DNA of 64,000 nucleotides, taken from positions 62,001 to 126,000 of the forward strand of contig CAJTGE010000009.1 in the NCBI GenBank assembly GCA_910575795.1, read 5' to 3'. How positions within the stretch are numbered: the first letter of the stretch is position 1; every line of letters starts with the position of its first letter. Origin of the DNA: Clostridiaceae bacterium. Its GTDB lineage: Bacteria; Bacillota; Clostridia; Lachnospirales; Lachnospiraceae. The translations under genes and the position numbers were made by a program. Below, in pieces: positions 1-64,000 of the stretch. Below the pieces are notes generated by a model that saw nothing but the letters and a program-made list of their open reading frames with translations, was not told where the DNA came from and ran no database searches.

Positions 1-1
1 T

Positions 2-592
2 AAGGCCGTGTTTGAAACACAGGACTGGGGGGCGCTTATGGCCCGGAATGTGAAGGAGGGCATGGAGCTGTACAGGAGAGAGGCTCCGGATCTGATTCTG
101 ATTGATTATCACATGCCGCATATGAACGGCATAGACGGCGTGCGTTTGCTTCGCAGGCAGGATCCGGACATACCGATTATTGTGTTTACCATCGATGAGG
201 ATCAGGCCGTCGCGGATCGTTTTCTGGAGGCCGGAGCCAGCGATTTTGCCATAAAGCCCATACGGACGCCGGACATACTCTCCCGGATCCGGGTTCATAT
301 GAAGCTGTTAAAGAGCCGGAGGGCGGACGCAGGAAAAGGGGAGTTTGCCCTGTATCCGTACCCATATCCATACCCGGTCAAGGGAATCGGGAGCGGCACG
401 ATGCGTCTGATCGAGGGCGCGCTCCGGGGGGAAGCGGATTACCTGACTGTGGAGGAGATCTCCGCAAAATCAGGGCTGGCCAACCAGACCGCCTATCGCT
501 ATCTGCAGTACCTCACTGCAGCAGGGCTGGTGGATGTGAGAAACAGCTACGGAAAAAAGGGCAGGCCCAAGCAGAGCTACCGGATGATATGA
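2..592 (+). CDS. Response regulator, CitB/DcuR type, 5' truncated
   Basis: Two-component response regulator whose first ~25 residues lie left of the window; the frame is open to the edge, so the GTG at 8 is not the true start. The receiver domain is clear: DLILIDYHMPHMNG holds the phospho-acceptor Asp, followed by the Thr of IIVFTIDE and the Lys of FAIKPI. The C-terminal ~70 residues are a winged-helix domain ending in YGKKGRPKQSYRM, typical of the CitB/DcuR/DpiA group that controls uptake of citrate and C4-dicarboxylates. A short YPYPYPYP linker joins the two. The cognate CitA/DcuS-like kinase is probably upstream, outside the window. The target is not deducible here. Confidence 0.85.
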   Translation, partial: KAVFETQDWGALMARNVKEGMELYRREAPDLILIDYHMPHMNGIDGVRLLRRQDPDIPIIVFTIDEDQAVADRFLEAGASDFAIKPIRTPDILSRIRVHMKLLKSRRADAGKGEFALYPYPYPYPVKGIGSGTMRLIEGALRGEADYLTVEEISAKSGLANQTAYRYLQYLTAAGLVDVRNSYGKKGRPKQSYRMI

Positions 593-633
593 CGCAGAAG
601 GAGAACAGAAAGAAGAGAGGTTCCCAAGCCGGA

Positions 634-692
634 ACGGGCGCCTGTTTTGCGATTATATTTGTCGAAAATCACAAAACAGGCGCCCGTTTTTT
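634..692 (+). terminator. Rho-independent terminator
   Basis: A 16-bp perfect inverted repeat (ACGGGCGCCTGTTTTG and its complement) with a 22-nt loop is followed by a run of T. It closes the response regulator transcript. Confidence 0.85.
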
Positions 693-787
693 GTGCGTTT
701 TAACGAAAGATAAATAAGAGAGAAAATAGAAGTTTCGATTACGGTATGATACCATATTTTTACGAAAAACACATAAGGAGGATATGT

Positions 788-1486
788 ATGAAAAAAAGAT
801 GGATGGTATGGGCCGCCATGTTTTCCGTGTCAGCGGCGCTGGCGGGGTGCAGCGGCGGCGTTTTGATCCGCGACAGGAAGACATCAGGCCAGGCGGCGCA
901 GGCAGGGCGGGGGACGGCCGGCGCTGAGAACGGGAGCGGCGGATCAGGGCGGGACGAAAAGAAGCAGGCGGGCGCGGCGCAAATGCCGGAGGGGCTTTCC
1001 GAACCGCTGGCAGAGCCGCCGGCGCTTTTGACATCCGTGGGGCAGAGCGCGGATTATGAAATCATAAAAACCATGCTCGACAAGAACGAGATCGCGTATG
1101 AAAAAAACAGCCTGGCCACATCGGGGGATCTGGGGGATGCGAAGACGCTGGTGCTGGCTGTGGGCGGTTCCTCCAAGGGCCTTGGAGCGGCGGGAATTGA
1201 CGCAAACGCAGAGTTAAAGCGCGTGGAGGAGCTGATCGGCGCGGCGGATGAAAAGGGACTTGCCATTCTGGCCGTCCATATCGGGGGCGAGGCAAGGCGC
1301 GGCGATTTATCGGATCAGTTCATTGCGCCCAGCTTTGAAAAGGCGGATTATGCGCTTGTTGTGGCAGACGGGGACAAGGACGGGCTTATGGCCGGTCTGG
1401 CAGCGGAAAATGGCATACCGATCGACATCGTGGACAGCATGGCCGAGGCGGTTCCAAAGCTTGGAGCGGCGTTTATTCAGGAATAA
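788..1486 (+). CDS. Putative lipoprotein, DUF6305-like
   Basis: A 232-residue exported protein. The start at 788 is chosen because AAGGAGG lies just upstream and it opens directly into a lipoprotein signal (MKKRWMVWAAMF... with lipobox LAGC at residues ~17-20). A low-complexity Gly/Ala/Gln linker follows, then a folded alpha/beta domain of about 160 residues with no visible catalytic motif. The C-terminal part (LAILAVHIGGEARRGDLSDQ and the VVADGDKDG stretch) resembles a domain of unknown function that I recall as DUF6305; this assignment is from memory. It probably sits on the outer face of the membrane. The next gene is also a lipoprotein in the same direction. Confidence 0.6.
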   Translation: MKKRWMVWAAMFSVSAALAGCSGGVLIRDRKTSGQAAQAGRGTAGAENGSGGSGRDEKKQAGAAQMPEGLSEPLAEPPALLTSVGQSADYEIIKTMLDKNEIAYEKNSLATSGDLGDAKTLVLAVGGSSKGLGAAGIDANAELKRVEELIGAADEKGLAILAVHIGGEARRGDLSDQFIAPSFEKADYALVVADGDKDGLMAGLAAENGIPIDIVDSMAEAVPKLGAAFIQE

Positions 1487-1553
1487 AGACTGGTCTGTGC
1501 GGACTCCCGCGAGGCAGGCGGATGCGGGCTGACGGGAGGGAGGCTTACGAGAC

Positions 1554-1582
1554 GTAACAGTTCAGGCTGCCTCAACGGTTAC
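1554..1582. repeat. Dispersed palindrome, GTAACnGTTCAG family
   Basis: Imperfect palindrome GTAACAGTTCAGG...CCTCAACGGTTAC in the gap before the ggt gene. Related palindromes occur at 3511-3555, 21854-21884, 22127-22155 and 34011-34071, all intergenic. Confidence 0.65.
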
Positions 1583-1616
1583 TGCAAAACAGCAAATGAA
1601 AGAAGGAGGAATGGGA

Positions 1617-3476
1617 ATGAGGAAAAAACAGTTAGCACTCGTACTGGCAGCAGTTCTGGGCATTTCGTCAGCCGGCTGCGCGGCCCCGGCAAAGGGGACA
1701 GGGGCCGGGACAGAGGCTGACGCGTCCGGGAAGGCGTCTGCAAAAGAGACGTCCGCCGGGAAGACGTCTGCGGAAAACGCGCCGGAAGCGGATCAGGAGA
1801 GCGGGGCGGAAAACGCCGGAAAAAGCGGAGAGTGGAAGCCGTATGATGAAAACGGGCAGATTAAGCGCGATGATCGCGACGGGACCGGGAAAAACGGCGT
1901 GGTGTCAACAGGGAAGTATGAGGCATCCCGGATCGGCGCGGATATCATCGAGGCCGGCGGAAATGCCGTGGATGCGGCCGTGGCCGTAGGCTTTGCCCTG
2001 GGCGTGTGTGAGCCGCAGTCATCGGGTATCGGCGGAGGCGGGTTCATGCTGATCCATTCGGCAGAGACAGGGGAAAATGTATTTGTCGATTTCCGCGAGC
2101 CGGCCCCGGCAGGCGCATGGGCGGGAATGTGGCCCATGGATGAGGACGGGGAACTGACAGATGAGACAAAATGGCTGGGCGGCCCGTCCGTGGCTGTGCC
2201 GGGCGAGGTAAAGGGTCTTTTATACGCGCTGGACACGTATGGGACCATGAGCAGGGAAGAGGTCATGAATCCCGCTATCCGCCTGGCGGAAGAGGGCTAT
2301 GAGGTATCGGCAGTCTTAAACCGGGATATGATGGAGGAATTTGAAGTCCTGCAGCAGTTTGAGGAGTGCGGAAAGCTGTACTTAAAGGACGGATACCCCT
2401 ATTCAGTGGGCGATACGCTGAAAAACCCGGATCTGGCCAAGACACTTTCCATGATCCGCGACGGCGGAGCGGACGCGTTCTACAAGGGCGAGGTGGCAGA
2501 GGCCATGGTTAAGGCCGTCGCAGATGCCGGGGGCGTGCTCTCCATGGAGGATCTGGAAAATTATGATGTAAAGCTGAGGACGCCGGTATCCGGCGCATAC
2601 CGCGGCTATGAGGTGCTCTCCTCGCCGCCCCCGTCATCCGGCGGAACGACGATCGTGGAGATTTTAAATATTCTCGAAAATTTTGATTTAAAGAAAATGG
2701 GGCACAATTCGACCGAGCACCTGCACACGCTGACAGAGGCGATGAAAATGGCCTATCAGGACAGGGGGTACTTTGCGGCGGACACGGATTTCATCGATGT
2801 GCCGCTGGGCGGCCTCTCATCCAAAGAATACGCCGCCAGCCTGGCTGCCCGGATTGATCCGGACAAAGCGCAGATCTTCGGCCACGGGGACGCATGGGGC
2901 TATGAATCCACGGATACCACGCATTATTCGATTATGGATAAAAGCGGAAATATCGTCGCAGTCACAAAGACCATCAACTACGTGTTCGGATCCGGCGTGG
3001 TTCCGGCAGGGTATGGATTTATCATGAATGACGAAATGGATGATTTTGACGCGGAGACAGGCACAGCCAATGAGGTACAGCCCGGAAAGAGGCCCATGAG
3101 CTCCATGTCGCCGACCATCGTGCTCCGGGACGGAAAACCGGTCATGACCGTCGGCGCGCCGGGCTCCCAGCGGATTATCTCCGGCGTGGCCCAGGTTATC
3201 TCCAATGTGATTGATTTTGACATGGATATCCAGGACGCCATCAGCGCCCCCAGAATCCACGCGGGCTCAGACTGGACGACGAGCGACGAGACAATCATGA
3301 TCGAGACGCGGATCCCGCAGGATGTGATTGAGGGCCTTAAAAAGCTTGGACACCCGGTTCTGGAGACAGGAGACTGGATGGATTATCCCTGCGTGCAGGC
3401 GGTAGTTATGCTGTCGGACGGAACGCTGCGCGGCGGAGCGGATCCGAGGCGCGACGGAAAGGCGGTTGGATATTAA
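1617..3476 (+). CDS. ggt: Gamma-glutamyltranspeptidase, lipoprotein
   Basis: Cleaves the gamma-glutamyl bond of glutathione and gamma-glutamyl peptides, outside the membrane. The 619-residue precursor has a lipoprotein signal (MRKKQLALVLAAVLG, lipobox SAGC) and a Lys/Ala/Glu-rich spacer of ~80 residues before the Ntn-hydrolase fold. The autoprocessing site TTHYS has its nucleophile Thr at about residue 434; SSGIGGGGFMLIH near residue 140 and RPMSSMSPTIV near 490 are family hallmarks. The ATG at 1617 is preferred over 1611 because AAGGAGG at 1603-1609 gives a normal 7-nt spacing. The palindrome at 3511-3555 probably ends the transcript. Peptide scavenging is the likely role, in line with the pyroglutamyl peptidase at 34 kb. 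Confidence 0.95.
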   Translation: MRKKQLALVLAAVLGISSAGCAAPAKGTGAGTEADASGKASAKETSAGKTSAENAPEADQESGAENAGKSGEWKPYDENGQIKRDDRDGTGKNGVVSTGKYEASRIGADIIEAGGNAVDAAVAVGFALGVCEPQSSGIGGGGFMLIHSAETGENVFVDFREPAPAGAWAGMWPMDEDGELTDETKWLGGPSVAVPGEVKGLLYALDTYGTMSREEVMNPAIRLAEEGYEVSAVLNRDMMEEFEVLQQFEECGKLYLKDGYPYSVGDTLKNPDLAKTLSMIRDGGADAFYKGEVAEAMVKAVADAGGVLSMEDLENYDVKLRTPVSGAYRGYEVLSSPPPSSGGTTIVEILNILENFDLKKMGHNSTEHLHTLTEAMKMAYQDRGYFAADTDFIDVPLGGLSSKEYAASLAARIDPDKAQIFGHGDAWGYESTDTTHYSIMDKSGNIVAVTKTINYVFGSGVVPAGYGFIMNDEMDDFDAETGTANEVQPGKRPMSSMSPTIVLRDGKPVMTVGAPGSQRIISGVAQVISNVIDFDMDIQDAISAPRIHAGSDWTTSDETIMIETRIPQDVIEGLKKLGHPVLETGDWMDYPCVQAVVMLSDGTLRGGADPRRDGKAVGY

Positions 3477-3510
3477 GCGCGCGGCATAATATGAAATGAT
3501 TACATTATAA

Positions 3511-3555
3511 CAGACTCTGCAGCGCTTCAGGCCGTCTGAACGGTTGCAGAGTCTG
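3511..3555. repeat. Long palindrome of the GTTCAG family, likely two-way terminator
   Basis: CAGACTCTGCAGCGCTTCAG pairs with a 21-nt complement ending at 3555 with three mismatches. It lies between the convergent genes ending at 3476 and 3562. Its inner part matches the dispersed GTTCAG...CTGAAC palindrome, so a repeat may serve here as terminator. Confidence 0.7.
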
Positions 3556-3561
3556 AGAATC

Positions 3562-3819
3562 TTATTTCTTATTTTTCTTCATGGCATCGAAAACCCCGTA
3601 AATCGAATGCTCATATATAGCCCGTTCACTCTCCGTGGGCGGGCACTTGGTGCATCCTGACGGCGGGAAATATACACATGAGGTGTTGGTGTAGTCCCGG
3701 CGAAACGGACAGCGCGTGAACTTACAGCTTCCTTTCTTCCGGAACAGACAGATAAATCTCCAGGCCATCCCTATGATCATGTAGATGAACATCAGTCCGT
3801 ATAATATATCCAGGATCAT
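3562..3819 (-). CDS. Small Cys-rich membrane protein, unknown
   Basis: An 85-residue protein with one N-terminal membrane segment (ILDILYGLMFIYMIIGMAW) followed by a short basic, cysteine-rich tail (Cys in SCKFTRCP, NTSCVYFPPSGCTKCPPTE). AAAGGAGGTAACTAAG directly precedes the start. The spaced cysteines could bind a metal or form disulfides, but no family is recognised. It is convergent with ggt and shares the palindromic terminator. It is kept as real because of the strong ribosome site and the coherent membrane segment. Confidence 0.6.
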   Translation of the reverse strand: MILDILYGLMFIYMIIGMAWRFICLFRKKGSCKFTRCPFRRDYTNTSCVYFPPSGCTKCPPTESERAIYEHSIYGVFDAMKKNKK

Positions 3820-4232
3820 CTTAGTTACCTCCTTTTTTTGGCAAAATGAATTTTATAAACTATATACATGTAATAATACATAATTCTACATCTTTTCACA
3901 CATATAATCAAGTAAAAAGTTGGAAATCCACACTTTTAATTGATAAGCGGTTACTGTTCCCGGGCAGTATTCCGCGTGGTGTTATTTGTGAGCAAAGGTC
4001 ACAGACAGCGGGCCTCTTTGGGTCAAACCCGGGGGCGGCGGTAAACCGCAGAGTAAAAACCATTAATAGTTGACAAGCGTATGATTCAAACGTATGATTA
4101 CTAATACAAGCCCCATGAAAGGATAAAACATATGAAGATTCCCCAAAAATGCAGATCATCGATGATGAAATTTCAAAAGATACAATCGTTATGCTTCCAT
4201 ACGTTCCGGCTCATTATGATGGAGAGAGATAA
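3820..4232. other. Intergenic region upstream of the phosphopantetheinyl transferase
   Basis: Mostly AT-rich, with no RNA motif recognised. A 27-codon frame (ATG 4149, TAA 4230-4232) ends exactly one base before the next start codon and could be a leader peptide, but it has no clear ribosome site and may be chance. Confidence 0.3.
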
Positions 4233-4913
4233 ATGGATCGGCTCATAATCGAAGAACACGCTGCCAGCCTCTATTTGATGGATGTGGGAGAGCTTGAGGA
4301 CGAAGCGTGCTTTTGGAGAAATTACAGCTCTGTTTCCCCTGCGCGCCGCGCTAAAATTGATTCGTTCCGTTTCATGAAGGACAAGCGTCTGTCCCTGGGG
4401 GCGGGGATGCTGCTCGCGAGAGGGCTTTCGGATCACGGACTGGCGGGGGCGGCGCTCGTCTGCGGGGAAAACGGAAAGCCGTATCTGGCGGATGCGCCGC
4501 AGCTTTACTTTAATCTGTCGCATTCGGAGCAGATGGTTCTGGCGGTGTTTGCGGATGTGGAGGCGGGATGCGACGTGGAGCGGATCCGCGGGGCGGATCT
4601 GGCTTTGGCGCGGCGGTTTTTCTGTCACGGCGAGTATGAATATGTGGCGGGACAGGCGGGGGAGAAAGAGAGGAACGAGGCGTTTTACCGCATATGGACG
4701 CTGAAGGAAAGCTTTGCCAAGGCCACGGGGCTGGGGCTGTCGCTCGATTTGGACGCCTATGAGATACAAATTGGCCCGGAGGGGACGGCGGGTGTTTGCC
4801 AGAGCGTGGATGATGCACAATATCGGTTCAGGGAATACGTCTTTGGGCAGTACCGCGCGGCGGTTTGCTTCCGGCGCCCTGCCCGGAGCAGCACGGAGGG
4901 ATTCCGAGAGTGA
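4233..4913 (+). CDS. 4'-phosphopantetheinyl transferase, Sfp type
   Basis: Transfers the 4'-phosphopantetheine arm from CoA to carrier proteins. At 226 residues it has the usual Sfp-type length, and shows both core motifs: GCDVERIR (Mg-binding Asp and Glu) near residue 112 and FYRIWTLKESFAKATG (WxxKES...K) near residue 155, with FNLSHSEQ before them. GGAGAGAG lies upstream of the ATG. No polyketide, peptide-synthetase or acyl-carrier gene is in view, so its client is unknown. It could also serve the fatty-acid carrier protein if the cell lacks a separate AcpS. The next gene, a broken kinase, follows after 33 bases. Confidence 0.85.
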   Translation: MDRLIIEEHAASLYLMDVGELEDEACFWRNYSSVSPARRAKIDSFRFMKDKRLSLGAGMLLARGLSDHGLAGAALVCGENGKPYLADAPQLYFNLSHSEQMVLAVFADVEAGCDVERIRGADLALARRFFCHGEYEYVAGQAGEKERNEAFYRIWTLKESFAKATGLGLSLDLDAYEIQIGPEGTAGVCQSVDDAQYRFREYVFGQYRAAVCFRRPARSSTEGFRE

Positions 4914-4946
4914 GTATATAAACAGTAGAAAGGAGAACGCCATCCC

Positions 4947-6442
4947 ATGGATTTCCTGCAGATTTTAAGACCGGCGACGGTATATCCCTGCCATTCTGTT
5001 ATCTGCTATTTGATGTCAGAACACAAATACGGCAGAAAAACCACCCTGCTCATATGGGCGGCTGACGCCCTGATTTGGTCGGCTCTGATCGTGATGGGCG
5101 GCCTCCATCCGGAATCGTATATTGTGTACAGATATGTGTATGTATTCTCTGTGCTCGCCTATATGGTGGCGTTCATTGCCTCCTCCACAGGCGGCGTGTG
5201 GAAGAATGTCTTCCTGTTTGTCACCTATGTGATTTTCTTCCTGCTCCTCAACGGTATCTGTATGGGAGCTGTAAAGGCGCCGCCGGGGGAATCGGACGTC
5301 CTTTTTCTCGCAGTGGGGTATGTGTGTACGGGCTTTCCGTCTGTCTGCTCTGGCGGTATATTCTGCCTGCATTCCGGAACGTCAGCCGAAATATCCGCCA
5401 TGGATGGGGGATGCTTGCCGCCGTGTCCGCGCTGTACCTGATATTTATCTCTGCATTCGGCCTGCGCGATACGTCGCCGGCCGGCGAATCCTTTGCATTT
5501 ATGGAAGCAGAGGTTCCGTTTTTGACTATGAATGTGCTTCTTCTGGCGATTATTTCAACCTCCTATGTCGTTATTTTCCGTCTGGTGGGCTATCTGAATC
5601 AGGAAAACAGCCAGCAGCAGCTCCAGCTCAGGCAGAAGATGCTGGAACATGAGCTGTGCGCGGAGAAGGAATATGTGGCGCAGGCCAGACGGTTTCAGCA
5701 TGATCTGCGCCACCATAACCGCCTGCTGGCGGAATATTTAAGCCAGGGCAGGGTCGAGGAGGCGGCGGAGTATCTGCGGGATTATGAGGCGTCCACACAG
5801 GAAGCGCGGCTTAGAGCGTGTTTGAAAATTCATTCCTGGCATCTGCACGCCCCACTTCGCGGTATATTTGGGCCAAATTCACTTAACGTAGCCCACTACG
5901 CCGCGTTCATTTGGCACAAATCTCCCACAAAGTGGCACGCACAGCTACCAGAAAGCAATTTTCAAACACGCTCTAGGGAATTCTGTGCGCATCCGGTCGC
6001 GAATGCCCTGCTGTGCATCACGCAGCGACGGTGTGAGGCGGGCGGCATCTGTTTTAAGGCAAAGACACAGATACCGGAGCAACTGCCATTAAGCGCGCCG
6101 GAGGCCGGCCTGCTGTTTGGGAACCTTCTGGAAAATGCATGGGAGGGCTGTGAGGCCAGCGCGAAGGATCCCGGGCTTCCGCAGGGGAAGCCAGAGCTTT
6201 TCGTCTATGCAAGGGCCTATAACAATAAGTTTTGCCTGGAGGTGAAAAATACGGTAGCCCGCAATGATGGGTGGCCCGGCGGCCTGCCGTCCGGAGACGG
6301 GGGCGGGATCGGGATCGGCAGCATCCGGGCGGTTCTGGAAAAATATAAAGGAATGCTGCAGTACCGCATGGACGGTGATCAGCTTGCGGCGCAGATGATC
6401 CTGCCGCTTGCCAGGCAGGATCCGCCGGATGGCGAAGCGTAA
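4947..6442 (+). pseudogene. GHKL sensor histidine kinase (AgrC-like), frameshifted and MITE-interrupted
   Basis: Membrane sensor kinase related to the AgrC/GHKL group. The first part (4947 to ~5330) encodes several membrane segments; sense then moves to the -1 frame near TGTGTGT at ~5324-5331 and continues to 6442 with more membrane helices, a coiled region, the RRFQHDLRHHNRLLAEYL phospho-His box and a GHKL ATPase (NLLENAWEG N-box near 6125, GDGGGIGIGSI glycine box near 6300). Without the one-base shift no full-length product is made. A 162-bp foldback element at 5812-5975 adds 54 in-frame codons between the His box and the ATPase. Either change could be inactivating. No partner LytTR regulator is adjacent. 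A sequencing error at the shift cannot be excluded. Confidence 0.75.
5812..5975. mobile_element. Foldback MITE with TA flanks, inserted in the kinase gene
   Basis: Perfect 19-bp terminal inverted repeats (TAGAGCGTGTTTGAAAATT and its complement) bound a sequence that is an imperfect palindrome along nearly its whole length. TA at both ends suggests a TA target duplication as in IS630/mariner relatives. Removing one TA plus the 160-bp core restores CTT AGG GAA and a normal GHKL sequence (ARLREFCAHPVANALL). The insertion length is a multiple of three and has no stop in the host frame. Confidence 0.85.
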
Positions 6443-6495
6443 ACGGCGGCATGCGGGAAAATTGAAAGCATGCGGGAAAATGGAAAACAGGGCAG

Positions 6496-6540
6496 GAAAA
6501 GGGCGGTCTGATATGTCATACGGTTCAGACGGCCCTTTTC
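6496..6540 (+). terminator. Rho-independent terminator after the kinase
   Basis: GAAAAGGGCGGTCTGA pairs with TCAGACGGCCCTTTTC with one mismatch and a short loop; a stretch of T lies in the 3' arm. Confidence 0.7.
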
Positions 6541-6728
6541 CAGTATGTCTTTCATCCGGATCGCGTCAGCGCAGCCCGTTCATATCATGCTGTACTGGCC
6601 ATCACAAAGGTATAATCATCCCAAAATAGACGCCAATTGTCCCAGACACCGCTATTACGGAACGAGATCTGTTATAATAACAGCGCGGAATTTTGTTTGT
6701 GCAGGATATGAAAGGAGGACGGACGATA

Positions 6729-6923
6729 ATGGCAAATTGCGGTAACCATAGGCCATGTCCGTGTACGTACGACTGCCCAAGACATGGGAAATGCTGTGAG
6801 TGCGTGGCGCATCACCGGGATCACGGCGAGGGAGTTCCGGGATGCTTTTTTTCTAAGGAAGCAGAGGCTTCCTACGACAGAAGTGTTGAGGCGCTGTGCC
6901 GTGATCGGGGCATTATCAAGTGA
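6729..6923 (+). CDS. Small cysteine-rich protein, DUF6485-like
   Basis: A 64-residue soluble protein with a clustered Cys/His pattern (CGNHRPCPCTYDCPRHGKCC, then ECVAHHRDH), suggesting a bound zinc or iron. The start at 6729 is chosen from GAAAGGAGG upstream. Short proteins of this type (I recall DUF6485, from memory) are common in Clostridia and have no assigned function. A promoter-like -10 TATAAT lies at about 6672. The VOC-family gene follows in the same direction after 86 bases. Confidence 0.65.
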   Translation: MANCGNHRPCPCTYDCPRHGKCCECVAHHRDHGEGVPGCFFSKEAEASYDRSVEALCRDRGIIK

Positions 6924-7009
6924 CAAAGCCGGACAGGAGGCGTTCAGCCTGCCCGGAGGTCTGGCGGATGAAGCAATTTGACAGCATGAAAGTAAAGGAG
7001 CGGATACAT

Positions 7010-7591
7010 ATGAAAAAACCAGTTTTTACAGGACTTTCACATGTCTGCATATTTGTGGACGATGTGAAGGCGGCATTTGAATATTATGAGAGAATTCTGG
7101 GCGCGGTTCCGAACCAGCATATTCCTCACTGGAAGAATAAGGGATTTTTCCAGGCGGGCGGCTTTATCGAAGAGGCAGAGCAGGCGGAGGTTTCGATTGG
7201 CTTTATGGATGTGCCGGGAACCAGGTTTACAATTGAGCTGATGTGCTACCACAATCCCAAGGGACGCCAGGAGCCGGTGATTTTTAAGGCGAATGATATC
7301 AGCGGCGCGAGGCATGTCGCTTTAAAGGTGGTCAATATTGAGGAAGCGTTTGAGTATATAAAAGCACAGCCGGATGTAACGCTGATCAATACATCAGACG
7401 ATTATAAGGTGTATCAGATAAGCAAAACCGAACCGTCAGATTTTTATTTCTTTGACGAGGCAAAGGAAAAGGACGCTGAGGGCAAGAAAAAGGCGGCGGA
7501 TATCCTGGGAAATACGAAGTATTTCTATTTTATTGACAAATACGGCCTCCAGTGGGAGTTTGAACAGGGGCATACGGACATCGGGGATTAG
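7010..7591 (+). CDS. VOC superfamily (glyoxalase/dioxygenase-like) protein
   Basis: A 193-residue protein of the vicinal oxygen chelate fold. It opens with FTGLSHVCIFVDDVKAAFEY, the standard first beta-alpha-beta unit with a metal-ligand His, and a second half contains ARHVALKVVNIEEAFEYI and ends with YFYFIDKYGLQWEFEQ, supplying a possible Glu ligand. The start at 7010 follows AAAGGAG; the longer frame upstream is not needed. The substrate cannot be named. It precedes the transporter cluster by 86 bases and may or may not be part of it. Confidence 0.75.
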   Translation: MKKPVFTGLSHVCIFVDDVKAAFEYYERILGAVPNQHIPHWKNKGFFQAGGFIEEAEQAEVSIGFMDVPGTRFTIELMCYHNPKGRQEPVIFKANDISGARHVALKVVNIEEAFEYIKAQPDVTLINTSDDYKVYQISKTEPSDFYFFDEAKEKDAEGKKKAADILGNTKYFYFIDKYGLQWEFEQGHTDIGD

Positions 7592-7677
7592 ACACGGGCG
7601 TACATGGCGGCGGGTGGTCCGGGCAGACGGGAGCCTGTCGTTTTGTGCAGGGCCGTTTTTGCAGCGCGGCAGGTAAA

Positions 7678-9258
7678 ATGATGGAGCAATTACAATTAAC
7701 GAATGAGAACATCGCCGCTGCGGCCGCCGCGGCGGAGGTATTTCTCAGGGAGGCAGGCGCAGCCTCCACGGACATTCTGCGCGTGAAACTGGCGGTGGAG
7801 GAGACGCTTTTAAAGTACCGGGAGGCATTTGGCAGCGGGGCAGTATTTTGGCAGCGGTGTACAAAGCGCATGAACCGTTTGCGCGTGGAGGTGTCGGTTC
7901 CGGGCATGAGCCTGGATATATTCAGCACAGGCGGGGAAATGGACAGCGAGATCCTGCGGGGAATCCTGTCCGGCATGGGGGCGGCCCCTGCCTGGCAGTA
8001 TAAGAACGGGGTAAACCTCGTTGTATATACGCCTAAGAAAAAGAAACGTTTCCAGATGGGCCCGACGCTGACGGCGATTGCGCTGGGAGCGATTGGCGGC
8101 GGGCTTTGCCGGATTTCACCGGCAGGCGTCAGGGATTTTCTATCCGGACAATTGTTCGGACCTGTTTTTAACACCTGTATGGGATTTTTGTCAGCCGTTG
8201 CGGGACCGATGATTTTTCTCTCCGTGCTGTGCGGCATCTACGGCATGGGGGATATCGTTACGCTTGGCAGGATCGGCAAGCGGATCATTCTGCGCTTTCT
8301 GTCTGTCTCGTTTCTGGCGTCAGCCGTTGTCCTGGCGCTGATTCTGCCGTTTTTTACAGTCACATCAGGCCGGGGCAGTTCGCTTGACATATCGGCGCTT
8401 CTTCAGATGGCGCTTGATATTATCCCGGATAATTTTTTGACGCCCTTTACGGAAGGAAACCCGATGCAGATCGTCTTTCTCGGCGCGCTGATTGGTCTGG
8501 CCCTTTTGGTTCTGGGAAACAGGGCGGATACGGCGGCGGCCGTTGCCGGGCAGGCGAACGCAGTCATACAGTTGATCATGGAAGGCGTCGGCTTTTTTGT
8601 GCCGTTTTTTATATTCTGCAGTATCTTTCAGATGATGGAAAGCGGCGGTATTTTCATGATTGCCCGCTCCTATAAGTGGCTGTTTCTGATGCTTTTGGGG
8701 GATATTGTGATTTCCGCATTCTATTTTATTCTGATCTGTGTGAGAAAACGGGTGCGGCCTGCAGTGCTGTTTCGGAAGATGTTTCCGGTTTTTCTGATCG
8801 GCTTAACGACCGGGTCGTCCTCAGCGGCCCTTTCGCTGAACATGGAGTGCTGCGAAAAGGAGCTGGGGATTGATAAGGGGATCATAAGCTTTGGAATTCC
8901 GCTCGGGCAGATCGTGTTTATGCCGGGAGTCGCGGTGCTGTTCCTGACCGCGGGGCTGTGTATGGCGGAGATGCACGGCGTGCCGGTTTCCGCGCCGCTT
9001 CTGGCGGCGGATCTGCTGATATCCGTAGTGCTTTCCATCGCCGCGCCGCCGATCACAGGAGGGGCGCTGACCTGCTATACGATCCTGTTTCTCCAGCTCG
9101 GGATCCCGTCCGGGGCGGCGGCGCTGGCGCTGGCTCTCAACGTGATTCTGGAGTTTGCGGCTACGGCGGTGAATTTGTTCTGCCTGCAGGCGGAGCTGAT
9201 TGAATCGTCGGGATCGCTGGGGATGCTGAATCTGGACAGGCTGCGGGGGCAGTCCTGA
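7678..9258 (+). CDS. Dicarboxylate/amino acid:cation symporter with N-terminal pseudo-HATPase domain
   Basis: A 526-residue fusion. Residues ~1-120 resemble an RsbW/SpoIIAB-like ATPase: a helix LRVKLAVEETLLKY at the N-box position and a closing strand NGVNLVVYTP, but the N-box Asn is replaced and no DxG box is seen. Residues ~125-526 form the sodium:dicarboxylate symporter fold, with repeated membrane helices, the serine-rich hairpin TGSSSAALSL and the downstream PLGQIVFMPG segment that corresponds to the family's substrate/Na site. Usual family members are 400-440 residues and lack the front domain. It heads a cluster in which ABC and MATE transporters carry similar domains at the C-terminus. 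It probably imports an acidic amino acid or C4-dicarboxylate; the front domain probably binds a STAS partner. Confidence 0.8.
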   Translation: MMEQLQLTNENIAAAAAAAEVFLREAGAASTDILRVKLAVEETLLKYREAFGSGAVFWQRCTKRMNRLRVEVSVPGMSLDIFSTGGEMDSEILRGILSGMGAAPAWQYKNGVNLVVYTPKKKKRFQMGPTLTAIALGAIGGGLCRISPAGVRDFLSGQLFGPVFNTCMGFLSAVAGPMIFLSVLCGIYGMGDIVTLGRIGKRIILRFLSVSFLASAVVLALILPFFTVTSGRGSSLDISALLQMALDIIPDNFLTPFTEGNPMQIVFLGALIGLALLVLGNRADTAAAVAGQANAVIQLIMEGVGFFVPFFIFCSIFQMMESGGIFMIARSYKWLFLMLLGDIVISAFYFILICVRKRVRPAVLFRKMFPVFLIGLTTGSSSAALSLNMECCEKELGIDKGIISFGIPLGQIVFMPGVAVLFLTAGLCMAEMHGVPVSAPLLAADLLISVVLSIAAPPITGGALTCYTILFLQLGIPSGAAALALALNVILEFAATAVNLFCLQAELIESSGSLGMLNLDRLRGQS

Positions 9259-9309
9259 AGCGGCTGTGAGAAGGACGCTATGAGCAGACTTAAAAAGGAG
9301 AATTGAATA

Positions 9310-9816
9310 ATGGATGACTGGAGTGTGGACTCAAGGAAGAAGTGGAAGCTTAAGACCTTTCAGGAGGATGAGGTGATCCTCCGGGAGGGGGAGGTGTGCG
9401 GGGAGATGTATAAGATTATCTCCGGTTCTGTGGCAGTTTACAACCGGTATGGGGAGAGGGACGAACATCTGATTGGGATTTATTCAAAGGGGCGGTGCTT
9501 TGGGGAGCTGAATGTGCTGTCAGATCTGCCGGGGGTGTATACAGTGGTGGCGTATAATGAGGTGCTTGTGATGCGCATCACAAAAGACGCGCTGGAGGAG
9601 TTTATCAGGACGAACCCCAGAAATGTAGTGGATATGATGCAGAATATGGCGCATACGATTCGGGTGATGCAGAGAAATATCAGTTTTCTGCTGGATGATT
9701 TCTCCGGGAAAATGGATGATGATTTGAAGAGAAGCGAAGAGATCCGGCAGAAGATCATGCAGTATGGGATGATGTACGGCGGGACGGATGCGTACCGGTA
9801 TATGAGTCAGGGATAA
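9310..9816 (+). CDS. Cyclic nucleotide-binding domain protein without DNA-binding domain
   Basis: A 168-residue cytosolic protein consisting of one Crp-type cNMP-binding beta-roll (DEVILREGEVCGEMYKIISG, then GRCFGELNVLSDLPGVYTVV, the phosphate-binding-cassette region) plus a C-terminal helix. No helix-turn-helix follows, so it is not a Crp/Fnr transcription factor. The usual Arg of the phosphate-binding cassette is not obvious (SDLPGVYTV where cAMP binders have RxAT/S), so ligand binding may be lost or changed. AAAAAGGAG precedes the start. It lies 51 bases after the symporter and likely acts as a regulatory subunit in the cluster. Confidence 0.75.
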   Translation: MDDWSVDSRKKWKLKTFQEDEVILREGEVCGEMYKIISGSVAVYNRYGERDEHLIGIYSKGRCFGELNVLSDLPGVYTVVAYNEVLVMRITKDALEEFIRTNPRNVVDMMQNMAHTIRVMQRNISFLLDDFSGKMDDDLKRSEEIRQKIMQYGMMYGGTDAYRYMSQG

Positions 9817-9875
9817 CGCGCTGCGGTAAGATATAAAGAGCGGGACGGATAAACGGACAGAATTGAGAGGGTTCA

Positions 9876-11507
9876 ATGAAAGAGAGCGGAAAACGGGCGC
9901 GGCGGGCATTTGGAACAGCGGGATGCGGGCATGCGCGCCGCGCTGTTCTGGCGGCGCTGCTGCTTTTCGCCTGCCTTTGGGGCGGATTTGCCGCGCATGC
10001 AGCGGAGGCAGGGGGAGAAGACAGGGAAAAGAAAACGGCGGACGTAAGCGCTGCTAAGGAGGACGCCGGCCTTGCCGGTATGAAAGGAAAGACGTTTGCC
10101 GTGGCGGACGGCGCGGTCTTTGACCAGCTTGTGAGCGCGGCGATCGGGGATGCTCAGTTTTTATATTACAGCAATGTCGCGGATGAGGTGATGGCGCTGG
10201 AAAACGGCAAAGTGGATGCAATCGCGCTGGACGAACCGGTGGCAAGGCTTTTGGCCGCGCAGAATCCCCGGGTCCGGATCATGGAGGGGTATGTCTATGC
10301 AGACGACGCCTACGGTCTGGGTCTTGCAAAGGACAGCCGCTTTACGGAGCAGGTAAATGAGATTATCCGGAGATTCAGAGAGGACGGGACGCTTGAGGAT
10401 ATGGCCCGGCGATGGTTTTCGGGGGATGAGGCGCAGATGGCGATACCAGAGGATCTGCGGGCGGACGGAAATAACGGCGTGCTGCGCTATGTGCACGGCG
10501 TGACCACAAAGCCGATGTGTTATTCAACAGAGAGCGGCGCGGGCACGGGGTACGAGGTGGAGCTCGTGCAGCGTATTGCCTGTGAGCTGGATATGGAGCT
10601 TTCGCTTGTGCAGGCCGATTTATCTGCGCTGATTCCCATGCTTGTCTCCGGGAAAGCGGATATTGTGAGCAATTGTATGAGCATCACAGAGGAACGGAAA
10701 AAAAGCATCGATATGTCGGAGAGCTATTACACGGGCGGCGTTGTGCTGGTTGTTTTAAACAAGGACGGCGGAAACGGCGCCGCGGGGGAGAAGAAAGGCT
10801 TTGTGGGCGCCTTAAAGGACAGCTTTTATAATAATTTCGTCAAAGAGATGCGCTGGAAGCTTCTGGCAGGCGGCCTGGGGGTGACGCTTGTGATCTCTGC
10901 GTGCGCAGGCTGCATCGGCATGGCGCTCGGGTTCGGGCTTTGTATGATACGGCGCTCCGGCCCGCTGTTTTTTAGAAGAGCGGCGGCGGCTTTTGTGCGG
11001 GCCATACAGGGAACGCCTGTGCTGGTGCTGTTAATGCTGATCTATTACGTTGTCTTTGGCGGGGTGGACATTCCTTCGATGGCGGCGGCAATCATCGGAT
11101 TTTCCATCAATTTCGCGGTCTATGTGTCAGAAATGATGAAAACCGGGATCGAGTCCGTGGATCCGGGACAGACCGAGGCGGCGCTGGCGCTTGGCTATAC
11201 GGGAAAGCAGGCGTTTATGAAGATCGTAATGCCGCAGGCCGCCAGGCATTTCCTTCCGGTCGTTAAGGGGGAATTTATTTCCATGGTGAAGATGACGTCT
11301 GTGGTGGGCTACATTGCCATACAGGATCTGACCAAGGCGTCGGATATCATCCGGAGCCGGACCTATGAGGCGTTTTTCCCGCTGATCGTCACAGCCGTGC
11401 TGTATTTTCTGGCGTCATGGCTTGCAGCCTCCCTGATCGGCCGCGTGGAAATTTCACTGGATCCGAAGCGGCGCAGAGAGATTTTAAAGGGGGTGAACAC
11501 GCATTGA
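9876..11507 (+). CDS. Amino-acid ABC transporter: binding protein fused to permease
   Basis: A 543-residue membrane protein. An N-terminal signal segment ([20 protein letters not shown]) leads into a region of ~260 residues that is two incomplete or fused type-II solute-binding parts: residues ~60-190 (GKTFAVADG ... [14 protein letters not shown]) and ~200-300 ([40 protein letters not shown]). Residues ~325-530 are a HisM/GlnP-type permease with the EAA loop [21 protein letters not shown]. Binding domain-permease fusions are known in Firmicutes polar amino-acid transporters. The ATPase gene follows with a 4-base overlap. The substrate is likely a polar amino acid. Confidence 0.85.
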
Positions 11508-12577
11508 TCCATATCAGAAACTTGAGAAAAGAATACCCCGGCGCGACGCCGCTTAAGGATGTCAATGCGGATATTCATAAAGGGGACGTGATTTCCATCA
11601 TCGGGCCCTCAGGCACGGGAAAGAGCACGCTGCTGCGCTGCTTAAACCGTCTGGAAACGCCCACCTCGGGAACGGTTCTCGTGGGCGGGAAAGATATTTT
11701 AGAAAGGAATGCGGATCTGCCGGCCCTGCGGCGCAGGATGGGTATGGTGTTTCAGAATTTCCACCTGTTCGCGCATCTGAGCGTGATCGAAAATCTCATG
11801 TGCGCTCCCATGGAGCTTTTGGGCAGGCCGAAGCAGGAGGCATACGATCGCGGGATGGAGCTTCTTCACATGGTGGGCCTGGCCGGAAAGGCGCTTTCGT
11901 ATCCGGACGAGCTGTCCGGAGGGCAGAAGCAGCGGGTTGCCATCGCGAGAACACTCGCCATGGATCCGGAGATCGTACTGTTCGACGAGCCCACGAGCGC
12001 GCTCGATCCCACGATGGTGGGAGAGGTTCTTTCCGTGATGCGGCGTCTGGCCGGAGAGGGCTTAACGATGCTGATCGTTACGCATGAGATGAAATTTGCG
12101 AGAGAAGTGTCCACACGCGTATTCTATATGGATCAGGGCGAGATCTACGAGCAGGGGACGCCGGAGCAGATTTTCGGGCATCCCTCCAAGAAGCTGACGC
12201 GGATGTTTATCCGCCAGCTAAAGGAGCTGAAGGCGGATATTACGCCCGGAACGTTTGATTTCCCGGGCTTTATGACACAGATAGAGGAATTCGGAAGAAA
12301 GCGTCAGCTCTCCCAGCGCCAGATCTATGCGGCGCAGCTTGCGGCCGAAGAAGTATTGCTGCAAAAGCTTCTGCCTGCAGCGCCCCCTGATATGAGCTTT
12401 GCGCTGGAGTACAGCGAGCGGGAGGGCCAGGCAGTTATCCGCATTATATATGGAGGCGCCCTGTTCCACCCCTTTAAGGATCCGGAGGATCTGTCGGCCC
12501 GGATACTGAAGGCGGTCGCAAAGGAACTGCAACACAGCTATCAGGATGGTGAAAACCATCTGATAATAAAATTATAA
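11504..12577 (+). CDS. Amino-acid ABC transporter ATPase with C-terminal pseudo-HATPase domain
   Basis: A 357-residue fusion. Residues ~1-240 are a GlnQ-type ATPase with Walker [11 protein letters not shown]-loop VFQNFHLF, signature [12 protein letters not shown], Walker [14 protein letters not shown] and switch His VTHEM. Residues ~246-357 are an added domain: N-box-like [14 protein letters not shown], strand [15 protein letters not shown] where true ATPases have DNG, and the last strand NHLIIKL. The TTG start at 11504 overlaps the previous stop (TTGA) and has AAAGGGGG upstream; longer starts would run inside the permease gene. GlnQ proteins are normally ~240 residues, so the extension is a distinct regulatory module matching those on the symporter and MATE proteins. 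Confidence 0.85.
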
Positions 12578-12595
12578 GGAAATGAGGTAGATGGT

Positions 12596-12895
12596 ATGAA
12601 CATGAAACAAACGGTAAACGGAAATGAGCTGTGCATTGCCCTGGAGGGCAGGCTGGACACAACGACAGCGCCGGAGCTGGAGAAGGCTTTAAAGGCCGGG
12701 CTGGACGGCGTGAAGGAGCTGGTCTTTGACATGACCGCCCTGGATTATCTCTCATCCGCCGGGCTGCGCGTGCTTTTGGGAGCGCAGAAGAGCATGAATA
12801 AGCAGGGAAGCATGAAGGTGGTTCATGTGAATGAAACGATTATGGAGATCTTTGAGGTGACCGGTTTCGCGGATATTCTTACCATAGAAAAATGA
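12596..12895 (+). CDS. STAS-domain anti-sigma factor antagonist (RsbV/SpoIIAA-like)
   Basis: A 99-residue single STAS domain. The phosphorylatable Ser lies in DYLSSAGLRVLL near residue 57, and the front shows the usual EGRLDTTTAPELE. Such proteins bind RsbW-like kinases when unphosphorylated and are reset by PP2C phosphatases, both of which are encoded 3.5-5 kb downstream in the same cluster. No sigma factor gene is seen, so its partners are probably the RsbW-like domains fused to the three neighbouring transporters. AAGGAAATGAGGTAG precedes the start; it overlaps the MATE gene by 4 bases, implying coupled translation. Confidence 0.9.
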   Translation: MNMKQTVNGNELCIALEGRLDTTTAPELEKALKAGLDGVKELVFDMTALDYLSSAGLRVLLGAQKSMNKQGSMKVVHVNETIMEIFEVTGFADILTIEK

Positions 12896-14646
12896 GTAAA
12901 CCGGTAACCTCCTCCGTCTCTCTGGAGCAGAACGAAAAATTTTTAAAAAAAGCTTACGGAAAAGCCCTGATCCCCTGCATGCTGTCCATTTTAAGCGGCA
13001 ATATCAATATTCTGGCGGACGGCATTCTGGTAGGGCAGCGGCTGGGCACAGACGCTCTGGCCGCGATCAATTTCAGCCTTCCCGTGTATCTTGTGCTCTG
13101 CATCGCGGGTTCTTTTATCGTCTCGGGAACCGCGATCTGCGCGTCGGAGGCCATTGGGAATAACCAGGCGGAGAGGGCGCAGGCCCTGTACCGGGCTGCT
13201 GTGTTCTGGTGCGCCGTTTCATCCGCGGCGATTACAGCGGCAGGGCTGTTTTTTCTAAAGCCTCTGACCGGGCTGCTGTGCGGGGAGGAGGCTGTGGCAG
13301 GTCTGACAGCACACTATGTGGGCGTGACTCTGGCAGGGGCGCTGCCTAAAATCATGATTTATATTCCGTTCTGGTACCTGAGGCTGGACGGCAAAAACGG
13401 GCGCGTAACGGCGATGATGGTTCTGATGGGCGCGGGAAATGTGCTGTTGGATCTGCTGTTTCTGTATGTGTTCGATATGGGGGTCTTCGGGGCCGCCCTG
13501 GCGAGCGTCCTGGCAACCGCCGCGGCCTGCGCGCTGGGCTTTTTAAGCCTTTGCGATGCGAAAAGCAGCTTTCCGTTCGGTTTTGGCATTTCCGGCGGGG
13601 GAGTTCCCTTTGCGCGCATCGCAGAGGCGGGCAGCCCGTCGGCGTTAAATAACGTATTCCAGACCCTGCGCGTGGCGGCTGTCAACGCGCTGCTTCTCAG
13701 GCACGGAGGGAGCGCCCTGGTGGCGGCGTTTACGGCGGTGAGCTGTATCGGCGCGTTTGAGGAGAGCGTGACCGGCGGCGTGCCGCAGGCGGCGTCCGCC
13801 ATGCTCGGCATTTACAGCGGGGAGCACGATAACCGGAGCGCCCGGCTGCTGCTTATCAGGGAGGTCAAGAGCGGGATTTTCTGGTGCCTTGTGTTTTGCG
13901 CGGTGATCCTTGCCGGAGCGGAGACGGTTTCTTCTCTGTACGGCCTTTCCGTATCTCTGCTCCCTGCTTTTGCCTGTATGGCGCTTGGCATGATTCCGGC
14001 GCTTCTCAACAGTATTTTGTCAGGGTATTACAATGTCGCGGGCCGGACGATGTGGTCTAACGCCGTCATTTTGCTGCGCGTGTTCCTTGCGCCGTGCGTG
14101 AGCCTGGTTCTGCTGTTTCGCGCCGGGCAGAGCCCGTGGTGGTTTTTATGCTCCGGCGAGCTTCTGACGCTGTTTCTGTGGGCGGCGGCGACAGGGGTTT
14201 ACCATCGCCTGCGCCCGGAATATTCCCGTTTTCTCCTGATGGATCATGCGCTGGAAAAGGCGGGAAGAGTGATCAATTTTTCTGTTAAGGGAGAGGCGGA
14301 GGATATCTGTGACGCCAGCGGCAAGATCACGGTTTTCTGCGAGGAAAACGGGATGGTTCCCGGACAGGTCATGCGCGTGAGCCTGGCAATGGAGGAGCTG
14401 ATGACCCTGATCACGTCCGTGAACCAGGAACGCGTGGAATTTGACTTAAGGGTCTATTCCCTGGAGGGCGTGATTGGGATCCGCATCCGCTACAGCGGCA
14501 TGGAATTTAACCCGCTCAGCAAAACAGCGGGGGGAGAAGCGCCGGAGGACGACATGTATATGGGCGTCCGGATGATCGAGGATCTGGTGGAGACAACGGT
14601 GTACCAACGGACCTTTGGCATGAATACCATTCAGATTTACATATGA
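12892..14646 (+). CDS. MATE-family transporter with C-terminal pseudo-HATPase domain
   Basis: A 584-residue protein. Residues ~10-445 contain about twelve membrane helices of a MATE/MOP-type exporter (ILSGNINILADGILVGQRLG; second half SGYYNVAGRTMWSNAVI). The last ~130 residues are soluble and RsbW-like: VMRVSLAMEELMTLITSV at the N-box position, IRIRYSGMEFNPLSK at the DxG position (Asp replaced by Tyr), YMGVRMIEDLVE as the second glycine box remnant and the final strand MNTIQIYI. Ordinary MATE proteins stop near residue 450. It overlaps the STAS gene (ATGA). The exported substrate is unknown. Confidence 0.85.
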   Translation: MSKPVTSSVSLEQNEKFLKKAYGKALIPCMLSILSGNINILADGILVGQRLGTDALAAINFSLPVYLVLCIAGSFIVSGTAICASEAIGNNQAERAQALYRAAVFWCAVSSAAITAAGLFFLKPLTGLLCGEEAVAGLTAHYVGVTLAGALPKIMIYIPFWYLRLDGKNGRVTAMMVLMGAGNVLLDLLFLYVFDMGVFGAALASVLATAAACALGFLSLCDAKSSFPFGFGISGGGVPFARIAEAGSPSALNNVFQTLRVAAVNALLLRHGGSALVAAFTAVSCIGAFEESVTGGVPQAASAMLGIYSGEHDNRSARLLLIREVKSGIFWCLVFCAVILAGAETVSSLYGLSVSLLPAFACMALGMIPALLNSILSGYYNVAGRTMWSNAVILLRVFLAPCVSLVLLFRAGQSPWWFLCSGELLTLFLWAAATGVYHRLRPEYSRFLLMDHALEKAGRVINFSVKGEAEDICDASGKITVFCEENGMVPGQVMRVSLAMEELMTLITSVNQERVEFDLRVYSLEGVIGIRIRYSGMEFNPLSKTAGGEAPEDDMYMGVRMIEDLVETTVYQRTFGMNTIQIYI

Positions 14647-14689
14647 CGGCGGATATGGCGGACGATGCGGCAAAGGAACGGAGGAAGCG

Positions 14690-16360
14690 ATGAAAACCAA
14701 TTACGCAAAGCTGGGACAGGAGGCCATGGCGCGCCTGGAGGCTTCATGCAGCCGGGCGGCGTTTGTACAGCAGGCGCTGCTGGAGGGCCTGCTGCGCCGT
14801 AACCGCGATACCGTGTACGGCAGGAAATACGGATTTAACTCCATCCGGAGCGCAGAGGAGTACCAGAGGCGGGTTCCGGTTTCTTCTTACAGGGATTATG
14901 AGGCGTACATTCTGCGCATGATTGACGGGGAGGAACGGGTTCTGACAGCGGAGAGGGCGGCCTATTACTGCATCAGCTCCGGGACGACGGGGGAGGCGAA
15001 GTATGTGCCGCTTACGGAAACGGATCTGAATATCCAGTGTATTTACGCCTACAGCGCCGTGTTCGGGATGGTTCGGGAGTATTACAAAGATTGGCCGGAG
15101 GACGATATTTTTGGGAAAATATTTCAGATCGGTGAATTTGCCCGCACCTGCATGAAAGACGGGACGATGAACGGTATCCGCTCGGGCTGTATTTATCAGT
15201 GGATGGACCGGGACGGGGGATTTGACGCGTCGGATTACTGCGCGCCCAAAGAGGTTCTGTTTCCGGACGAGCTGGAGGATCTGCTCTATGTGAAGGCGCG
15301 GTTTGCCCTTGCGGAGCGCGGGCTGCGCGCCATACACGGCGTGTTTGTCAACCGGGTGGCGGGCGCGATGGACTATATCCGGCGCAACTGGGATACGCTT
15401 TTGCGCGATATGGAGACCGGGGGCGTCGATGCGGGGATTCCTCTGAGCGGCAGATGGAGGGATTTTGTTAAAAAAAGCCTTCCGCCGGATCCGCAGCGGG
15501 CGCGGGAGCTTGGCCGCTGTTCAGGAGAGGATCTCCGGAGGGGGATGATACAGAAAATATGGCCGGATGTCCGCTATGTGCTGGCCATCGGCGGCAAAAC
15601 CTTTCCCTGGTTTACGGAGCGCATGAGGGAGTACGCCGGGAATATACCCATCCATTCCTACGCGTATGCGGCCTCGGAGGGAATCTTCGGCCTGGCGGAG
15701 CGGATGGACGGGACGGATGCTTACATCCTGCTTCCGGAGACAGGCTTTTTTGAATTTCTGCCTCTGGAAAGGGAGGCGGGGGGAAACCGGCGTCCGCTTT
15801 TTATGTGGGAGCTTCGCAAAGGAATGCGGTACGAACTGCTGTTTACCAGCCATTCCGGCTTATACCGGTATGAGATGGGGGATGTAATCGAGGTCTCGGG
15901 CTTTCATGGACAGGCCCCGGTTGTGCGGTTTTGCTACCGGAAGCACCAGATCGTAAACATCGCAGGGGAGAAATGCAATCAGGAGCAGTTGGAGGCGGCC
16001 GTAGAGGAATTTGCCCGCGGGGCGGGCCTGCGGATCGCGGGGTATTCCGTTCAGGAGGATCTGTCCGGCGCGCTGCCGCGGTATCTGTTTTACATCGAAT
16101 ACGAGGGCGCGCTGGCCGCGGGAGCCGAAGAGCGGCTGGATTCCTGCCTGTGCCGGGCAAATTTCGAGTATAAAGGCTGCAGGCTCATGCATGAGATTGG
16201 CCGGCCGCGCATTTCCCGTCTCTGCGCGGGGAGTTTCAGGCGCTACGAGGCCCGTCTGGCCGCGGGCGGGAGCATGATGGGGCAGCACAAGGGGATCCGG
16301 ATCCTGGACACAGAGGAAAAAAAGCAGTTTTTTGCATCGCAGCAGGCGGCCGCCCTTTAG
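14690..16360 (+). CDS. GH3 auxin-responsive-promoter family acyl-amido synthetase
   Basis: A 556-residue cytosolic enzyme of the ANL adenylation superfamily, GH3 branch. It shows the ATP-binding motif SSGTTGEAKYVPLT near residue 100, a second motif YAYAASEGIFG near residue 325 and YRYEMGDVIEVSGFHG near 393, plus the C-terminal lid (NIAGEKCNQEQLEAAVEEF). In plants GH3 enzymes join amino acids to jasmonate or auxin through an acyl-adenylate; bacterial members mostly lack known substrates. GGAGG precedes the ATG. Being inside a cluster of amino-acid transport and partner-switching genes, it may make or consume an amino-acid conjugate moved by the MATE or ABC proteins; that is inference. Confidence 0.85.
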   Translation: MKTNYAKLGQEAMARLEASCSRAAFVQQALLEGLLRRNRDTVYGRKYGFNSIRSAEEYQRRVPVSSYRDYEAYILRMIDGEERVLTAERAAYYCISSGTTGEAKYVPLTETDLNIQCIYAYSAVFGMVREYYKDWPEDDIFGKIFQIGEFARTCMKDGTMNGIRSGCIYQWMDRDGGFDASDYCAPKEVLFPDELEDLLYVKARFALAERGLRAIHGVFVNRVAGAMDYIRRNWDTLLRDMETGGVDAGIPLSGRWRDFVKKSLPPDPQRARELGRCSGEDLRRGMIQKIWPDVRYVLAIGGKTFPWFTERMREYAGNIPIHSYAYAASEGIFGLAERMDGTDAYILLPETGFFEFLPLEREAGGNRRPLFMWELRKGMRYELLFTSHSGLYRYEMGDVIEVSGFHGQAPVVRFCYRKHQIVNIAGEKCNQEQLEAAVEEFARGAGLRIAGYSVQEDLSGALPRYLFYIEYEGALAAGAEERLDSCLCRANFEYKGCRLMHEIGRPRISRLCAGSFRRYEARLAAGGSMMGQHKGIRILDTEEKKQFFASQQAAAL

Positions 16361-16366
16361 ATATTA

Positions 16367-16407
16367 TGTACTCTCGGAATCCCGCTGCGCCTGATTTCGA
16401 GAGTACA
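16367..16407 (+). repeat. Palindromic hairpin between GH3 and phosphatase genes
   Basis: TGTACTCTCG...CGAGAGTACA forms a 10-bp stem with further AATC/GATT pairing. The central TGCGCCTGATTT also occurs inside the foldback element at 22856-23017, linking the two. It might lower read-through to the phosphatase, although no T-run follows. Confidence 0.6.
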
Positions 16408-16444
16408 TTATTGGAAATACAGGCAATAGAAAGGAACGTCAGGC

Positions 16445-18070
16445 ATGAAAAAAAGGATGACGGGAATCACCGCAAAGCTCACCCTGGGCGTTATCATCTT
16501 TGGTATCCTTCTGGGAGCGATCATCAGCGCGATCGGCTACCGGGAATTTACGTCTGTTTTGGAACAGCAGTACAATGATTCCGCCTATGAGATCGCGGAG
16601 ACGGCGCTTCAGTATTTAAACCCCGACCGGTTTGAAGAATATCTCTCAACCGGGCGGCAGGATGAGGAGTACAGGCGGATTGAGCGCCTGCTCGACGATC
16701 TCGTGGAAGCCACGGATACGACGCTGATCTACGTCGCCAGGGTGGATGAGTCGGATTACAGGACGCTGACCTACATCTATGATTCCGTGAACTCCCAAAG
16801 CGGATTTGACCGCTATCCGCTTGGCTATACGGCTATCGGCGTGGATGAAAAGTACGTCAATAACGTCCGTAATATCATCACAAAAGGGGAGCGCGCCACG
16901 GAATATCTTTACGCCTATTCAGAGGAGTCCGGGGCGCATACGACGGCCGGCCTGGCCGTGCGGGACGGCAAAGGGACTATCGTGGCGATCCTGGGAGTGG
17001 AAAAGGCCATGACCCGGCTGGAAAATGCCCGCAATACGTATGTAAAGCATGTGGTGACCGGAGTCCTGATTGCGGTCTGCCTGTTCCTGCTCGCATACAG
17101 CGCCTTTCTGTACCGGGAAATGCTCACGCCCATCCTGGCGGTCACAGACGAGGCGAAGCGCTTTGCCGATACAGGCGCGCCCTCGGACGCGCTGCTCTCC
17201 ATACAGAAAACGGACGAGATCGGCGTGCTGGCAAAGGCCGTGCACAAGATGGAAAGCGACATCGTCAAGTATATGGAAAATCTGACCGCGGTCACGGCGG
17301 AAAAGGAGCGGATCGGCGCGGAGCTCTCGATCGCGACGCAGATTCAGGCCGATATGCTGCCCAGCATTTTCCCGGCCTTCCCGGAGCGTCCGGAATTTGA
17401 CATCTACGCGACCATGAACCCCGCGAAGGAGGTCGGCGGCGATTTCTATGATTTCTTCATGGTAGACGAACGTCATTTGGCCGTCGTCATGGCCGACGTT
17501 TCCGGAAAAGGCGTTCCGGCGGCGCTGTTCATGGTGATCGGCAAGACCCTTATCAAGGATCACACACAGCCCGGCCGCGATCTGGGAGATGTATTCACAG
17601 AGGTCAATGATCTGCTCTGCGAATCCAACAGCGAGGGCCTGTTTATCACCGCCTTTGAGGGCGTTCTGGATCTCGTGAGCGGCGAGTTCACATTCGTAAA
17701 CGCAGGCCATGAGATTCCCTTTATAAGCAAAAAAGGCGGCGGCTTTGAACCGTACAAAATCCGCGCCGGCTTTGTCCTCGCGGGCATGGAGGGCATGCGC
17801 TACCATTGCGGCAGCCTGCGCCTGGAGCCGGGCGACCGGCTGTTCCAATACACGGACGGCGTGACAGAGGCGACGAACCGGGACAAGGAGCTCTACGGCA
17901 TGGAGCGCCTTAAGGAGATTCTGTGCCGTCATGCCGGCGAGCCGCCGGAGGCGCTGCTCACGCACGTAAAGAGGGACATCGACGCATTTGTCGGAGAGGC
18001 CCCGCAGTTTGACGATATCACCATGCTGTGCATGGAATACAGGGAGCGGATGGAGGAGAGAAAACAATGA
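16445..18070 (+). CDS. Membrane sensor PP2C phosphatase, SpoIIE/RsbU type
   Basis: A 541-residue receptor. Membrane helix near residues 11-31, an extracellular sensing region of ~170 residues (Cache-like, from its size and secondary pattern), a second helix (VLIAVCLFLLAYSAFLY) near 203-222, a HAMP-like linker and a coiled segment (AVTAEKERIGAELSIATQIQ), then a PP2C domain from ~300 with metal ligands in GGDFYDFF and DVSGKGVPAALFM and the closing FDDITML. It would dephosphorylate the STAS protein at 12596 in response to an outside signal. The start follows AAAGGAACG. It overlaps the kinase-like gene by 4 bases. Confidence 0.9.
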   Translation: MKKRMTGITAKLTLGVIIFGILLGAIISAIGYREFTSVLEQQYNDSAYEIAETALQYLNPDRFEEYLSTGRQDEEYRRIERLLDDLVEATDTTLIYVARVDESDYRTLTYIYDSVNSQSGFDRYPLGYTAIGVDEKYVNNVRNIITKGERATEYLYAYSEESGAHTTAGLAVRDGKGTIVAILGVEKAMTRLENARNTYVKHVVTGVLIAVCLFLLAYSAFLYREMLTPILAVTDEAKRFADTGAPSDALLSIQKTDEIGVLAKAVHKMESDIVKYMENLTAVTAEKERIGAELSIATQIQADMLPSIFPAFPERPEFDIYATMNPAKEVGGDFYDFFMVDERHLAVVMADVSGKGVPAALFMVIGKTLIKDHTQPGRDLGDVFTEVNDLLCESNSEGLFITAFEGVLDLVSGEFTFVNAGHEIPFISKKGGGFEPYKIRAGFVLAGMEGMRYHCGSLRLEPGDRLFQYTDGVTEATNRDKELYGMERLKEILCRHAGEPPEALLTHVKRDIDAFVGEAPQFDDITMLCMEYRERMEERKQ

Positions 18071-18474
18071 AGGAACTGACCATTGACGCCACAATTGAAA
18101 ATATCACGCAGGTAACGGCCTTTGTGGACGAGCAGCTCGAAGCCCTTGACTGTCCCCTGAAGGCGCAGATGCAGATTGACATCGCGATCGACGAACTGTT
18201 TGGAAATATTGCGCATTACGCATACAACCCCGAGATCGGCCCGGCCACAGTGCGCGTGGAGGTGCTGCAGGATCCGCTTGCGGTCGTGGTGTCCTTTATC
18301 GACAACGGGATTCCCTACGATCCGCTCGCCAAAGAGGATCCGGACGTGGCGCTTTCCGCCGAGGACCGCGAGATCGGGGGGCTGGGGATCTATATGGTAA
18401 AGAAGAGTATGGATGAGATCACATATGAGTATAAGGACGGGCAGAATATTCTTCGGATTAAGAAGGCGATATGA
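18067..18474 (+). CDS. RsbW/SpoIIAB-like serine kinase (HATPase)
   Basis: A 135-residue HATPase protein with intact boxes: N-box DIAIDELFGNIAHYAY (Glu/Asn present), G1 box FIDNGIPYDPL and G2 box IGGLGIYMVKKSMDE. In known systems it phosphorylates the STAS antagonist and otherwise holds a target protein. The ATG at 18067 overlaps the phosphatase stop (ATGA). It is the only member of the cluster with the full ATP site; the transporter-fused relatives have lost it. Transcription appears to end at the hairpin 18501-18554. Confidence 0.9.
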   Translation: MKELTIDATIENITQVTAFVDEQLEALDCPLKAQMQIDIAIDELFGNIAHYAYNPEIGPATVRVEVLQDPLAVVVSFIDNGIPYDPLAKEDPDVALSAEDREIGGLGIYMVKKSMDEITYEYKDGQNILRIKKAI

Positions 18475-18500
18475 GGAACCCGTTCATGCTGTAATCGCGT

Positions 18501-18554
18501 AAGGCCGCCCGGGGCAGGTTCCTGTTGGATATAGAACCTGCTCCCGGCGGCCTT
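18501..18554 (+). terminator. Strong hairpin ending the partner-switching cluster
   Basis: AAGGCCGCC...GGCGGCCTT encloses a second stem GCAGGTTC/GAACCTGC. The total stem is about 20 bp. No T-run follows, so it may be a terminator of unusual type or an RNA-end protector. Confidence 0.65.
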
Positions 18555-18601
18555 CTCATAGAATCAATCCGCTCCCGATTGTCTGAAATGTTACATTTCA
18601 C

Positions 18602-18630
18602 TTGAAATTATCTCTGTTTTCTTGTACAAT
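18602..18630 (+). promoter_or_regulatory. Sigma-A-type promoter of the EF-G paralog
   Basis: TTGAAA at 18602-18607 and TACAAT at 18625-18630 with a 17-bp spacer, 40 bases before the start codon of the EF-G gene. Confidence 0.75.
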
Positions 18631-18669
18631 ATCAACATGGACTAAAATTAATATACGGGAGGAATTTAT

Positions 18670-20766
18670 ATGAATGTATATGGGACGAAACAAATCCGTA
18701 ATGTGGTTTTATTAGGTCACGGCGGCGCGGGAAAGACGACGGTTGCAGAGGCGCTGGCCCTGGTGACAGGCGTGACCAAGAGGATGGGTAAGGTTCCGGA
18801 CGGAACGTCGATCAGCGATTATGATAAAGAAGAGATAAAGCGCCAGTTCTCTATTTCCACATCACTGATTCCGCTTGAATATCAGGGAGAGGAAGGCCCG
18901 CTGAAGATCAATATTTTAGATACTCCCGGTTATTTTGACTTTGTGGGCGAGGTGGAGGAGGCCATCAGCGTGGCTGACGCGGCCGTGATCGTGGTAAACT
19001 GCAAGGCCGGCATCGAGGTTGGCACGGAGAAGGCATGGGAGCTGTGCGAGCAGTACAGCCTGCCGCGTCTCTTCTTTGTGACCAATATGGACGACGACCA
19101 CGCGAGCTTCCGCGAGCTGATCCTAAAGCTTGAAAAGCGCTTTGGCCGCCAGATCGCGCCCTTACAGGTGCCGATCCGTGAGAACGAGAAGTTTGTGGGC
19201 TTTGTAAATGTGGTAAAGATGGAAGGCCGCCGCTTTACGAACTTAAGCGATTATGAGAAGTGCGATATTCCGGAGTATACGCAGAAGAACTTGGGGATCG
19301 TGCGCGACGCCCTGATCGAGGCTGTGGCTGAGACGAGCGAGGAGTATATGGAACGCTACTTCTCCGGCGAGGAGTTTACGCAGGAGGAGATATCAAAGGC
19401 TCTCAGGGAGCAGGTGACGGACGGAAGCATCGTTCCGGTGCTGATGGGCTCCGGCGTGAACGCGCAGGGCTTCAACCATCTGCTGCAGGCCATTGACAAA
19501 TATTTCCCGTCGCCGGATAAGTTCGAGTGCGTCGGCGTGGATGTATCCACCGGCGAGCGTTTTACGGCGAAATACAACGACGACGTGTCCTTATCCGCCA
19601 GAGTGTTTAAGACCGTTGTGGATCCCTTTATCGGCAAATATTCCCTGATGAAGATCTGCACCGGATGCTTAAAGCCGGACAGCGTGATTTATAATGTAAA
19701 CAAGGACGCGGAGGAGAAGGTGCAGAAGATCTATCTCTTAAGAGGCAAGGATACGATCGAGGTTCCGGAGTTAAAGGCCGGCGACATCGGCGCGGTAGCC
19801 AAGCTTACCGTGACCCAGACAGGGGATACGATAGCGGTCCGCACGGCGCCGATCGTGTACCACAAGCCGAAGATTTCCACACCGTATACGTATATGGCGT
19901 ACTCGGCCAAGACCAAGGGCGACGAGGACAAGGTTTCCAGCGCTCTGTCAAAGATCATGGAAGAGGATCTGACGCTTCGCTCGGTCAACGACCCGGAGAA
20001 TCGCCAGAGCCTGCTCTACGGCATCGGCGATCAGCAGCTTGAGGTGGTAGTGAGCAAGCTGCAGGCGAGATATAAGGTGGATATTGTCTTGAGCAAGCCG
20101 AGATTCGCGTTCCGCGAGACGATCCGCAAGAAAGTCGAGGCCCAGGGCAAGCACAAGAAGCAGTCCGGCGGACACGGCCAGTACGGCGATGTAAAGATGG
20201 AATTTGAGCCCTCCGGCGATCTGGAGAAGCCCTATGTATTTGAGGAGAGAGTGTTCGGCGGCGCGGTTCCGAAGAACTACTTCCCGGCCGTGGAAAAGGG
20301 CATCCAGGAATGCGTCCTTAAAGGACCGCTGGCAGGCTATCCGGTTGTGGGCTTAAAGGCCACGCTGGTGGACGGCTCCTATCACCCCGTAGATTCCTCT
20401 GAGATGGCGTTCAAGATGGCCGCCACCCTGGCATTTAAAAAGGCGTTTATGGATGCAACCCCGGTTCTCCTTGAGCCGATCGCGTCCTTAAAGGTCACGG
20501 TTCCGGATAAATTCACCGGCGACGTGATGGGCGACTTAAACCGCCGCAGAGGCCGCGTGCTGGGCATGAATTCGGATCACCACGGAAAACAGATCATTGA
20601 GGCAGATATTCCGATGTCCGAATTGTTCGGCTACAATACGGATCTGCGTTCCATGACGGGCGGAATCGGACTGTATTCCTACGAATTCAGCCGCTACGAG
20701 CAGGCGCCGGGCGATGTCCAGAAGAAGGAAGTCGAGGCAAGGGCTGCAGAGAACGAGAAAGAATAA
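18670..20766 (+). CDS. Elongation factor G paralog
   Basis: A 698-residue translational GTPase of normal EF-G length. G1 is GHGGAGKTT, G3 DTPGYFDF, G4 TNMDD; domain IV holds the QSGGHGQYGDV stretch and the C-terminus GYNTDLRSMTGGIGLYSYEF. In this subgroup G1 reads GHGGAGKT rather than GHIDAGKT and G4 is TNMDD rather than NKMD, which marks the EF-G2-like paralogs found beside the housekeeping FusA in many Clostridia. Its exact function (ribosome recycling, stress translocation) is not settled. ACGGGAGG precedes the ATG, and a good promoter lies upstream. It is monocistronic. Confidence 0.85.
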   Translation: MNVYGTKQIRNVVLLGHGGAGKTTVAEALALVTGVTKRMGKVPDGTSISDYDKEEIKRQFSISTSLIPLEYQGEEGPLKINILDTPGYFDFVGEVEEAISVADAAVIVVNCKAGIEVGTEKAWELCEQYSLPRLFFVTNMDDDHASFRELILKLEKRFGRQIAPLQVPIRENEKFVGFVNVVKMEGRRFTNLSDYEKCDIPEYTQKNLGIVRDALIEAVAETSEEYMERYFSGEEFTQEEISKALREQVTDGSIVPVLMGSGVNAQGFNHLLQAIDKYFPSPDKFECVGVDVSTGERFTAKYNDDVSLSARVFKTVVDPFIGKYSLMKICTGCLKPDSVIYNVNKDAEEKVQKIYLLRGKDTIEVPELKAGDIGAVAKLTVTQTGDTIAVRTAPIVYHKPKISTPYTYMAYSAKTKGDEDKVSSALSKIMEEDLTLRSVNDPENRQSLLYGIGDQQLEVVVSKLQARYKVDIVLSKPRFAFRETIRKKVEAQGKHKKQSGGHGQYGDVKMEFEPSGDLEKPYVFEERVFGGAVPKNYFPAVEKGIQECVLKGPLAGYPVVGLKATLVDGSYHPVDSSEMAFKMAATLAFKKAFMDATPVLLEPIASLKVTVPDKFTGDVMGDLNRRRGRVLGMNSDHHGKQIIEADIPMSELFGYNTDLRSMTGGIGLYSYEFSRYEQAPGDVQKKEVEARAAENEKE

Positions 20767-20770
20767 TATA

Positions 20771-20905
20771 TATAGTGAACGACAAAAATTTTTGTTTTTG
20801 GCGTTCACTGCGCCGATTTTGCGCTACGTGAAACGCAGCATCTGCCTTTGCAAAATCGTGCGCATCCCCCGTAGTAAACGACAAATTATTTTGTCGTTTA
20901 CTATA
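20771..20905. mobile_element. Foldback (MITE-like) element with TA ends
   Basis: The outer repeats TATAGTGAACGACAAAA and TTTTGTCGTTTACTATA are near-perfect inverted copies. Inside are a second stem (GATTTTGC/GCAAAATC) and self-complementary arms. No coding capacity. It lies just past the EF-G stop and may also act as terminator. Confidence 0.65.
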
Positions 20906-20916
20906 ACACTTTTTGT

Positions 20917-20950
20917 AAAGGAACTGTCACGAATCCGCGGCAGTTCCTTT
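20917..20950 (-). terminator. Terminator shared by EF-G paralog and LysR genes
   Basis: AAAGGAACTG...CAGTTCCTTT, a 10-bp perfect stem. The LysR stop codon at 20927-20929 lies in the loop. Confidence 0.6.
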
Positions 20951-21799
20951 GCTTTTGTTTTGCAGAAACCTGCAGAAATCGCCGAGAAGAGCCGCGTCCC
21001 CGCCGGAGGGCGGCCGCACGAGGAAAATATCGCGCCGGCAGTCCGGGAAGCTGACCGGCACAAGCGCCAGATCCGGATGGCGGGGAACGCCCCAGGAATA
21101 CACAGGCCAGAGGGCGGCCCCAAGGCCGGCCCCAATCAGGCGCTGCGCCGATTCCGGATCGCTGCATTCACAGACAATCCGCGGCGTGAAGCCGGCTTCC
21201 CGGCAGAACCGCATACCGGCCTGCCAGGCGGATTTGTCTGTGCAGAGGGTGATAAAATCCTGATCCTTTGCGTCGCTGAGGCGCGCGCCCTGCATGGCGG
21301 CCAGGGGCGAGCCGGAAGAGACGGCCAGGAAAAATTCCTCTTTTAGAAGCAGCCTGCTTCCTTTTTCAGCAGGAGCGTCCGGTAGGGCGCCGCAGATGCA
21401 CAGATCCGTTTGCTCTTCGTGAAAATCTGTCCGGATCAGGAAGCGCGCCTCCGGATGAAGGCGTTTATATTCAGCCACCCATCCTGCCGCCAGGCAGGAG
21501 GCGGCCGCGAGGCTTAAGCGGATGGTTCCCTGCGCGCGCGCGGCCTGTTCGCGGACCGCGTCCGGAAGGGCGTCAAGGGCCTCCATGATGGGCAGGAGCG
21601 TCTTTAGCAGGAAGCGCCCGGCATCGTTTAAGCGGACGGCGCGCCGTTCCCGGTCAAACAGGGAGACGCCAAGTTCCTGTTCCAGGCGCTTGATCGACTG
21701 GGAAAGGGCCGGCTGGGCGATCCGCAGCGCCTCAGCCGCCTTTGTCATGTGCTGGTATCTGGCGGCGGTGAGAAAGTAGCGAAGCTGTAATAATTCCAT
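20927..21799 (-). CDS. LysR-family transcriptional regulator
   Basis: A 290-residue LysR protein. N-terminal winged helix MELLQLRYFLTAARYQHMTK with AAEALRIAQPALSQSIKRLE is typical, followed by a substrate-binding domain (~90-290). The start at 21799 (MELLQL) is chosen because GTGAGG lies just upstream and LysR proteins begin exactly here; an upstream ATG at 21820 would add seven residues. No divergent target gene lies next to it: the upstream 440 bases are non-coding and the next gene is a kinase-like protein in the opposite direction. The effector is unknown. Confidence 0.9.
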   Translation of the reverse strand: MELLQLRYFLTAARYQHMTKAAEALRIAQPALSQSIKRLEQELGVSLFDRERRAVRLNDAGRFLLKTLLPIMEALDALPDAVREQAARAQGTIRLSLAAASCLAAGWVAEYKRLHPEARFLIRTDFHEEQTDLCICGALPDAPAEKGSRLLLKEEFFLAVSSGSPLAAMQGARLSDAKDQDFITLCTDKSAWQAGMRFCREAGFTPRIVCECSDPESAQRLIGAGLGAALWPVYSWGVPRHPDLALVPVSFPDCRRDIFLVRPPSGGDAALLGDFCRFLQNKSKGTAADS

Positions 21800-21853
21800 A
21801 AAAACCTCACAAGTCTTCATTGTCTGCAGTTCTATAATTAAAGTGATCCCCTG

Positions 21854-21884
21854 GCAACGGTTCAGAGGTCATCCGAACGGTTGC
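21854..21884. repeat. Dispersed palindrome, GTAACnGTTCAG family
   Basis: GCAACGGTTCAG...CGAACGGTTGC, imperfect. Confidence 0.55.
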
Positions 21885-22126
21885 ATTGACAGGATGAAAC
21901 TATAATATTTAGTATATATTATAATATAAAAGTTATCAATATATAAGAATAAAGTATTTGAAATTGTTAAAAAAATAACGTATACTATTTGTAACATAAC
22001 ATTGCGTAACTGTACATCATTCGTAACAGTTCAGACAGGTCTGCGCACCTGCTGCGCCGACCGTACGAAAACATAGAGGCAGCAGGCATCTGCCCCATTG
22101 CGAAGCGATTTTCATAGGCAGACGCT

Positions 22127-22155
22127 GTAACAGTTCAGGTTGTCTGAACTGTTAC
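22127..22155. repeat. Dispersed palindrome, perfect copy of the GTAACnGTTCAG family
   Basis: GTAACAGTTCAG and CTGAACTGTTAC form a perfect 12-bp stem around a 5-nt loop. Best copy of this family in the window. Confidence 0.75.
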
Positions 22156-22259
22156 CATCATTACAGGTTTACGCAGCATTTTATGACAGGGCAACAAAAA
22201 AAGGAATATCCGCCGCACGGCCCGCCGTTTAGGAGGAATTCCTGTCAGGAGGAGAAGTA

Positions 22260-22781
22260 ATGGCAAACAAAACAGTATGTATTGAACGGGAGTATGGAAG
22301 CAACGGAAAAAATGTCGCACAGTGGCTGGCAAAGACGTTAAGCCTTGAGTGCTATGATAAAAAGGATCTGTGGCGGATTGCGGAGGAGAACCATCTGCTT
22401 AAGGAGATACCGGAGGATGAGAACGAGCACGATCTGGCGGCCCAGCGGGAGGCGATACTATACTTATCCGACAGGGCTTCCTGCGTATTTGTAGGAACAA
22501 GCGCCGCCTCCGTGCTTCAGGGGCGTCCCAGAAATCTGAATGTATTCATTAAGGCGGATCTTGAGACAAAAATTCAGTGGGCCATGGCCAATGAAAAGCT
22601 GGACCGCGCGCAGGCGGAGGAGCGGATCGCACAGATGGGAGAGCAGAGAGTCGAAATCCGCAAGAACCATTCCACAACCGAGGACGGCGATCCGGTGGAA
22701 TTCGATCTGACAGTCAGCACATCCAAGTTTGGAATGGAAGGGGCTGTGGAGATTATTAAGAAATGTTTGTCAAGAATGTAA
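22260..22781 (+). CDS. Cytidylate kinase-like family protein
   Basis: A 173-residue protein of the cytidylate-kinase-like P-loop family. It begins TVCIEREYGSNGKNVAQWLA, where the phosphate loop (GSNGK) sits, followed by a central CVFVGTSAASVL strand and a basic lid-like region (EERIAQMGEQRVEIRKNH). It is shorter than true CMP kinase (~220), and such stand-alone proteins are abundant in Clostridia without a proven substrate. GGAGGAGAAG precedes the ATG. The gene has its own terminator at 22811. Confidence 0.75.
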   Translation: MANKTVCIEREYGSNGKNVAQWLAKTLSLECYDKKDLWRIAEENHLLKEIPEDENEHDLAAQREAILYLSDRASCVFVGTSAASVLQGRPRNLNVFIKADLETKIQWAMANEKLDRAQAEERIAQMGEQRVEIRKNHSTTEDGDPVEFDLTVSTSKFGMEGAVEIIKKCLSRM

Positions 22782-22810
22782 CAAATTGAAGCAATGATAA
22801 GGGTTAGAGT

Positions 22811-22853
22811 GACCGGACACGGCATCGTTCAGGCTGTGTCCGGTCATTTTTTA
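22811..22853 (+). terminator. Rho-independent terminator
   Basis: GACCGGACAC...GTGTCCGGTC, followed by A and six T. Confidence 0.9.
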
Positions 22854-22855
22854 GT

Positions 22856-23017
22856 TAAGGAACTGTCAAGAAATAACTTTTCATATTGCTTGTCTTTTTC
22901 CCCGAGAGTACCACTCAAAAATCAGTTACATAGCCTACTATGCGCCTGATTTTTGAGTGGCACTCTCGAAGAAAAATCCTGCGCACTATTGAAAAGTTAA
23001 TTCTTAACAGTTCCTAA
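22856..23017. mobile_element. Foldback MITE, second ~160-bp copy type
   Basis: Ends AAGGAACTGTCAAGAA...TTCTTAACAGTTCCT are inverted copies with TA at both borders, and an inner stem of ~22 bp (GAGAGTACCACTC.../...GAGTGGCACTCTC) surrounds a small hairpin CATAGCCTACTATG. Size, TA flanks and the central CATAG-CC-ACTATG-like hairpin match the element at 5812-5975 (there CGTAGCCCACTACG), although the stems differ in sequence. Confidence 0.75.
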
Positions 23018-23040
23018 GGTGTATGTGAGCTATGGTTCAT

Positions 23041-23216
23041 TGTGAGGGGGCCGCCGCCGCCATCTCCTGTATCCAACGGCGCCCTGCTTCCGCCCGGAGA
23101 AAAGCGCAGCGGACGCTGAGATCGAAAAGACCTCGCTAAGCGCCGGCGGTTTTCTACGGGTTCCTTTTGGATACAGGAGCTGGCGGCGGCTGCGTTATCA
23201 GCGGGCCTCTCACGAC
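23041..23216. repeat. Core repeat with variable outer stem, copy 1 (core on minus strand)
   Basis: A core of about 75 nt (23091-23165) is nearly identical, in reverse orientation, to 27205-27285. It is enclosed by a perfect 13-bp stem (CTCCTGTATCCAA at 23064-23076 and its complement at 23167-23179) that is unrelated in sequence to the 17-bp stem around the other copy. A tail (CCTCTCACGA) at 23206 is shared with copy 2 in direct orientation. Confidence 0.75.
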
Positions 23217-23443
23217 AAACTACGCCCCGCAACCGTTCACTTCGCTTAAGTAAAATGCCATCGGGCCGTGAATAATAGCGATTCAGCCGCGGCGTCTGAA
23301 AAGATTTCTTGAAATAGGTTAAGTAAAATGATAGAATAAAGCATCGCGGATTTAAGGAAGAAATGGCTGTTTGGCGGCAAACGATATCGTAACGAAACGC
23401 GGTTCGATTGCAGCGAGACACAGACAGAAAAGGAGAGAACAAT

Positions 23444-24895
23444 TTGAAGCAGGGTTCCGTAAGAATTCTATTTTACAATGAAAACGCTGACAGTATAGTG
23501 GCCTCGGCGGGGCGTATTTCCACGACAAAGGGCGGCGCGGATGCAATCTATGAGAAATCATGCGCGAGGGATAAGGAGGAGAATATCAGGCTGATTCAGA
23601 AAATCTTGTCTTCGGGGCATACCTCGGTGCTGGAGCATGTGTTTTTGAATCTGTCCTTTGACAATGTGTCCGTGTTTGTGGAGCAGTTTATGATTGAATT
23701 CCGGCTGGCGTCCTTTACTGTGAAGTCGCGCAGATATGTGGACTTTGGAAAAATGGGCTATGTGACGCCGGATTTCGCGTGCTGCGGCGAACGCGCCGCG
23801 GCGTCTGAGGAGCTGTATGGCAGCCACATGGAATATTTATTTAAGGAATATGAGTTTCTGCTTGAACAGGGAATCCCCAAGGAGGACGCCAGATTTGTGC
23901 TCCCATATTCGTTCCGGAGTAATTTTTACTGCACCGTAAACGCGCGGGAGCTGGTGAAAATCGTGAATGAGATGGTTTGGGGGAGGGGGAGGAAATACCC
24001 GGAGATTGCGGCCCTGGGAAGCTCCCTGATAGCTCAGTGTGAGGAAACGCTTCCGTTTCTGCCGTTTGAAAACTCCGGTTTTAAAAAGGAGCAGACGGAG
24101 AAAACGAAAGAGGCAGAGAATCAGGTATGGCCAGGCTCAGGGGAGACAGAATTTCCGTCGTTTTTCTCCGGAAAAGGGATAAAGACAGCACAGCCTGGCA
24201 GTGTGACAGAGGATCATGAGGCGCCGGTTGTTTTGGTGGACGGCCCGGCTCATCCGGAGGAAATGATATGCCGGGCAGCGGCGCTGTCCGCCGGCGGACG
24301 GCTTCAGGCAGATTGGCCGGATCCGCACGTGCAGAAAGAGGTAATCCGGAATATTTTATCGCATTCGCGCAGGCGGGAGCTGGAGCAGGTGAATTTCACA
24401 ATCCTTTTTAACGGAGTCTCCCTGTCCGGCGTCACACATCTGGTACGGCACAGGATGCAGTCCATCCTTGTGCCGGATTATCTGGCAAGCTGTGATTTTA
24501 AGCGGTATATCACGCCTGAGAGCATTGTGAAGGCGGGCCTTAAGGAGCGGTATGAAGAGGTATTTGCCAAATCGCAGCGGACGGCAGAGCGGCTGCGGAA
24601 GAATGGATTTGCAGAGAGCAGTATGGCGTATCTGCTGCTCAGCGGCCTGACGATCCCGGTCCTGACCACGATGAATGCGAATGAGCTTCTGACCTTCATC
24701 CGCTTAAGAACGTGCAGCCGCGCGCAGTGGGAGATCGCGGGGCGCGCAAAGGAGCTCTTGCGGATTCTGAGGAGGCGGTATCCGGCTCTGTTTTCCCTGT
24801 ACGGGCCCGGCTGTTATATGGACGGGGCCTGCCCCGAGGGAAGGATGTCGTGCGGGCGGATGAAAGAGGTAAGAGAGCTGTTTTCGCTCGGGTAA
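23444..24895 (+). CDS. FAD-dependent thymidylate synthase-like protein, two ThyX domains
   Basis: A 483-residue protein built from two ThyX-like halves. The first (~residues 10-210) has GHTSVLEHVFLNLSFDNVSV and EFRLASFTVKSRRYVDF; the second (~300-480) has VRHRMQSILVPDYL and the C-terminal LLTFIRLRTCSRAQWEIAG. Classic ThyX (~220 residues) carries RHRxxSxNExSxRY in one piece; here the RHR..S part is kept in the second half and the SRRY part in the first. ThyX makes dTMP from dUMP with methylene-folate and FAD, so the activity is plausible but not assured. A TTG start at 23444 is chosen from AAAGGAGAGAACAA upstream. A low-complexity linker joins the halves. Confidence 0.75.
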   Translation: MKQGSVRILFYNENADSIVASAGRISTTKGGADAIYEKSCARDKEENIRLIQKILSSGHTSVLEHVFLNLSFDNVSVFVEQFMIEFRLASFTVKSRRYVDFGKMGYVTPDFACCGERAAASEELYGSHMEYLFKEYEFLLEQGIPKEDARFVLPYSFRSNFYCTVNARELVKIVNEMVWGRGRKYPEIAALGSSLIAQCEETLPFLPFENSGFKKEQTEKTKEAENQVWPGSGETEFPSFFSGKGIKTAQPGSVTEDHEAPVVLVDGPAHPEEMICRAAALSAGGRLQADWPDPHVQKEVIRNILSHSRRRELEQVNFTILFNGVSLSGVTHLVRHRMQSILVPDYLASCDFKRYITPESIVKAGLKERYEEVFAKSQRTAERLRKNGFAESSMAYLLLSGLTIPVLTTMNANELLTFIRLRTCSRAQWEIAGRAKELLRILRRRYPALFSLYGPGCYMDGACPEGRMSCGRMKEVRELFSLG

Positions 24896-25056
24896 CGGGA
24901 GGATCTGTCCATCAAAATTTCAGGAAAGTTACACGATCGTTTAATTTGGTTATTCTTGATAAAAAGCGGTTTCTTTTAGTATAATAAAACCGTGGAAACT
25001 GTTAAGAAACATATATCGGCGGCTCTGGCACAGATTCGCTTACGGCTTTGCGGTGC

Positions 25057-25091
25057 GCCTGCTTCCTGGCTTTGCGGGAAGCAGGCTTTTT
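25057..25091 (+). terminator. Rho-independent terminator
   Basis: GCCTGCTTCC...GGGAAGCAGGC followed by TTTTT. Confidence 0.85.
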
Positions 25092-25288
25092 GGCGTGCGC
25101 TGGCTCCGGAGCCAGCGCAGGAAAATAGTGTCCGGGCAGCGCGGCAAACAGGGAGGCGCTGCTCTTCCGGGAACTCCATTCAGATCAGATTGGAAAAAAT
25201 GGGGTTGTATTTTGATTAAAACGTAATAAAATAGAAAAAAGATAATTCATATATATGAAAATATTTCAAAATAAAAGAGGTAATCATA

Positions 25289-25317
25289 TTGACATTTTAA
25301 TTTTAGTCTATTATAAT
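25289..25317 (+). promoter_or_regulatory. Near-consensus sigma-A promoter of the aldehyde dehydrogenase gene
   Basis: TTGACA at 25289-25294 and TATAAT at 25312-25317 with a 17-bp spacer. The leader to the start codon at 25421 is ~95 nt, AT-rich. Confidence 0.85.
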
Positions 25318-25420
25318 ACATTTATATTCATAATTATGAAATATAATATCATTAAAATGAAACAATATTTTATTATATTTTGTAAAATATAATGGTGAGA
25401 ATGAAAGGAGAAGAGAAACA

Positions 25421-27034
25421 ATGAGCAACGGACATTATAGAATGGATATGCCTGCCAATGAGCCGGCCTTCCGTTACCTGCCGGGTTCAGAGGAGAGGGA
25501 GAACATTCAAAGAGAGCTGGAACGCCAGATGGGAGAGGTGGTTAAGATTCCGCTGATCATTGGCGGAAGGGAGATTTGGACGGAAAAGACGGGAGTCTGC
25601 ACGGTTCCGCATCTTCATTCGCATGTCCTGGCAGAGTACAGCGTGGCCGGGGAGAAGGAGCTGAGAGCGGCAATCGATGCGGCGATGGAGGCAAAGGCCG
25701 CGTGGGAATCCATGCCATCCGAGCACCGCGCATCGATTTTTCTGAAAGCCGCCGCCCTCCTGACCGGTCCGTACAGGGCCGTGGTCAATGCGGCGACCAT
25801 GCTGTGCCAGAGCAAGACGGTTCATCAGGCTGAAATTGACTCTGCCTGTGAGCTGGCGGATTTCTTCAGGTTTAATGCGTACTATGCGCAGCAGATCTAT
25901 GAGGAACAGCCGAACCATGCGCCGGGCGAATGGAACCGGCTGGAATACCGTCCGCTGGAGGGATTTGTGGCGGCTGTCACGCCGTTTAATTTTACGTCCA
26001 TCGGGGGCAATCTCCCGTCCGCCCCGGCGTTAATGGGGAATGTAGTCCTCTGGAAGCCGGCCTCGTCCGTGGTGCTGTCCAATTATTATGTCATGAAAGT
26101 GCTGCTGGAAGCGGGACTTCCGGCCGGAGCCATCCAATTCGTGCCGTGCAGCGGTGCGGACATGAGCCGTTTTGTGCTGCGCGATCCGCGGCTTGCAGGT
26201 TTTCATTTTACAGGATCCACGGGCGTGTTTGAAAGCGTATGGTCCATGGTGGGACAGAACATCCGGAATTACCGCTCCTACCCGCGCCTGGTCGGGGAGA
26301 CAGGGGGAAAAGATTTTATCTTTGCACATAAGAGCGCGTCCGTGAAGGCTTTAGTATCCGCGCTGGCGCGGGGCGCATTCGAGTATCAGGGCCAGAAGTG
26401 CTCCGCGGCGTCCAGGGCCTACATTCCGGCGTCTCTCTGGCCGGAGGTAAAGGAGGGCGTTTTGAAGGCCGCTTCACAGATCCGGACAGGGGATGTGTCT
26501 GACTTCTCGCATGAAATGGGCGCGGTGATTGATAAGAACGCGTTTGAATCCATCACCGCCTACATCGACGAGGCAAGGCAGTCCGCGGACGCGGAGGTTC
26601 TGTGCGGCGGGTACGATGGATCCACAGGGTACTTTATTTATCCGACCGTGATTGAGGCGAAAAGGCCGGATTATAAAACCATGACAGAGGAGATCTTCGG
26701 GCCGGTCCTGACCGTTTACGCGTATCCGGACGAAGCATTTGAGGAAATGCTTAAACTCTGCGACAGCTCGACTCCCTACGCGCTTTCAGGGGCGATCTTC
26801 GCGCGCGATCGCGGCATAATCGTACACATGGAAGAGGCCCTGAGAAATTCAGCCGGAAATTTCTATATTAATGATAAGCCGACAGGCGCGGTAGTGGGGC
26901 AGCAGCCCTTCGGCGGAGCGCGGGCGTCAGGCACGAACGATAAGGCCGGAAGCCGGTTAAACCTGTATAGGTGGGTTAGTCCGAGGACAATTAAAGAATT
27001 ATTTGCAGCGGATGAGGAGGGGGGAATTCTGTAA
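25421..27034 (+). CDS. L-glutamate gamma-semialdehyde (1-pyrroline-5-carboxylate) dehydrogenase
   Basis: A 537-residue NAD(P)-dependent aldehyde dehydrogenase. It matches the P5C dehydrogenase branch by length and by motifs: PFNFTSIGGNLPSAPALMGN (cofactor site), GFHFTGSTGVF, LVGETGGKDFIF with the general base Glu, EYQGQKCSAASRAYIP with the nucleophile Cys, and EEIFGPVLTVYAY. It oxidises glutamate semialdehyde to glutamate, the second step of proline breakdown; no proline dehydrogenase is adjacent, so the semialdehyde may come from ornithine or arginine. AAAGGAG precedes the start, and it has its own strong promoter. Confidence 0.85.
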   Translation: MSNGHYRMDMPANEPAFRYLPGSEERENIQRELERQMGEVVKIPLIIGGREIWTEKTGVCTVPHLHSHVLAEYSVAGEKELRAAIDAAMEAKAAWESMPSEHRASIFLKAAALLTGPYRAVVNAATMLCQSKTVHQAEIDSACELADFFRFNAYYAQQIYEEQPNHAPGEWNRLEYRPLEGFVAAVTPFNFTSIGGNLPSAPALMGNVVLWKPASSVVLSNYYVMKVLLEAGLPAGAIQFVPCSGADMSRFVLRDPRLAGFHFTGSTGVFESVWSMVGQNIRNYRSYPRLVGETGGKDFIFAHKSASVKALVSALARGAFEYQGQKCSAASRAYIPASLWPEVKEGVLKAASQIRTGDVSDFSHEMGAVIDKNAFESITAYIDEARQSADAEVLCGGYDGSTGYFIYPTVIEAKRPDYKTMTEEIFGPVLTVYAYPDEAFEEMLKLCDSSTPYALSGAIFARDRGIIVHMEEALRNSAGNFYINDKPTGAVVGQQPFGGARASGTNDKAGSRLNLYRWVSPRTIKELFAADEEGGIL

Positions 27035-27185
27035 ATAATGTATTCAATTTTCGGTGTAAATCAACAGATATTTAACTGTTATATCCTGTGATTTTATGAA
27101 TAAAAGAATATTATTCTTATAATATAGTCGTAATGAATTATATTAACTGTTGGTTTTATTATAGCTTGCCGGGTATGTAGCCAGT

Positions 27186-27330
27186 GTCAGATTCTAAACC
27201 CATAAGGAACCCGCAGAAAACCGCCGGCGCTTAGCGAGGTCTTTTCGGGCTTAGCGTCCGCTGCGCTTTTCTCCGGGCGGGAGCGGGGTTCCGTTGGGTT
27301 TAGAATCTGACTCTGGCGGCCCTCTCACGA
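27186..27330. repeat. Core repeat with variable outer stem, copy 2 (core on plus strand)
   Basis: A perfect 17-bp stem (GTCAGATTCTAAACCCA at 27186-27202 and its complement at 27295-27311) surrounds a core nearly identical to that of 23041-23216 in reverse orientation (AGAAAACCGCCGGCGC and GCGCTTTTCTCCGGGCGG are shared). The tail CCTCTCACGA at 27321 is direct with copy 1. It occupies the gap 27035-27468, whose left part is AT-rich and without genes. Confidence 0.75.
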
Positions 27331-27399
27331 AAAACAGCGCCCCCGCAATCGTTCCGTTTAAATAAATAAAACACTTTTATTGCGCCCGACAATTTCCGC

Positions 27400-27428
27400 T
27401 TGCCATAAGCAGGAGAATCTTCTATAAT
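27400..27428 (+). promoter_or_regulatory. Sigma-A promoter of the MBL hydrolase gene
   Basis: TTGCCA at 27400-27405 and TATAAT at 27423-27428, 17-bp spacer, 41 bases before the start at 27469. Confidence 0.75.
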
Positions 27429-27468
27429 GTGTTTATTCGCGAGGAGAAAATCCAGGAGGTTATGCGGC

Positions 27469-28344
27469 ATGCATTTTACAGACGTATCAGGCGTGGGAGA
27501 GGGCGCTGTCTTTCTGATCCGCGGAGAGGCAAATATTCTCTTTGAGGCGGGCATGGCCTACGCGGCTGCCCCGATGGTGGAAAAGATCAAAAAAGAGCTG
27601 GGCGGCGGCAGGGTGGACGCGGTTCTCCTGTCCCACTCCCACTATGATCACGTATCAGGTCTTCCGGCCGTCCGCCGGGCGTGGCCGGACGTAAAAGTGT
27701 ACGCTTCCGAAAAGGCGGGAGAAATCCTCAAAAAACCGTCTGCACTGGAGACGATCCGCCGGCTGAGCGGCGAGGCGGCAGAGGCGGCCGGCCTTTTCTG
27801 GGATCCGGACTACCGGGATGCGGATCTGCAGGTCGATGAAACGCTGGAAGACGGGGAAACCGTCCGGATCGGCGATCACGAAGTACACGCCTTTGCGACC
27901 ATCGGCCACACAAGAGATTCCTTTTCCTATATTATAGACGGCGAACTGATGCTCTGCAGCGAGACCGTAGGCGTTATGGGGCCCAAAGGCGGTTATATGC
28001 CCTCCTTTCTGGTGGATTATTTAGGAGCGGAAGAGTCCATCCGGCGTTCCCGCGCCTATCCCGTAAAGGAAATCATCCTGAATCACCACGGCCCTGTCAG
28101 AGAGCGGGACAGGGCCCGCATATGGGATTTCCTGCAGAAAAAACTCACAGAGAGCCGGGAAATTATGCTGGGCGTCATGAACGAGCACAGCTCCGACGAC
28201 GAGGCATTAAAAGAGCTGGAACGGATCTTCCACTCCCATGTAGACAAAAAAGAACAGCCGGACGAGGCGTTTTACATCAATGCGGCCAGCATGATGCGCA
28301 CGCTCAGGCGGCAGTTTCCGGAGCGGCTTTTAAGGAAAGCCTGA
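27469..28344 (+). CDS. MBL-fold metallo-hydrolase
   Basis: A 291-residue metallo-beta-lactamase-fold hydrolase. The metal site HSHYDHVSGLP is near residue 57, with further His at IGHTRDSFSY (~145) and NHHGPV (~205). It carries a C-terminal helical region (VMNEHSSDDEALKELERIFH) seen in stand-alone MBL hydrolases. The start at 27469 is chosen over 27427 because AGGAGG lies 9 bases upstream. The substrate is unknown (thioester, lactone or phosphodiester are all possible for the family). The NfnA gene follows after 147 bases. Confidence 0.85.
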   Translation: MHFTDVSGVGEGAVFLIRGEANILFEAGMAYAAAPMVEKIKKELGGGRVDAVLLSHSHYDHVSGLPAVRRAWPDVKVYASEKAGEILKKPSALETIRRLSGEAAEAAGLFWDPDYRDADLQVDETLEDGETVRIGDHEVHAFATIGHTRDSFSYIIDGELMLCSETVGVMGPKGGYMPSFLVDYLGAEESIRRSRAYPVKEIILNHHGPVRERDRARIWDFLQKKLTESREIMLGVMNEHSSDDEALKELERIFHSHVDKKEQPDEAFYINAASMMRTLRRQFPERLLRKA

Positions 28345-28491
28345 ATTTGCCAGACACTGCCGGTCAGCGGGTGTTGAGGATGCGCCGGCTTCTTGCGGCC
28401 CCTTACGCGCCCGGCTGCCGCTGTTAAAGCAAAATCGTATCGAATTAATGTGGATTACATCAGAACCAGGAAGCAAAAAAAGGAGAATACC

Positions 28492-29382
28492 ATGTACCAG
28501 ATTGTAAAGGCCGAAAAGCTGGCCGACAAAATTTACCTGTGCGTTGTAAAAGCCCCCAGGGTTGCGCGTTCCTGCGAGCCGGGGGAGTTTGTGATCGTAA
28601 AGCTTCATGAGGAGGGCGAGCGCATTCCCCTCACGATCTGCGATTTTGACCGTGAAGAGGGCACGGTGACGATCGTGTTCCAGACGGTGGGCGCATCGAC
28701 GGAGCAGATGGCCTCCTTAAAGACAGGGGATTCCTTCCGTGATTTTGTCGGCCCTCTGGGAAATCCGTCGGATTTTGTAAAAGAGGACATCGGGAGCCTG
28801 AAAAAAAGGAAATATTTATTCGTGGCCGGCGGCGTGGGGGCGGCGCCTGTCTATCCGCAGGTGAAATGGATGAAGGAGCACGGCATCGACGCAGATGTGA
28901 TCGTGGGCTCCAAGACAAAGGATCTCCTGATCCTGACCCGGGAGATGGGGGAAGCGGCCGGATCGCTTTACATAGCCACAGACGACGGAAGCGCCGGGAC
29001 AAAGGGCATGGTGACAGGCGTGATCGAGGATCTGGTGGAAAAGCAGGGAAAGAAATACGACGTCTGCGTGGCCATTGGGCCTATGATTATGATGAAGTTT
29101 GTCTGCCTTCTCACAAAGAGGCTGGGCATTCCCACAATTGTGAGCTTAAACCCGATCATGGTGGATGGGACCGGCATGTGCGGGGCCTGCCGTGTGACAG
29201 TGGGCGATCAGGTAAAATTTGCCTGCGTGGACGGGCCGGAATTTGACGGCCATCTGGTAAATTTTGACGAGGCCATGAAGCGTCAGCAGATATATAAGGA
29301 TCAGGAGGGGCGGGCCATGCTCCGGCTGAGAGAGGGAGACACGCATCACGGCGGCTGCGGCTATTGCGGAGGTGACAGATGA
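28492..29382 (+). CDS. nfnA: NfnA-type FAD/NAD-binding subunit (sulfide/dihydroorotate dehydrogenase-like)
   Basis: A 296-residue flavoprotein. It has a ferredoxin-reductase-type FAD barrel (IPLTICDFDREEGTVTIVFQ), an NAD-binding part (FVAGGVGAAPVYPQVKWM) and a [2Fe-2S] cysteine cluster near the end (GTGMCGACRVTVG...FACVDGPEFDGH). With the following gene it forms the electron-bifurcating NADH-dependent ferredoxin:NADP oxidoreductase, which in anaerobes balances ferredoxin, NADH and NADPH. The ATG at 28492 follows AAAAAAGGAG. The 4-base overlap with the next gene supports a fixed complex. It could be mistaken for PyrK, but the pairing with a GltD-like partner favours NfnA. Confidence 0.85.
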   Translation: MYQIVKAEKLADKIYLCVVKAPRVARSCEPGEFVIVKLHEEGERIPLTICDFDREEGTVTIVFQTVGASTEQMASLKTGDSFRDFVGPLGNPSDFVKEDIGSLKKRKYLFVAGGVGAAPVYPQVKWMKEHGIDADVIVGSKTKDLLILTREMGEAAGSLYIATDDGSAGTKGMVTGVIEDLVEKQGKKYDVCVAIGPMIMMKFVCLLTKRLGIPTIVSLNPIMVDGTGMCGACRVTVGDQVKFACVDGPEFDGHLVNFDEAMKRQQIYKDQEGRAMLRLREGDTHHGGCGYCGGDR

Positions 29383-30779
29383 TGGAAGCAAAAAGAGACA
29401 TGATGAAAAAGGTTCCGGTCAGGGAACAGGAGCCGCTTGTACGCGCCGCTAATTTTAAGGAGGTCTGCTTAGGCTATGACGAGGCGGAGGCTGTGGCAGA
29501 GGCAGAGCGGTGCTTAAACTGTAAAAATGCGAAATGTGTGGCCGGATGCCCGGTTTCGATCGATATACCGGCCTTTATTCAGGAGGTAAAGGAAGGCCGC
29601 TTTGAGGAGGCGGCAAAGGTGATCGCCAAATCGTCCGCGCTGCCGGCCGTCTGCGGCCGCGTCTGCCCGCAGGAGACACAGTGCGAGGGACAGTGCGTCC
29701 GCGGCATAAAGGGAGAGGCGGTTTCCATCGGAAAGCTGGAGCGCTTTGTGGCGGACTGGTCCAGGGAGCACGGCTTTGTGCCGGCCGCGCCGGAGACGAC
29801 GAACGGGAAGCGGGTGGCTGTGATCGGATCCGGCCCCGCGGGCCTGACATGCGCCGGGGATCTGGCAAAGCTGGGCTATGAGGTGACAATCTTTGAGGCG
29901 CTCCATGAACCGGGCGGCGTCCTGACCTACGGGATCCCGGAGTTCCGTCTTCCCAAGGAAGGCGTGGTCGGCCCGGAGATCGACAATGTGCGCAAGCTGG
30001 GCGTGAAGCTGGAGACGAACGTGGTGATCGGGAAATCCGTGACCATCGACGAGCTGATGGAGGAAGAGGGCTTTGAAGCGGTCTTTATCGGCTCCGGAGC
30101 CGGGCTTCCAAAATTCATGGGCATTCCGGGCGAGAATGCAAACGGCGTATTTTCGGCCAATGAGTATCTGACCAGGAGCAATCTCATGAAAGCCTTCCGC
30201 GAGGATCATGACACGCCGATCATGAATGCAAAGAAAGCGGTCGTGGTGGGCGGCGGAAATGTGGCCATGGACGCGGCCAGGACAGCCCTTCGTCTGGGCG
30301 CTGAGGTACATATTGTATACAGAAGGAGCGAAAAAGAGCTTCCGGCCAGGGCGGAGGAGGTCCATCACGCAAAAGAAGAGGGGATTGTGTTTAATCTCCT
30401 GACGAATCCGGCTGAGATCCTGACCGATGAGAGCGGCTGGGTGAGAGGGATCGTGTGCCGCCGGATGGAGCTGGGAGAGCCGGATGAATCCGGGAGGAGA
30501 AGGCCGGTGGAAGTGGCCGGATCGGAGTTCGAGATTGAGGCGGACATGGTGATCATGGCGCTCGGGACCTCCCCGAACCCGCTGATTTCTTCTACCACCA
30601 GGGGTCTGGAGGTCAACCGCTGGAAATGTATTATCGCGGATGAGCAGAACGGGAAGACAACAAAGGAAGGCGTCTATGCCGGCGGCGACGCGGTGACGGG
30701 CGCGGCGACGGTGATCCTCGCGATGGAGGCGGGCCGCGCCGGGGCCAGGGGCATCGACGCGTATCTGTCACAGCGGTAA
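29379..30779 (+). CDS. nfnB: NfnB / NADPH-dependent glutamate synthase-like subunit
   Basis: A 466-residue protein of the GltD family. Two [4Fe-4S] cysteine sets are seen near the start (CLNCKNAKCVAGCP and CGRVCPQETQCEGQCVRG), then the FAD fingerprint VIGSGPAGLTCAGDLAKLGY near residue 150 and an NADPH-binding fingerprint VVGGGNVAMDAARTALRLGA near 290, ending with GDAVTGAATVILAMEAGR. Often labelled gltA or glutamate synthase small chain, but without a GltB-type large subunit next to it and with NfnA overlapping, the bifurcating NfnAB role is more likely. Cytosolic. Confidence 0.85.
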   Translation: MMEAKRDMMKKVPVREQEPLVRAANFKEVCLGYDEAEAVAEAERCLNCKNAKCVAGCPVSIDIPAFIQEVKEGRFEEAAKVIAKSSALPAVCGRVCPQETQCEGQCVRGIKGEAVSIGKLERFVADWSREHGFVPAAPETTNGKRVAVIGSGPAGLTCAGDLAKLGYEVTIFEALHEPGGVLTYGIPEFRLPKEGVVGPEIDNVRKLGVKLETNVVIGKSVTIDELMEEEGFEAVFIGSGAGLPKFMGIPGENANGVFSANEYLTRSNLMKAFREDHDTPIMNAKKAVVVGGGNVAMDAARTALRLGAEVHIVYRRSEKELPARAEEVHHAKEEGIVFNLLTNPAEILTDESGWVRGIVCRRMELGEPDESGRRRPVEVAGSEFEIEADMVIMALGTSPNPLISSTTRGLEVNRWKCIIADEQNGKTTKEGVYAGGDAVTGAATVILAMEAGRAGARGIDAYLSQR

Positions 30780-30879
30780 GGAGACTGGTACAGCGCTGTA
30801 TTCATTGCGGGTAAACAGCGCTCGCTGCCCGCGCCCGGCAAGCCGGAGTTATAGAAAATGATTATGGGGGCACAGTAAA

Positions 30880-32235
30880 ATGGGAAAACAGGTGGATTTA
30901 CTGAATGAGCCGATCCTGCCTGCTTTGGCCAGGCTTGCGGTTCCGATCATGGCTACGTCTCTGGTGCAGATGGCGTATAATTTGACGGATATGGCCTGGA
31001 TCGGCCGTCTGGGCTCCGGGGCCGTGACCGCGGTGGGGACAGCGGGCATGTATAGCTGGTTCTCCCAGGGGATTGCGATTCTGGCAAAGACCGGCGGACA
31101 GGTGAAGGTGGCGCATGCCCTGGGGGCCGGGGATGAGGAGGCCGCCGCCCGCTACGCCAGGGGAGCGATCCAGATGGGCGTGGTATTTGCCCTGGCGTTT
31201 GGGGCGGTCTGCCTTGTCCTGGCCGGGCCGCTGATCGGCTTTTTCGGCCTTGCGAGCCGGGAGATTGTGGAGTCGGCGATGATCTATCTGCGGATTGCCT
31301 GCGGATGTATTCTATTTTCCTATATTAATATGATTCTCACCGGGCTTTTGACAGCCACGGGGGACAGCCGGACGCCGTTTAAGGTGAATGTGGCGGGGCT
31401 TGTGCTGAATGTGATTCTGGATCCGCTCCTCATATTCGGCGCGGGTCCTGTTCCCGCCATGGGAACCGTTGGGGCCGCTGTGGCCACGGTTGCGGCGCAG
31501 GCGGCCGTGACGGTTCTGTTTATTCTGGCGATTCGGCGGGAGAGCCGGCTTTTTAAGGGATTTTCACTGTTTACCCCGGTTCCCCCGTACTGCAGGCAGG
31601 AGATGGTGCGGATCGGCATGCCGGCGGCCGTGCAGAACCTGATTTACGCCGGTATTTCCATGATTCTGACACGCCTGGTGGCCGGTTACGGCGACAAGGC
31701 CGTGGCAGTCCAGAGAGTGGGGAGCCAGATTGAGTCTGTGTCGTGGATGGTGGGAGACGGCTTTGCCGCCGCGATCAATTCCTTTATCGGGCAGAATTTC
31801 GGGGCCAAACAGATGGATCGGGTGAAGCGGGGGTTTTCCACAGCCATTGCCATGACGGCGCTGTGGGGGCTGTGCACCACGTCGCTCCTGATTTTTATGG
31901 CCGGGCCATTGTTTTCTGTCTTTATCACAGAGCCTGCGGTGCTGGCCGGGGGCGTGGACTATCTGAGAATACTGGGATTTTCACAGCTTTTTATGCTGGT
32001 GGAGCAGACCTCGGTGGGGGCCTTTGCCGGACTGGGGCGCACGGGCTTTCCGTCGGCGGTGAGCGTGACGCTCACCTCGGCCCGGATCCCCATGGCCGTC
32101 CTCTTTTCGGCGACGGCGCTGGGGTTAAACGGGATCTGGTGGGCGCTGACCGTGTCCAGTATTTTGAAGGGCTGCGTCCTGTACGCCGGATTTTTGTTTG
32201 TGCTTAAGCGGATGGCGCGCGGGGGAGAAAAGTAA
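30880..32235 (+). CDS. MATE-family efflux transporter
   Basis: A 451-residue exporter of standard length with twelve predicted helices and the duplicated family pattern (LARLAVPIMATSLVQMAYNL in the first half, MVRIGMPAAVQNLIYAG in the second). Drug/cation antiport with Na+ or H+ is the family role. Unlike the MATE protein at 12892 it has no C-terminal soluble domain, a useful contrast. Its ribosome site is weak (GGGGGCACAG). A terminator follows at once. Confidence 0.9.
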   Translation: MGKQVDLLNEPILPALARLAVPIMATSLVQMAYNLTDMAWIGRLGSGAVTAVGTAGMYSWFSQGIAILAKTGGQVKVAHALGAGDEEAAARYARGAIQMGVVFALAFGAVCLVLAGPLIGFFGLASREIVESAMIYLRIACGCILFSYINMILTGLLTATGDSRTPFKVNVAGLVLNVILDPLLIFGAGPVPAMGTVGAAVATVAAQAAVTVLFILAIRRESRLFKGFSLFTPVPPYCRQEMVRIGMPAAVQNLIYAGISMILTRLVAGYGDKAVAVQRVGSQIESVSWMVGDGFAAAINSFIGQNFGAKQMDRVKRGFSTAIAMTALWGLCTTSLLIFMAGPLFSVFITEPAVLAGGVDYLRILGFSQLFMLVEQTSVGAFAGLGRTGFPSAVSVTLTSARIPMAVLFSATALGLNGIWWALTVSSILKGCVLYAGFLFVLKRMARGGEK

Positions 32236-32246
32236 AAGTAAACGTA

Positions 32247-32282
32247 AAAAGCGGCATATCCGGATTGATATGCCGCTTTTTA
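32247..32282 (+). terminator. Rho-independent terminator
   Basis: AAAAGCGGCATATC...GATATGCCGCTTTTT; the A/T-rich flanks allow termination on both strands. Confidence 0.85.
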
Positions 32283-32358
32283 CATTGGTTTTTAAATGGC
32301 TGCGCCTTTTGGCTCACTTACTTTGCGCAATATTCAAAACGTAAATGGTTCTTTAGCG

Positions 32359-33279
32359 TTAAAACGCCCAGAAATACATCAGCGCCACATGAATGGCAAA
32401 CATAACGACAGCCACCGGAAGCTGGGCCTTGATGATGCCGTATTTGTTCCTCATTTCCAGGAGAGCCGCGGGCATGATGTTAAAGTTGGCGGCCATGGGC
32501 GTTAAGAGCGTGCCGCAGTAGCCGGCCGTTAAGCCCAGGACGCCTACGACAGCCGGATCGCCTCCCTTGGCGATCAGGAAGGGCATGCCGATGCCGACGG
32601 TGATAACAGAGAACGCGCCGAAGCCATTTCCCATCACAGCCGTAAAGAGGGCCATGCCTGCGCAGTAGACGAGGACGGCGATAAAGAGGTTTCCCTCCGG
32701 GATGACGGCCGAGGCGGCCCCGGAGATGACATCCCCGACCCCGGCGGCGGTGAATACGGCGCCGAGGGCGGCCAGAAGCTGGGGCAGTATGCCGGTCACG
32801 CCCACGTTATCCATCAGGCGCGCTCCTTCCTCCGTGGCAGAACGGGAGGGCGCTTTGGTGATGAAAAAAGCGATGGCCAGAGAGAGCACGCCGGATATAC
32901 CGATGGCGTTGCTGGCCCCAAAGGGAAGGAAGGAGGCGGCCAGCAGGGCGATGAGCGCCAGGGAGATAACCGGGATAAAGATCCGGTTGCCCAGGCGATC
33001 CGCTTCCTTTCTGCTCTGATCCGCGTCGAGGCCGGGCCCTCTGCTGGGCTTTACCTTGCCAAGGCCGGTTAAAAGGGCCAGGACGAGGATCGCGCCGCCG
33101 GAAATGTAGGCCGGCAGATAGGGGCCGACCATGAAAATTGCGGCCAGGACGAACCAGAACGCGGCGGTGAGGCTCCGGCAGGCCAGGGTGTCATCCTTAA
33201 GAGCCTTTAAGCCTGTGAGGATAAAAACCGCGCCGATGAGGCAGTAAAAAAATTCAGACATAATTGTGTTGAAATCCAT
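32359..33279 (-). CDS. DUF979 membrane permease component
   Basis: A 306-residue polytopic membrane protein (about nine hydrophobic helices). The C-terminal GNGFGAFSVITVGIGMPFLI and GYCGTLLTPMAANFNIMPAALLEM are characteristic of DUF979. It follows the DUF969 gene by 15 bases and pyroglutamyl peptidase further upstream, an arrangement conserved in many Firmicutes. The pair is thought to form a transporter, perhaps for 5-oxoproline or small peptides; this is inferred from context only. AAAGGAGGG precedes the start. Confidence 0.85.
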   Translation of the reverse strand: MDFNTIMSEFFYCLIGAVFILTGLKALKDDTLACRSLTAAFWFVLAAIFMVGPYLPAYISGGAILVLALLTGLGKVKPSRGPGLDADQSRKEADRLGNRIFIPVISLALIALLAASFLPFGASNAIGISGVLSLAIAFFITKAPSRSATEEGARLMDNVGVTGILPQLLAALGAVFTAAGVGDVISGAASAVIPEGNLFIAVLVYCAGMALFTAVMGNGFGAFSVITVGIGMPFLIAKGGDPAVVGVLGLTAGYCGTLLTPMAANFNIMPAALLEMRNKYGIIKAQLPVAVVMFAIHVALMYFWAF

Positions 33280-33294
33280 GATACCATCCCTCCT

Positions 33295-33981
33295 TTATGC
33301 TTCCGGGCCTGACGCGGAGTGTTTTTTGTCCAGCCGCTTATCGAGTAAATAGTTGTGCGCCGCTCCGACCACAATGGAGATCAGGGCGATGGGAATCGCG
33401 CACAGGGACACTCTCAGCGCGTCGAGCTCGCACCCCTGCTCAGTGAGGGTGGACACAATCAGCATGGTTCCGGCCGCGCCCATGAAGCAGAGCTGCGCGT
33501 AGAAATTGCCGAAATTGTCGCTGGCGGCGCAGTAGCCCTTGATCTCATCCTCGGTTTCCTCATCCACGGCGCCGTATTTGACTACGGCCGCGCCGTGGGC
33601 CATGGGGCTGATTAAGGGGCGGACAAACTGCGGATGCCCGCTGAGCCGCAGGGAAAAGGCCGCGCCCAGGGCGCGTAAGACCTGATAGAGCGTAATCACC
33701 TTTCCGGTTGTCATATTTTTTGTCTTTCGGATCAGATCCACGGCTTTTTCCTTTAAGCCGTACCGCTCGCAGATGCCGATAGCCGGCAGAGTGAGCACGA
33801 ATACTGTGGCGACTCTCTGTGTGATAAAGGACTGCCCCAAAATATCCAGCACCTCAATAAAGGACATGCCGGAAACCAGCCCTGTGGCCACGCCTGCGAT
33901 CACGACAGTCGCAATCGTATCTTTTTTTAAAATAAACCCAATAATTACAATAACAATACCAATTAATTTGATGGCTTCCAT
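33295..33981 (-). CDS. DUF969 membrane permease component
   Basis: A 228-residue membrane protein with about six helices. The stretch GHPQFVRPLISPMAHGAAVV and the VLTLPAIGICERYGLKEKA segment are typical of DUF969. Always paired with DUF979, and here lies between pcp and DUF979 in one transcription direction. GAGGGGGAACG precedes the ATG. Confidence 0.85.
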   Translation of the reverse strand: MEAIKLIGIVIVIIGFILKKDTIATVVIAGVATGLVSGMSFIEVLDILGQSFITQRVATVFVLTLPAIGICERYGLKEKAVDLIRKTKNMTTGKVITLYQVLRALGAAFSLRLSGHPQFVRPLISPMAHGAAVVKYGAVDEETEDEIKGYCAASDNFGNFYAQLCFMGAAGTMLIVSTLTEQGCELDALRVSLCAIPIALISIVVGAAHNYLLDKRLDKKHSASGPEA

Positions 33982-34010
33982 ATATCGTTCCCCCTCTGTG
34001 TCAGAATGAA

Positions 34011-34071
34011 GCGGTTCAGACTGCCTGAACGTATGTCAGAAGTAACTGTTCAGAGATCCCTGAATTGTTAC
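34011..34071. repeat. Two tandem palindromes of the GTAACnGTTCAG family
   Basis: GCGGTTCAG...CTGAACGT at 34011-34032 and GTAACTGTTCAG...CTGAATTGTTAC at 34042-34071, in the 92-bp gap between pcp and DUF969. Confidence 0.65.
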
Positions 34072-34073
34072 CG

Positions 34074-34715
34074 TCAGAATTCCTTTCCCCCCACGGCACG
34101 GATATCCGTGTCATTGTAGACAATAGCGGAAATCGCGGCCTCAATGCCTTTGGCGATATTCTCTATGGACATGGAGGGGGCGTCGGCCAGGTTTACGGTC
34201 TGCTGCGGGCTGTAGGGCACATGCATAAAGCCGCCGCGCATGGAGGGGTAACTCTTGTGAATGTGGTACAGAACGCCGTACATCAAGTGGTTGCAGACAA
34301 AGGTTCCGGCTGTATTGGAAACACTGGAGGGAAGGCCGGCGCCGCGGATGGCCTGCACCATGGCCTTGACCGGGAGCAGGGAAAAATAGGCGGGCTCGCC
34401 GTCGTCGAAGACGGGGATGTCAATGGGCTGCTTGCCCTCGTTATCCGGGATTCTCGCGTCATCCACATTGATGGCCACGCGCTCGGGATGCAGGCCGAAA
34501 CGTCCGCCGGCCTGACCGATGCAGAATACGACGTCCGGCATATGTTCCTTCATAGCGGCCTCCACGGTGTCAATCGATTTCCCGAATACAGTGGGGACCT
34601 CCAGCTTAATGATGTCAGCGCCTGCGACGCTGTTTTTTACCAGCTTCACCGCCTCCATGGCCGGGTTTACGTCAGCTCCTCCAAATGGATCAAATGCAGT
34701 TAATAAAATTTTCAT
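34074..34715 (-). CDS. pcp: Pyroglutamyl-peptidase I (pyrrolidone-carboxylate peptidase)
   Basis: A 213-residue cytosolic cysteine peptidase that removes N-terminal pyroglutamate from peptides. Family motifs are visible: [19 protein letters not shown] at the start, the Glu box [11 protein letters not shown] and the nucleophile Cys in [15 protein letters not shown] with the His in FMHVPYSP. The length is standard. GAAAGGAAGG precedes the ATG. It leads the pcp-DUF969-DUF979 group; a divergent LysR gene 267 bases away is the likely regulator. Confidence 0.95.
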
Positions 34716-34982
34716 CGTTTTTCCTTCCTTTCCTTACAGTTATACGTTTTGTGGCGGCCTCTGTTTGTTATACTATCCTCCTTTTGGGCCATGATTATAG
34801 GTAATGTTTGGCAAAACAGAATAATTAAAATTTAAAAAATGATTTTTATTTGACAGATTTAACCATTGCTTTTATTATATTTATAACAATCTTTTGGCGT
34901 TATGGCCAATTGCTATTATCTATCGCCGCATAACAAAATGGTTATACGGCGGGCCGGCCGCGCATGACGGGAGGATGCTTTT

Positions 34983-35972
34983 ATGAATATCAGGACGCTG
35001 AAATATCTGGTGGCCATTGAGACGTACGGCTCGATTTCCGAGGCGGCGAAGAGGATGTATATCACGCAGCCATATTTGAGCAAGATCCTGCGGGATACAG
35101 AAGAGGAGTACAATGTGACGATTTTTGCCAGGGGCAAGAAGGGACTTTCGCTCACCGAGCGCGGCCGGCTGTTTCTTGACATGGCAAGGGATCTGATTGA
35201 GGAGTCGGAACAGTTTGTCAGGCTGTTTCAGGAGGAGCCGGGGCGCATTTCCTTAAAGATCGCGGCGTTTCCGTCCTCGTATGCCATGGACGCGTATCTG
35301 CGCATGCTTACAGTCCTGCCGGACAAGGCGTTTTTATTTCATTATAAGGAGGAGCCGACCGCGGATGTGATCGAGGATGTCCATTCCCAGGCCGCGGATC
35401 TGGGCGTGATCTTTTTGAAGGAGAAGAACGAGGCGCTGACAAGGGAGTATTTTAAGGCCAAACGGCTCATCTGCAGACGCGTCTTTGACACAAGGCTGCA
35501 CCTGATCGTCCGCTCCGGCCATCCGCTGGCTGAGAAAGGGCGGTTTACGCTGGAGGATTTGTATTCGTGGGGCCTGGTGATGTATTATACAAAAAAGGAA
35601 GCCAGGATCTACAGCCTGGAGGACGGTTATTACAATAAAGCGTCCCTGTCGGAGCTGATAGATTTCGAGAAATTCCGGCAGATTATTTACATATACAACC
35701 GGGGCAGCATGCACAACATCCTGCGGCAGACGGATTTTATTGCGCTGGGAAGCCAGGCCACGCTGGAACAGGACAGGACGTTCGGCCTTATTTCCCTGCC
35801 GTTTCCATTTCCGGAGGGGGAACGCCCGGAGGAGTATGACAATACGCTGTACTATATTTACAGGAATGACCGGCCGCTCACGGAGATGGCAGGGCTTTAT
35901 ACGGATACGCTGATGAGATATTACAGCGGTGAAAAATTAGCGGAGAAAAAACAGAAAAAACCTATGGACTAA
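34983..35972 (+). CDS. LysR-family transcriptional regulator
   Basis: A 329-residue LysR protein: winged helix MNIRTLKYLVAIETYGSISE with AAKRMYITQPYLSKILRDTE, and an effector domain after residue 90. It is divergent from pcp-DUF969-DUF979 across an AT-rich 267-bp gap, the standard geometry for a LysR regulator and its target, so control of pyroglutamyl-peptide use is likely. GGGAGG precedes the start. The C-terminal tail is Lys-rich and slightly longer than usual. Confidence 0.9.
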   Translation: MNIRTLKYLVAIETYGSISEAAKRMYITQPYLSKILRDTEEEYNVTIFARGKKGLSLTERGRLFLDMARDLIEESEQFVRLFQEEPGRISLKIAAFPSSYAMDAYLRMLTVLPDKAFLFHYKEEPTADVIEDVHSQAADLGVIFLKEKNEALTREYFKAKRLICRRVFDTRLHLIVRSGHPLAEKGRFTLEDLYSWGLVMYYTKKEARIYSLEDGYYNKASLSELIDFEKFRQIIYIYNRGSMHNILRQTDFIALGSQATLEQDRTFGLISLPFPFPEGERPEEYDNTLYYIYRNDRPLTEMAGLYTDTLMRYYSGEKLAEKKQKKPMD

Positions 35973-36057
35973 TTGAGAGATCCGTGAGATAATAAAACAA
36001 GTATGATGTGATAAAATTAACAAAGTACAACACATTCATTTTGAAAGGAGTCTTATA

Positions 36058-36750
36058 ATGATTTATTCACACGAAGTAGAAAGTATGTGTCCAGTAGCGC
36101 AGGGCGTTAATCACGGCGCCGCTCCGATCCCTGAGGAGGCAAAATGGGTAAAATCCAAAGAGGTGAAGGATATTTCCGGCTTGACGCACGGCGTGGGCTG
36201 GTGCGCCCCGCAGCAGGGCGCGTGTAAGCTGACCCTGAATGTGAAGGAGGGCGTTATCCAGGAGGCGCTGGTTGAGACCCTTGGGTGCTCCGGCATGACA
36301 CACTCCGCGGCCATGGCGGCTGAGATTCTCCCGGGCAGGACGATTCTGGAGGCTCTGAATACGGATCTTGTCTGTGATGCGATCAACACAGCTATGAGGG
36401 AGCTGTTCTTACAGATCGCCTACGGCAGGACGCAGAGCGCGTTTTCTGAGGACGGGCTTCCCATCGGAGCGGGCCTTGAGGATTTGGGAAAAGGACTCCG
36501 TTCCCAGATTGGAACCATGTATGGAACACTTAAGAAGGGTCCTCGTTATCTGGAGATGGCAGAGGGCTATGTAACAGGGATTGCGCTTGACGCGGAGAAC
36601 CAGATCATCGGCTATCAGTTCGTGAACCTGGGCAAGATGACGGATTTCATCAAAAAGGGCGACGATCCGAACACGGCATACGAGAAGGCAAAGGGCCAGT
36701 ACGGCCGCGTTGACGACGCAGTGAAGATCATCGATCCGAGACAGGAATAA
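36058..36750 (+). CDS. Iron-sulfur cluster assembly scaffold-like protein
   Basis: A 230-residue protein with NifU/IscU-like features: VGWCAPQQGACKLTLNV, EALVETLGCSGMTHSAAM and LNTDLVCDAINTAMREL place three Cys where scaffold ligands are expected, though spacing differs from classic IscU. It is longer than IscU (~130) owing to a C-terminal domain. It is regularly found directly upstream of the GGGtGRT gene in Clostridia, as here (73 bases). GAAAGGAG precedes the ATG. The target protein of the pair is unknown. Confidence 0.75.
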   Translation: MIYSHEVESMCPVAQGVNHGAAPIPEEAKWVKSKEVKDISGLTHGVGWCAPQQGACKLTLNVKEGVIQEALVETLGCSGMTHSAAMAAEILPGRTILEALNTDLVCDAINTAMRELFLQIAYGRTQSAFSEDGLPIGAGLEDLGKGLRSQIGTMYGTLKKGPRYLEMAEGYVTGIALDAENQIIGYQFVNLGKMTDFIKKGDDPNTAYEKAKGQYGRVDDAVKIIDPRQE

Positions 36751-36823
36751 ACGTATGTGAACGGTTACATTCAGCCGGATAAGCTTATCAGACAGGTAAA
36801 GATTTAAGGAGGATCATTAAGTT

Positions 36824-37834
36824 ATGGCATTATTTGAATCATTTGAGAGAAGAATTGACAAGATCAATTCTGTTTTAAACAGCTATGGCATCGCTTCCAT
36901 CGAAGAGGCTGAGAAAATTACAAAGGATGCCGGACTGGATGTGTACGATCAGGTAAAAAAGATTCAGCCGATCTGCTTTGAGAACGCATGCTGGGCTTAC
37001 ACCGTGGGCGCGGCGATTGCCATCAAGAAGGGCTGCCGGAAGGCGGCGGACGCGGCTGCCGCGATCGGCGAGGGACTTCAGGCATTCTGTATCCCCGGCT
37101 CTGTCGCGGATCAGCGCAAGGTAGGCTTAGGCCACGGCAATCTCGGCAAGATGCTGCTTGAGGAGGAGACGGACTGCTTCTGCTTCCTGGCCGGACATGA
37201 GTCCTTCGCGGCCGCGGAGGGCGCGATCGGCATCGCGGAAAAGGCGAACAAAGTGCGCCAGAAACCGCTGCGCGTGATCTTAAACGGCCTTGGAAAGGAC
37301 GCTGCGCAGATCATTTCCCGCATCAATGGATTTACATATGTGGAGACAGAGATGGATTACTACACGGGCGAGGTGAAGGAGCTGTGGAGAAAGTCTTACT
37401 CGGACGGCCTGCGCTCCAAGGTAAACTGCTACGGCGCAAACGACGTGACAGAGGGCGTGGCCATCATGTGGAAGGAAGGCGTGGATGTTTCCATCACCGG
37501 CAACTCCACCAACCCGACCCGCTTCCAGCACCCGGTGGCAGGCACCTATAAGAAAGAGTGCGTGGAAAAGGGCAAGAAGTATTTCTCCGTGGCCTCCGGC
37601 GGCGGCACAGGGCGCACCCTTCACCCGGATAACATGGCGGCAGGCCCCGCTTCCTACGGCATGACCGATACCATGGGCCGCATGCACTCCGACGCGCAGT
37701 TCGCCGGATCCTCATCCGTACCGGCCCATGTGGAGATGATGGGACTGATCGGAATGGGAAATAATCCGATGGTTGGAGCCACGGTGGCGGTTGCGGTATT
37801 GATTGAAGAAGCAGCCGAGGCTGGGAAATTTTAG
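36824..37834 (+). CDS. GGGtGRT protein
   Basis: A 336-residue protein named for its GGGTGRT motif, here SVASGGGTGRTLHPDNMA near residue 270. A second conserved stretch is VNCYGANDVTEGVAIMW. It has no membrane segment. The family is common in anaerobes with an Fe-S scaffold-like partner but has no known reaction; the motif suggests a phosphate- or nucleotide-binding loop. AAGGAGG precedes the start. It is the last chromosomal gene before the low-GC element, which begins just past its terminator. Confidence 0.8.
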   Translation: MALFESFERRIDKINSVLNSYGIASIEEAEKITKDAGLDVYDQVKKIQPICFENACWAYTVGAAIAIKKGCRKAADAAAAIGEGLQAFCIPGSVADQRKVGLGHGNLGKMLLEEETDCFCFLAGHESFAAAEGAIGIAEKANKVRQKPLRVILNGLGKDAAQIISRINGFTYVETEMDYYTGEVKELWRKSYSDGLRSKVNCYGANDVTEGVAIMWKEGVDVSITGNSTNPTRFQHPVAGTYKKECVEKGKKYFSVASGGGTGRTLHPDNMAAGPASYGMTDTMGRMHSDAQFAGSSSVPAHVEMMGLIGMGNNPMVGATVAVAVLIEEAAEAGKF

Positions 37835-37861
37835 TGAAATGGCCTAAAATGGCGTAATTTC

Positions 37862-37907
37862 GAGGGTTAATCAAGTCGTGATTCGGTTTGATTAGCCCTC
37901 TTTTTTT
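37862..37907 (+). terminator. Rho-independent terminator after GGGtGRT
   Basis: GAGGGTTAATCAA...TTGATTAGCCCTC followed by seven T. The left border of the mobile element is just to the right. Confidence 0.9.
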
Positions 37908-38103
37908 GTGGGAAAGGCTCACGTAAGACCCAGGCAAGACCCAGACCGTAAGACACACAAGACACACTTTCCCCTCATGGGGAGCCGAGGCGTGGCAGAC
38001 AGTGCCAGAGCATTATCAGATGCTCAGTTATGCTTCTGTGCCAGTTATGAGTGGATTCTGCGTATAGCAAATGTTATTTATTTTACTATTGGAGGTGTTG
38101 CTT

Positions 38104-39288
38104 ATGAGAAGGGCAAATGGGACAGGCATGATATTCAAGATTAAAGGCGGCAGTCGGCGCAAACCCTGGCGAGTCAGAATTACGGTTGGCTGGGAGTTTA
38201 ACGAGTTGACAGGCAAGTCAAAGCAAATCATAAAAACCCTTGGATATTATGCCACCAGACGTGAGGCAGAAATGGCATTAAACGAGTATCTGGAGGAACC
38301 ATACAATATCAGCGATAAAGATATTACTTTTTCGGAGTTGTACGAAAAGTGGTCAGACAGCTATCTTCCCACTTTGTCAGGGGTATCCTCAGAGCGCACG
38401 ATTACCAGTGCATACCGTTATATGCATCCGATTTATAATATGAAAGTCCGTGATATTCGTGTACGGCATTTGGAGGGTTGCCTGCAAGATGGGTATGTAA
38501 TCCCCGATAGAGGGAAGGAAAAGGGCAAGAAGCGGTATGCCAGCGCATGTACGAAGGGACGTATGAAGTCGGTATTCAATTTGATGTTTGACTACGCTCT
38601 GAAGTACGACATTATAAAGACAAATTATGCCAGAAACTTTGACCTTGGCAAAGAAGCAGCGGAGCAAAAGCGCAGGGATCAAAAGCCAATTTCCATATTT
38701 ACCAATGACGAACTGGGGCTTTTATGGGAGAATTTAGATAAGATAAAATTTGTGGATATGATTCTTGTGGGTATCTACTCAGGCTGGAGGCCGCAGGAGT
38801 TGTCTATTTTGAAGCTTGAAGACATTGACTTGGAGAACAATACGTTTTTCGGAGGTCTTAAGACGGAGGCAGGAAAGAACCGATACGTTCCCATCCATCC
38901 GCTGATTCGGGAGTTGGTGGTAAGGAGGTATGAAGAGGCAGTGGAGGCGAACAGCAAGTTTTTGTTTAATGACCCCGAAGGCCAGAGGGGTACTACTCTG
39001 ACCTATGACAAATACCGCAACAGGTTTAATAAAGTGATGACTCGCCTGGGTATGACGCATAGACCCCATGAAACCCGTCACACGTTTTCTACACTGGCAA
39101 AGGCTTATGATATGAGGGACAATGTCCGTAGGCTGATTATTGGCCATAGCATTGTGGATTTTACTGACCGTGTGTATACTCATCCTTTGTTGGAGGAGCT
39201 GCAGAGTGAGATGGGTAAGATTGGGAAATGGTATCCTTATGGGGTTACACCGGAGCCAGTTGTGGATGATAAAGGTGAAGATGAGTAG
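38104..39288 (+). CDS. int: Tyrosine-type site-specific integrase
   Basis: A 394-residue tyrosine recombinase. It has an N-terminal arm-binding part, a SAM-like core-binding domain (~60-170) and a catalytic domain with Arg in GIYSGWRPQEL, HxxR in HETRHTFSTLA and GHSIVDFTDRVYTH containing the second His and the nucleophile Tyr. This matches the Tn916-type/phage integrase class of Firmicutes. The ATG at 38104 is chosen from TTGGAGG upstream; earlier starts in frame lack a site. Being the outermost gene, its attachment site should lie in 37.84-38.10 kb. Confidence 0.92.
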   Translation: MRRANGTGMIFKIKGGSRRKPWRVRITVGWEFNELTGKSKQIIKTLGYYATRREAEMALNEYLEEPYNISDKDITFSELYEKWSDSYLPTLSGVSSERTITSAYRYMHPIYNMKVRDIRVRHLEGCLQDGYVIPDRGKEKGKKRYASACTKGRMKSVFNLMFDYALKYDIIKTNYARNFDLGKEAAEQKRRDQKPISIFTNDELGLLWENLDKIKFVDMILVGIYSGWRPQELSILKLEDIDLENNTFFGGLKTEAGKNRYVPIHPLIRELVVRRYEEAVEANSKFLFNDPEGQRGTTLTYDKYRNRFNKVMTRLGMTHRPHETRHTFSTLAKAYDMRDNVRRLIIGHSIVDFTDRVYTHPLLEELQSEMGKIGKWYPYGVTPEPVVDDKGEDE

Positions 39289-39394
39289 GAGTTTGAGGAG
39301 GCGGTAAAAATATATAAAGAGTCCAGCAACCAGGGGTATCCCAAGCCCCTAGATGGGCTACTTTTATGGTAATGGATAATTTTGGCAGTTTTTG

Positions 39395-39423
39395 TTGAGG
39401 CTTGTCGTGACATGTGATACAAT
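39395..39423 (+). promoter_or_regulatory. Promoter before the methyltransferase gene
   Basis: TTGAGG at 39395-39400 and TACAAT at 39418-39423 with a 17-bp spacer, 30 bases before the start codon. Confidence 0.55.
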
Positions 39424-39452
39424 CATGTTATCAAAAGCGGGAGGTAAATGTT

Positions 39453-41429
39453 ATGACACATCAAGAAGCTCAGTTACTACTGGATAGCATGTTAATGCCC
39501 TTTAACATCCACAAAAGGCGGCTTCAGGCTAATGCTACATTGTCTGACAACGAAAAGGAGTTGCTGTTACAGATTGTGGTTGATTTCGAAGGGGTGGGGG
39601 AGAAGTACGATTACAAAAAAGCCTTGACTGATATTGCCACCATTATGCGGAGATACGTAAAGGAGGCTGATGGATCAACCGAGGAGGGTAACAAGTATGT
39701 GATTCAGCCAGAGGCTTTACCTTTCCTGATTCATCAGGTGCTGTTTTTTGTGGCAGTTTCATGCAATGTATATGATTCAATGGCATCACAGAATGACATC
39801 TTGTCTGAGATAGAGAAAAATGGTGTGTCAATATCCCATAATTTCTTCAGTCGAAAGAATACAACGCCTATCCAGTATATTTCGATGTGCAAGTACGAGC
39901 CGCCTAAAATGGTAACTAATTATATGGGGCAAAAACACGACGAGTTGAGCGTTGCAATCAAGAATCTTGTCTATCAGGCTGGAAAATATGATATTTTCTG
40001 CGATATATTTGGAGGAAGCGGAGCCGCATTACTTTCAGTGGACAGACGCAAAAACACGGGTTATGTATATAACGAGTTGAACCGAAATGTCCGTAATCTG
40101 TTTGAAGTGTTAGCTGACGACAGCAAGCACCTAGAGTTGATAGAAGAATTGGAGACACTCCAAAAAGACTTAAGAGGTGATGGCAGATGGCTTGAACATG
40201 TGGATTTTGAGCAAGAAGTTCAAGACTTTGTTTCGTCTATGAGTCGGATATCTCTCAAACATAAGGAGTTGGTTGCGGAAGACCCATCAGACTTCGATAT
40301 GGAGTACAGCGATGTTGTCAAGTGGATGCGAGATATTAGGGCAGAAGTTCTTTCTCTGTCAGATGATTTTTCTTTCTCTTTTGACGGAGAAACCTACGAT
40401 AAGCAGTATCTGTTAAATGAGGTGTTCAATGATGTAGCCAATCCTACCCAAATGAACGGATATGAACTTTTTATGAGTTTCTTCCGTAATTACAGATTGA
40501 TTTGGGCTTTCTGGTGGGACTTTGTCAGGTTTACAGTTTCTGCCATGCGGGGAGAGTTTTACTCTGAGTTAGAGGGAAAAGTTAAATCTGAAAACCATCC
40601 TGTAATGCTACAACGTCATAAGCGGTACAGATTTTATATGTATTATGCCTATTTTATAAATCTGTTAAACAAGTCAGGCACAATTGAGCCAGACAGCATG
40701 GTAAGGCGCGCAGTGGCCGAGATATATAAGCAGTTCTTTATCACTAATGGAAAGACGGGAGTTTCCCCTATATTGCGTATGGATGTTGATTGGAGTTATA
40801 AGGCTGGCTCTAACGCTACTAAAAGTTTCCTTGCTCAAGATTTCAGGGAGATGATTTCCAATGTACATAAAATTGCCAGGGGTACTGTCTGTGAAGGTTT
40901 AGATTGTATTGATGTGATTAAGAAGTACCAGCATTCCAGCCAGGAGACAGGAGTAGCTCATAACAATCCTATTTTCTACTCTGATTCTCCCTACATTGAA
41001 ACTTCAGATTATACAAATGAGGCTGTAGGGGTACCGGCATTTGACTCAAACAAGATGAAGGATTTGATTGTTGCTTTGAAAGCCAGTGGAGATAATTTTA
41101 TTTTCTCATGTAGAGCCGCAAAGGGTTCAGTGAATGGCTCCGAGACAACAGATGAACTTAAAACGAGTAATATGAGGCTTAAAGCTGCTGTTTTCGATTG
41201 CTTCAGCCAAGAGTTTATCCAGGCGGACAGTCCTCTTTGGGTACTGGCAATCGAGAAAAAAGGTTCTCTGGCTAATTTGATCCAGGCCAATAAAGTTGCT
41301 GAGATTATGATTACAAACTTCGAGATAGCCGATTTCTCGTCAAACAGTGCATGCTGTAAGAATACTACCTTCAAGACTTATACATTCCAAAACTTTATGG
41401 AAATTTGGAGTCAGAATGCAAATGTTTAA
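39453..41429 (+). CDS. D12-class N6-adenine DNA methyltransferase-like protein
   Basis: A 658-residue protein. The AdoMet-binding motif FCDIFGGSGAALLS is near residue 180 and the catalytic-type motif YSDSPYIETSDY near 510. In Dam-like enzymes the latter is DPPY; DSPY still keeps Asp, Pro and Tyr. The ~330 residues between the motifs are much longer than in Dam and would hold the target-recognition part. An N-terminal ~170-residue region has no recognised fold. The start at 39453 follows GGGAGG. It may protect the element or mark it; its site is unknown. No restriction gene is adjacent. Confidence 0.7.
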   Translation: MTHQEAQLLLDSMLMPFNIHKRRLQANATLSDNEKELLLQIVVDFEGVGEKYDYKKALTDIATIMRRYVKEADGSTEEGNKYVIQPEALPFLIHQVLFFVAVSCNVYDSMASQNDILSEIEKNGVSISHNFFSRKNTTPIQYISMCKYEPPKMVTNYMGQKHDELSVAIKNLVYQAGKYDIFCDIFGGSGAALLSVDRRKNTGYVYNELNRNVRNLFEVLADDSKHLELIEELETLQKDLRGDGRWLEHVDFEQEVQDFVSSMSRISLKHKELVAEDPSDFDMEYSDVVKWMRDIRAEVLSLSDDFSFSFDGETYDKQYLLNEVFNDVANPTQMNGYELFMSFFRNYRLIWAFWWDFVRFTVSAMRGEFYSELEGKVKSENHPVMLQRHKRYRFYMYYAYFINLLNKSGTIEPDSMVRRAVAEIYKQFFITNGKTGVSPILRMDVDWSYKAGSNATKSFLAQDFREMISNVHKIARGTVCEGLDCIDVIKKYQHSSQETGVAHNNPIFYSDSPYIETSDYTNEAVGVPAFDSNKMKDLIVALKASGDNFIFSCRAAKGSVNGSETTDELKTSNMRLKAAVFDCFSQEFIQADSPLWVLAIEKKGSLANLIQANKVAEIMITNFEIADFSSNSACCKNTTFKTYTFQNFMEIWSQNANV

Positions 41430-41588
41430 TTGAATGGTATTCAGGGAATGAGTTTTCTCTGCCAAATCAGGGGTACTCATTCACTCATTTTCCTATAAAT
41501 TCCTTTACTATCAAATAGAACCAATCAGCGGATTGTATTCCAACAGCCCCAGTCAGGGGTATTCTAAACTTAGTAGGAGGGATTTATA

Positions 41589-41777
41589 ATGCAAGGTGGA
41601 GATTTTATGTCTAGCGGAGATGTATGTGATTATTGTCAGTTCAGTTACTCGGTGCTTAACAGGCTCCAGACCCAAGGGGTATTAACCCCAGTCAGGGTAC
41701 TGCCAGCCAGCAAAAAGAGGTTCTTTCTCCGCAGTGATGTGGAGGCATACATGAACAACTTAAGACAGGGGAAATAA
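41589..41777 (+). CDS. Small helix-turn-helix protein, excisionase-like
   Basis: A 62-residue protein: SSGDVCDYCQFSYSVLNRLQ is a winged HTH start followed by PASKKRFFLRSDVEAYMN, the wing and final helix of the HTH_17/MerR-like excisionase group. Such proteins steer integrase toward excision or repress promoters. TAGGAGG precedes the ATG at 41589. A terminator follows directly. It resembles the 61-residue protein at 52132 in fold but not closely in sequence. Confidence 0.7.
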   Translation: MQGGDFMSSGDVCDYCQFSYSVLNRLQTQGVLTPVRVLPASKKRFFLRSDVEAYMNNLRQGK

Positions 41778-41785
41778 TACAGATT

Positions 41786-41819
41786 GAGGGCAGCCTAAAG
41801 ACAAGGTTGCTCTCTTTTT
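41786..41819 (+). terminator. Rho-independent terminator
   Basis: GAGGGCAGCCT...AGGTTGCTCTC followed by TTTTT. Confidence 0.75.
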
Positions 41820-42195
41820 GTATATATGGTTTTTTTCCTACCAGTTAAGTTTAAAATGGTATGAGTGCCAGTTGTATATTGCTTTAGATTCTCATATCCC
41901 AGGGGTATGGGAAATTGCTTCTATCACTTTCTGATTATCGTTTCTCAGTTTGTTTTCTTAACCATCGATATCTCAATAAATCTTCCTAACTAAATAAATC
42001 TACTTTTTCCCCGTGGGGGGAGTGCATCCGAAGTTGGCCAATAGGCGTACAAGAAATATTGTCTATTTGAGTTCACCATTTTTAAATGAGTTTTTCTGAT
42101 CGCCCCTTTGAGACGTTCTTATAGTGTTTATAAAGTTAATTTCGGTTAATTCGTCCAGGGGTATTAACAACGATGAAAGGGAAGGAGATATTTTT
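41820..42195. other. Intergenic region before the HNH-like gene
   Basis: AT-rich, no gene seen. Holds two copies of the GGGGTAY word (near 41900 and 42156) and the upstream part of the next gene's frame, which lacks its own start site before 42196. Confidence 0.5.
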
Positions 42196-42951
42196 ATGTG
42201 TCAGACAGTATTGAATCATTTTAGAGGCTATGAGGGCTTGAGCCAGACAGAACAGATTGATAAGTTAGCTGATGAGTTGGAGGCGGCGGGTATCGAAGTT
42301 GTCAGTCCCAGGTTTAGGAAAGGTTTCAATATAACCCATTTTGTGGGAGATGAGTATGTTTTTACAAAGTTTATAAAGAAAACGACAGGTGAGTCATACT
42401 TCACCATATTCGATAGAACTATTTATGACAAGTATCTCGTCGGGCGAGGTGGTATTACTGTAGCTTCAGGAAGTACTAGCCCCATTAAGTGGGTTAGGCT
42501 TTATAGTGCTCCGATAGCAGACGAGTTACACAGACTAACTATAAAAGAATTTGGTCAGTCGTTAGATAATGGATTGGTGGTTGATCATATATTCATGAAC
42601 CCATTCATTAACACTTCGGAGGCGCTAAGACCCTGTACTCATAGTCAGAATAAAAGACATAGCCTATGTTCTCTCCGTAGAGTATTAGACGAGATAGCCA
42701 GATCAAGAGAACCGTATGAGTTTATATATGACCCATCCATTGATTTTACTAATACGGGGTACGCCTATGCTTTACATAAAATGCTGGGCATAGGCACTTG
42801 GGAAGACCTCAGAGATTACAACATTGACTATATCAAACGAAACAATGCGAGTCTTACTAACTTGTACAGCGGTCTGTCCGCAATGGTTAAGGCTGATATA
42901 GACCCTAAATTTGCTAACGAGAGTTGGTACAGAGCCATAACTGCTTTTTAG
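42196..42951 (+). CDS. HNH-endonuclease-like protein (degenerate)
   Basis: A 251-residue cytosolic protein. Residues ~130-160 read VVDHIFMNPFINTSEALRPC followed by THSQNKRH, close to the HNH pattern of homing endonucleases (vDHinGnplDNr..NLR..thsqNxxn) with an Asp-His pair and a distal Asn-His. Some usual residues are changed, so activity is uncertain. The start at 42196 follows GGAAGGAGATA. The rest has no recognised domain. It sits before two unknown cytosolic genes in the same direction. Confidence 0.5.
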   Translation: MCQTVLNHFRGYEGLSQTEQIDKLADELEAAGIEVVSPRFRKGFNITHFVGDEYVFTKFIKKTTGESYFTIFDRTIYDKYLVGRGGITVASGSTSPIKWVRLYSAPIADELHRLTIKEFGQSLDNGLVVDHIFMNPFINTSEALRPCTHSQNKRHSLCSLRRVLDEIARSREPYEFIYDPSIDFTNTGYAYALHKMLGIGTWEDLRDYNIDYIKRNNASLTNLYSGLSAMVKADIDPKFANESWYRAITAF

Positions 42952-42963
42952 GAGGTAAAATCT

Positions 42964-43551
42964 ATGCTCAGGAGTTACAGTTTTGGAATTGTTAAGGGTA
43001 CATTTCCTTTTAAGCATTGGGTGATTTTTGATGAGGCTGCATCATCAGATTTAGAATATGCATATGAGATTATTAAGGCAGTTGAGGCTGGAAGGCTTCA
43101 GCTCAAGGATGATTTTAACCTTTCAGCATATTGCGCTAAGGTAAGACGGAATCAAAAATTAGGAAAAGCGGAGGAAGCCTCAAGAGTTCTACGCATTTCA
43201 GATACAGATGGGGATAGTGTGAGAGGTGAAGACGGCGATATAGACTCTTGTGGAGTTTCAATGTCAAACGTTATCAAGTATGCTGACCAGGTTGACGAGT
43301 TTTTAAAAACAGATGAGGAAGAAGACTTTTATAATGCGATTGATACATTGAATCGTATGCAGGTTGATATTCTTATCAGGTATCAGGTGAATTTTTGGCA
43401 CTGTATGGGACAGGCATTGAGGGGTATCCCGGAGGCCATTGATTTGCTACACAAGTTAACGGAGGAGTCTCCCAAGATTGGAGAATTGATATGGATTGTA
43501 TTATCAAGTGGCAAGTCATTGTCTGATTTGGAGCAGATAAATATAGCATAA
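42964..43551 (+). CDS. Hypothetical cytosolic protein of the element
   Basis: A 195-residue acidic protein without membrane segments or recognised motifs. AGGAGGTAAAATCT precedes the ATG and the gap to the previous gene is 12 bases, so the two are probably co-translated. A helical N-terminal half (SSDLEYAYEIIKAVEAGRLQ) and an acidic middle (DTDGDSVRGEDGDIDS) are the only notable features. Confidence 0.65.
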   Translation: MLRSYSFGIVKGTFPFKHWVIFDEAASSDLEYAYEIIKAVEAGRLQLKDDFNLSAYCAKVRRNQKLGKAEEASRVLRISDTDGDSVRGEDGDIDSCGVSMSNVIKYADQVDEFLKTDEEEDFYNAIDTLNRMQVDILIRYQVNFWHCMGQALRGIPEAIDLLHKLTEESPKIGELIWIVLSSGKSLSDLEQINIA

Positions 43552-43584
43552 TGAGATACTTATTTTAGGGAAGGAGATAAGGTA

Positions 43585-44709
43585 ATGGGAATATTAAAAC
43601 CTAGCGAGAGTGTCCCCAGGTTATATGATAGTGTTAGAGAACATACGCAGATTCTATCTGAGTTAGCCTTGTATAAGACACTAAATTTTTCTCAAGATAA
43701 TGAGGGGCACAAGAGACTGCAAACAATGAGAAATGCTTTAATACAAGAGGGTGAAAATATAACGGCTGATTCCTCCATTTTAAGCCATACGGAGGTTGAG
43801 TTTGAGGTTGTTAAACTAATGCTTGGTAATGTGCTGAACAACAATAGGCTCTTATTACGTTTAAGCAAATCAGGGGCGTTGAAATTTTATGCAGATAATG
43901 AAAGTCAAATGAGGTTATTGTGGAAGGTACTTAAGGCAGTTGACGAAGATATGAAGATAATGGAACCATATGTAGGATTTATGGAGGTATTTAGTGAATT
44001 CTATACTTCAGAGTTACAGGCACTTCGTGAGGCGGTTATAGAGGGGGAACCAGCTCATACAGAAGCTCCCCAGGAAGAGCCAGAAGTCAAGGAGCCAGAG
44101 GAGGCAGTTCATACGACAGTTGCCCAGGAGGAGCCAGAGGTTAAGGAGCCAGAGGAACCGGTTCATACAGAAACTCCCCAGGAGGAGGCAGGAGAGTCAA
44201 CAGTGAAAAAGTCTGAGTATTCATTTTATGATGATTTTGGCATTGATATCGGTGCTATCAGATTTTTAACGAATATGTCAGATGAAATATTACTTAAGAC
44301 GGAAGTTTTTCTAAAAAGGTACATAGAACAATGCAACAAGGTAACAGGCTTTAAATTGTCTAATGGATTTATACTCAATTATAGATACAAGAAGGCACAG
44401 CATATAGTCTATGATTGGCTGGAGTCTATTCGGAAGACTGGCAGTCTAAGCCCTTTGGAGGATGAGGATGACGAGGAGATGCAGTGGCTGTATTTTTCCA
44501 GTTTCCATTCCATAGAGGAAATCAGGGGTATGACAAGCCTTATTATCAGCAGTGCTTACAATGTGATTTGCCCACCACCTTCAAAGACCAAAGCGGACAG
44601 GTTCCAGCTTGGCCGCTGGCATTGCCAGAAGGAGATTGTATTGCAGGCAGCGAATGCGGAGATTGAGGAATTTGGCAGGTATTTATGGGAAAAGGTGAAG
44701 GAGGTGTAA
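43585..44709 (+). CDS. Hypothetical protein with acidic Glu/Pro repeats
   Basis: A 374-residue protein in three parts: a helical N-terminal domain (~1-155), a linker of three imperfect ~19-residue repeats (HTEAPQEEPEVKEPEEAV, then HTTVAQEEPEVKEPEEPV and HTETPQEEAGES) and a C-terminal domain (~210-374). No signal or membrane segment. GGGAAGGAGATAAGG precedes the ATG. Function unknown. It ends in a 1-base overlap with the next small gene. Confidence 0.65.
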   Translation: MGILKPSESVPRLYDSVREHTQILSELALYKTLNFSQDNEGHKRLQTMRNALIQEGENITADSSILSHTEVEFEVVKLMLGNVLNNNRLLLRLSKSGALKFYADNESQMRLLWKVLKAVDEDMKIMEPYVGFMEVFSEFYTSELQALREAVIEGEPAHTEAPQEEPEVKEPEEAVHTTVAQEEPEVKEPEEPVHTETPQEEAGESTVKKSEYSFYDDFGIDIGAIRFLTNMSDEILLKTEVFLKRYIEQCNKVTGFKLSNGFILNYRYKKAQHIVYDWLESIRKTGSLSPLEDEDDEEMQWLYFSSFHSIEEIRGMTSLIISSAYNVICPPPSKTKADRFQLGRWHCQKEIVLQAANAEIEEFGRYLWEKVKEV

Positions 44710-44909
44710 TGATGCTTAAAAGGCTACTATCAGGGGTATCCAGTCGTTTATATATTCGCAGATCTAAGCTGACTGGAGACGATATAGAGAGGCTTCAAAA
44801 CATGGATTTCAGTAGCATAGAAAGTTACCAAGACTATGTTGATTATTACAATGTTGTATCTAAAGGCAGACATGACTTAGGCAGGCGGAATCCTACAGAA
44901 AACCCGTGA
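44709..44909 (+). CDS. Small hypothetical protein
   Basis: A 66-residue protein starting ATGATG at 44709 (or 44712), overlapping the previous stop codon; GAAGGAGG lies within the end of that gene. Sequence MMLKRLLSGVSSRLYIRRSK is basic and the C-terminal half acidic and Tyr-rich. No family recognised. The GVS in it comes from a copy of the GGGGTA word. Confidence 0.5.
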   Translation: MMLKRLLSGVSSRLYIRRSKLTGDDIERLQNMDFSSIESYQDYVDYYNVVSKGRHDLGRRNPTENP

Positions 44910-44945
44910 AATAGAGTTAGGCTCCAAGTTCTGAGTTGTGTGGTT

Positions 44946-44983
44946 ACGGCGGTTTCACTGATTGGTGAGACCGTTGTCATTTT
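44946..44983 (+). terminator. Rho-independent terminator
   Basis: ACGGCGGTTTCAC...GTGAGACCGTTGT with a short T-rich tail. Confidence 0.65.
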
Positions 44984-45003
44984 ATAGGAGGCGATAAGAA
45001 GTG

Positions 45004-48000
45004 ATGAGATTTTTGAAAAAGCTGGAGTTTAAACGTATGTTGGCTATGCTCCTTGTGGTTTGTACGATGATTGGTATTTTCCCACAGTTTTCAGGGGTAT
45101 CTATTTATGCAGACTCTAACAAGCTACGAGAGCAGCTTATTCAGCTCATGAGTGGGGTATCCGTAACAGAGGTTGAATCCATTGATCAGTTGACCGTTGA
45201 GGATTTGAGATGTATAGCATTGTTTTTATCTAACTTTTATGTTCCCTACAATACCTCTCTGGACGATACAGAGAACAAAGACCAAAACATTCAATATATG
45301 GTTTCTGCCCTTAAAAATATTGGATTTAAGGAGGACGTCGCCAAATCTGTCATTCAGGCTGTTTATTCAGCCAGTTTATCCAGTGCTCAAAAGTTGTATT
45401 TTTGTGAGGATGACCTGCCGGAGATTACTTACAAAATTAACGGCGGAGGGGCAAATGGTAAAGTGCCAGCCCTCTCCTTTGGATGTGATGATGACCATAC
45501 AGACCCAGGAGTTAACCTGGGTGTGGTGGATGATAATGAAAACTATGTAAAGGCTGTTGGTAAAAGTATTCAGGCCAGCGGTGACGATGGGGAGATGCAT
45601 ACTTATTATCCAGTTACGCTATGGACTTATTTATGTGCTATGGACAGGCTTGCTCATGACAAGGTTCCTGCGGGCAGTTTGGATTATGGGATAGGCTTAT
45701 ATTGGGGCAGCAGCTCTGGCATGAAAAGGGGTTTTGATTTAAATGCCCAGACTGCAACATTTATTACAGCTATAACCAGCGAGTTGGGTACGGAGACTGG
45801 AATGTGTGGAAATGCTGTAATGAATACAAGCGGCGGCTCCTGGCAGGACAAAAGCGATGCTGACAGGGCAGCGGTTACGGCATTTACCCAAAACATTTAC
45901 ATAGACTGGGTTGGTAATGTGATTTGTGACTTTGGGAACTCCAGAGTGGTGCTATATCCAGCATGTATGAACCCGATGGTATTCAGTTTTTTAAGCGAGT
46001 CTGCTATTGAAGAGGAGGAGTCAGAGGAAGGCGACAGCGAGGAGGAGCCGGAGGAACTGGAGGAGGAGCCAGGGGTCGGCAGAGCCATAACCGATGGTTC
46101 AGAAATGATTATACCGTTTAATGCTGTTTCCACCTGGGGTCAATGGTTTCTCAAGAACCACACAGTACAGGAAGAAAGCAGTTCCTCCATTTTAGGTACT
46201 GTATTCAATACAGAGGCTAAAGTGGTGGAAGTGGATATTATGGGAATGAGGGGTTCCAGAGTTGGAGCCAGTTGGGATGCAGAGGCTTTTGGCGGTAGCG
46301 AGAAGACTATGGATAGTGTTCAGGAGTGGTGCTCCAAGTATGGAATTGAGGTTGGCGGCAACGGCTCCTGGGGTGTTCATGGGGATGCGGATTTGGTTAG
46401 TTTCGTTACCAAAAGTCTTTCAGGAGCCGGAGCAGGGGTATTCTTCCCTGGGTACGAGTTGTCCCTTGGGAAGTTTAACACTATAAACGAGTATGTTATT
46501 TATCAGTCTGTGACAAATGCCACGATACAAGACTTAACAAAAGGCAGTGCCTTTGTCACAGGTTCAGTTCTTGATGCTGAGGCGGCAAAGTATTTCAGTT
46601 CTGAATCAAAGTTCCACACATCTTCCGACAGCTTTGGAGCCTTTATGCAATTTGGGGCAGAGGATTACTTCATGCTCTCCAATTATTTCCTGACTTATGC
46701 TTTTGCTTACCATAACAGAAATAAAACCCTTCAGGATAAGGATTCTTATGTGAATTTCAAATTCAACGGAGACAGATTCCCCAGCGAGGTTGGAGGTATG
46801 ATTGATTGGGGAGACATCAGCACAGATGATGAACAAATCCTCAGTTTTATATATTATTTGCTTCATCCGGTTGAAGGGGCTTTATATGTAACGACTCTGT
46901 TTAAGAATAAGGTATCCGCTATTTTAGTTGGCTGGCATGAGGATATAGTTGGGGGCACAGATTCCAATAACATCACGGGTATGACAAGGTATTTAGGTTT
47001 TACAGGCTATGTCACATCTCCGAGTCTTGGAGAAATATCTTGGATCGCCAGATTGTTGGAAGCCTATCAAGATTGTATTGTTTATCTGGTTATATTATTA
47101 TGTATCGTTTTAGTTTGCTATGTTGTAACGGGAAGTATGAGTATAAGTCGGGCAGTTATTGGGGTTGTGATTTTCTCATTCCTTGCATTTCTGCCACCGA
47201 TAGCGATAAATCGGACAGCAGACACGATAAATCGGTTATGCGACACTTTATACAGCCAGAAGTTTGATTATTGGGCTAATACCCAGCTTCATGCCTATTT
47301 AAGCGATTTGTCTGGTGTAACCAGTTCCTCCAGCGTGAACGAGTATATAGCAGCTCTGATAAATCTGAAAACTTCTTCCATTGAGTCCCCTCACAGCTAT
47401 TCAGGGGTACGGGTGAAGTGGATGACGCCCAAGAAAATCCACGAGGCGGAGGAAGCATCGGAGGAACTTAAAGGGCATTTTGACAATACGTTTTCCAGTG
47501 CTATGGTAAACCTGCTAACAAGTTCCCAGTTGGCCGTAAACCGCACAGAGGATTATACCAATGCAGTAGGAGCCACTTATTTGTATCGAGATTTCACTGA
47601 TATTTTTATGTATGGCTCCCAAAGTTACAATCTTTTTACATCATTTAATCATGGCGGTACTTTAGAAAGGTATGGGGAGTTGAGTTTCCCGGCTGACAGC
47701 AGTGATTTTGGCGGGGCAGTCAACCGTAACTGGTCGAGGGCACATATGGGCGGGATTACCTATTCCAGTGGCGAAAATCTGATTGATTATGTGATGGCAA
47801 ATGACGAGGAGAACGACAGAAGTATATCAGAGTATATCAGGGGTACTTCCAGTCTGGAAGCCGTCCGGAGAGGGTTCCTTTGTAACAGCGTCGGAGTTGG
47901 TGATGAGACGGCCAATTATTATACCAGAAATGGGGGACTTGCATCGAGTCTGCTTCTTGGCTTCAATGGTACGATTAAAGAAATCAATACCAACCTGGGG

Positions 48001-50343
48001 TATCTCAAGGAGGACTTAAACAGGGAGAGTTATGATTTATACCTGGAAGATATTGCAAATGGGAATCTGGTGTATGGACTGGCTCCAGATACATTTCGTT
48101 ATTCGTTAAATGACTTTGTAAGCCAGCAGACTGAGGTTACTGATGTCCGAGGGCTTCATAAGGACTTAAGCAGTTTTTATTATGCTTTATATACAGAGTC
48201 GCCGTATTATTTCTTCAGTTACAATATTCGAGACCATATATCTACAAATAAAAATACAAACTATGTATATAACCACAAGGATTTAGCCAGCCAGTCAAAA
48301 AATATGTATAAGATGCTGTTGCAAAACAACCAGGAGTATTTCTTCAACCTTACAGATAACGCAGGTGGGGGGTACGGGGAACTTCGAGATTTTATGAACA
48401 TGCACGATTTGTTCTATTACATTATTCCATCCTTGAAAGGCGGCAATGAGATCGTTGATTTGTTTGACAGCAGGTTTGGAATGCACGTAAACAGCGATAT
48501 GAGTCTGCGGATTGATTCGGCGGGAAAAGTTGTCTATGACGGCATATCCTACCCAAAGGATAGCGTATCTGGCAAGACTGCCCTGCGGGATATGGCAGAC
48601 AGAGGAGTATTTGAGGAGATGACATCAGAACAGCTTTACAAGTTCTGGCATGATTACAATGTTTGGACGTTATTCCAGGCTTATTGTCCTTGGATAGACA
48701 CAATGGAGGATTGTAAGTATGCCAACGCCGAGACCATACGAGTTCTTGGCGAGCCATTCGTTGTAAGAAATCCGTTAGACCCGACCAGTTATTATTCCTC
48801 TGACGGTGATGACATAGTAGAAGGCCGTTACATGGTATTTAGCCGTTCAGAAATGGCTTACTATGGCCTGACCGAGAAAGACCTCACCACAGTTGAGTTG
48901 AAAATCATTCAGACCCAGGATGCGGTATACAAGCAGACCCTAGACCTAATGAATTACTACACCTTGGCCGACGAGGTACTCATCAATGCATTTGCCATGA
49001 TTCAGACTTTCGAGTTCAACAAGCATTTCAGCGAGTCTGGTGTTATGGGTCAGAGTTATATTCTCTATCCGCAGGGGTACGAGGCAAAGGCATTTACATA
49101 CGACGCATACTTGAGACTGGTAATTGCAGAGTCCAGCGGTGAACCTATCCAGGTAGACAGTGCAACAGGTGATACCAGTATCTACAAACGAGTTATCAGC
49201 AAAACCTCCTTGTTCTTCGGTATATTCTTGCTCATTAACGATGTGTTGTCAGTTTATATTATGCCTTGTCTGAAGGTTGCTTTTTTGGTTATGTTGTTCT
49301 TTATCTCCATAGCTTTGGTGACAGCAGCATCTATCAATTTGGAGATTAATCTGATAAGCGTGATATGGAAGTCTATACTGGCACCGTTAGGCAGTTACTT
49401 CTGTATCAGTGTAGGCTTTGCATGGTTAGTTTCTCTGTTCATGAGCAACGGTGCTCAAGGGGTAGTTAAGGTATCGCAGACTATATCAGTTGGTGATCCC
49501 ACAACGGTAATCATTATTATGATAGTCGTCAATGTGGCGGCGATGATTCTATATTTTAAGTTGTGCAAGAAATGCTTCAGAGACTTCTGGAATTATATAA
49601 GAATAGTGCTTGATAATATTGTGTCTACTTCTATAGGAGCCGCAAGACGTATGAGCGACGTCAGAAATTTCAGGAGATCTTCTTCTGGCAGTTCATATAT
49701 TACACACAACAATTCCATTGAAAAGGTGGCAAATACGGCTGTTCAGCGAGGCAAGACCAATTTGACACCGACCAGACAGTCTGCAGTTCAGTCGGGTACT
49801 GAAGCAGCCAATGCAGCGTTACATTCAAATAAGGGTGCAGACTTAAAGCCAGCAGAGAATAAATATAATTCTGTTACAAGAGACGGCAGCAAAAGTACCA
49901 AGAAGCTGAACCAGCATAACCAGAAGTCTTATAATGACAAAGCTGTAAAGTCCAGAGAGGCCGCAGACCGTAAGGCGGAGGATGGGAAGATGGCACCGTC
50001 AGATTCTTCCAAAGGGTTGAGAAATCGCATGGCTGGCGGAGGCAGCTATCTGACAGGGAATAATTCCCGTGAAGTTTATAATATAAAGGGAGGGGTACCC
50101 AAGGGAGTAGGAAGGAGAGTTAATATAGCTACCTCTGATGCATCAGGCCGCCTTGGTAATCTTATCTATGGCACAAAGGAGAATAGGGGACTGACAAATG
50201 CTCAGAACGATGCAGGAGAGACCCAGTTGCGTAAGCGGATTATGAATAGGGGCAGTAATGGCGTGAAAAAGGGGCATGAAAAAGGCAAGACTCCTGGAGG
50301 CAACAGCTACAAGGACACCAATGTGTTTAGGAATAAAAAATAG
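45004..50343 (+). CDS. Very large polytopic membrane protein, possible conjugation channel component
   Basis: A 1779-residue protein. The ATG at 45004 follows GTG at 45001 and AGGAGG; either could start. An N-terminal signal/anchor (MLAMLLVVCTMIGIFPQFSG) is followed by ~640 extracellular residues including an acidic tract (EEEESEEGDSEEEPEELEEE near 335), two or three membrane helices at ~685-735, a second outside region of ~650 residues, then five or six helices at ~1395-1525 and a basic, Ser/Asn-rich cytosolic tail of ~230 residues. The helix cluster resembles VirB6/TrbL-like proteins of Gram-positive transfer systems only in topology. No enzyme motif is seen. Its role in mating or cell contact is inference. 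Confidence 0.6.
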   Translation: MRFLKKLEFKRMLAMLLVVCTMIGIFPQFSGVSIYADSNKLREQLIQLMSGVSVTEVESIDQLTVEDLRCIALFLSNFYVPYNTSLDDTENKDQNIQYMVSALKNIGFKEDVAKSVIQAVYSASLSSAQKLYFCEDDLPEITYKINGGGANGKVPALSFGCDDDHTDPGVNLGVVDDNENYVKAVGKSIQASGDDGEMHTYYPVTLWTYLCAMDRLAHDKVPAGSLDYGIGLYWGSSSGMKRGFDLNAQTATFITAITSELGTETGMCGNAVMNTSGGSWQDKSDADRAAVTAFTQNIYIDWVGNVICDFGNSRVVLYPACMNPMVFSFLSESAIEEEESEEGDSEEEPEELEEEPGVGRAITDGSEMIIPFNAVSTWGQWFLKNHTVQEESSSSILGTVFNTEAKVVEVDIMGMRGSRVGASWDAEAFGGSEKTMDSVQEWCSKYGIEVGGNGSWGVHGDADLVSFVTKSLSGAGAGVFFPGYELSLGKFNTINEYVIYQSVTNATIQDLTKGSAFVTGSVLDAEAAKYFSSESKFHTSSDSFGAFMQFGAEDYFMLSNYFLTYAFAYHNRNKTLQDKDSYVNFKFNGDRFPSEVGGMIDWGDISTDDEQILSFIYYLLHPVEGALYVTTLFKNKVSAILVGWHEDIVGGTDSNNITGMTRYLGFTGYVTSPSLGEISWIARLLEAYQDCIVYLVILLCIVLVCYVVTGSMSISRAVIGVVIFSFLAFLPPIAINRTADTINRLCDTLYSQKFDYWANTQLHAYLSDLSGVTSSSSVNEYIAALINLKTSSIESPHSYSGVRVKWMTPKKIHEAEEASEELKGHFDNTFSSAMVNLLTSSQLAVNRTEDYTNAVGATYLYRDFTDIFMYGSQSYNLFTSFNHGGTLERYGELSFPADSSDFGGAVNRNWSRAHMGGITYSSGENLIDYVMANDEENDRSISEYIRGTSSLEAVRRGFLCNSVGVGDETANYYTRNGGLASSLLLGFNGTIKEINTNLGYLKEDLNRESYDLYLEDIANGNLVYGLAPDTFRYSLNDFVSQQTEVTDVRGLHKDLSSFYYALYTESPYYFFSYNIRDHISTNKNTNYVYNHKDLASQSKNMYKMLLQNNQEYFFNLTDNAGGGYGELRDFMNMHDLFYYIIPSLKGGNEIVDLFDSRFGMHVNSDMSLRIDSAGKVVYDGISYPKDSVSGKTALRDMADRGVFEEMTSEQLYKFWHDYNVWTLFQAYCPWIDTMEDCKYANAETIRVLGEPFVVRNPLDPTSYYSSDGDDIVEGRYMVFSRSEMAYYGLTEKDLTTVELKIIQTQDAVYKQTLDLMNYYTLADEVLINAFAMIQTFEFNKHFSESGVMGQSYILYPQGYEAKAFTYDAYLRLVIAESSGEPIQVDSATGDTSIYKRVISKTSLFFGIFLLINDVLSVYIMPCLKVAFLVMLFFISIALVTAASINLEINLISVIWKSILAPLGSYFCISVGFAWLVSLFMSNGAQGVVKVSQTISVGDPTTVIIIMIVVNVAAMILYFKLCKKCFRDFWNYIRIVLDNIVSTSIGAARRMSDVRNFRRSSSGSSYITHNNSIEKVANTAVQRGKTNLTPTRQSAVQSGTEAANAALHSNKGADLKPAENKYNSVTRDGSKSTKKLNQHNQKSYNDKAVKSREAADRKAEDGKMAPSDSSKGLRNRMAGGGSYLTGNNSREVYNIKGGVPKGVGRRVNIATSDASGRLGNLIYGTKENRGLTNAQNDAGETQLRKRIMNRGSNGVKKGHEKGKTPGGNSYKDTNVFRNKK

Positions 50344-50364
50344 CGTGATATGGCTTGGCTCTCT

Positions 50365-50401
50365 GCTGAAATGCGGGGAGCCAGTTATTTCAGCGTTTTT
50401 T
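50365..50401 (+). terminator. Rho-independent terminator
   Basis: GCTGAAAT...ATTTCAGC then GTTTTTT. Confidence 0.8.
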
Positions 50402-50811
50402 GACATTTTTTGAATCCGTTGATTTTGGCCTGCTGTGTTCTAAGGCGGAAATTTGTTTCAGGATGAAAAAGGGCAATTAGGTTGCTTTGTATTATTGGTT
50501 TTACTGGGGTACGGAAGGCCATGAGGGGTATCTCCCGATAGAGTCAGAATAGAAAATTATCATGTTATTTCTCCGGTGGGAAGTTCGTATGACTCCTTTC
50601 TATTTGTGACAGCTTTTCTTTAATTTGCAGGGAGACGGCTTGTCTGGCAGTTTAGATCCCCAGGGGTATCCAGTTTTTGTTTGCACTGAGTTGCACCGTG
50701 ATACTGATTATTACAAACAGTACAATTTATTCTTGGATTGGAGGAGGTGATTGAGTTTGTTTAGTATCTAATGAGTTGCAGTCAATATTTCGAGAAAGGA
50801 AGGTAATACCT
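50402..50811. other. Intergenic region in the element
   Basis: No gene or RNA motif recognised. Three GGGGTAY copies lie at ~50505, 50524 and 50662, and a ribosome site for the next gene at 50797-50803. Confidence 0.5.
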
Positions 50812-51939
50812 ATGAGTTTCAAAAAGACGTATGCCAAGGAAGTGGACGGGGGTATCGAGGCTTCCACTGCCATTTCACCTACATCACCGATTAGTGCTTC
50901 TGCATATGCGGCAGAGGCAACTGAGGCTGTCAATCCAAACGTGGCACTAATCAAGGTTTACAATGAGTTTTACAATACAGAAGGTAATCTGGTGTTTCGT
51001 GAAGAAGTGTATTCAGAGGAGCGAGAAAAAACTTGGGATTGGGATTGGAACGATACGGCAAGCCAATTTTCTGGCGTAGCCTCAGATTATAAACCCTCTT
51101 TAGAAGGCTATAACTTACTGGGAGTTGATCCTAGTTGGAATTACTTGAATCTTGGCCGGGTCAATGAGTTTGTGTTTAAGTATATTGAAGATGCTGAAGT
51201 TACGGTTAAAGTCATCAACGAGTTTTACGATACAGATGGCACAAGTTTGCTATCTCGTGAGGAGAAGCTGTCAGAAAAGCATAATATTGGCCGTACAGTT
51301 ATCTACCGGGCCACTAACTTTGGAGCCACTACTATTCGTCGCAGTTTCGACTATATGACTGGCCTCAGCCATTGCTGGATAGACAATTATCGGCTTGATG
51401 GATATAATTGCTGCATGATATTCATAGATTCCGCAAGAGATCGGGAAGTCATCTTTAAATATGTAAAGAAGGCTCCAGCTAATGTCAAGGTTTACACAGA
51501 ACTGTATGATACAGACAAGACAACCTTGATATCCCGTAAGGAGCAACTATCAGAGCAGTATACAGTCGGTGATTCCTACAATTATCAGGCAGCCGACTAT
51601 GCACCATTAGAAGACAGCTTTCTGATGCCATACAGCAACAATAGTTATGCTGGGTGGTTTAGCAGCGGTGAGGATTACGAGTTTGTTTTCAAATATATCA
51701 AAGGTACTGAGAAGGTCAAAGTCGAAGTAGTCAATGAGTTTTACGATACAGATGGAACAACCCTGTTATCCCGTGATGTAGTACTTTCAGAAGAACGCTG
51801 GGTTGGCGAGAAATACTGTTACGATCCTTTATCTTATCTTCCATCTGGTACAGATTTCTTCTCAGGAGAACCCCGGGATTATTCAGGGGTATTTGAATCA
51901 GGCCAGACCTATGAACTGGTGTTTAAACATGTGAGGTGA
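50812..51939 (+). CDS. Protein of four MucBP-like repeats
   Basis: A 375-residue protein made of four ~80-residue repeats. Each begins with a strand such as VKVINEFYDTDGTSLLSREE, then LSE...VG..Y.Y and ends with ...YEFVFKYIK. Repeats of this kind occur in surface proteins that bind mucin or other glycans, and the LRR protein at 54479 carries three of them. AAGGAAGG precedes the start at 50812. Strangely there is no hydrophobic signal peptide or wall-anchor motif: the first 35 residues (ASTAISPTSPISASAYAAEA) are only Ala/Ser-rich. Export by another route, or a cytosolic role, must be considered. Confidence 0.65.
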   Translation: MSFKKTYAKEVDGGIEASTAISPTSPISASAYAAEATEAVNPNVALIKVYNEFYNTEGNLVFREEVYSEEREKTWDWDWNDTASQFSGVASDYKPSLEGYNLLGVDPSWNYLNLGRVNEFVFKYIEDAEVTVKVINEFYDTDGTSLLSREEKLSEKHNIGRTVIYRATNFGATTIRRSFDYMTGLSHCWIDNYRLDGYNCCMIFIDSARDREVIFKYVKKAPANVKVYTELYDTDKTTLISRKEQLSEQYTVGDSYNYQAADYAPLEDSFLMPYSNNSYAGWFSSGEDYEFVFKYIKGTEKVKVEVVNEFYDTDGTTLLSRDVVLSEERWVGEKYCYDPLSYLPSGTDFFSGEPRDYSGVFESGQTYELVFKHVR

Positions 51940-52042
51940 ACATGTTTACCTTGGCAGTTGTGTAAATATGTGAGGTGGACACGTCTACCTTGGCTGGTGT
52001 TTAAATATGCGAGGCGGACATGTCTACCTTGTCCGTTTTTTA
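51923..52042 (+). repeat. Three 39-bp tandem repeats with a terminator in the last unit
   Basis: Units beginning AAACATGTGAGGTGAACATG, AAATATGTGAGGTGGACACG and AAATATGCGAGGCGGACATG follow one another; each contains an AGGTG..CACCT-like hairpin. The first overlaps the 3' end of the preceding gene. GGACATG...TGTCC then TTTTTT in the last unit looks like a terminator. Confidence 0.75.
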
Positions 52043-52131
52043 AATGATGAGTTATATAAGTCAGTCAAGCGTGAAGGAAACCAGACTCCAGTAGACGGAG
52101 CCTAATATTCATGGAAAGGAGTTGAATATAA

Positions 52132-52317
52132 GTGACAGAAGGTTTGCAGTATCTAAAGATTGGTGAAGCCGCTAAGTTAATTGGTTGTTCTTGCCAGACT
52201 TTACGCAGGTTACATAAGAGGGGTATCCTGATTCCTGAACTGATTTTTGATACAGGACATCGAAAATATTCACTGAATCAGATTGAAGATTTCATTGTAA
52301 AGAATGCGAGCAACTAA
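52132..52317 (+). CDS. MerR-type small DNA-binding protein
   Basis: A 61-residue protein: YLKIGEAAKLIGCSCQTLRR then LHKRGILIPELIFDTGHRKY, the MerR winged helix as found in IS607-type resolvases and excisionases (GHRxY at the wing). The GTG start at 52132 follows AAGGAGTTG. It is too short for a resolvase domain, so it is a stand-alone regulator or excisionase. It lies between two surface-protein genes and may control them. Confidence 0.75.
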   Translation: MTEGLQYLKIGEAAKLIGCSCQTLRRLHKRGILIPELIFDTGHRKYSLNQIEDFIVKNASN

Positions 52318-52474
52318 CCCATTCAGTCTTTCCTTCCATAAGACTTGGATTTGGGAACGAGAAATGATATTTGTTTCAGTTACAGAGCGAGACGATTTAT
52401 TACAAATGTAACCAATATAAATCTCATTGCTAAGATAACAAGACTTCAGTTTCATTCCAGGAGGTGAAAAAGAA

Positions 52475-53173
52475 ATGGAAGATAACTCATTGAAAGGCAA
52501 GACTCCAGAGCCAGTAGCTTCAGAGCCTATGAGTTCAGGACGAGCAGACCCCATTGCTGGAATCTCTAACCAGTCAACATCAGAAGTAGGCTTAATGTAC
52601 CAACTACTTGAGACGGAGAGATCACTACGAGACCAGGAGGAGGGGGTAAAGGAGGAGAAACGTAAAAAGGCTATTTACAGAAACTCACTTCTTGTTGCTA
52701 TTATCATCATAATTATCTTGCTTTTAAGAGGGTGTAGTGGTAAGGCAGATTACTGGTGGGTACCCAATGAGACAGCCCCACAGAAGGAGTCAGCCCTCAT
52801 CCCGGAGATTGAGGACAGTGCTTTAGTCCAGCAGGTGCAGGAGACCCAAGAGGAATATGAAACACCTCATATTGATATTCCTGTGATTCAGAGCTTTGTT
52901 GTTTCTAAGTCAGCTCCTTATAAGGATTTATACAATCCAGAGACCAATGCCGAGAGATACTATTTACAGTATGAGTTTACAGTAGTTGGTTCTTCAGAGC
53001 CATTTTACCAGTCCAAGTTTGTGGAAGGCGGGAAGCAGTTCAGCGTTGATTTTGGCAGCTTATTGGAGATTGGCGAGTACAGAGTCAATGTTGCAACCAA
53101 AACCTATGAGTATGGTACTCTAGCCCCCAAGAGTGGAGATATGCACGAGATTCAAATTATTGTTACAGAGTAG
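52475..53173 (+). CDS. Single-pass membrane protein, unknown
   Basis: A 232-residue protein with a ~70-residue cytosolic start, one membrane helix (LLVAIIIIIILLLRGCSG, ~72-89) and an outside domain of ~140 residues with beta-rich pattern (YYLQYEFTVVGSSEPFYQSK and a closing THE... strand). It could act as an assembly or anchoring partner for the secreted proteins encoded next. AGGAGGTGAAAAAGAA precedes the start. No family recognised. Confidence 0.6.
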   Translation: MEDNSLKGKTPEPVASEPMSSGRADPIAGISNQSTSEVGLMYQLLETERSLRDQEEGVKEEKRKKAIYRNSLLVAIIIIIILLLRGCSGKADYWWVPNETAPQKESALIPEIEDSALVQQVQETQEEYETPHIDIPVIQSFVVSKSAPYKDLYNPETNAERYYLQYEFTVVGSSEPFYQSKFVEGGKQFSVDFGSLLEIGEYRVNVATKTYEYGTLAPKSGDMHEIQIIVTE

Positions 53174-53196
53174 TATTTGAAAAGGAGGTGGTTGTA

Positions 53197-53718
53197 TTGA
53201 AGGCAAGGTGTCCAGGGGTACTGATAGCCGCCGCTTTTATGTTGTCGGTGTTAGTTGGGAGCATAAAAGTGTATGCAGATGATTTGAGGATTCCAGACAA
53301 TGAAACAACTGGCTCCACGCCAACGAGTTTTGTTGTAACCAACGATATGTTGATTTCCAATGATTTAGTTGTCAGCATACCATCAGAGTTGGTTCTAACC
53401 TATGACGAGTCTGCCAATATTTTTACCAGAAGGGATTATATAACAGCGAGTGGCAGCCTAAAGAGCAGCAAGCGGTTAGAGGTGAGTATCCCCACAACGA
53501 TTACATACCAGCATACCTCGTTATCAGGTGTTACGGTTACTGGCTTTTTGGATTTTGGTTCTGCTTCAGGCGGGAGGGGTATCGAGTATTGGACTCCATC
53601 CCAGGTACAGAACGATGACAGCCGTTCCATATGCTCAACAGTAGATGCTGATAATCTGGAGTATGCTGGCAGATACAAAGCTACAATTACATATAGGATA
53701 CTAATCAAGGATAGATAA
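53197..53718 (+). CDS. Secreted protein, element-specific domain copy 1
   Basis: A 173-residue exported protein. AAAAGGAGG at 53178-53188 points to the TTG at 53197 rather than the GTG at 53188 as start. Signal peptide GVLIAAAFMLSVLVGSIKVYA. The mature part has VVSIPSELVLTYDESANIF, ITASGSLKSSKRLEVSIPTT and a final YAGRYKATITYRILI, shared with the protein at 53796 and the C-terminus of the LRR protein at 54479. No enzyme motif; the beta-rich pattern suggests a structural surface subunit. Confidence 0.65.
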   Translation: MKARCPGVLIAAAFMLSVLVGSIKVYADDLRIPDNETTGSTPTSFVVTNDMLISNDLVVSIPSELVLTYDESANIFTRRDYITASGSLKSSKRLEVSIPTTITYQHTSLSGVTVTGFLDFGSASGGRGIEYWTPSQVQNDDSRSICSTVDADNLEYAGRYKATITYRILIKDR

Positions 53719-53795
53719 TTATGGTATTAGGTTCCCAGGGGTATCCTTCAGAGCCAAATACTTGATTATAAATAATCATAGAGAGGAGATTTATT

Positions 53796-54374
53796 ATGAG
53801 ACTTAAGAAGTTAGCAACCATAATTTTATCAGGAGCCTTAACAGCCAGTGCAGTTTTCCCAGCCCTAGCAGCTACGGGGTACACAGACTACGAAGATCCG
53901 TTTACAGACGCCAAGACCCAGACCAAATTTGAGATTACCGATCCTGATGATTTAAACGAGGAGAACGGAGGCAATGGTAAGCTGGGGGGCGAGGTTGTGG
54001 TTTCTGTGCCAGCGGAGTTGGTATTAGGAGCAGACGCCAACAGCAATGCAATTCTTACCAAGAAGGATATTGTTTCAGCGAGAGGCCGTTTGAGGGCCAA
54101 CCAGAAGCTGTCCATTACAACTCCTACGAGTATTTCATACGCCAATGGAGATGACAATACCGTTACAGTTCCAGGGGTTGTTGCTTTCGGCACAACTTCA
54201 GGTGACAATCAGTTGGCAGAGTGGAGTGCGGCGGAGATGGTAAAAGGTGTCAAGGAGGGCGAGGTGGGTATCGTACATAAGGATATATCTTCCACAGTTC
54301 AGAAGGAGGATATTGATTATGTTGGTACTTACACCACCAATCTGTTGTACAGTATCCAGGTAGCAACGAAGTAA
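53796..54374 (+). CDS. Secreted protein, element-specific domain copy 2
   Basis: A 192-residue exported protein with a clear signal peptide (LATIILSGALTASAVFPALAA). The mature domain repeats the pattern of its neighbour: VVVSVPAELVLGADANSNAI, IVSARGRLRANQKLSITTPT, VPGVVAFGTTSGDNQLAEWS and YVGTYTTNLLYSIQVATK. GAGAGGAG precedes the start. Seventy-seven bases separate it from copy 1. It has no anchor motif. Together with copy 1 and the LRR protein it may build a surface layer or fibre; inference only. Confidence 0.65.
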   Translation: MRLKKLATIILSGALTASAVFPALAATGYTDYEDPFTDAKTQTKFEITDPDDLNEENGGNGKLGGEVVVSVPAELVLGADANSNAILTKKDIVSARGRLRANQKLSITTPTSISYANGDDNTVTVPGVVAFGTTSGDNQLAEWSAAEMVKGVKEGEVGIVHKDISSTVQKEDIDYVGTYTTNLLYSIQVATK

Positions 54375-54406
54375 AGGAGCCTGGGGTATCCAGTCTTTAG
54401 TTTTTA

Positions 54407-54439
54407 TGGCCTGCTGATAGTTTTTCAGTGGGCCATTTC
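54407..54439 (+). terminator. Rho-independent terminator
   Basis: TGGCCTGCTGA...TTCAGTGGGCCA followed by TTTCTT. Confidence 0.65.
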
Positions 54440-54478
54440 TTCAGTTCTTTCAACAGACAAGGGAGGCGGTTAGAAGAT

Positions 54479-57400
54479 ATGAGGAGATACAAAAAGTATT
54501 TAGCTTGTATGCTTATAATCTCACAGATTTTAATGCTAACGCCAATGAAACTCCATGCAGGGGTGCTGGAGGCAGGAGCGGCATTCGAGTCTGCTGAGAG
54601 TATAGGGGGTATTGAAGGTTCCACCGAGGGGGCAGAGGCCACCGAAGGAGGAGAGGCCACCGAAGGAGGCACCGAGACTACCGAGGGAACGGAGTCTATC
54701 GAGGATACAACCTCCAGCGGGGTATCCCAATCGGAGCCAGACTCCCAGGGGGAATCGGAGATTACCGAGGAATCAGAGGATACCGAGGGAATAGGTTCCA
54801 GCGGGGTATCTCAATCGGAGCCAGAAGCCCCGGAGGGTACGGAGGAGCCAGAAGCCCCGGAGGAATCAGAACCCCTGGAGGAGCCAGAGTCCACGGAGGA
54901 AGCAGAACCCACGGAGGAGCCGGAGTCCCCGGAGGATACGGAGAAGCCGGAGTTCACGGAGGAATCAGACCCCACAGAAGAATCAGAAGACTCCAACGAG
55001 GTATCTGATCCAGAAGGCGAGACCTCCGGTGAAACATCAGAGACCCAGGCCGAGGAGCCAGATGAGTCACAGCCCTCCAATACCGTGCCAGGGGTATCCG
55101 ATAGCAAGCCAGAAGTACCAGAGTCAAAGCCCTCTGAGGGCGAGTCAGGAGAAAGGCCACCAGAACTCAGCAATCCAGTAGAAACGAATCCCGGCGGGGT
55201 ATCTGATATGCCCTCAACGGCTACATCCTCCAACGCTTCAAAGCCAGAAGACGAGGAGGAACTAGAAGTTGACATTGAGGTATATTACACCTTAAAGGTA
55301 GTTGATACCTATATCAGTACGGAACAAGACGAGGGAGAGTCTGTTGTAAGGTACGTGGATACAGTGCTTGAGGGGGAGGAATACTGCTTCAGTGCCTTGG
55401 AAGTTGAGGGCTATATAGCAGTTGATGAAGTTGAGTATTCAGGGGTACTGATAGAGGATTTAACCCTTGAGTTTATATACATTAAAGACTCATTATTTGA
55501 CGTATCTTTGTTAGGGGGTACTGTACTGTCAAATGACTATGCTTCAGCCGAACTTTATGAGGATGAGAAGCTCCTTATAGTCACAGACATGTACAAATCA
55601 GGCAGAAGTTCAGACTATCCCTGGTACAATTTGATTAGCGGTTATCGAGTTGAATTCGCTGATGGCTTGCCTGTTATTTATGGAAGTACCTTTAGTCGGT
55701 CGGGTATTGTCGGAGATCTTGTAATTCCAGCTTCTGTGACGGAAATCGGCAATAATGCTTTTAGCAGTTGTACAGGACTGACTGGTGAGTTGGTAATTTC
55801 AGAAGGGGTAACATCGATCGGTAATGAGGCATTTAGGGACTGTTCAAATTTGACTGGAAACCTGGTAATACCTGATTCTGTGACGTCTTTGGGAAATGGG
55901 GTATTCAGGGGTTGTTCCCACTTCAGCAGTTTGACTTTAAGCGGTTCATTACAGTTGATTCCTGATAATGCGTTTCGTGATTGTTCTGGTTTTAGGGGAA
56001 ATCTTGTTATTCCAGAATCCGTTAAAGAAGTCAAGAGTTATGCGTTCTTTGGGGATTCAGGTTTTGATGGCACGTTAACGATTGGAGATTCCGTACAAGC
56101 CATAAGAGATGGAGCATTTTATAATTGTTCTGGTTTAACTGGTGATTTAGTTATTCCCGACAATGTGACATCCATAGGAAATGTAGCATTTCAGGGTTGC
56201 AAAGGAATGAGGGGCACCTTAAGCCTTGGCAGTTCCCTTATCACCATTGGGGATAATGCTTTTAAAGACTGCTCTGGTTTTACAGATGCTTTGGTGATTC
56301 CAGATAGCGTGGTATCCCTCGGTGAAGGTGCCTTTTATAATGCCAGAGGCTTTAGCGGCTTCCTCACTCTAAGCAAGTCATTAGTTACCATTAACCGTGA
56401 GGCATTTCGTGGTTGTACGGGGCTTACAGGTGCTTTAGTTATTCCAGATACAGTAGAGACGATAGGTAATGCCGCATTTTTATATACTGGGTTTTCAGGT
56501 ACCCTGACTCTTGGTAATTCAGTAAGAACGATTGGAAATGAGGCATTTAAAGACTGTAAAGGTTTGAAAGGCGACCTGATAATCCATGATGCGATTGAGA
56601 GTATTGGATCAAATGCTTTCAATGGCTGTACAGGCTTCAATGGGGTACTGAGTTTGGGTTCCCATCTTAAGACCATAGGAGGAAGTGCCTTCAAAGGCTG
56701 TACAGGTTTGAAAGGCGACCTTGTAATCCCTGATAATGTGATAAGCCTGGGTGCTGAAGCGTTTAACGGTTGTACAGGCTTTGATGGTTCTATCAAGATA
56801 GGAAGCTCTATACAGACGATTGAAGCGTATGCATTTAACGGCTGTTCTGGCCTATCGGGGGATATGGCTCTGCCGGATACAGTAAAGCTCATCGGCTATT
56901 CAGCATTTAACGGTTGCTCTAATATGGGTGATACTCTTGTAATCCCTGACAAAGTAACCACCATATCACGTTGGACGTTCAGTGGCAGCGATGGGGTAAC
57001 AATTATCCGTGGCGGCGAGGGTATAACGAGTTTACTTTCAGATGGGCTTCATTACGGGGCATTTCGTACCACCGAGTTAACGCCGACGCTTTTATACACA
57101 GACAACGAGATTCTTTTAAACCACGATTGGGGCAATGAAAACCGTGAGATATATTTCGAGGTAGCCTTCAATTCCAATGGGGGTACTCCAGTGGCCTCCC
57201 AGCATGTCAAGGCTGGGGAACTGGCCAAGGAGCCGAAGGCTCCCACCAGAGATAACTATGTATTTATTGGCTGGACAAAGGATAAGGCAGCCCTGACAAA
57301 TCCCAAGGCTGGTGAAGTATTTGATTTTGCTACACCAATTACAAGATATACAGTTTTGTATGCAAAATGGGCAAAACAAGTGACTATCACAGTAGTTGAC

Positions 57401-58438
57401 GAGTATTACGATTCAGAGGGTATTACACAAATTAAATCCGTTGAACGTGAGAAGATGGTTGTCGGAGAGGGCGAGGCATTCGAGGTAAAGGCTTTAAGCC
57501 CCAGGGGGTACGAGGTGGTTGGCGAGGATGTTTTCTCCGGCACAGCAGATGAAGACACTGTTATTACCTTCCAATATTGGGAGAAGGCGGTGAAGGAGCA
57601 TACCATTACCGTAACAGATGAGTATTACGATACAGATGGCACAACCCTTTTAGATTCTGTACAACGGGTAAGTGAAGTTGTTCAGGATGGGGAGTCTTAT
57701 CAGTATGAAGCTCTGACGGAGCTGCCAGATGGTTTTGAGTTGGTCGGTAGCTCTGTGTGTTCAGGGATATGCACAGAGGATACAGCCATTGTCTTTAAGT
57801 ATGTAAAAGTGCAGAAGTTTACTGTAACGGTGCTAGACACATATTATGACGTGGATAATACGACCCTTCTTTCTTCAGAAGTCCGTGTAAGTGAACTTAT
57901 CCGTGCGGGCAGTTCTTACAGTTATGAGGCTTTAGGTACGATAGGCTTCAAGGTGACGGGGCAAGATTCCTACACTGGTATCGTATCAGAAGACATTACC
58001 CTAACCTTCAGGTACATAGAGGACATAGATGTCCTTGGGGGTACTTTAGTTATCTCCATACCGGCGGAGATGGAATTGAAATATGATTCTTCTCTCAATG
58101 AGTACATCAAGACAGATTCCATCTATGCCAGCGGCAGGTGCGGAGTAACAAAACAGCTTAATGTGGAAACCCCTCGATACATCACTTTTGTAAACGGGGA
58201 GGATAACGGAGTTAAGATTGATAATGGTTTGGTTGAGTTTGGCACACCGGTAGCAGATGACTCTGAAAGTACCAGGGAGCAGTGGTCGGGAGCAGAGTTG
58301 AGGGAGGGGTTAACTTCACCAGTACGAAAAAACATTTCAGTTTCCGTAGATAAGAGGGAGATAGACTATCTTGGCTCTTATAAATCTGTTATAACCTATC
58401 ATATTACCATGACTGAAAGTTCAGAAGCTGGCGAGTAG
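54479..58438 (+). CDS. BspA-type leucine-rich-repeat surface protein
   Basis: A 1319-residue exported protein. Signal peptide MRRYKKYLACMLIISQILML (start at 54479, GGGAGGCGG upstream). Order of parts: an acidic Glu/Pro/Ser/Thr-rich region (~40-260); a first MucBP-like unit (~260-345); about eighteen LRR_5/BspA repeats (~400-840, each like LTGDLVIPDNVTSIGNVAFQ followed by GCKG); an InlB-type B repeat (FNSNGGTPVAS...FIGWTKDK, ~890-965); three MucBP-like repeats (~965-1180); and the element-specific secreted domain at the C-terminus (~1185-1315). No LPxTG or other wall anchor. Such LRR proteins mediate adhesion to host or other bacteria. Confidence 0.85.
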   Translation: MRRYKKYLACMLIISQILMLTPMKLHAGVLEAGAAFESAESIGGIEGSTEGAEATEGGEATEGGTETTEGTESIEDTTSSGVSQSEPDSQGESEITEESEDTEGIGSSGVSQSEPEAPEGTEEPEAPEESEPLEEPESTEEAEPTEEPESPEDTEKPEFTEESDPTEESEDSNEVSDPEGETSGETSETQAEEPDESQPSNTVPGVSDSKPEVPESKPSEGESGERPPELSNPVETNPGGVSDMPSTATSSNASKPEDEEELEVDIEVYYTLKVVDTYISTEQDEGESVVRYVDTVLEGEEYCFSALEVEGYIAVDEVEYSGVLIEDLTLEFIYIKDSLFDVSLLGGTVLSNDYASAELYEDEKLLIVTDMYKSGRSSDYPWYNLISGYRVEFADGLPVIYGSTFSRSGIVGDLVIPASVTEIGNNAFSSCTGLTGELVISEGVTSIGNEAFRDCSNLTGNLVIPDSVTSLGNGVFRGCSHFSSLTLSGSLQLIPDNAFRDCSGFRGNLVIPESVKEVKSYAFFGDSGFDGTLTIGDSVQAIRDGAFYNCSGLTGDLVIPDNVTSIGNVAFQGCKGMRGTLSLGSSLITIGDNAFKDCSGFTDALVIPDSVVSLGEGAFYNARGFSGFLTLSKSLVTINREAFRGCTGLTGALVIPDTVETIGNAAFLYTGFSGTLTLGNSVRTIGNEAFKDCKGLKGDLIIHDAIESIGSNAFNGCTGFNGVLSLGSHLKTIGGSAFKGCTGLKGDLVIPDNVISLGAEAFNGCTGFDGSIKIGSSIQTIEAYAFNGCSGLSGDMALPDTVKLIGYSAFNGCSNMGDTLVIPDKVTTISRWTFSGSDGVTIIRGGEGITSLLSDGLHYGAFRTTELTPTLLYTDNEILLNHDWGNENREIYFEVAFNSNGGTPVASQHVKAGELAKEPKAPTRDNYVFIGWTKDKAALTNPKAGEVFDFATPITRYTVLYAKWAKQVTITVVDEYYDSEGITQIKSVEREKMVVGEGEAFEVKALSPRGYEVVGEDVFSGTADEDTVITFQYWEKAVKEHTITVTDEYYDTDGTTLLDSVQRVSEVVQDGESYQYEALTELPDGFELVGSSVCSGICTEDTAIVFKYVKVQKFTVTVLDTYYDVDNTTLLSSEVRVSELIRAGSSYSYEALGTIGFKVTGQDSYTGIVSEDITLTFRYIEDIDVLGGTLVISIPAEMELKYDSSLNEYIKTDSIYASGRCGVTKQLNVETPRYITFVNGEDNGVKIDNGLVEFGTPVADDSESTREQWSGAELREGLTSPVRKNISVSVDKREIDYLGSYKSVITYHITMTESSEAGE

Positions 58439-58455
58439 GCCAGTTGAGCAGAAAG

Positions 58456-58484
58456 AGCACTTACAATGATGAGTGCTTTTTTTG
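58456..58484 (+). terminator. Rho-independent terminator
   Basis: AGCACT...AGTGCT followed by TTTTTTT. Confidence 0.8.
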
Positions 58485-58492
58485 TGTCTTTT

Positions 58493-58860
58493 AGATTTTA
58501 TAGGGGTATCTAAGATTTTTACAAGGGAAGGTATCCTTATCCCCAGGATAGAATATGTGCAGCCAGGTTCTTTATCACACGTTGAGAGAGGGCGGTTGAT
58601 GTATGACTTCTATTCGGGTTTCATAGGGGTATCAAGTTTTTAGTTCCAAAGCAGGTGTGTGTGGCAGCAGGTTCTTTGTCACACGTTAAGGGAAAGGCAT
58701 TTAAGGCGAGAGAGTGTATTTATTTCATTCAGATTTTATAGGGGTATCAAAACTTTTTACAAGGGAGTGTATCTCTATCCCCGGGATAGAATACATGCAG
58801 TCAGGTTCTTTGTCACACGTTAAGACTAAGGCGTTTAATGTGTGACTTTCTGGCGAGAGT
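58493..58860 (+). repeat. Three long direct repeats, non-coding
   Basis: Units of roughly 105-135 bases start at ~58493, ~58613 and ~58730. Each has TATAGGGGTATC or CATAGGGGTATC near its start and AGGTTCTTTGTCACACGTT (or one change) in its second half; units 1 and 3 also share ACAAGGGA...GTATC and a CCCC-GG-ATAGAATA stretch with a small palindrome. No coding frame runs through them. Confidence 0.8.
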
Positions 58861-59326
58861 GGCTTTGTCAGATTTTTTTAGGATTTTGGAGTTTTTTCGT
58901 ATGGTGTTTATATAGCCAGAAAGCAGGCCAGCTAAGGGTTTTATGACGGGAGGTGAAAAAGCGCTTGAGATTGGAAAAGTGTCATCATGTATGCAGAAAA
59001 ACCTTGTGTCACAGGGGTACGTTACGCCATTTGGGATTTTGCTTGTTTAGGAGGTTTCCCAAAATATAATCTTATTCCTATCCACTAAAGTTCTCTTTGT
59101 GGTTTAAATCGAGAAGATATTTTTGCATGGAGAAGTAGGAGGCGGTTCCCTTGGATATGAGGTAGCTATGAGAAAGTAGGATTTTGGGGAGCAATGGAAT
59201 ATATTTGCCAGGGGTATTCTTTTTGGCCCCATATACGGTGATACAGCATCTATTGGTATGCACGAATGGGGTAAATTCCCCAGGGGTACGCAGGGGTTTC
59301 GCTGACTTTCCGCTTTGATTTTCTAG
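58861..59326. other. Intergenic region without recognised gene
   Basis: No convincing gene. A ribosome-like GGGAGGTGAAAAAG at ~58949 is followed only by a short frame. GGGGTAY copies occur near 59014, 59211 and 59281, the last with a second GGGGT 11 bases on. Confidence 0.4.
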
Positions 59327-59355
59327 TTGCCATTAGCAAATATGTATGCTAAAAT
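59327..59355 (+). promoter_or_regulatory. Sigma-A promoter of the structured leader
   Basis: TTGCCA at 59327-59332 and TAAAAT at 59350-59355 with a 17-bp spacer. Predicted start near 59362, 320 bases upstream of the next gene. Confidence 0.7.
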
Positions 59356-59361
59356 AGACCT

Positions 59362-59685
59362 TGAGAAATCATAGAACGACAAAGAGGTGTACCACCACGA
59401 GGAGTTGCAGCTCCCCGTGGCAAGGCATGGTAGTTATGGTACCACACAATACTGACGAATCAGCGATACACACAATAATTATAAAGCACTGGAAGTAAAA
59501 GTGCAATCTTTTTTGTGTTGTTAAGTTGATGAAGTCTACCTTCAGATATATTTACGAGGTGTTGGTGTGGACGCATACTGGCACCTCGTTCTTGATTTCT
59601 CACCTGGGTGCTTTGGTGGCGGAATAATCTGCCACTGGAGTATCCTAAGTGAGAATTTTATTGTTCTTGAAAGGAGACGAGTTAA
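59362..59685 (+). ncRNA. Candidate structured leader RNA or attenuator
   Basis: The transcript from the promoter at 59327 would fold strongly: CCACGAGGAG/CTCCCCGTGG (59393-59420), an enclosing GTGTACCA/TGGTACCACAC arm, a GCACT...AGTGC hairpin followed by AATCTTTTTT at ~59487-59516 that looks like an intrinsic terminator, then GAGGTG...CACCTC and GTGGCGG...CTGCCAC hairpins before the ribosome site. This matches a small RNA or a riboswitch-type attenuator for the secreted protein gene at 59686. I recognise no known riboswitch class in it. Confidence 0.5.
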
Positions 59686-60696
59686 ATGAGAAAGAGGACA
59701 GGCCTTTTAGCATTGGTCTTGGCAGCGACTATGACGTTAGGTACTTCGGTTACGGCTTTTGCGGAGGATTTCACGGTGAAAGACGGCGAGCAGTTCGAGT
59801 TTGATTCAACCGGTTTTGATGTGGCTAGACCCAGGGCTGGGGCAGTCAGTGGGCATGCTGTGGTGAATATGTACAACATCAGCCTTGAGGAGACGACTGG
59901 AAACGGTGTTGATACTCCCCAGGGCATACTAGCTGGTGTTCCAGCAGGTTATGAACTCAAGCCTGTAGTCATTAGGCAGAAGATGTCTGATGCTGATTCA
60001 GACTCATCAAATGGAGGCTATTGTGTCAAGGTTTCTGGTGTCGATGTATCAGATTTTCGGGAGACTGACCCTTCTGAGTGGAACCAGTACAGAGGTCAGC
60101 TCACTGGCTACAGTTACCGCTTCACTCTAACGAAGGATGGAGTACCTTATACCGAGTGTGGTTTACATTCTCAGTTTTCACTCACATGTATGACAGAGGA
60201 CGGTAATTTTTACCATGACTCTATCTGGTATGCGAGTATTCCACAGGGTTACACAGGCGACCTTTTCCTCACGGTGAACCCCACCAAGTACGTTGAGAAT
60301 TACAGTATAGGTAATGCAATAACTGGGGGTATCTTGGTTCAGGCATCCAGAGCAAACAATGTACGTGACGATAGCAAAAACTTCAATTTTCAGATAACAG
60401 GAGCAGGGGTATCCCCCAGAAGCACAGCAGTTTATACAGGCTGGGCAGATAGTGATCGATACTTTAATCGCTGGTATGAGGAGAGGTTTGGAACTGAAGC
60501 TTTAATGCAGCAGATACCAGAAGGCACCGTCCAGGTCGATATGTCAAGTTCCCAGTATGCAGAATTTATAGAGAGCCAAGTATATAAGGATTATATAGCT
60601 TCAGGTAATGAGATTCAGACTAATGACCTTGGTACAGCTGTTTATGTACCTAATGATTTGTACGACTCTTTTGTTATGGAAAACTGGCAGAGTTAA
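59686..60696 (+). CDS. Secreted protein of unknown function
   Basis: A 336-residue exported protein with signal peptide LLALVLAATMTLGTSVTAFA. The mature part is rich in Tyr, Asp and Ser and beta-like (GYSYRFTLTKDGVPYTECGL, YTGDLFLTVNPTKYVENYSI); no enzyme motif or anchor is seen. GAAAGGAG precedes the ATG. It is the product of the transcript with the long folded leader, which suggests tight control. The gene downstream is another secreted protein 452 bases away. Confidence 0.65.
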   Translation: MRKRTGLLALVLAATMTLGTSVTAFAEDFTVKDGEQFEFDSTGFDVARPRAGAVSGHAVVNMYNISLEETTGNGVDTPQGILAGVPAGYELKPVVIRQKMSDADSDSSNGGYCVKVSGVDVSDFRETDPSEWNQYRGQLTGYSYRFTLTKDGVPYTECGLHSQFSLTCMTEDGNFYHDSIWYASIPQGYTGDLFLTVNPTKYVENYSIGNAITGGILVQASRANNVRDDSKNFNFQITGAGVSPRSTAVYTGWADSDRYFNRWYEERFGTEALMQQIPEGTVQVDMSSSQYAEFIESQVYKDYIASGNEIQTNDLGTAVYVPNDLYDSFVMENWQS

Positions 60697-61148
60697 GACC
60701 TATTTAAGCCTTTGGGTGGAGATAAAACTTATCTTGGCAATTAAGTGGACAAGCTTCTTTTGCAAATACCAATGCAGCAGGAGGCGGCAGTCAGAACGTG
60801 GGCAGCCTTGAATATAGGTTGAACAAGCCCTAGATTCAGAAATGAGTCTAGGGCTTGTTCTGTGCTATTTTCTCAAGAATCCTTACAGTTCTCCCAGTCA
60901 GTTACATTCTTTTGGGTTTATCTCCTAATTATCACAGAAAGTTTGCAACAGACAAACCAGAGACAATTCGCATAAAATACAAGTTCAGTGAAAAAGGTTG
61001 ATTCTAACATCAGGGGTATCCATATTTTGTTTTTAACTCAAGATTGAATAAAACGTTCACTTTCAATCTCTGAAAAATTTTCCTTTCAAGACGATTTACA
61101 TACAGATATACTCGTTAACTTTATTCTTCTTGAAAGGAGGAGATCATA
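60697..61148. other. Intergenic region with a terminator hairpin
   Basis: Contains the hairpin 60821-60860 and, after it, AT-rich sequence with a GGGGTAY copy at ~61013 and the ribosome site AAAGGAGG for the next gene. A short 67-codon frame (60608-60811) overlapping the previous gene is not convincing. Confidence 0.5.
60821..60860 (+). terminator. Terminator-like hairpin
   Basis: GAACAAGCCCTAGA and TCTAGGGCTTGTTC form a perfect 14-bp stem around a 12-nt loop; the T-run after it is poor. Confidence 0.7.
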
Positions 61149-64000
61149 TTGAGATGTAGTTTAAAGCGTTTAGCCAGTATTGCCCTGGCAGTCAGTCTCT
61201 CTTTGGGTACTTGTGCCACATCTTATGCAGGTGCAATCGGAGGTGGAGGAGGTGGTGGTTTAGCTCCCCCATCAGGCAATAAGGGCGGCACCGGCAAGCC
61301 ATATACAGTCAATGAAGCGAATTGCAGCCAAGCCTTTCGAGTATACATTGCAACTCTAGGCGAGTTGGTTTCTGGCAGCAGACCAAGTTTTGGTTGGAAT
61401 GGCTTATCTGCCGAGAAAGCCGACAGACTGGCAGAAGCCCATAAAGCCGTATATGTGGTAGCCGCTGATATTCCTTACATGAGGATGTGGGATTCAAATG
61501 CCGGGAGATATATTGATATTGGCTCAGATAGGATTGTACCAGTAAGTTCCATTAAAAACATGGACGAGAGAGGCTTTGGGGTATCTCCAGGCTGTATTAT
61601 GAATGGGGCTTCTTATGTGCAGATACTTAACGCCACCTTTGGTGATTCTGCTGGCAAGTTGGATAGTTTGCTTGCGGCTATGGAGAGTTTCAGCAGCGAG
61701 GCAGCTAAGTTTGCCGAGGTAATTACAGACGCCAACAATGCGGAGCAGATTTTCTATTTGAGCAAGCCAGAAGTAGTGGAGCAGTTGAATCATTACATTG
61801 GCTGGTGGGATCAGGTATTCTCCAGTTCCTGTTTGGAGTATCCAGCAGACGCAAAGACAATGGCTCAGATAAAGTCTGATTTGTCAACGATAAGTGCCAA
61901 GGCAAAAGAGTATGTTAGTTCCAAGGGAAAAGGGCCAGGGGTACGAGACTTTCCTTTTGGAAAGTACATTGACGAGCCAGAGGACTTAATGACGTACCCA
62001 GTTGTTGTAATCGAGCCGATAGCCACCACAACCCACCAATTCAGTCAGTTCATTCCTTGTGGCATTACTCACAGGCATACAGTAAAGTATGGATATTCAG
62101 CCGGGGGTAGCGATATTAAAAAAGGGCCATTTGAGACATTCGGCCCTGGCAGGAATATGGCTAACCTGAAGAATCCATCTGGAGCCCCGCAGAAGCATTG
62201 GTGCAGTCCAGGCACAATGTTCCAGACAAAGGTATTAGATGAAGGCGACATCAAAGCAGAAGGCTCCCAAAGTGATGATTCAGGTATTCTTTTTTATGGC
62301 TGTTTCGGCATGATTGTTCTGAATACATCAGACAGGCCAAAAGGAGATCCAGAAACCCCTCCATCAATTCCAGACGAAACTCCAGATGAACCAGAGAGTT
62401 ATGCGGATATGGACTTGGCTGATTTTTATCTGCTGGATTATGAGATTAATCATGTATTCGATTCAGTTGCTGAAAAGCTCCGTCAGGGAGATGGTTCTCA
62501 CAGTTGGATGACTCTAGGTACAAACCAAGATACAACGAATCCCAGCAAGACGCTTGGTACTCTCTGTCATGGGGGTACGATAGATTACGATCCGCAGCAG
62601 TATTACACCGTTACCTACACAGAGGGTACTGGATCGGGGCCATCTGTAGCAATGGACAATGCTGGCAAACCTTTATTTTTAAAGAACAACAGCAAATACG
62701 GAGACAATTGGTTTCATCGGAGCGAGGCTCTTGGGGGTATCACATTAGACACTTCCAACATCTCAAATTATACAGTAGATTATGGTTTTAATCTGCTGAG
62801 ACGTCACTTTAAGAATGACAATCGCATTTATTCATTGCTAGTTGACCAGGAGGTATCCAAGACTTATCTGGATGATATCTTGGGAATGTATGAGGGTTTA
62901 ATGCCAAAGAATGTTATCGACCCATCCAAAAAGAGGGATAGCTTTTCGGCATTATGTGCCATCAAGGACAGCTTGAGTTGGAGTGCTGTCTGGCAGGAGA
63001 CAGGAGATACAACAAGACATTATACAACCTCCGAGTCAGAGGAGCATCATTGGACGAGTGGAGGTTCCTCCCACAGTCATACCAAGAGTTATAATGCAGA
63101 CCATGCTGGTAATGCTTTAGGTGCTTTCCAGGTAGCCAATGAGGGGTATTCCTCCTATTCATGGGACATAATCTCTCTGGCTCACAAGTATCGTACAATG
63201 AACATGCCGACAGCTTATGTTACACCTAAAATGGATTCCTTTGATATCAGGCCGACGACAGACCAGAATGGAGGTAATCGGGTTCCAGATGATGAGCAGT
63301 ATCGAGCAGCCTCACTGATTACAACCAAAGTTGAATTGGGGTATTATCCAGAGGTTCCCATGCTGGTTGACGAGGTATCAACTCCAGACTTAACCCATGA
63401 GTATAAGCCAGTCGTTACAATGGGTGAGGAGAAGCGAAAGAGCCGCAGTCCTATGCTCCTGCTGTACCGATTAGAAAGCGCCGACTCAGATGCCAGGGGT
63501 ACTGTCTATACCGATACCGCCGTTGGCGGAGCCGCTTCCCTGGGAACAAACAAGGTAGCCCTAACAGCCGGAGGTGACTTCACTGTCAAGGCAGACACGA
63601 AAATGACCATCAACCTCTACGGGTATGCAATGGATATCATTGAGCCGAGTGATCAGTCTTATACAGAAGTAACGAGGGGTAACGATGTCAAGGCCGCCTG
63701 GGGCGATATGGCGAACAACCGCAGTAAATTACTTGAGGAGTACACGCAGTGGGCAGGTGCTATGCTCAGCCCAAGAAACTACCAAGCAGATTTTGAAATG
63801 ACAATCGGTACCAAGCAATATAATAATTTCTCCGCCACAGTCGGCGGTTTCACCACACGAGCCAGCAACAGCAAGGAGGAAGGCTCCTATCCTCTGGTAT
63901 TCAAGCATGGTGACATTGACAAAACAGCCCAGGGGTACAAGGATTTCATCAAGCAGCTTGCTCAGGATTACGCCTGCAGCGAGGCAGAGGCCGATGCTCT
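61149..64000 (+). CDS. Large secreted protein, 3' end outside the window
   Basis: An open frame of ~950 codons from a TTG at 61149 to the right edge without a stop. AAAGGAGGAGATCATA precedes the start and the product opens with a signal peptide (LKRLASIALAVSLSLGTCATSYA), then a Gly-rich stretch (GAIGGGGGGGLAPPSG). The mature part is largely hydrophilic and beta-like with no recognised catalytic motif; a Pro-rich tract (PETPPSIPDETPDEPES) near residue 400 separates an N-terminal from a longer C-terminal region. A His/Ser-rich piece (HHWTSGGSSHSHTKSYNADH) is near 640. It is the fourth exported protein class in this part of the element. Confidence 0.75.
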   Translation, partial: MRCSLKRLASIALAVSLSLGTCATSYAGAIGGGGGGGLAPPSGNKGGTGKPYTVNEANCSQAFRVYIATLGELVSGSRPSFGWNGLSAEKADRLAEAHKAVYVVAADIPYMRMWDSNAGRYIDIGSDRIVPVSSIKNMDERGFGVSPGCIMNGASYVQILNATFGDSAGKLDSLLAAMESFSSEAAKFAEVITDANNAEQIFYLSKPEVVEQLNHYIGWWDQVFSSSCLEYPADAKTMAQIKSDLSTISAKAKEYVSSKGKGPGVRDFPFGKYIDEPEDLMTYPVVVIEPIATTTHQFSQFIPCGITHRHTVKYGYSAGGSDIKKGPFETFGPGRNMANLKNPSGAPQKHWCSPGTMFQTKVLDEGDIKAEGSQSDDSGILFYGCFGMIVLNTSDRPKGDPETPPSIPDETPDEPESYADMDLADFYLLDYEINHVFDSVAEKLRQGDGSHSWMTLGTNQDTTNPSKTLGTLCHGGTIDYDPQQYYTVTYTEGTGSGPSVAMDNAGKPLFLKNNSKYGDNWFHRSEALGGITLDTSNISNYTVDYGFNLLRRHFKNDNRIYSLLVDQEVSKTYLDDILGMYEGLMPKNVIDPSKKRDSFSALCAIKDSLSWSAVWQETGDTTRHYTTSESEEHHWTSGGSSHSHTKSYNADHAGNALGAFQVANEGYSSYSWDIISLAHKYRTMNMPTAYVTPKMDSFDIRPTTDQNGGNRVPDDEQYRAASLITTKVELGYYPEVPMLVDEVSTPDLTHEYKPVVTMGEEKRKSRSPMLLLYRLESADSDARGTVYTDTAVGGAASLGTNKVALTAGGDFTVKADTKMTINLYGYAMDIIEPSDQSYTEVTRGNDVKAAWGDMANNRSKLLEEYTQWAGAMLSPRNYQADFEMTIGTKQYNNFSATVGGFTTRASNSKEEGSYPLVFKHGDIDKTAQGYKDFIKQLAQDYACSEAEADA

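Follow-up and report, generated by a model that had tools for sequence, protein, structure and literature searches.

An integrative element and its genes

The window, i.e., the whole stretch of 64,000 nucleotides analyzed here, holds from position 37835 to its last letter (37835..64000, + strand) the first part of a word-bearing integrative element that runs on to ~88.07 kb in window numbering on contig C9 of the same genome (hereafter G000), which was read to the contig end. The ends of the element were placed by eye where the 3′ end of a gene is imperfectly repeated (37801 and 88070); an exact direct repeat of at least 12 bases linking them was not found. At the left end, a tyrosine recombinase (integrase; 38071..39288, +; Pfam Phage_integrase, 1.1e-12) is followed by a 671-aa protein resembling adenine DNA methyltransferases (39414..41429, +), which carries FGGSG ... 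SDSPY and is the candidate writer of a mark on the hexamer GGGGTA. Downstream lie a small helix-turn-helix protein (41589..41777, +; HTH_17, 2e-4, below the Pfam cut-off), with 38% identity over 59 residues to a protein of a related element (G111), and a 275-aa candidate nuclease with an HNH-like signature (VDH ... LR..T.SQN; 42124..42951, +; Pfam HNH_3, weak at E=0.31), which has weak homologues in the related G300 and G016 tracts and for which a single-sequence fold prediction gave a mean pLDDT of 34.6 (a second such prediction in the analysis reached 36.1).

A 1780-aa protein with hydrophobic segments, as judged by eye (45001..50343, +), is 36% identical, over the alignment, to a protein of the G300 element; searches of Pfam, NCBIfam, the PDB, plasmids and phages gave no match, and that of viral contigs was likewise fruitless. 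A single 25-residue match was seen in a Pseudobutyrivibrio contig, with 1 and 3 words in 20 kb. Further along are a small MerR-like helix-turn-helix protein (52132..52317, +; MerR, 4.6e-9), a BspA-type leucine-rich repeat protein that is likely cargo (54428..58438, +; LRR_5, 3.5e-91) and the start of a 1099-aa protein (61149..64000, +, ending at 64448 in window numbering), which is likewise represented in the G300 element. Beyond the window, the element encodes a DUF262/GmrSD_N protein (65985-67352), a DUF3846 protein (67315-67767), an amidoligase (76131-77093) and a second tyrosine recombinase (84034-84618). Neither a relaxase nor VirB4/VirD4 or another type IV secretion ATPase was matched by Pfam among 38 proteins of this element (one of them covered only to the end of the window), nor were a relaxase or type IV secretion ATPases among the nine G300 element proteins scanned. 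With recombinases present and these functions unmatched, we use the label "integrative element" only.

A strand-polar word confined to the element

Between 38378 and 63940, GGGGTA occurs 70 times on the + strand and its complement TACCCC not once, close to the ~65 and zero counted by eye in an earlier note, which had also put the GC content of the element part at ~44% (measured, 43.5%). In a full k-mer count GGGGTA is an outlier, ranking as the top 6-mer under both an order-2 (70 vs 8.6 expected, z 20.6) and an order-3 Markov model (70 vs 20.4 expected, z 10.9), the latter expectation being, we think, probably raised by the GGGGTA copies themselves; the chance expectation of about five proposed earlier was thus too low. 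The 8-mer CAGGGGTA reaches 28 copies for 1.7 expected in the same interval, and the commonest extended form of the word is CAGGGGTAY. Over the whole ~50.3-kb element (37835-88120, window numbering continued past the window), GGGGTA again ranks first among over-represented 6-mers, with 129 copies on the + strand and 4 on the other for 14.9 and 5.1 expected, so that the complement is not equally frequent in the rest of the element either. As the complement stands at its expectation, without sign of avoidance, the strand bias reflects a gain of GGGGTA on one strand. Binned at 2 kb, the element has more + than - copies all along its length and the polarity never flips; whether it does so at an origin of transfer had been raised as a check in the earlier note. 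The mean interval in the window part is ~0.38 kb, and the spacing is somewhat evener than random in this element (CV 0.84, P 0.03) as in that of G300 (CV 0.65, P 0.001).

Restriction of the word to the element, also claimed earlier on the basis of about six + and a few - copies in the adjoining chromosome, is borne out by chromosomal and genome-wide counts. Indeed, positions 1-38377 hold 7 + and 3 - copies, and the + counts of two chromosome stretches are near chance (7 vs 5.4 expected in 37.8 kb; 4 vs 2.0 in 14.4 kb). Of the 105 + and 34 - copies of CAGGGGTAY in the genome, 61 and 0 lie inside the element, leaving 44 and 34 in the remaining ~6.18 Mb (reversed-pattern control, genome-wide, 40/25), where the density of this form is ~100-fold lower. 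Similarly, CAGGGGTA occurs 52/45 times genome-wide in G283, a genome with a related tract (reversed-pattern control 62/65), and the full listing places 9 + and 0 - copies on the element contig. A genome-wide host word is therefore ruled out for G000 and G283.

Related tracts in other genera

The same core, set in unlike flanks, is found in five related tracts from five other genera and, weakly, in a sixth, as the earlier note had suggested checking. With an order-2 Markov model, the tracts of G300, G283, G111, G016 and G302 hold 51 (9.8 expected), 25 (3.6), 24 (6.2), 9 (1.7) and 5 (0.3) copies, respectively, and G274 has a weak excess (5 vs 1.2), the stretches having been delimited by gene content with the words already known. 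The G111 stretch so counted includes a chromosomal gene (51927-53696); considered as a possible recombinase, this gene was assigned by Pfam to the tRNA (uracil-5-) methyltransferase family, and the G111 element is consequently placed after it. All these tracts but one (G300, contig C20) reach a contig end and are thus partial elements. The core is not exactly GGGGTA everywhere, the top word being GGGTAT in G111 and TGGGGT in G300, where the minority orientation is again at expectation (1 vs 1.6).

Among four aligned gene sets, three of them informative, no word position was common. Density and polarity are hence kept across relatives and individual sites are not, and a constant core with element-specific flanks is what a drift in the specificity of a DNA-binding protein would produce. 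The word thus persists through positional turnover and a change of host, and it may serve as a probe for related elements, a recombinase-bearing contig of G016 having been singled out by it. Three short G283 contigs picked for one or two words each showed no excess, and no further element was found in wider genome sets (relatives and order) at E 1e-50.

Level at which the word is maintained

With genes taken as the longest open frames called by scripts, the copies within called + frames of at least 100 aa over the whole element are distributed 38/29/17 among the three reading frames, and the word is denser outside called genes (45/129 copies in 24% of the sequence, P 0.004; in a second set, 22/51 in 27%, P 0.009). 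Moreover, in 300 synonymous shuffles each with proteins and codon usage fixed, the observed counts far exceed expectation in the elements of G000 (84 vs 14.1±3.8), G300 (29 vs 7.3±2.7) and G111 (17 vs 5.3±2.1), with no excess in the neighboring chromosome (6 vs 7.4±2.5). A protein-level cause is thus ruled out, in line with the earlier argument, drawn from copies in all frames and in gaps, that the pressure bears on nucleic acid.

Choosing between DNA and RNA is less straightforward, as the word and nearly all genes called in the element share a strand, so that the two polarities mostly coincide. GGGGUA could accordingly act in sense transcripts, bound by an RNA-binding protein or a small RNA of the element. 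However, the eight opposite-strand genes judged real hold four words in element polarity and only one in gene sense, for 9.0 sense words expected at element density (P 0.001 for one or fewer); this test is small, since four against one does not by itself differ from equal shares (P 0.38) and a DNA model, too, expects more words (nine) than the five counted. The higher density outside called genes likewise speaks against transcripts. We regard an RNA signal as quite unlikely and tentatively favor the DNA level.

Candidate writer and reader

The idea of a methylase acting at the word has fared unevenly. In its favor, a profile of the methyltransferase-like protein retrieved, at 1e-15, homologues in 5 of 397 family genomes, all five with a word-rich element and all among the seven genomes with a closer DUF262 protein. 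Against it, G302 (99% complete) carries the word in a 3.8-kb contig, and no methyltransferase of the element type was found in that genome; G274 has the DUF262 protein, also without such a methyltransferase. GGS and D-S/P-P-Y motifs are present in all five homologues ([FY]GGSG in three and FGGSA in two; DSPY in four and DPPY in G111). Pfam MethyltransfD12 matches one of the five (G111, 6e-12) and does not match the window copy (39414..41429), while the profile reached 7m6b in the PDB (1.8e-5). PDB profile searches with the 384-aa, 1780-aa and DUF262 proteins gave nothing convincing.

Pfam GmrSD_N was matched in 6/6 DUF262 homologues, four with DGQQR and the others with DGAQR and DGLQR; none matched the DUF1524 nuclease domain, the weak match of a separate HNH_3-like protein being the nearest equivalent. 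A role for any DUF262 protein was rejected, as the word is not in polar excess around more distant DUF262 genes, in six stretches from five genomes (G047, G300 contig C26, G143, G344 and, twice, G057); on their contigs a full-length methyltransferase of the element type was not found. We set the cut between closer and distant proteins between G016 (E 7e-60, 36%) and G047 (E 5e-57, 32%), one G057 fragment reaching 42% over 171 residues; in a DUF262 tree, a single branch (support 0.985) sets all word-free loci apart from the rest, of which G016 is nearest to them, in agreement with this cut. A generic effect of D12-like methyltransferases was also rejected: 12 IMG/VR loci with distant matches total 30 GGGGTA and 22 TACCCC (raw counts), none being strongly polar. 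Distant relatives of the DUF262 protein occur in 25 plasmid and 10 phage records (25-34% identity among the matches listed), plasmid searches returned three distant matches for the methyltransferase and four for the amidoligase, and viral contigs aligned with the DUF262 protein and the amidoligase were not informative. Given this single branch of the tree and their linkage on one element, the methyltransferase and the DUF262 protein may co-occur through one event of shared descent.

A proposed address word and its alternatives

The one-strand excess of GGGGTA points to an element that reads its own DNA as a directional address. Our main reading, with a probability of about 0.85, is that selection maintains GGGGTA as a polar DNA word and that a protein of the element reads it, the reader itself being putative. 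GGGGTA would on this reading be an address distributed with constant polarity along large integrative elements, private to their family and selected at the DNA level. In the best explanation that we can offer of how it is marked and read, which we hold tentatively and at well below even odds, the D12-like methyltransferase would methylate the single A of GGGGTA on the word-bearing strand, so that element DNA would be marked every ~0.4-1.3 kb and other DNA would carry far fewer marks. These one-strand marks would then be read by the DUF262 (GmrSD_N) NTPase, possibly together with the HNH-like protein, much as SspE, a DUF262 protein, is described to read one-strand phosphorothioate marks (PMC9646914). 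The element might in this way distinguish its DNA, and the direction of that DNA, from the rest, and as an outcome element DNA could be protected, or a nicking or loading step directed during replication or transfer. A self-recognition mark alone needs neither over-representation nor a single orientation, which counts against this explanation. The more ambitious version, in which fairly even spacing, flank dialects, a methyltransferase and an NTPase form a directional "address language" by which the element family recognizes and orients its own DNA in a foreign chromosome, appears to us slightly less likely still.

A signal orienting a motor or helicase, akin to Chi or KOPS/SRS, is as likely as marking by the methyltransferase and reading by the DUF262 protein: a directional DNA machine of the element would change speed, direction or nuclease activity at the word, with no need for methylation. 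A G-rich, polar and dense word whose polarity is constant from end to end, with fairly even spacing and positions that turn over, suits this idea, as does a ResIII/SNF2-like helicase adjoining the methyltransferase in the G300 element. The word also lies on the G-rich, putatively leading strand at all five loci with chromosomal flanks, as judged from GC skew and gene strand only and counting G274 with its five words; this co-orientation may, however, only mirror attachment sites at gene ends. Moreover, no FtsK/SpoIIIE, relaxase, VirB4/VirD4 or RecB/AddA-like protein was matched by Pfam among the 38 G000 element proteins, where the G300 helicase has no blastp counterpart either. Constant polarity over the whole element would equally be accounted for if it moved as single-stranded DNA, the word being bound or marked for loading, protection or second-strand synthesis in the recipient; the hydrophobic segments of the 45001-50343 protein would fit, but a relaxase and type IV secretion ATPases were not matched and transfer is itself putative; we judge this unlikely. 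A local mutational or repeat-seeding process writing the word without function might explain its density outside genes and its unlike flanking sequence. This we consider very improbable in view of a core shared by tracts from six genera, whose contigs span 30-49% GC, the complement at expectation, the fairly even spacing and the contiguous chromosome without excess.

Comparison with known systems

In agreement with the earlier impression that the word matches no known signal, a literature search did not find GGGGTA as a described signal. Chi sites, which act on RecBCD/AddAB, are short, G-rich, over-represented and strand-polar words spread across coding DNA and enriched through the host chromosome. 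GGGGTA resembles them in all but the last respect, such enrichment being absent from the chromosome stretches examined. DNA uptake sequences (DUS/USS) are found genome-wide, in both orientations, at high density and with flank dialects; density and dialects recall the element word, but in G000 and G283 it is confined to the element and to one strand. Type III restriction-modification leaves one-strand m6A at asymmetric sites, and the depletion of inverted sites is known from T7/EcoP15I-like orientation avoidance. An asymmetric word with a single A per strand could likewise carry a one-strand mark, and a ResIII-like helicase lies beside the methyltransferase in G300 only; the element differs in its strong word excess and its D12-like enzyme. 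Avoidance of the inverted word in the type III style was rejected, its counts being at expectation in both G000 and G300. From integrative and conjugative elements it differs in the unmatched relaxase and type IV secretion ATPases.

Among chromosomal words, AIMS, including KOPS/SRS, are strand-biased, commoner on leading strands and give DNA a direction (PMC5993296). According to that source, they are host-genome octamers rising towards the replication terminus, incoming DNA is tested against those of the host, and the host's KOPS were noted in prophages. The element word shares their leading-strand bias (at the five loci, with the basis given above); unlike them, it is not a host-used word in its own genome, being not enriched outside the element, which brings its own. 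In protein content the element recalls SspE and GmrSD, with their DUF262 NTPase and DGQQR motif (PMC9646914, PMC4619093), and SspABCD-SspE, where an asymmetric word is sensed through a mark that only one of its strands carries (PMC9646914). In place of sulfur chemistry, the element has an adenine-methyltransferase-like protein; the DUF1524 HNH nuclease domain was not found for the element, and its word is enriched on the carrier's own DNA. Distributed polar words are thus known as chromosome features, and GGGGTA belongs instead to a mobile element. If it is read by the methyltransferase and the DUF262 protein, it would constitute a self-recognition system of a mobile element and tie DNA marks to the behavior of the element in a way open to direct test.

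Distribution of the word

By direct count, GGGGTA occurs 70 times on the + strand and never on the - strand at 38378-63940, against 7 (+) and 3 (-) times in the preceding 38 kb of chromosome, so that the counts of the earlier note (about 65 and none; about six and a few) were near the exact ones. At 38378-63940 it is the top 6-mer (70 vs 8.6 expected, order-2 Markov model), and the 8-mer CAGGGGTA is observed 28 times vs 1.7 expected (order-3). The window occupies 62001-126000 of contig C9, which belongs to a 6.2-Mb genome and was followed through to its end (window numbering extended). The last dense word lies at 87402, and beyond 90 kb GC climbs from 0.43 to 0.57 with genes that we read as cobalamin-type. 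By eye, the gene at 36824-37834 has its 3' end repeated imperfectly at 88070 (left counterpart at 37801), which implies an element of about 50.3 kb. Just right of this presumed end, two near-identical units (L003:4360-5500, further along the contig, ~88.36-89.5 kb) encode an identical short hydrophobic peptide on the + strand, an arrangement that we take to resemble a type I toxin locus.

Over the whole element (37835-88120), GGGGTA is found 129 times on the + strand and 4 on the - strand (14.9 and 5.1 expected), with 16, 20, 29, 24, 24 and 16 words in successive sixths. Its complement TACCCC being thus not avoided (4 vs 5.1), the word has been gained by one strand. Of the 105 (+) and 34 (-) copies of CAGGGGTAY in the entire genome, 61 and 0 fall in the element, leaving 44 and 34 across ~6.18 Mb. 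In the gap following the BspA-like gene (58470-58850), short similar stretches surround the words at 58503 and 58741, less so 58626.

Selection on DNA or RNA

Coding words use all three frames (38/29/17, whole element), and the sequence outside called frames (100 aa or more), 24% of the total, holds 45 of the 129 words, an excess (P 0.004). In 300 rounds of synonymous-codon shuffling, which left each protein and the pooled codon usage unchanged, 14.1±3.8 coding GGGGTA were obtained vs 84 observed; the corresponding figures were 3.0 vs 2 for coding TACCCC and 7.4 vs 6 for coding GGGGTA in the neighbouring chromosome. Word spacing is slightly evener than random (CV 0.84, P 0.03); in the element of the relative G300, the CV is 0.65 (P 0.001) and all words are at least 210 bases apart.

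The word's strand carries nearly all called element genes, and a signal acting in sense transcripts would, at element density, predict 9.0 gene-sense words in eight opposite-strand genes picked as likely real. These hold a single one, together with four of element polarity, and one or fewer has a P of 0.001 under the RNA model, which argues against it. On the other side, the 4:1 split is weak alone (P 0.38), the total of five is below nine for DNA and RNA models alike, and the methyltransferase gene of G283, at the edge of its tract, has one word each way. We favour a DNA rather than an RNA signal. In all five loci with flanking chromosome (those of the own genome, designated G000, and of G300, G283, G111 and G274), the word-bearing strand is the G-rich one and also the coding strand of most flanking genes; this co-orientation may be a consequence of attachment sites at gene ends.

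Related elements

Among 397 family genomes, the 1780-aa protein (45001-50343) matched a single other genome, G300 (threshold 1e-10), whose element (contig C20, about 24.4-91.2 kb; contig GC 32%) encodes a large serine recombinase and, in our reading, seems to interrupt a secretion-ATPase-like gene. This element has 51 words on its gene strand vs 1 opposite (9.8 and 1.6 expected). HsdM and HsdS (type I restriction-modification) and a KAP NTPase are encoded within it, at L012:2999-8868 (C20 62999-68868). The amidoligase (L002:12131-13093, 76131-77093; Amidoligase_2, 4.1e-44) is 48% identical to its G300 counterpart. Two proteins further on, a 384-aa HTH protein (L002:17028-18182), whose gene has zero words, and a 333-aa protein (L002:18513-19514), have possible G300 counterparts, themselves close together, at 24-25% identity in forced alignments, with blastp support for the 333-aa protein alone (7e-4).

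The DUF262 protein (65985-67352) has matches in eleven of the 397 genomes, the own genome included (threshold 1e-20), and we took the seven best-scoring loci as a closer group (G000, G283, G111, G274, G300 C20, G302 and G016). Words again exceed expectation in G283 (25 vs 3.6), G111 (24 vs 6.2), G016 (9 vs 1.7) and G302 (5 vs 0.3), weakly in G274 (5 vs 1.2). GGGGTA is the top 6-mer by z score in G000, G283 and G016; it comes second in G300 (after TGGGGT), G111 (after GGGTAT) and G302 (another word having an equal score), and 29th in G274. The polar excess is absent from six stretches around more distant DUF262 genes, which in the DUF262 tree lie together on one side of a single branch (support 0.985), so that one gain or loss may account for the word in this set.

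Flanks differ by element (CA-GGGGTA-YC in G000, AAT-GGGGTA-T in G300, A-GGGGTA-TC in G016), and alignments of four genes (for the 1780-aa protein, DUF262, methyltransferase and amidoligase, the last uninformative with one word) show zero shared word positions, indicating site turnover with density and polarity retained.

As a probe in G016, GGGGTAT has 149 (+) and 133 (-) places; among the first 100 listed, contig C34 stands out with 13 and 0, and GGGGTA is its top 6-mer (13 vs 2.5 expected). C34 encodes a large serine recombinase with 27% identity to that of the G300 element; such recombinases are common, and its other proteins gave zero further matches in the comparison with the other elements. 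We infer that C34 and C133 are parts of one element. Past the recombinase (L078:8912-14639), where the word is sparser, genes resembling, by eye, those for another DNA methylase and for a TIR-like protein follow. A similar search of G283 yielded zero additional contigs.

Candidate functions and comparison with known systems

The methyltransferase-like protein (39414-41429) has FGGSG and SDSPY motifs, and GGS and D-S/P-P-Y are retained among five homologues, with DPPY in G111 and FGGSA in two. MethyltransfD12 matches one of the five (6e-12), presumably that of G111 because of its DPPY motif. The best solved relative of the profile is 7m6b, an adenine-specific methyltransferase (1.8e-5). The profile matches five of the 397 genomes (threshold 1e-15; G000, G016, G111, G283 and G300), all belonging to the closer DUF262 group of seven; homologue searches found none in G302 and G274, for which incomplete assemblies may, and need not, be the cause. 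GmrSD_N and PADLOC NsnA are each found in 6/6 DUF262 homologues. A 275-aa protein (42124-42951) bears a poorly supported HNH-like signature (HNH_3, E 0.31) and is weakly related to proteins of G300 and G016. Pfam scans of 38 element proteins (the 1099-aa protein up to the window end; E limits 0.001 for one set, 0.1 for the others) gave zero matches to relaxase, type IV secretion or FtsK-like families.

GGGGTA has a single A and studs one element strand. From this, the candidate one-strand marker and the DUF262 protein, we propose that the word could be a polar self-address, on which the methyltransferase would write a mark on one strand and whose marked words the DUF262 protein would read. A Chi- or KOPS-like motor signal, which likewise requires density and direction, both present here, is just as likely.

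Across 5.39 million open-access papers, GGGGTAT and GGGGTAC appear together in a single, unrelated one, on NF-kappaB sites. Papers found on strand bias, KOPS or Chi in connection with mobile or integrative elements describe, to judge by titles and abstract openings, no element-private word, PMC5993296 included.

The self-address proposal has a parallel in the part of the Ssp literature consulted (PMC9646914): there, SspE, which is a DUF262 protein, detects a mark on one strand of an asymmetric word, upon which GTP hydrolysis increases and nicking activity is switched on; the present element likewise encodes a DUF262 protein and a plausible one-strand marker. Because chromosomes are known to have distributed polar words, we class GGGGTA with these.
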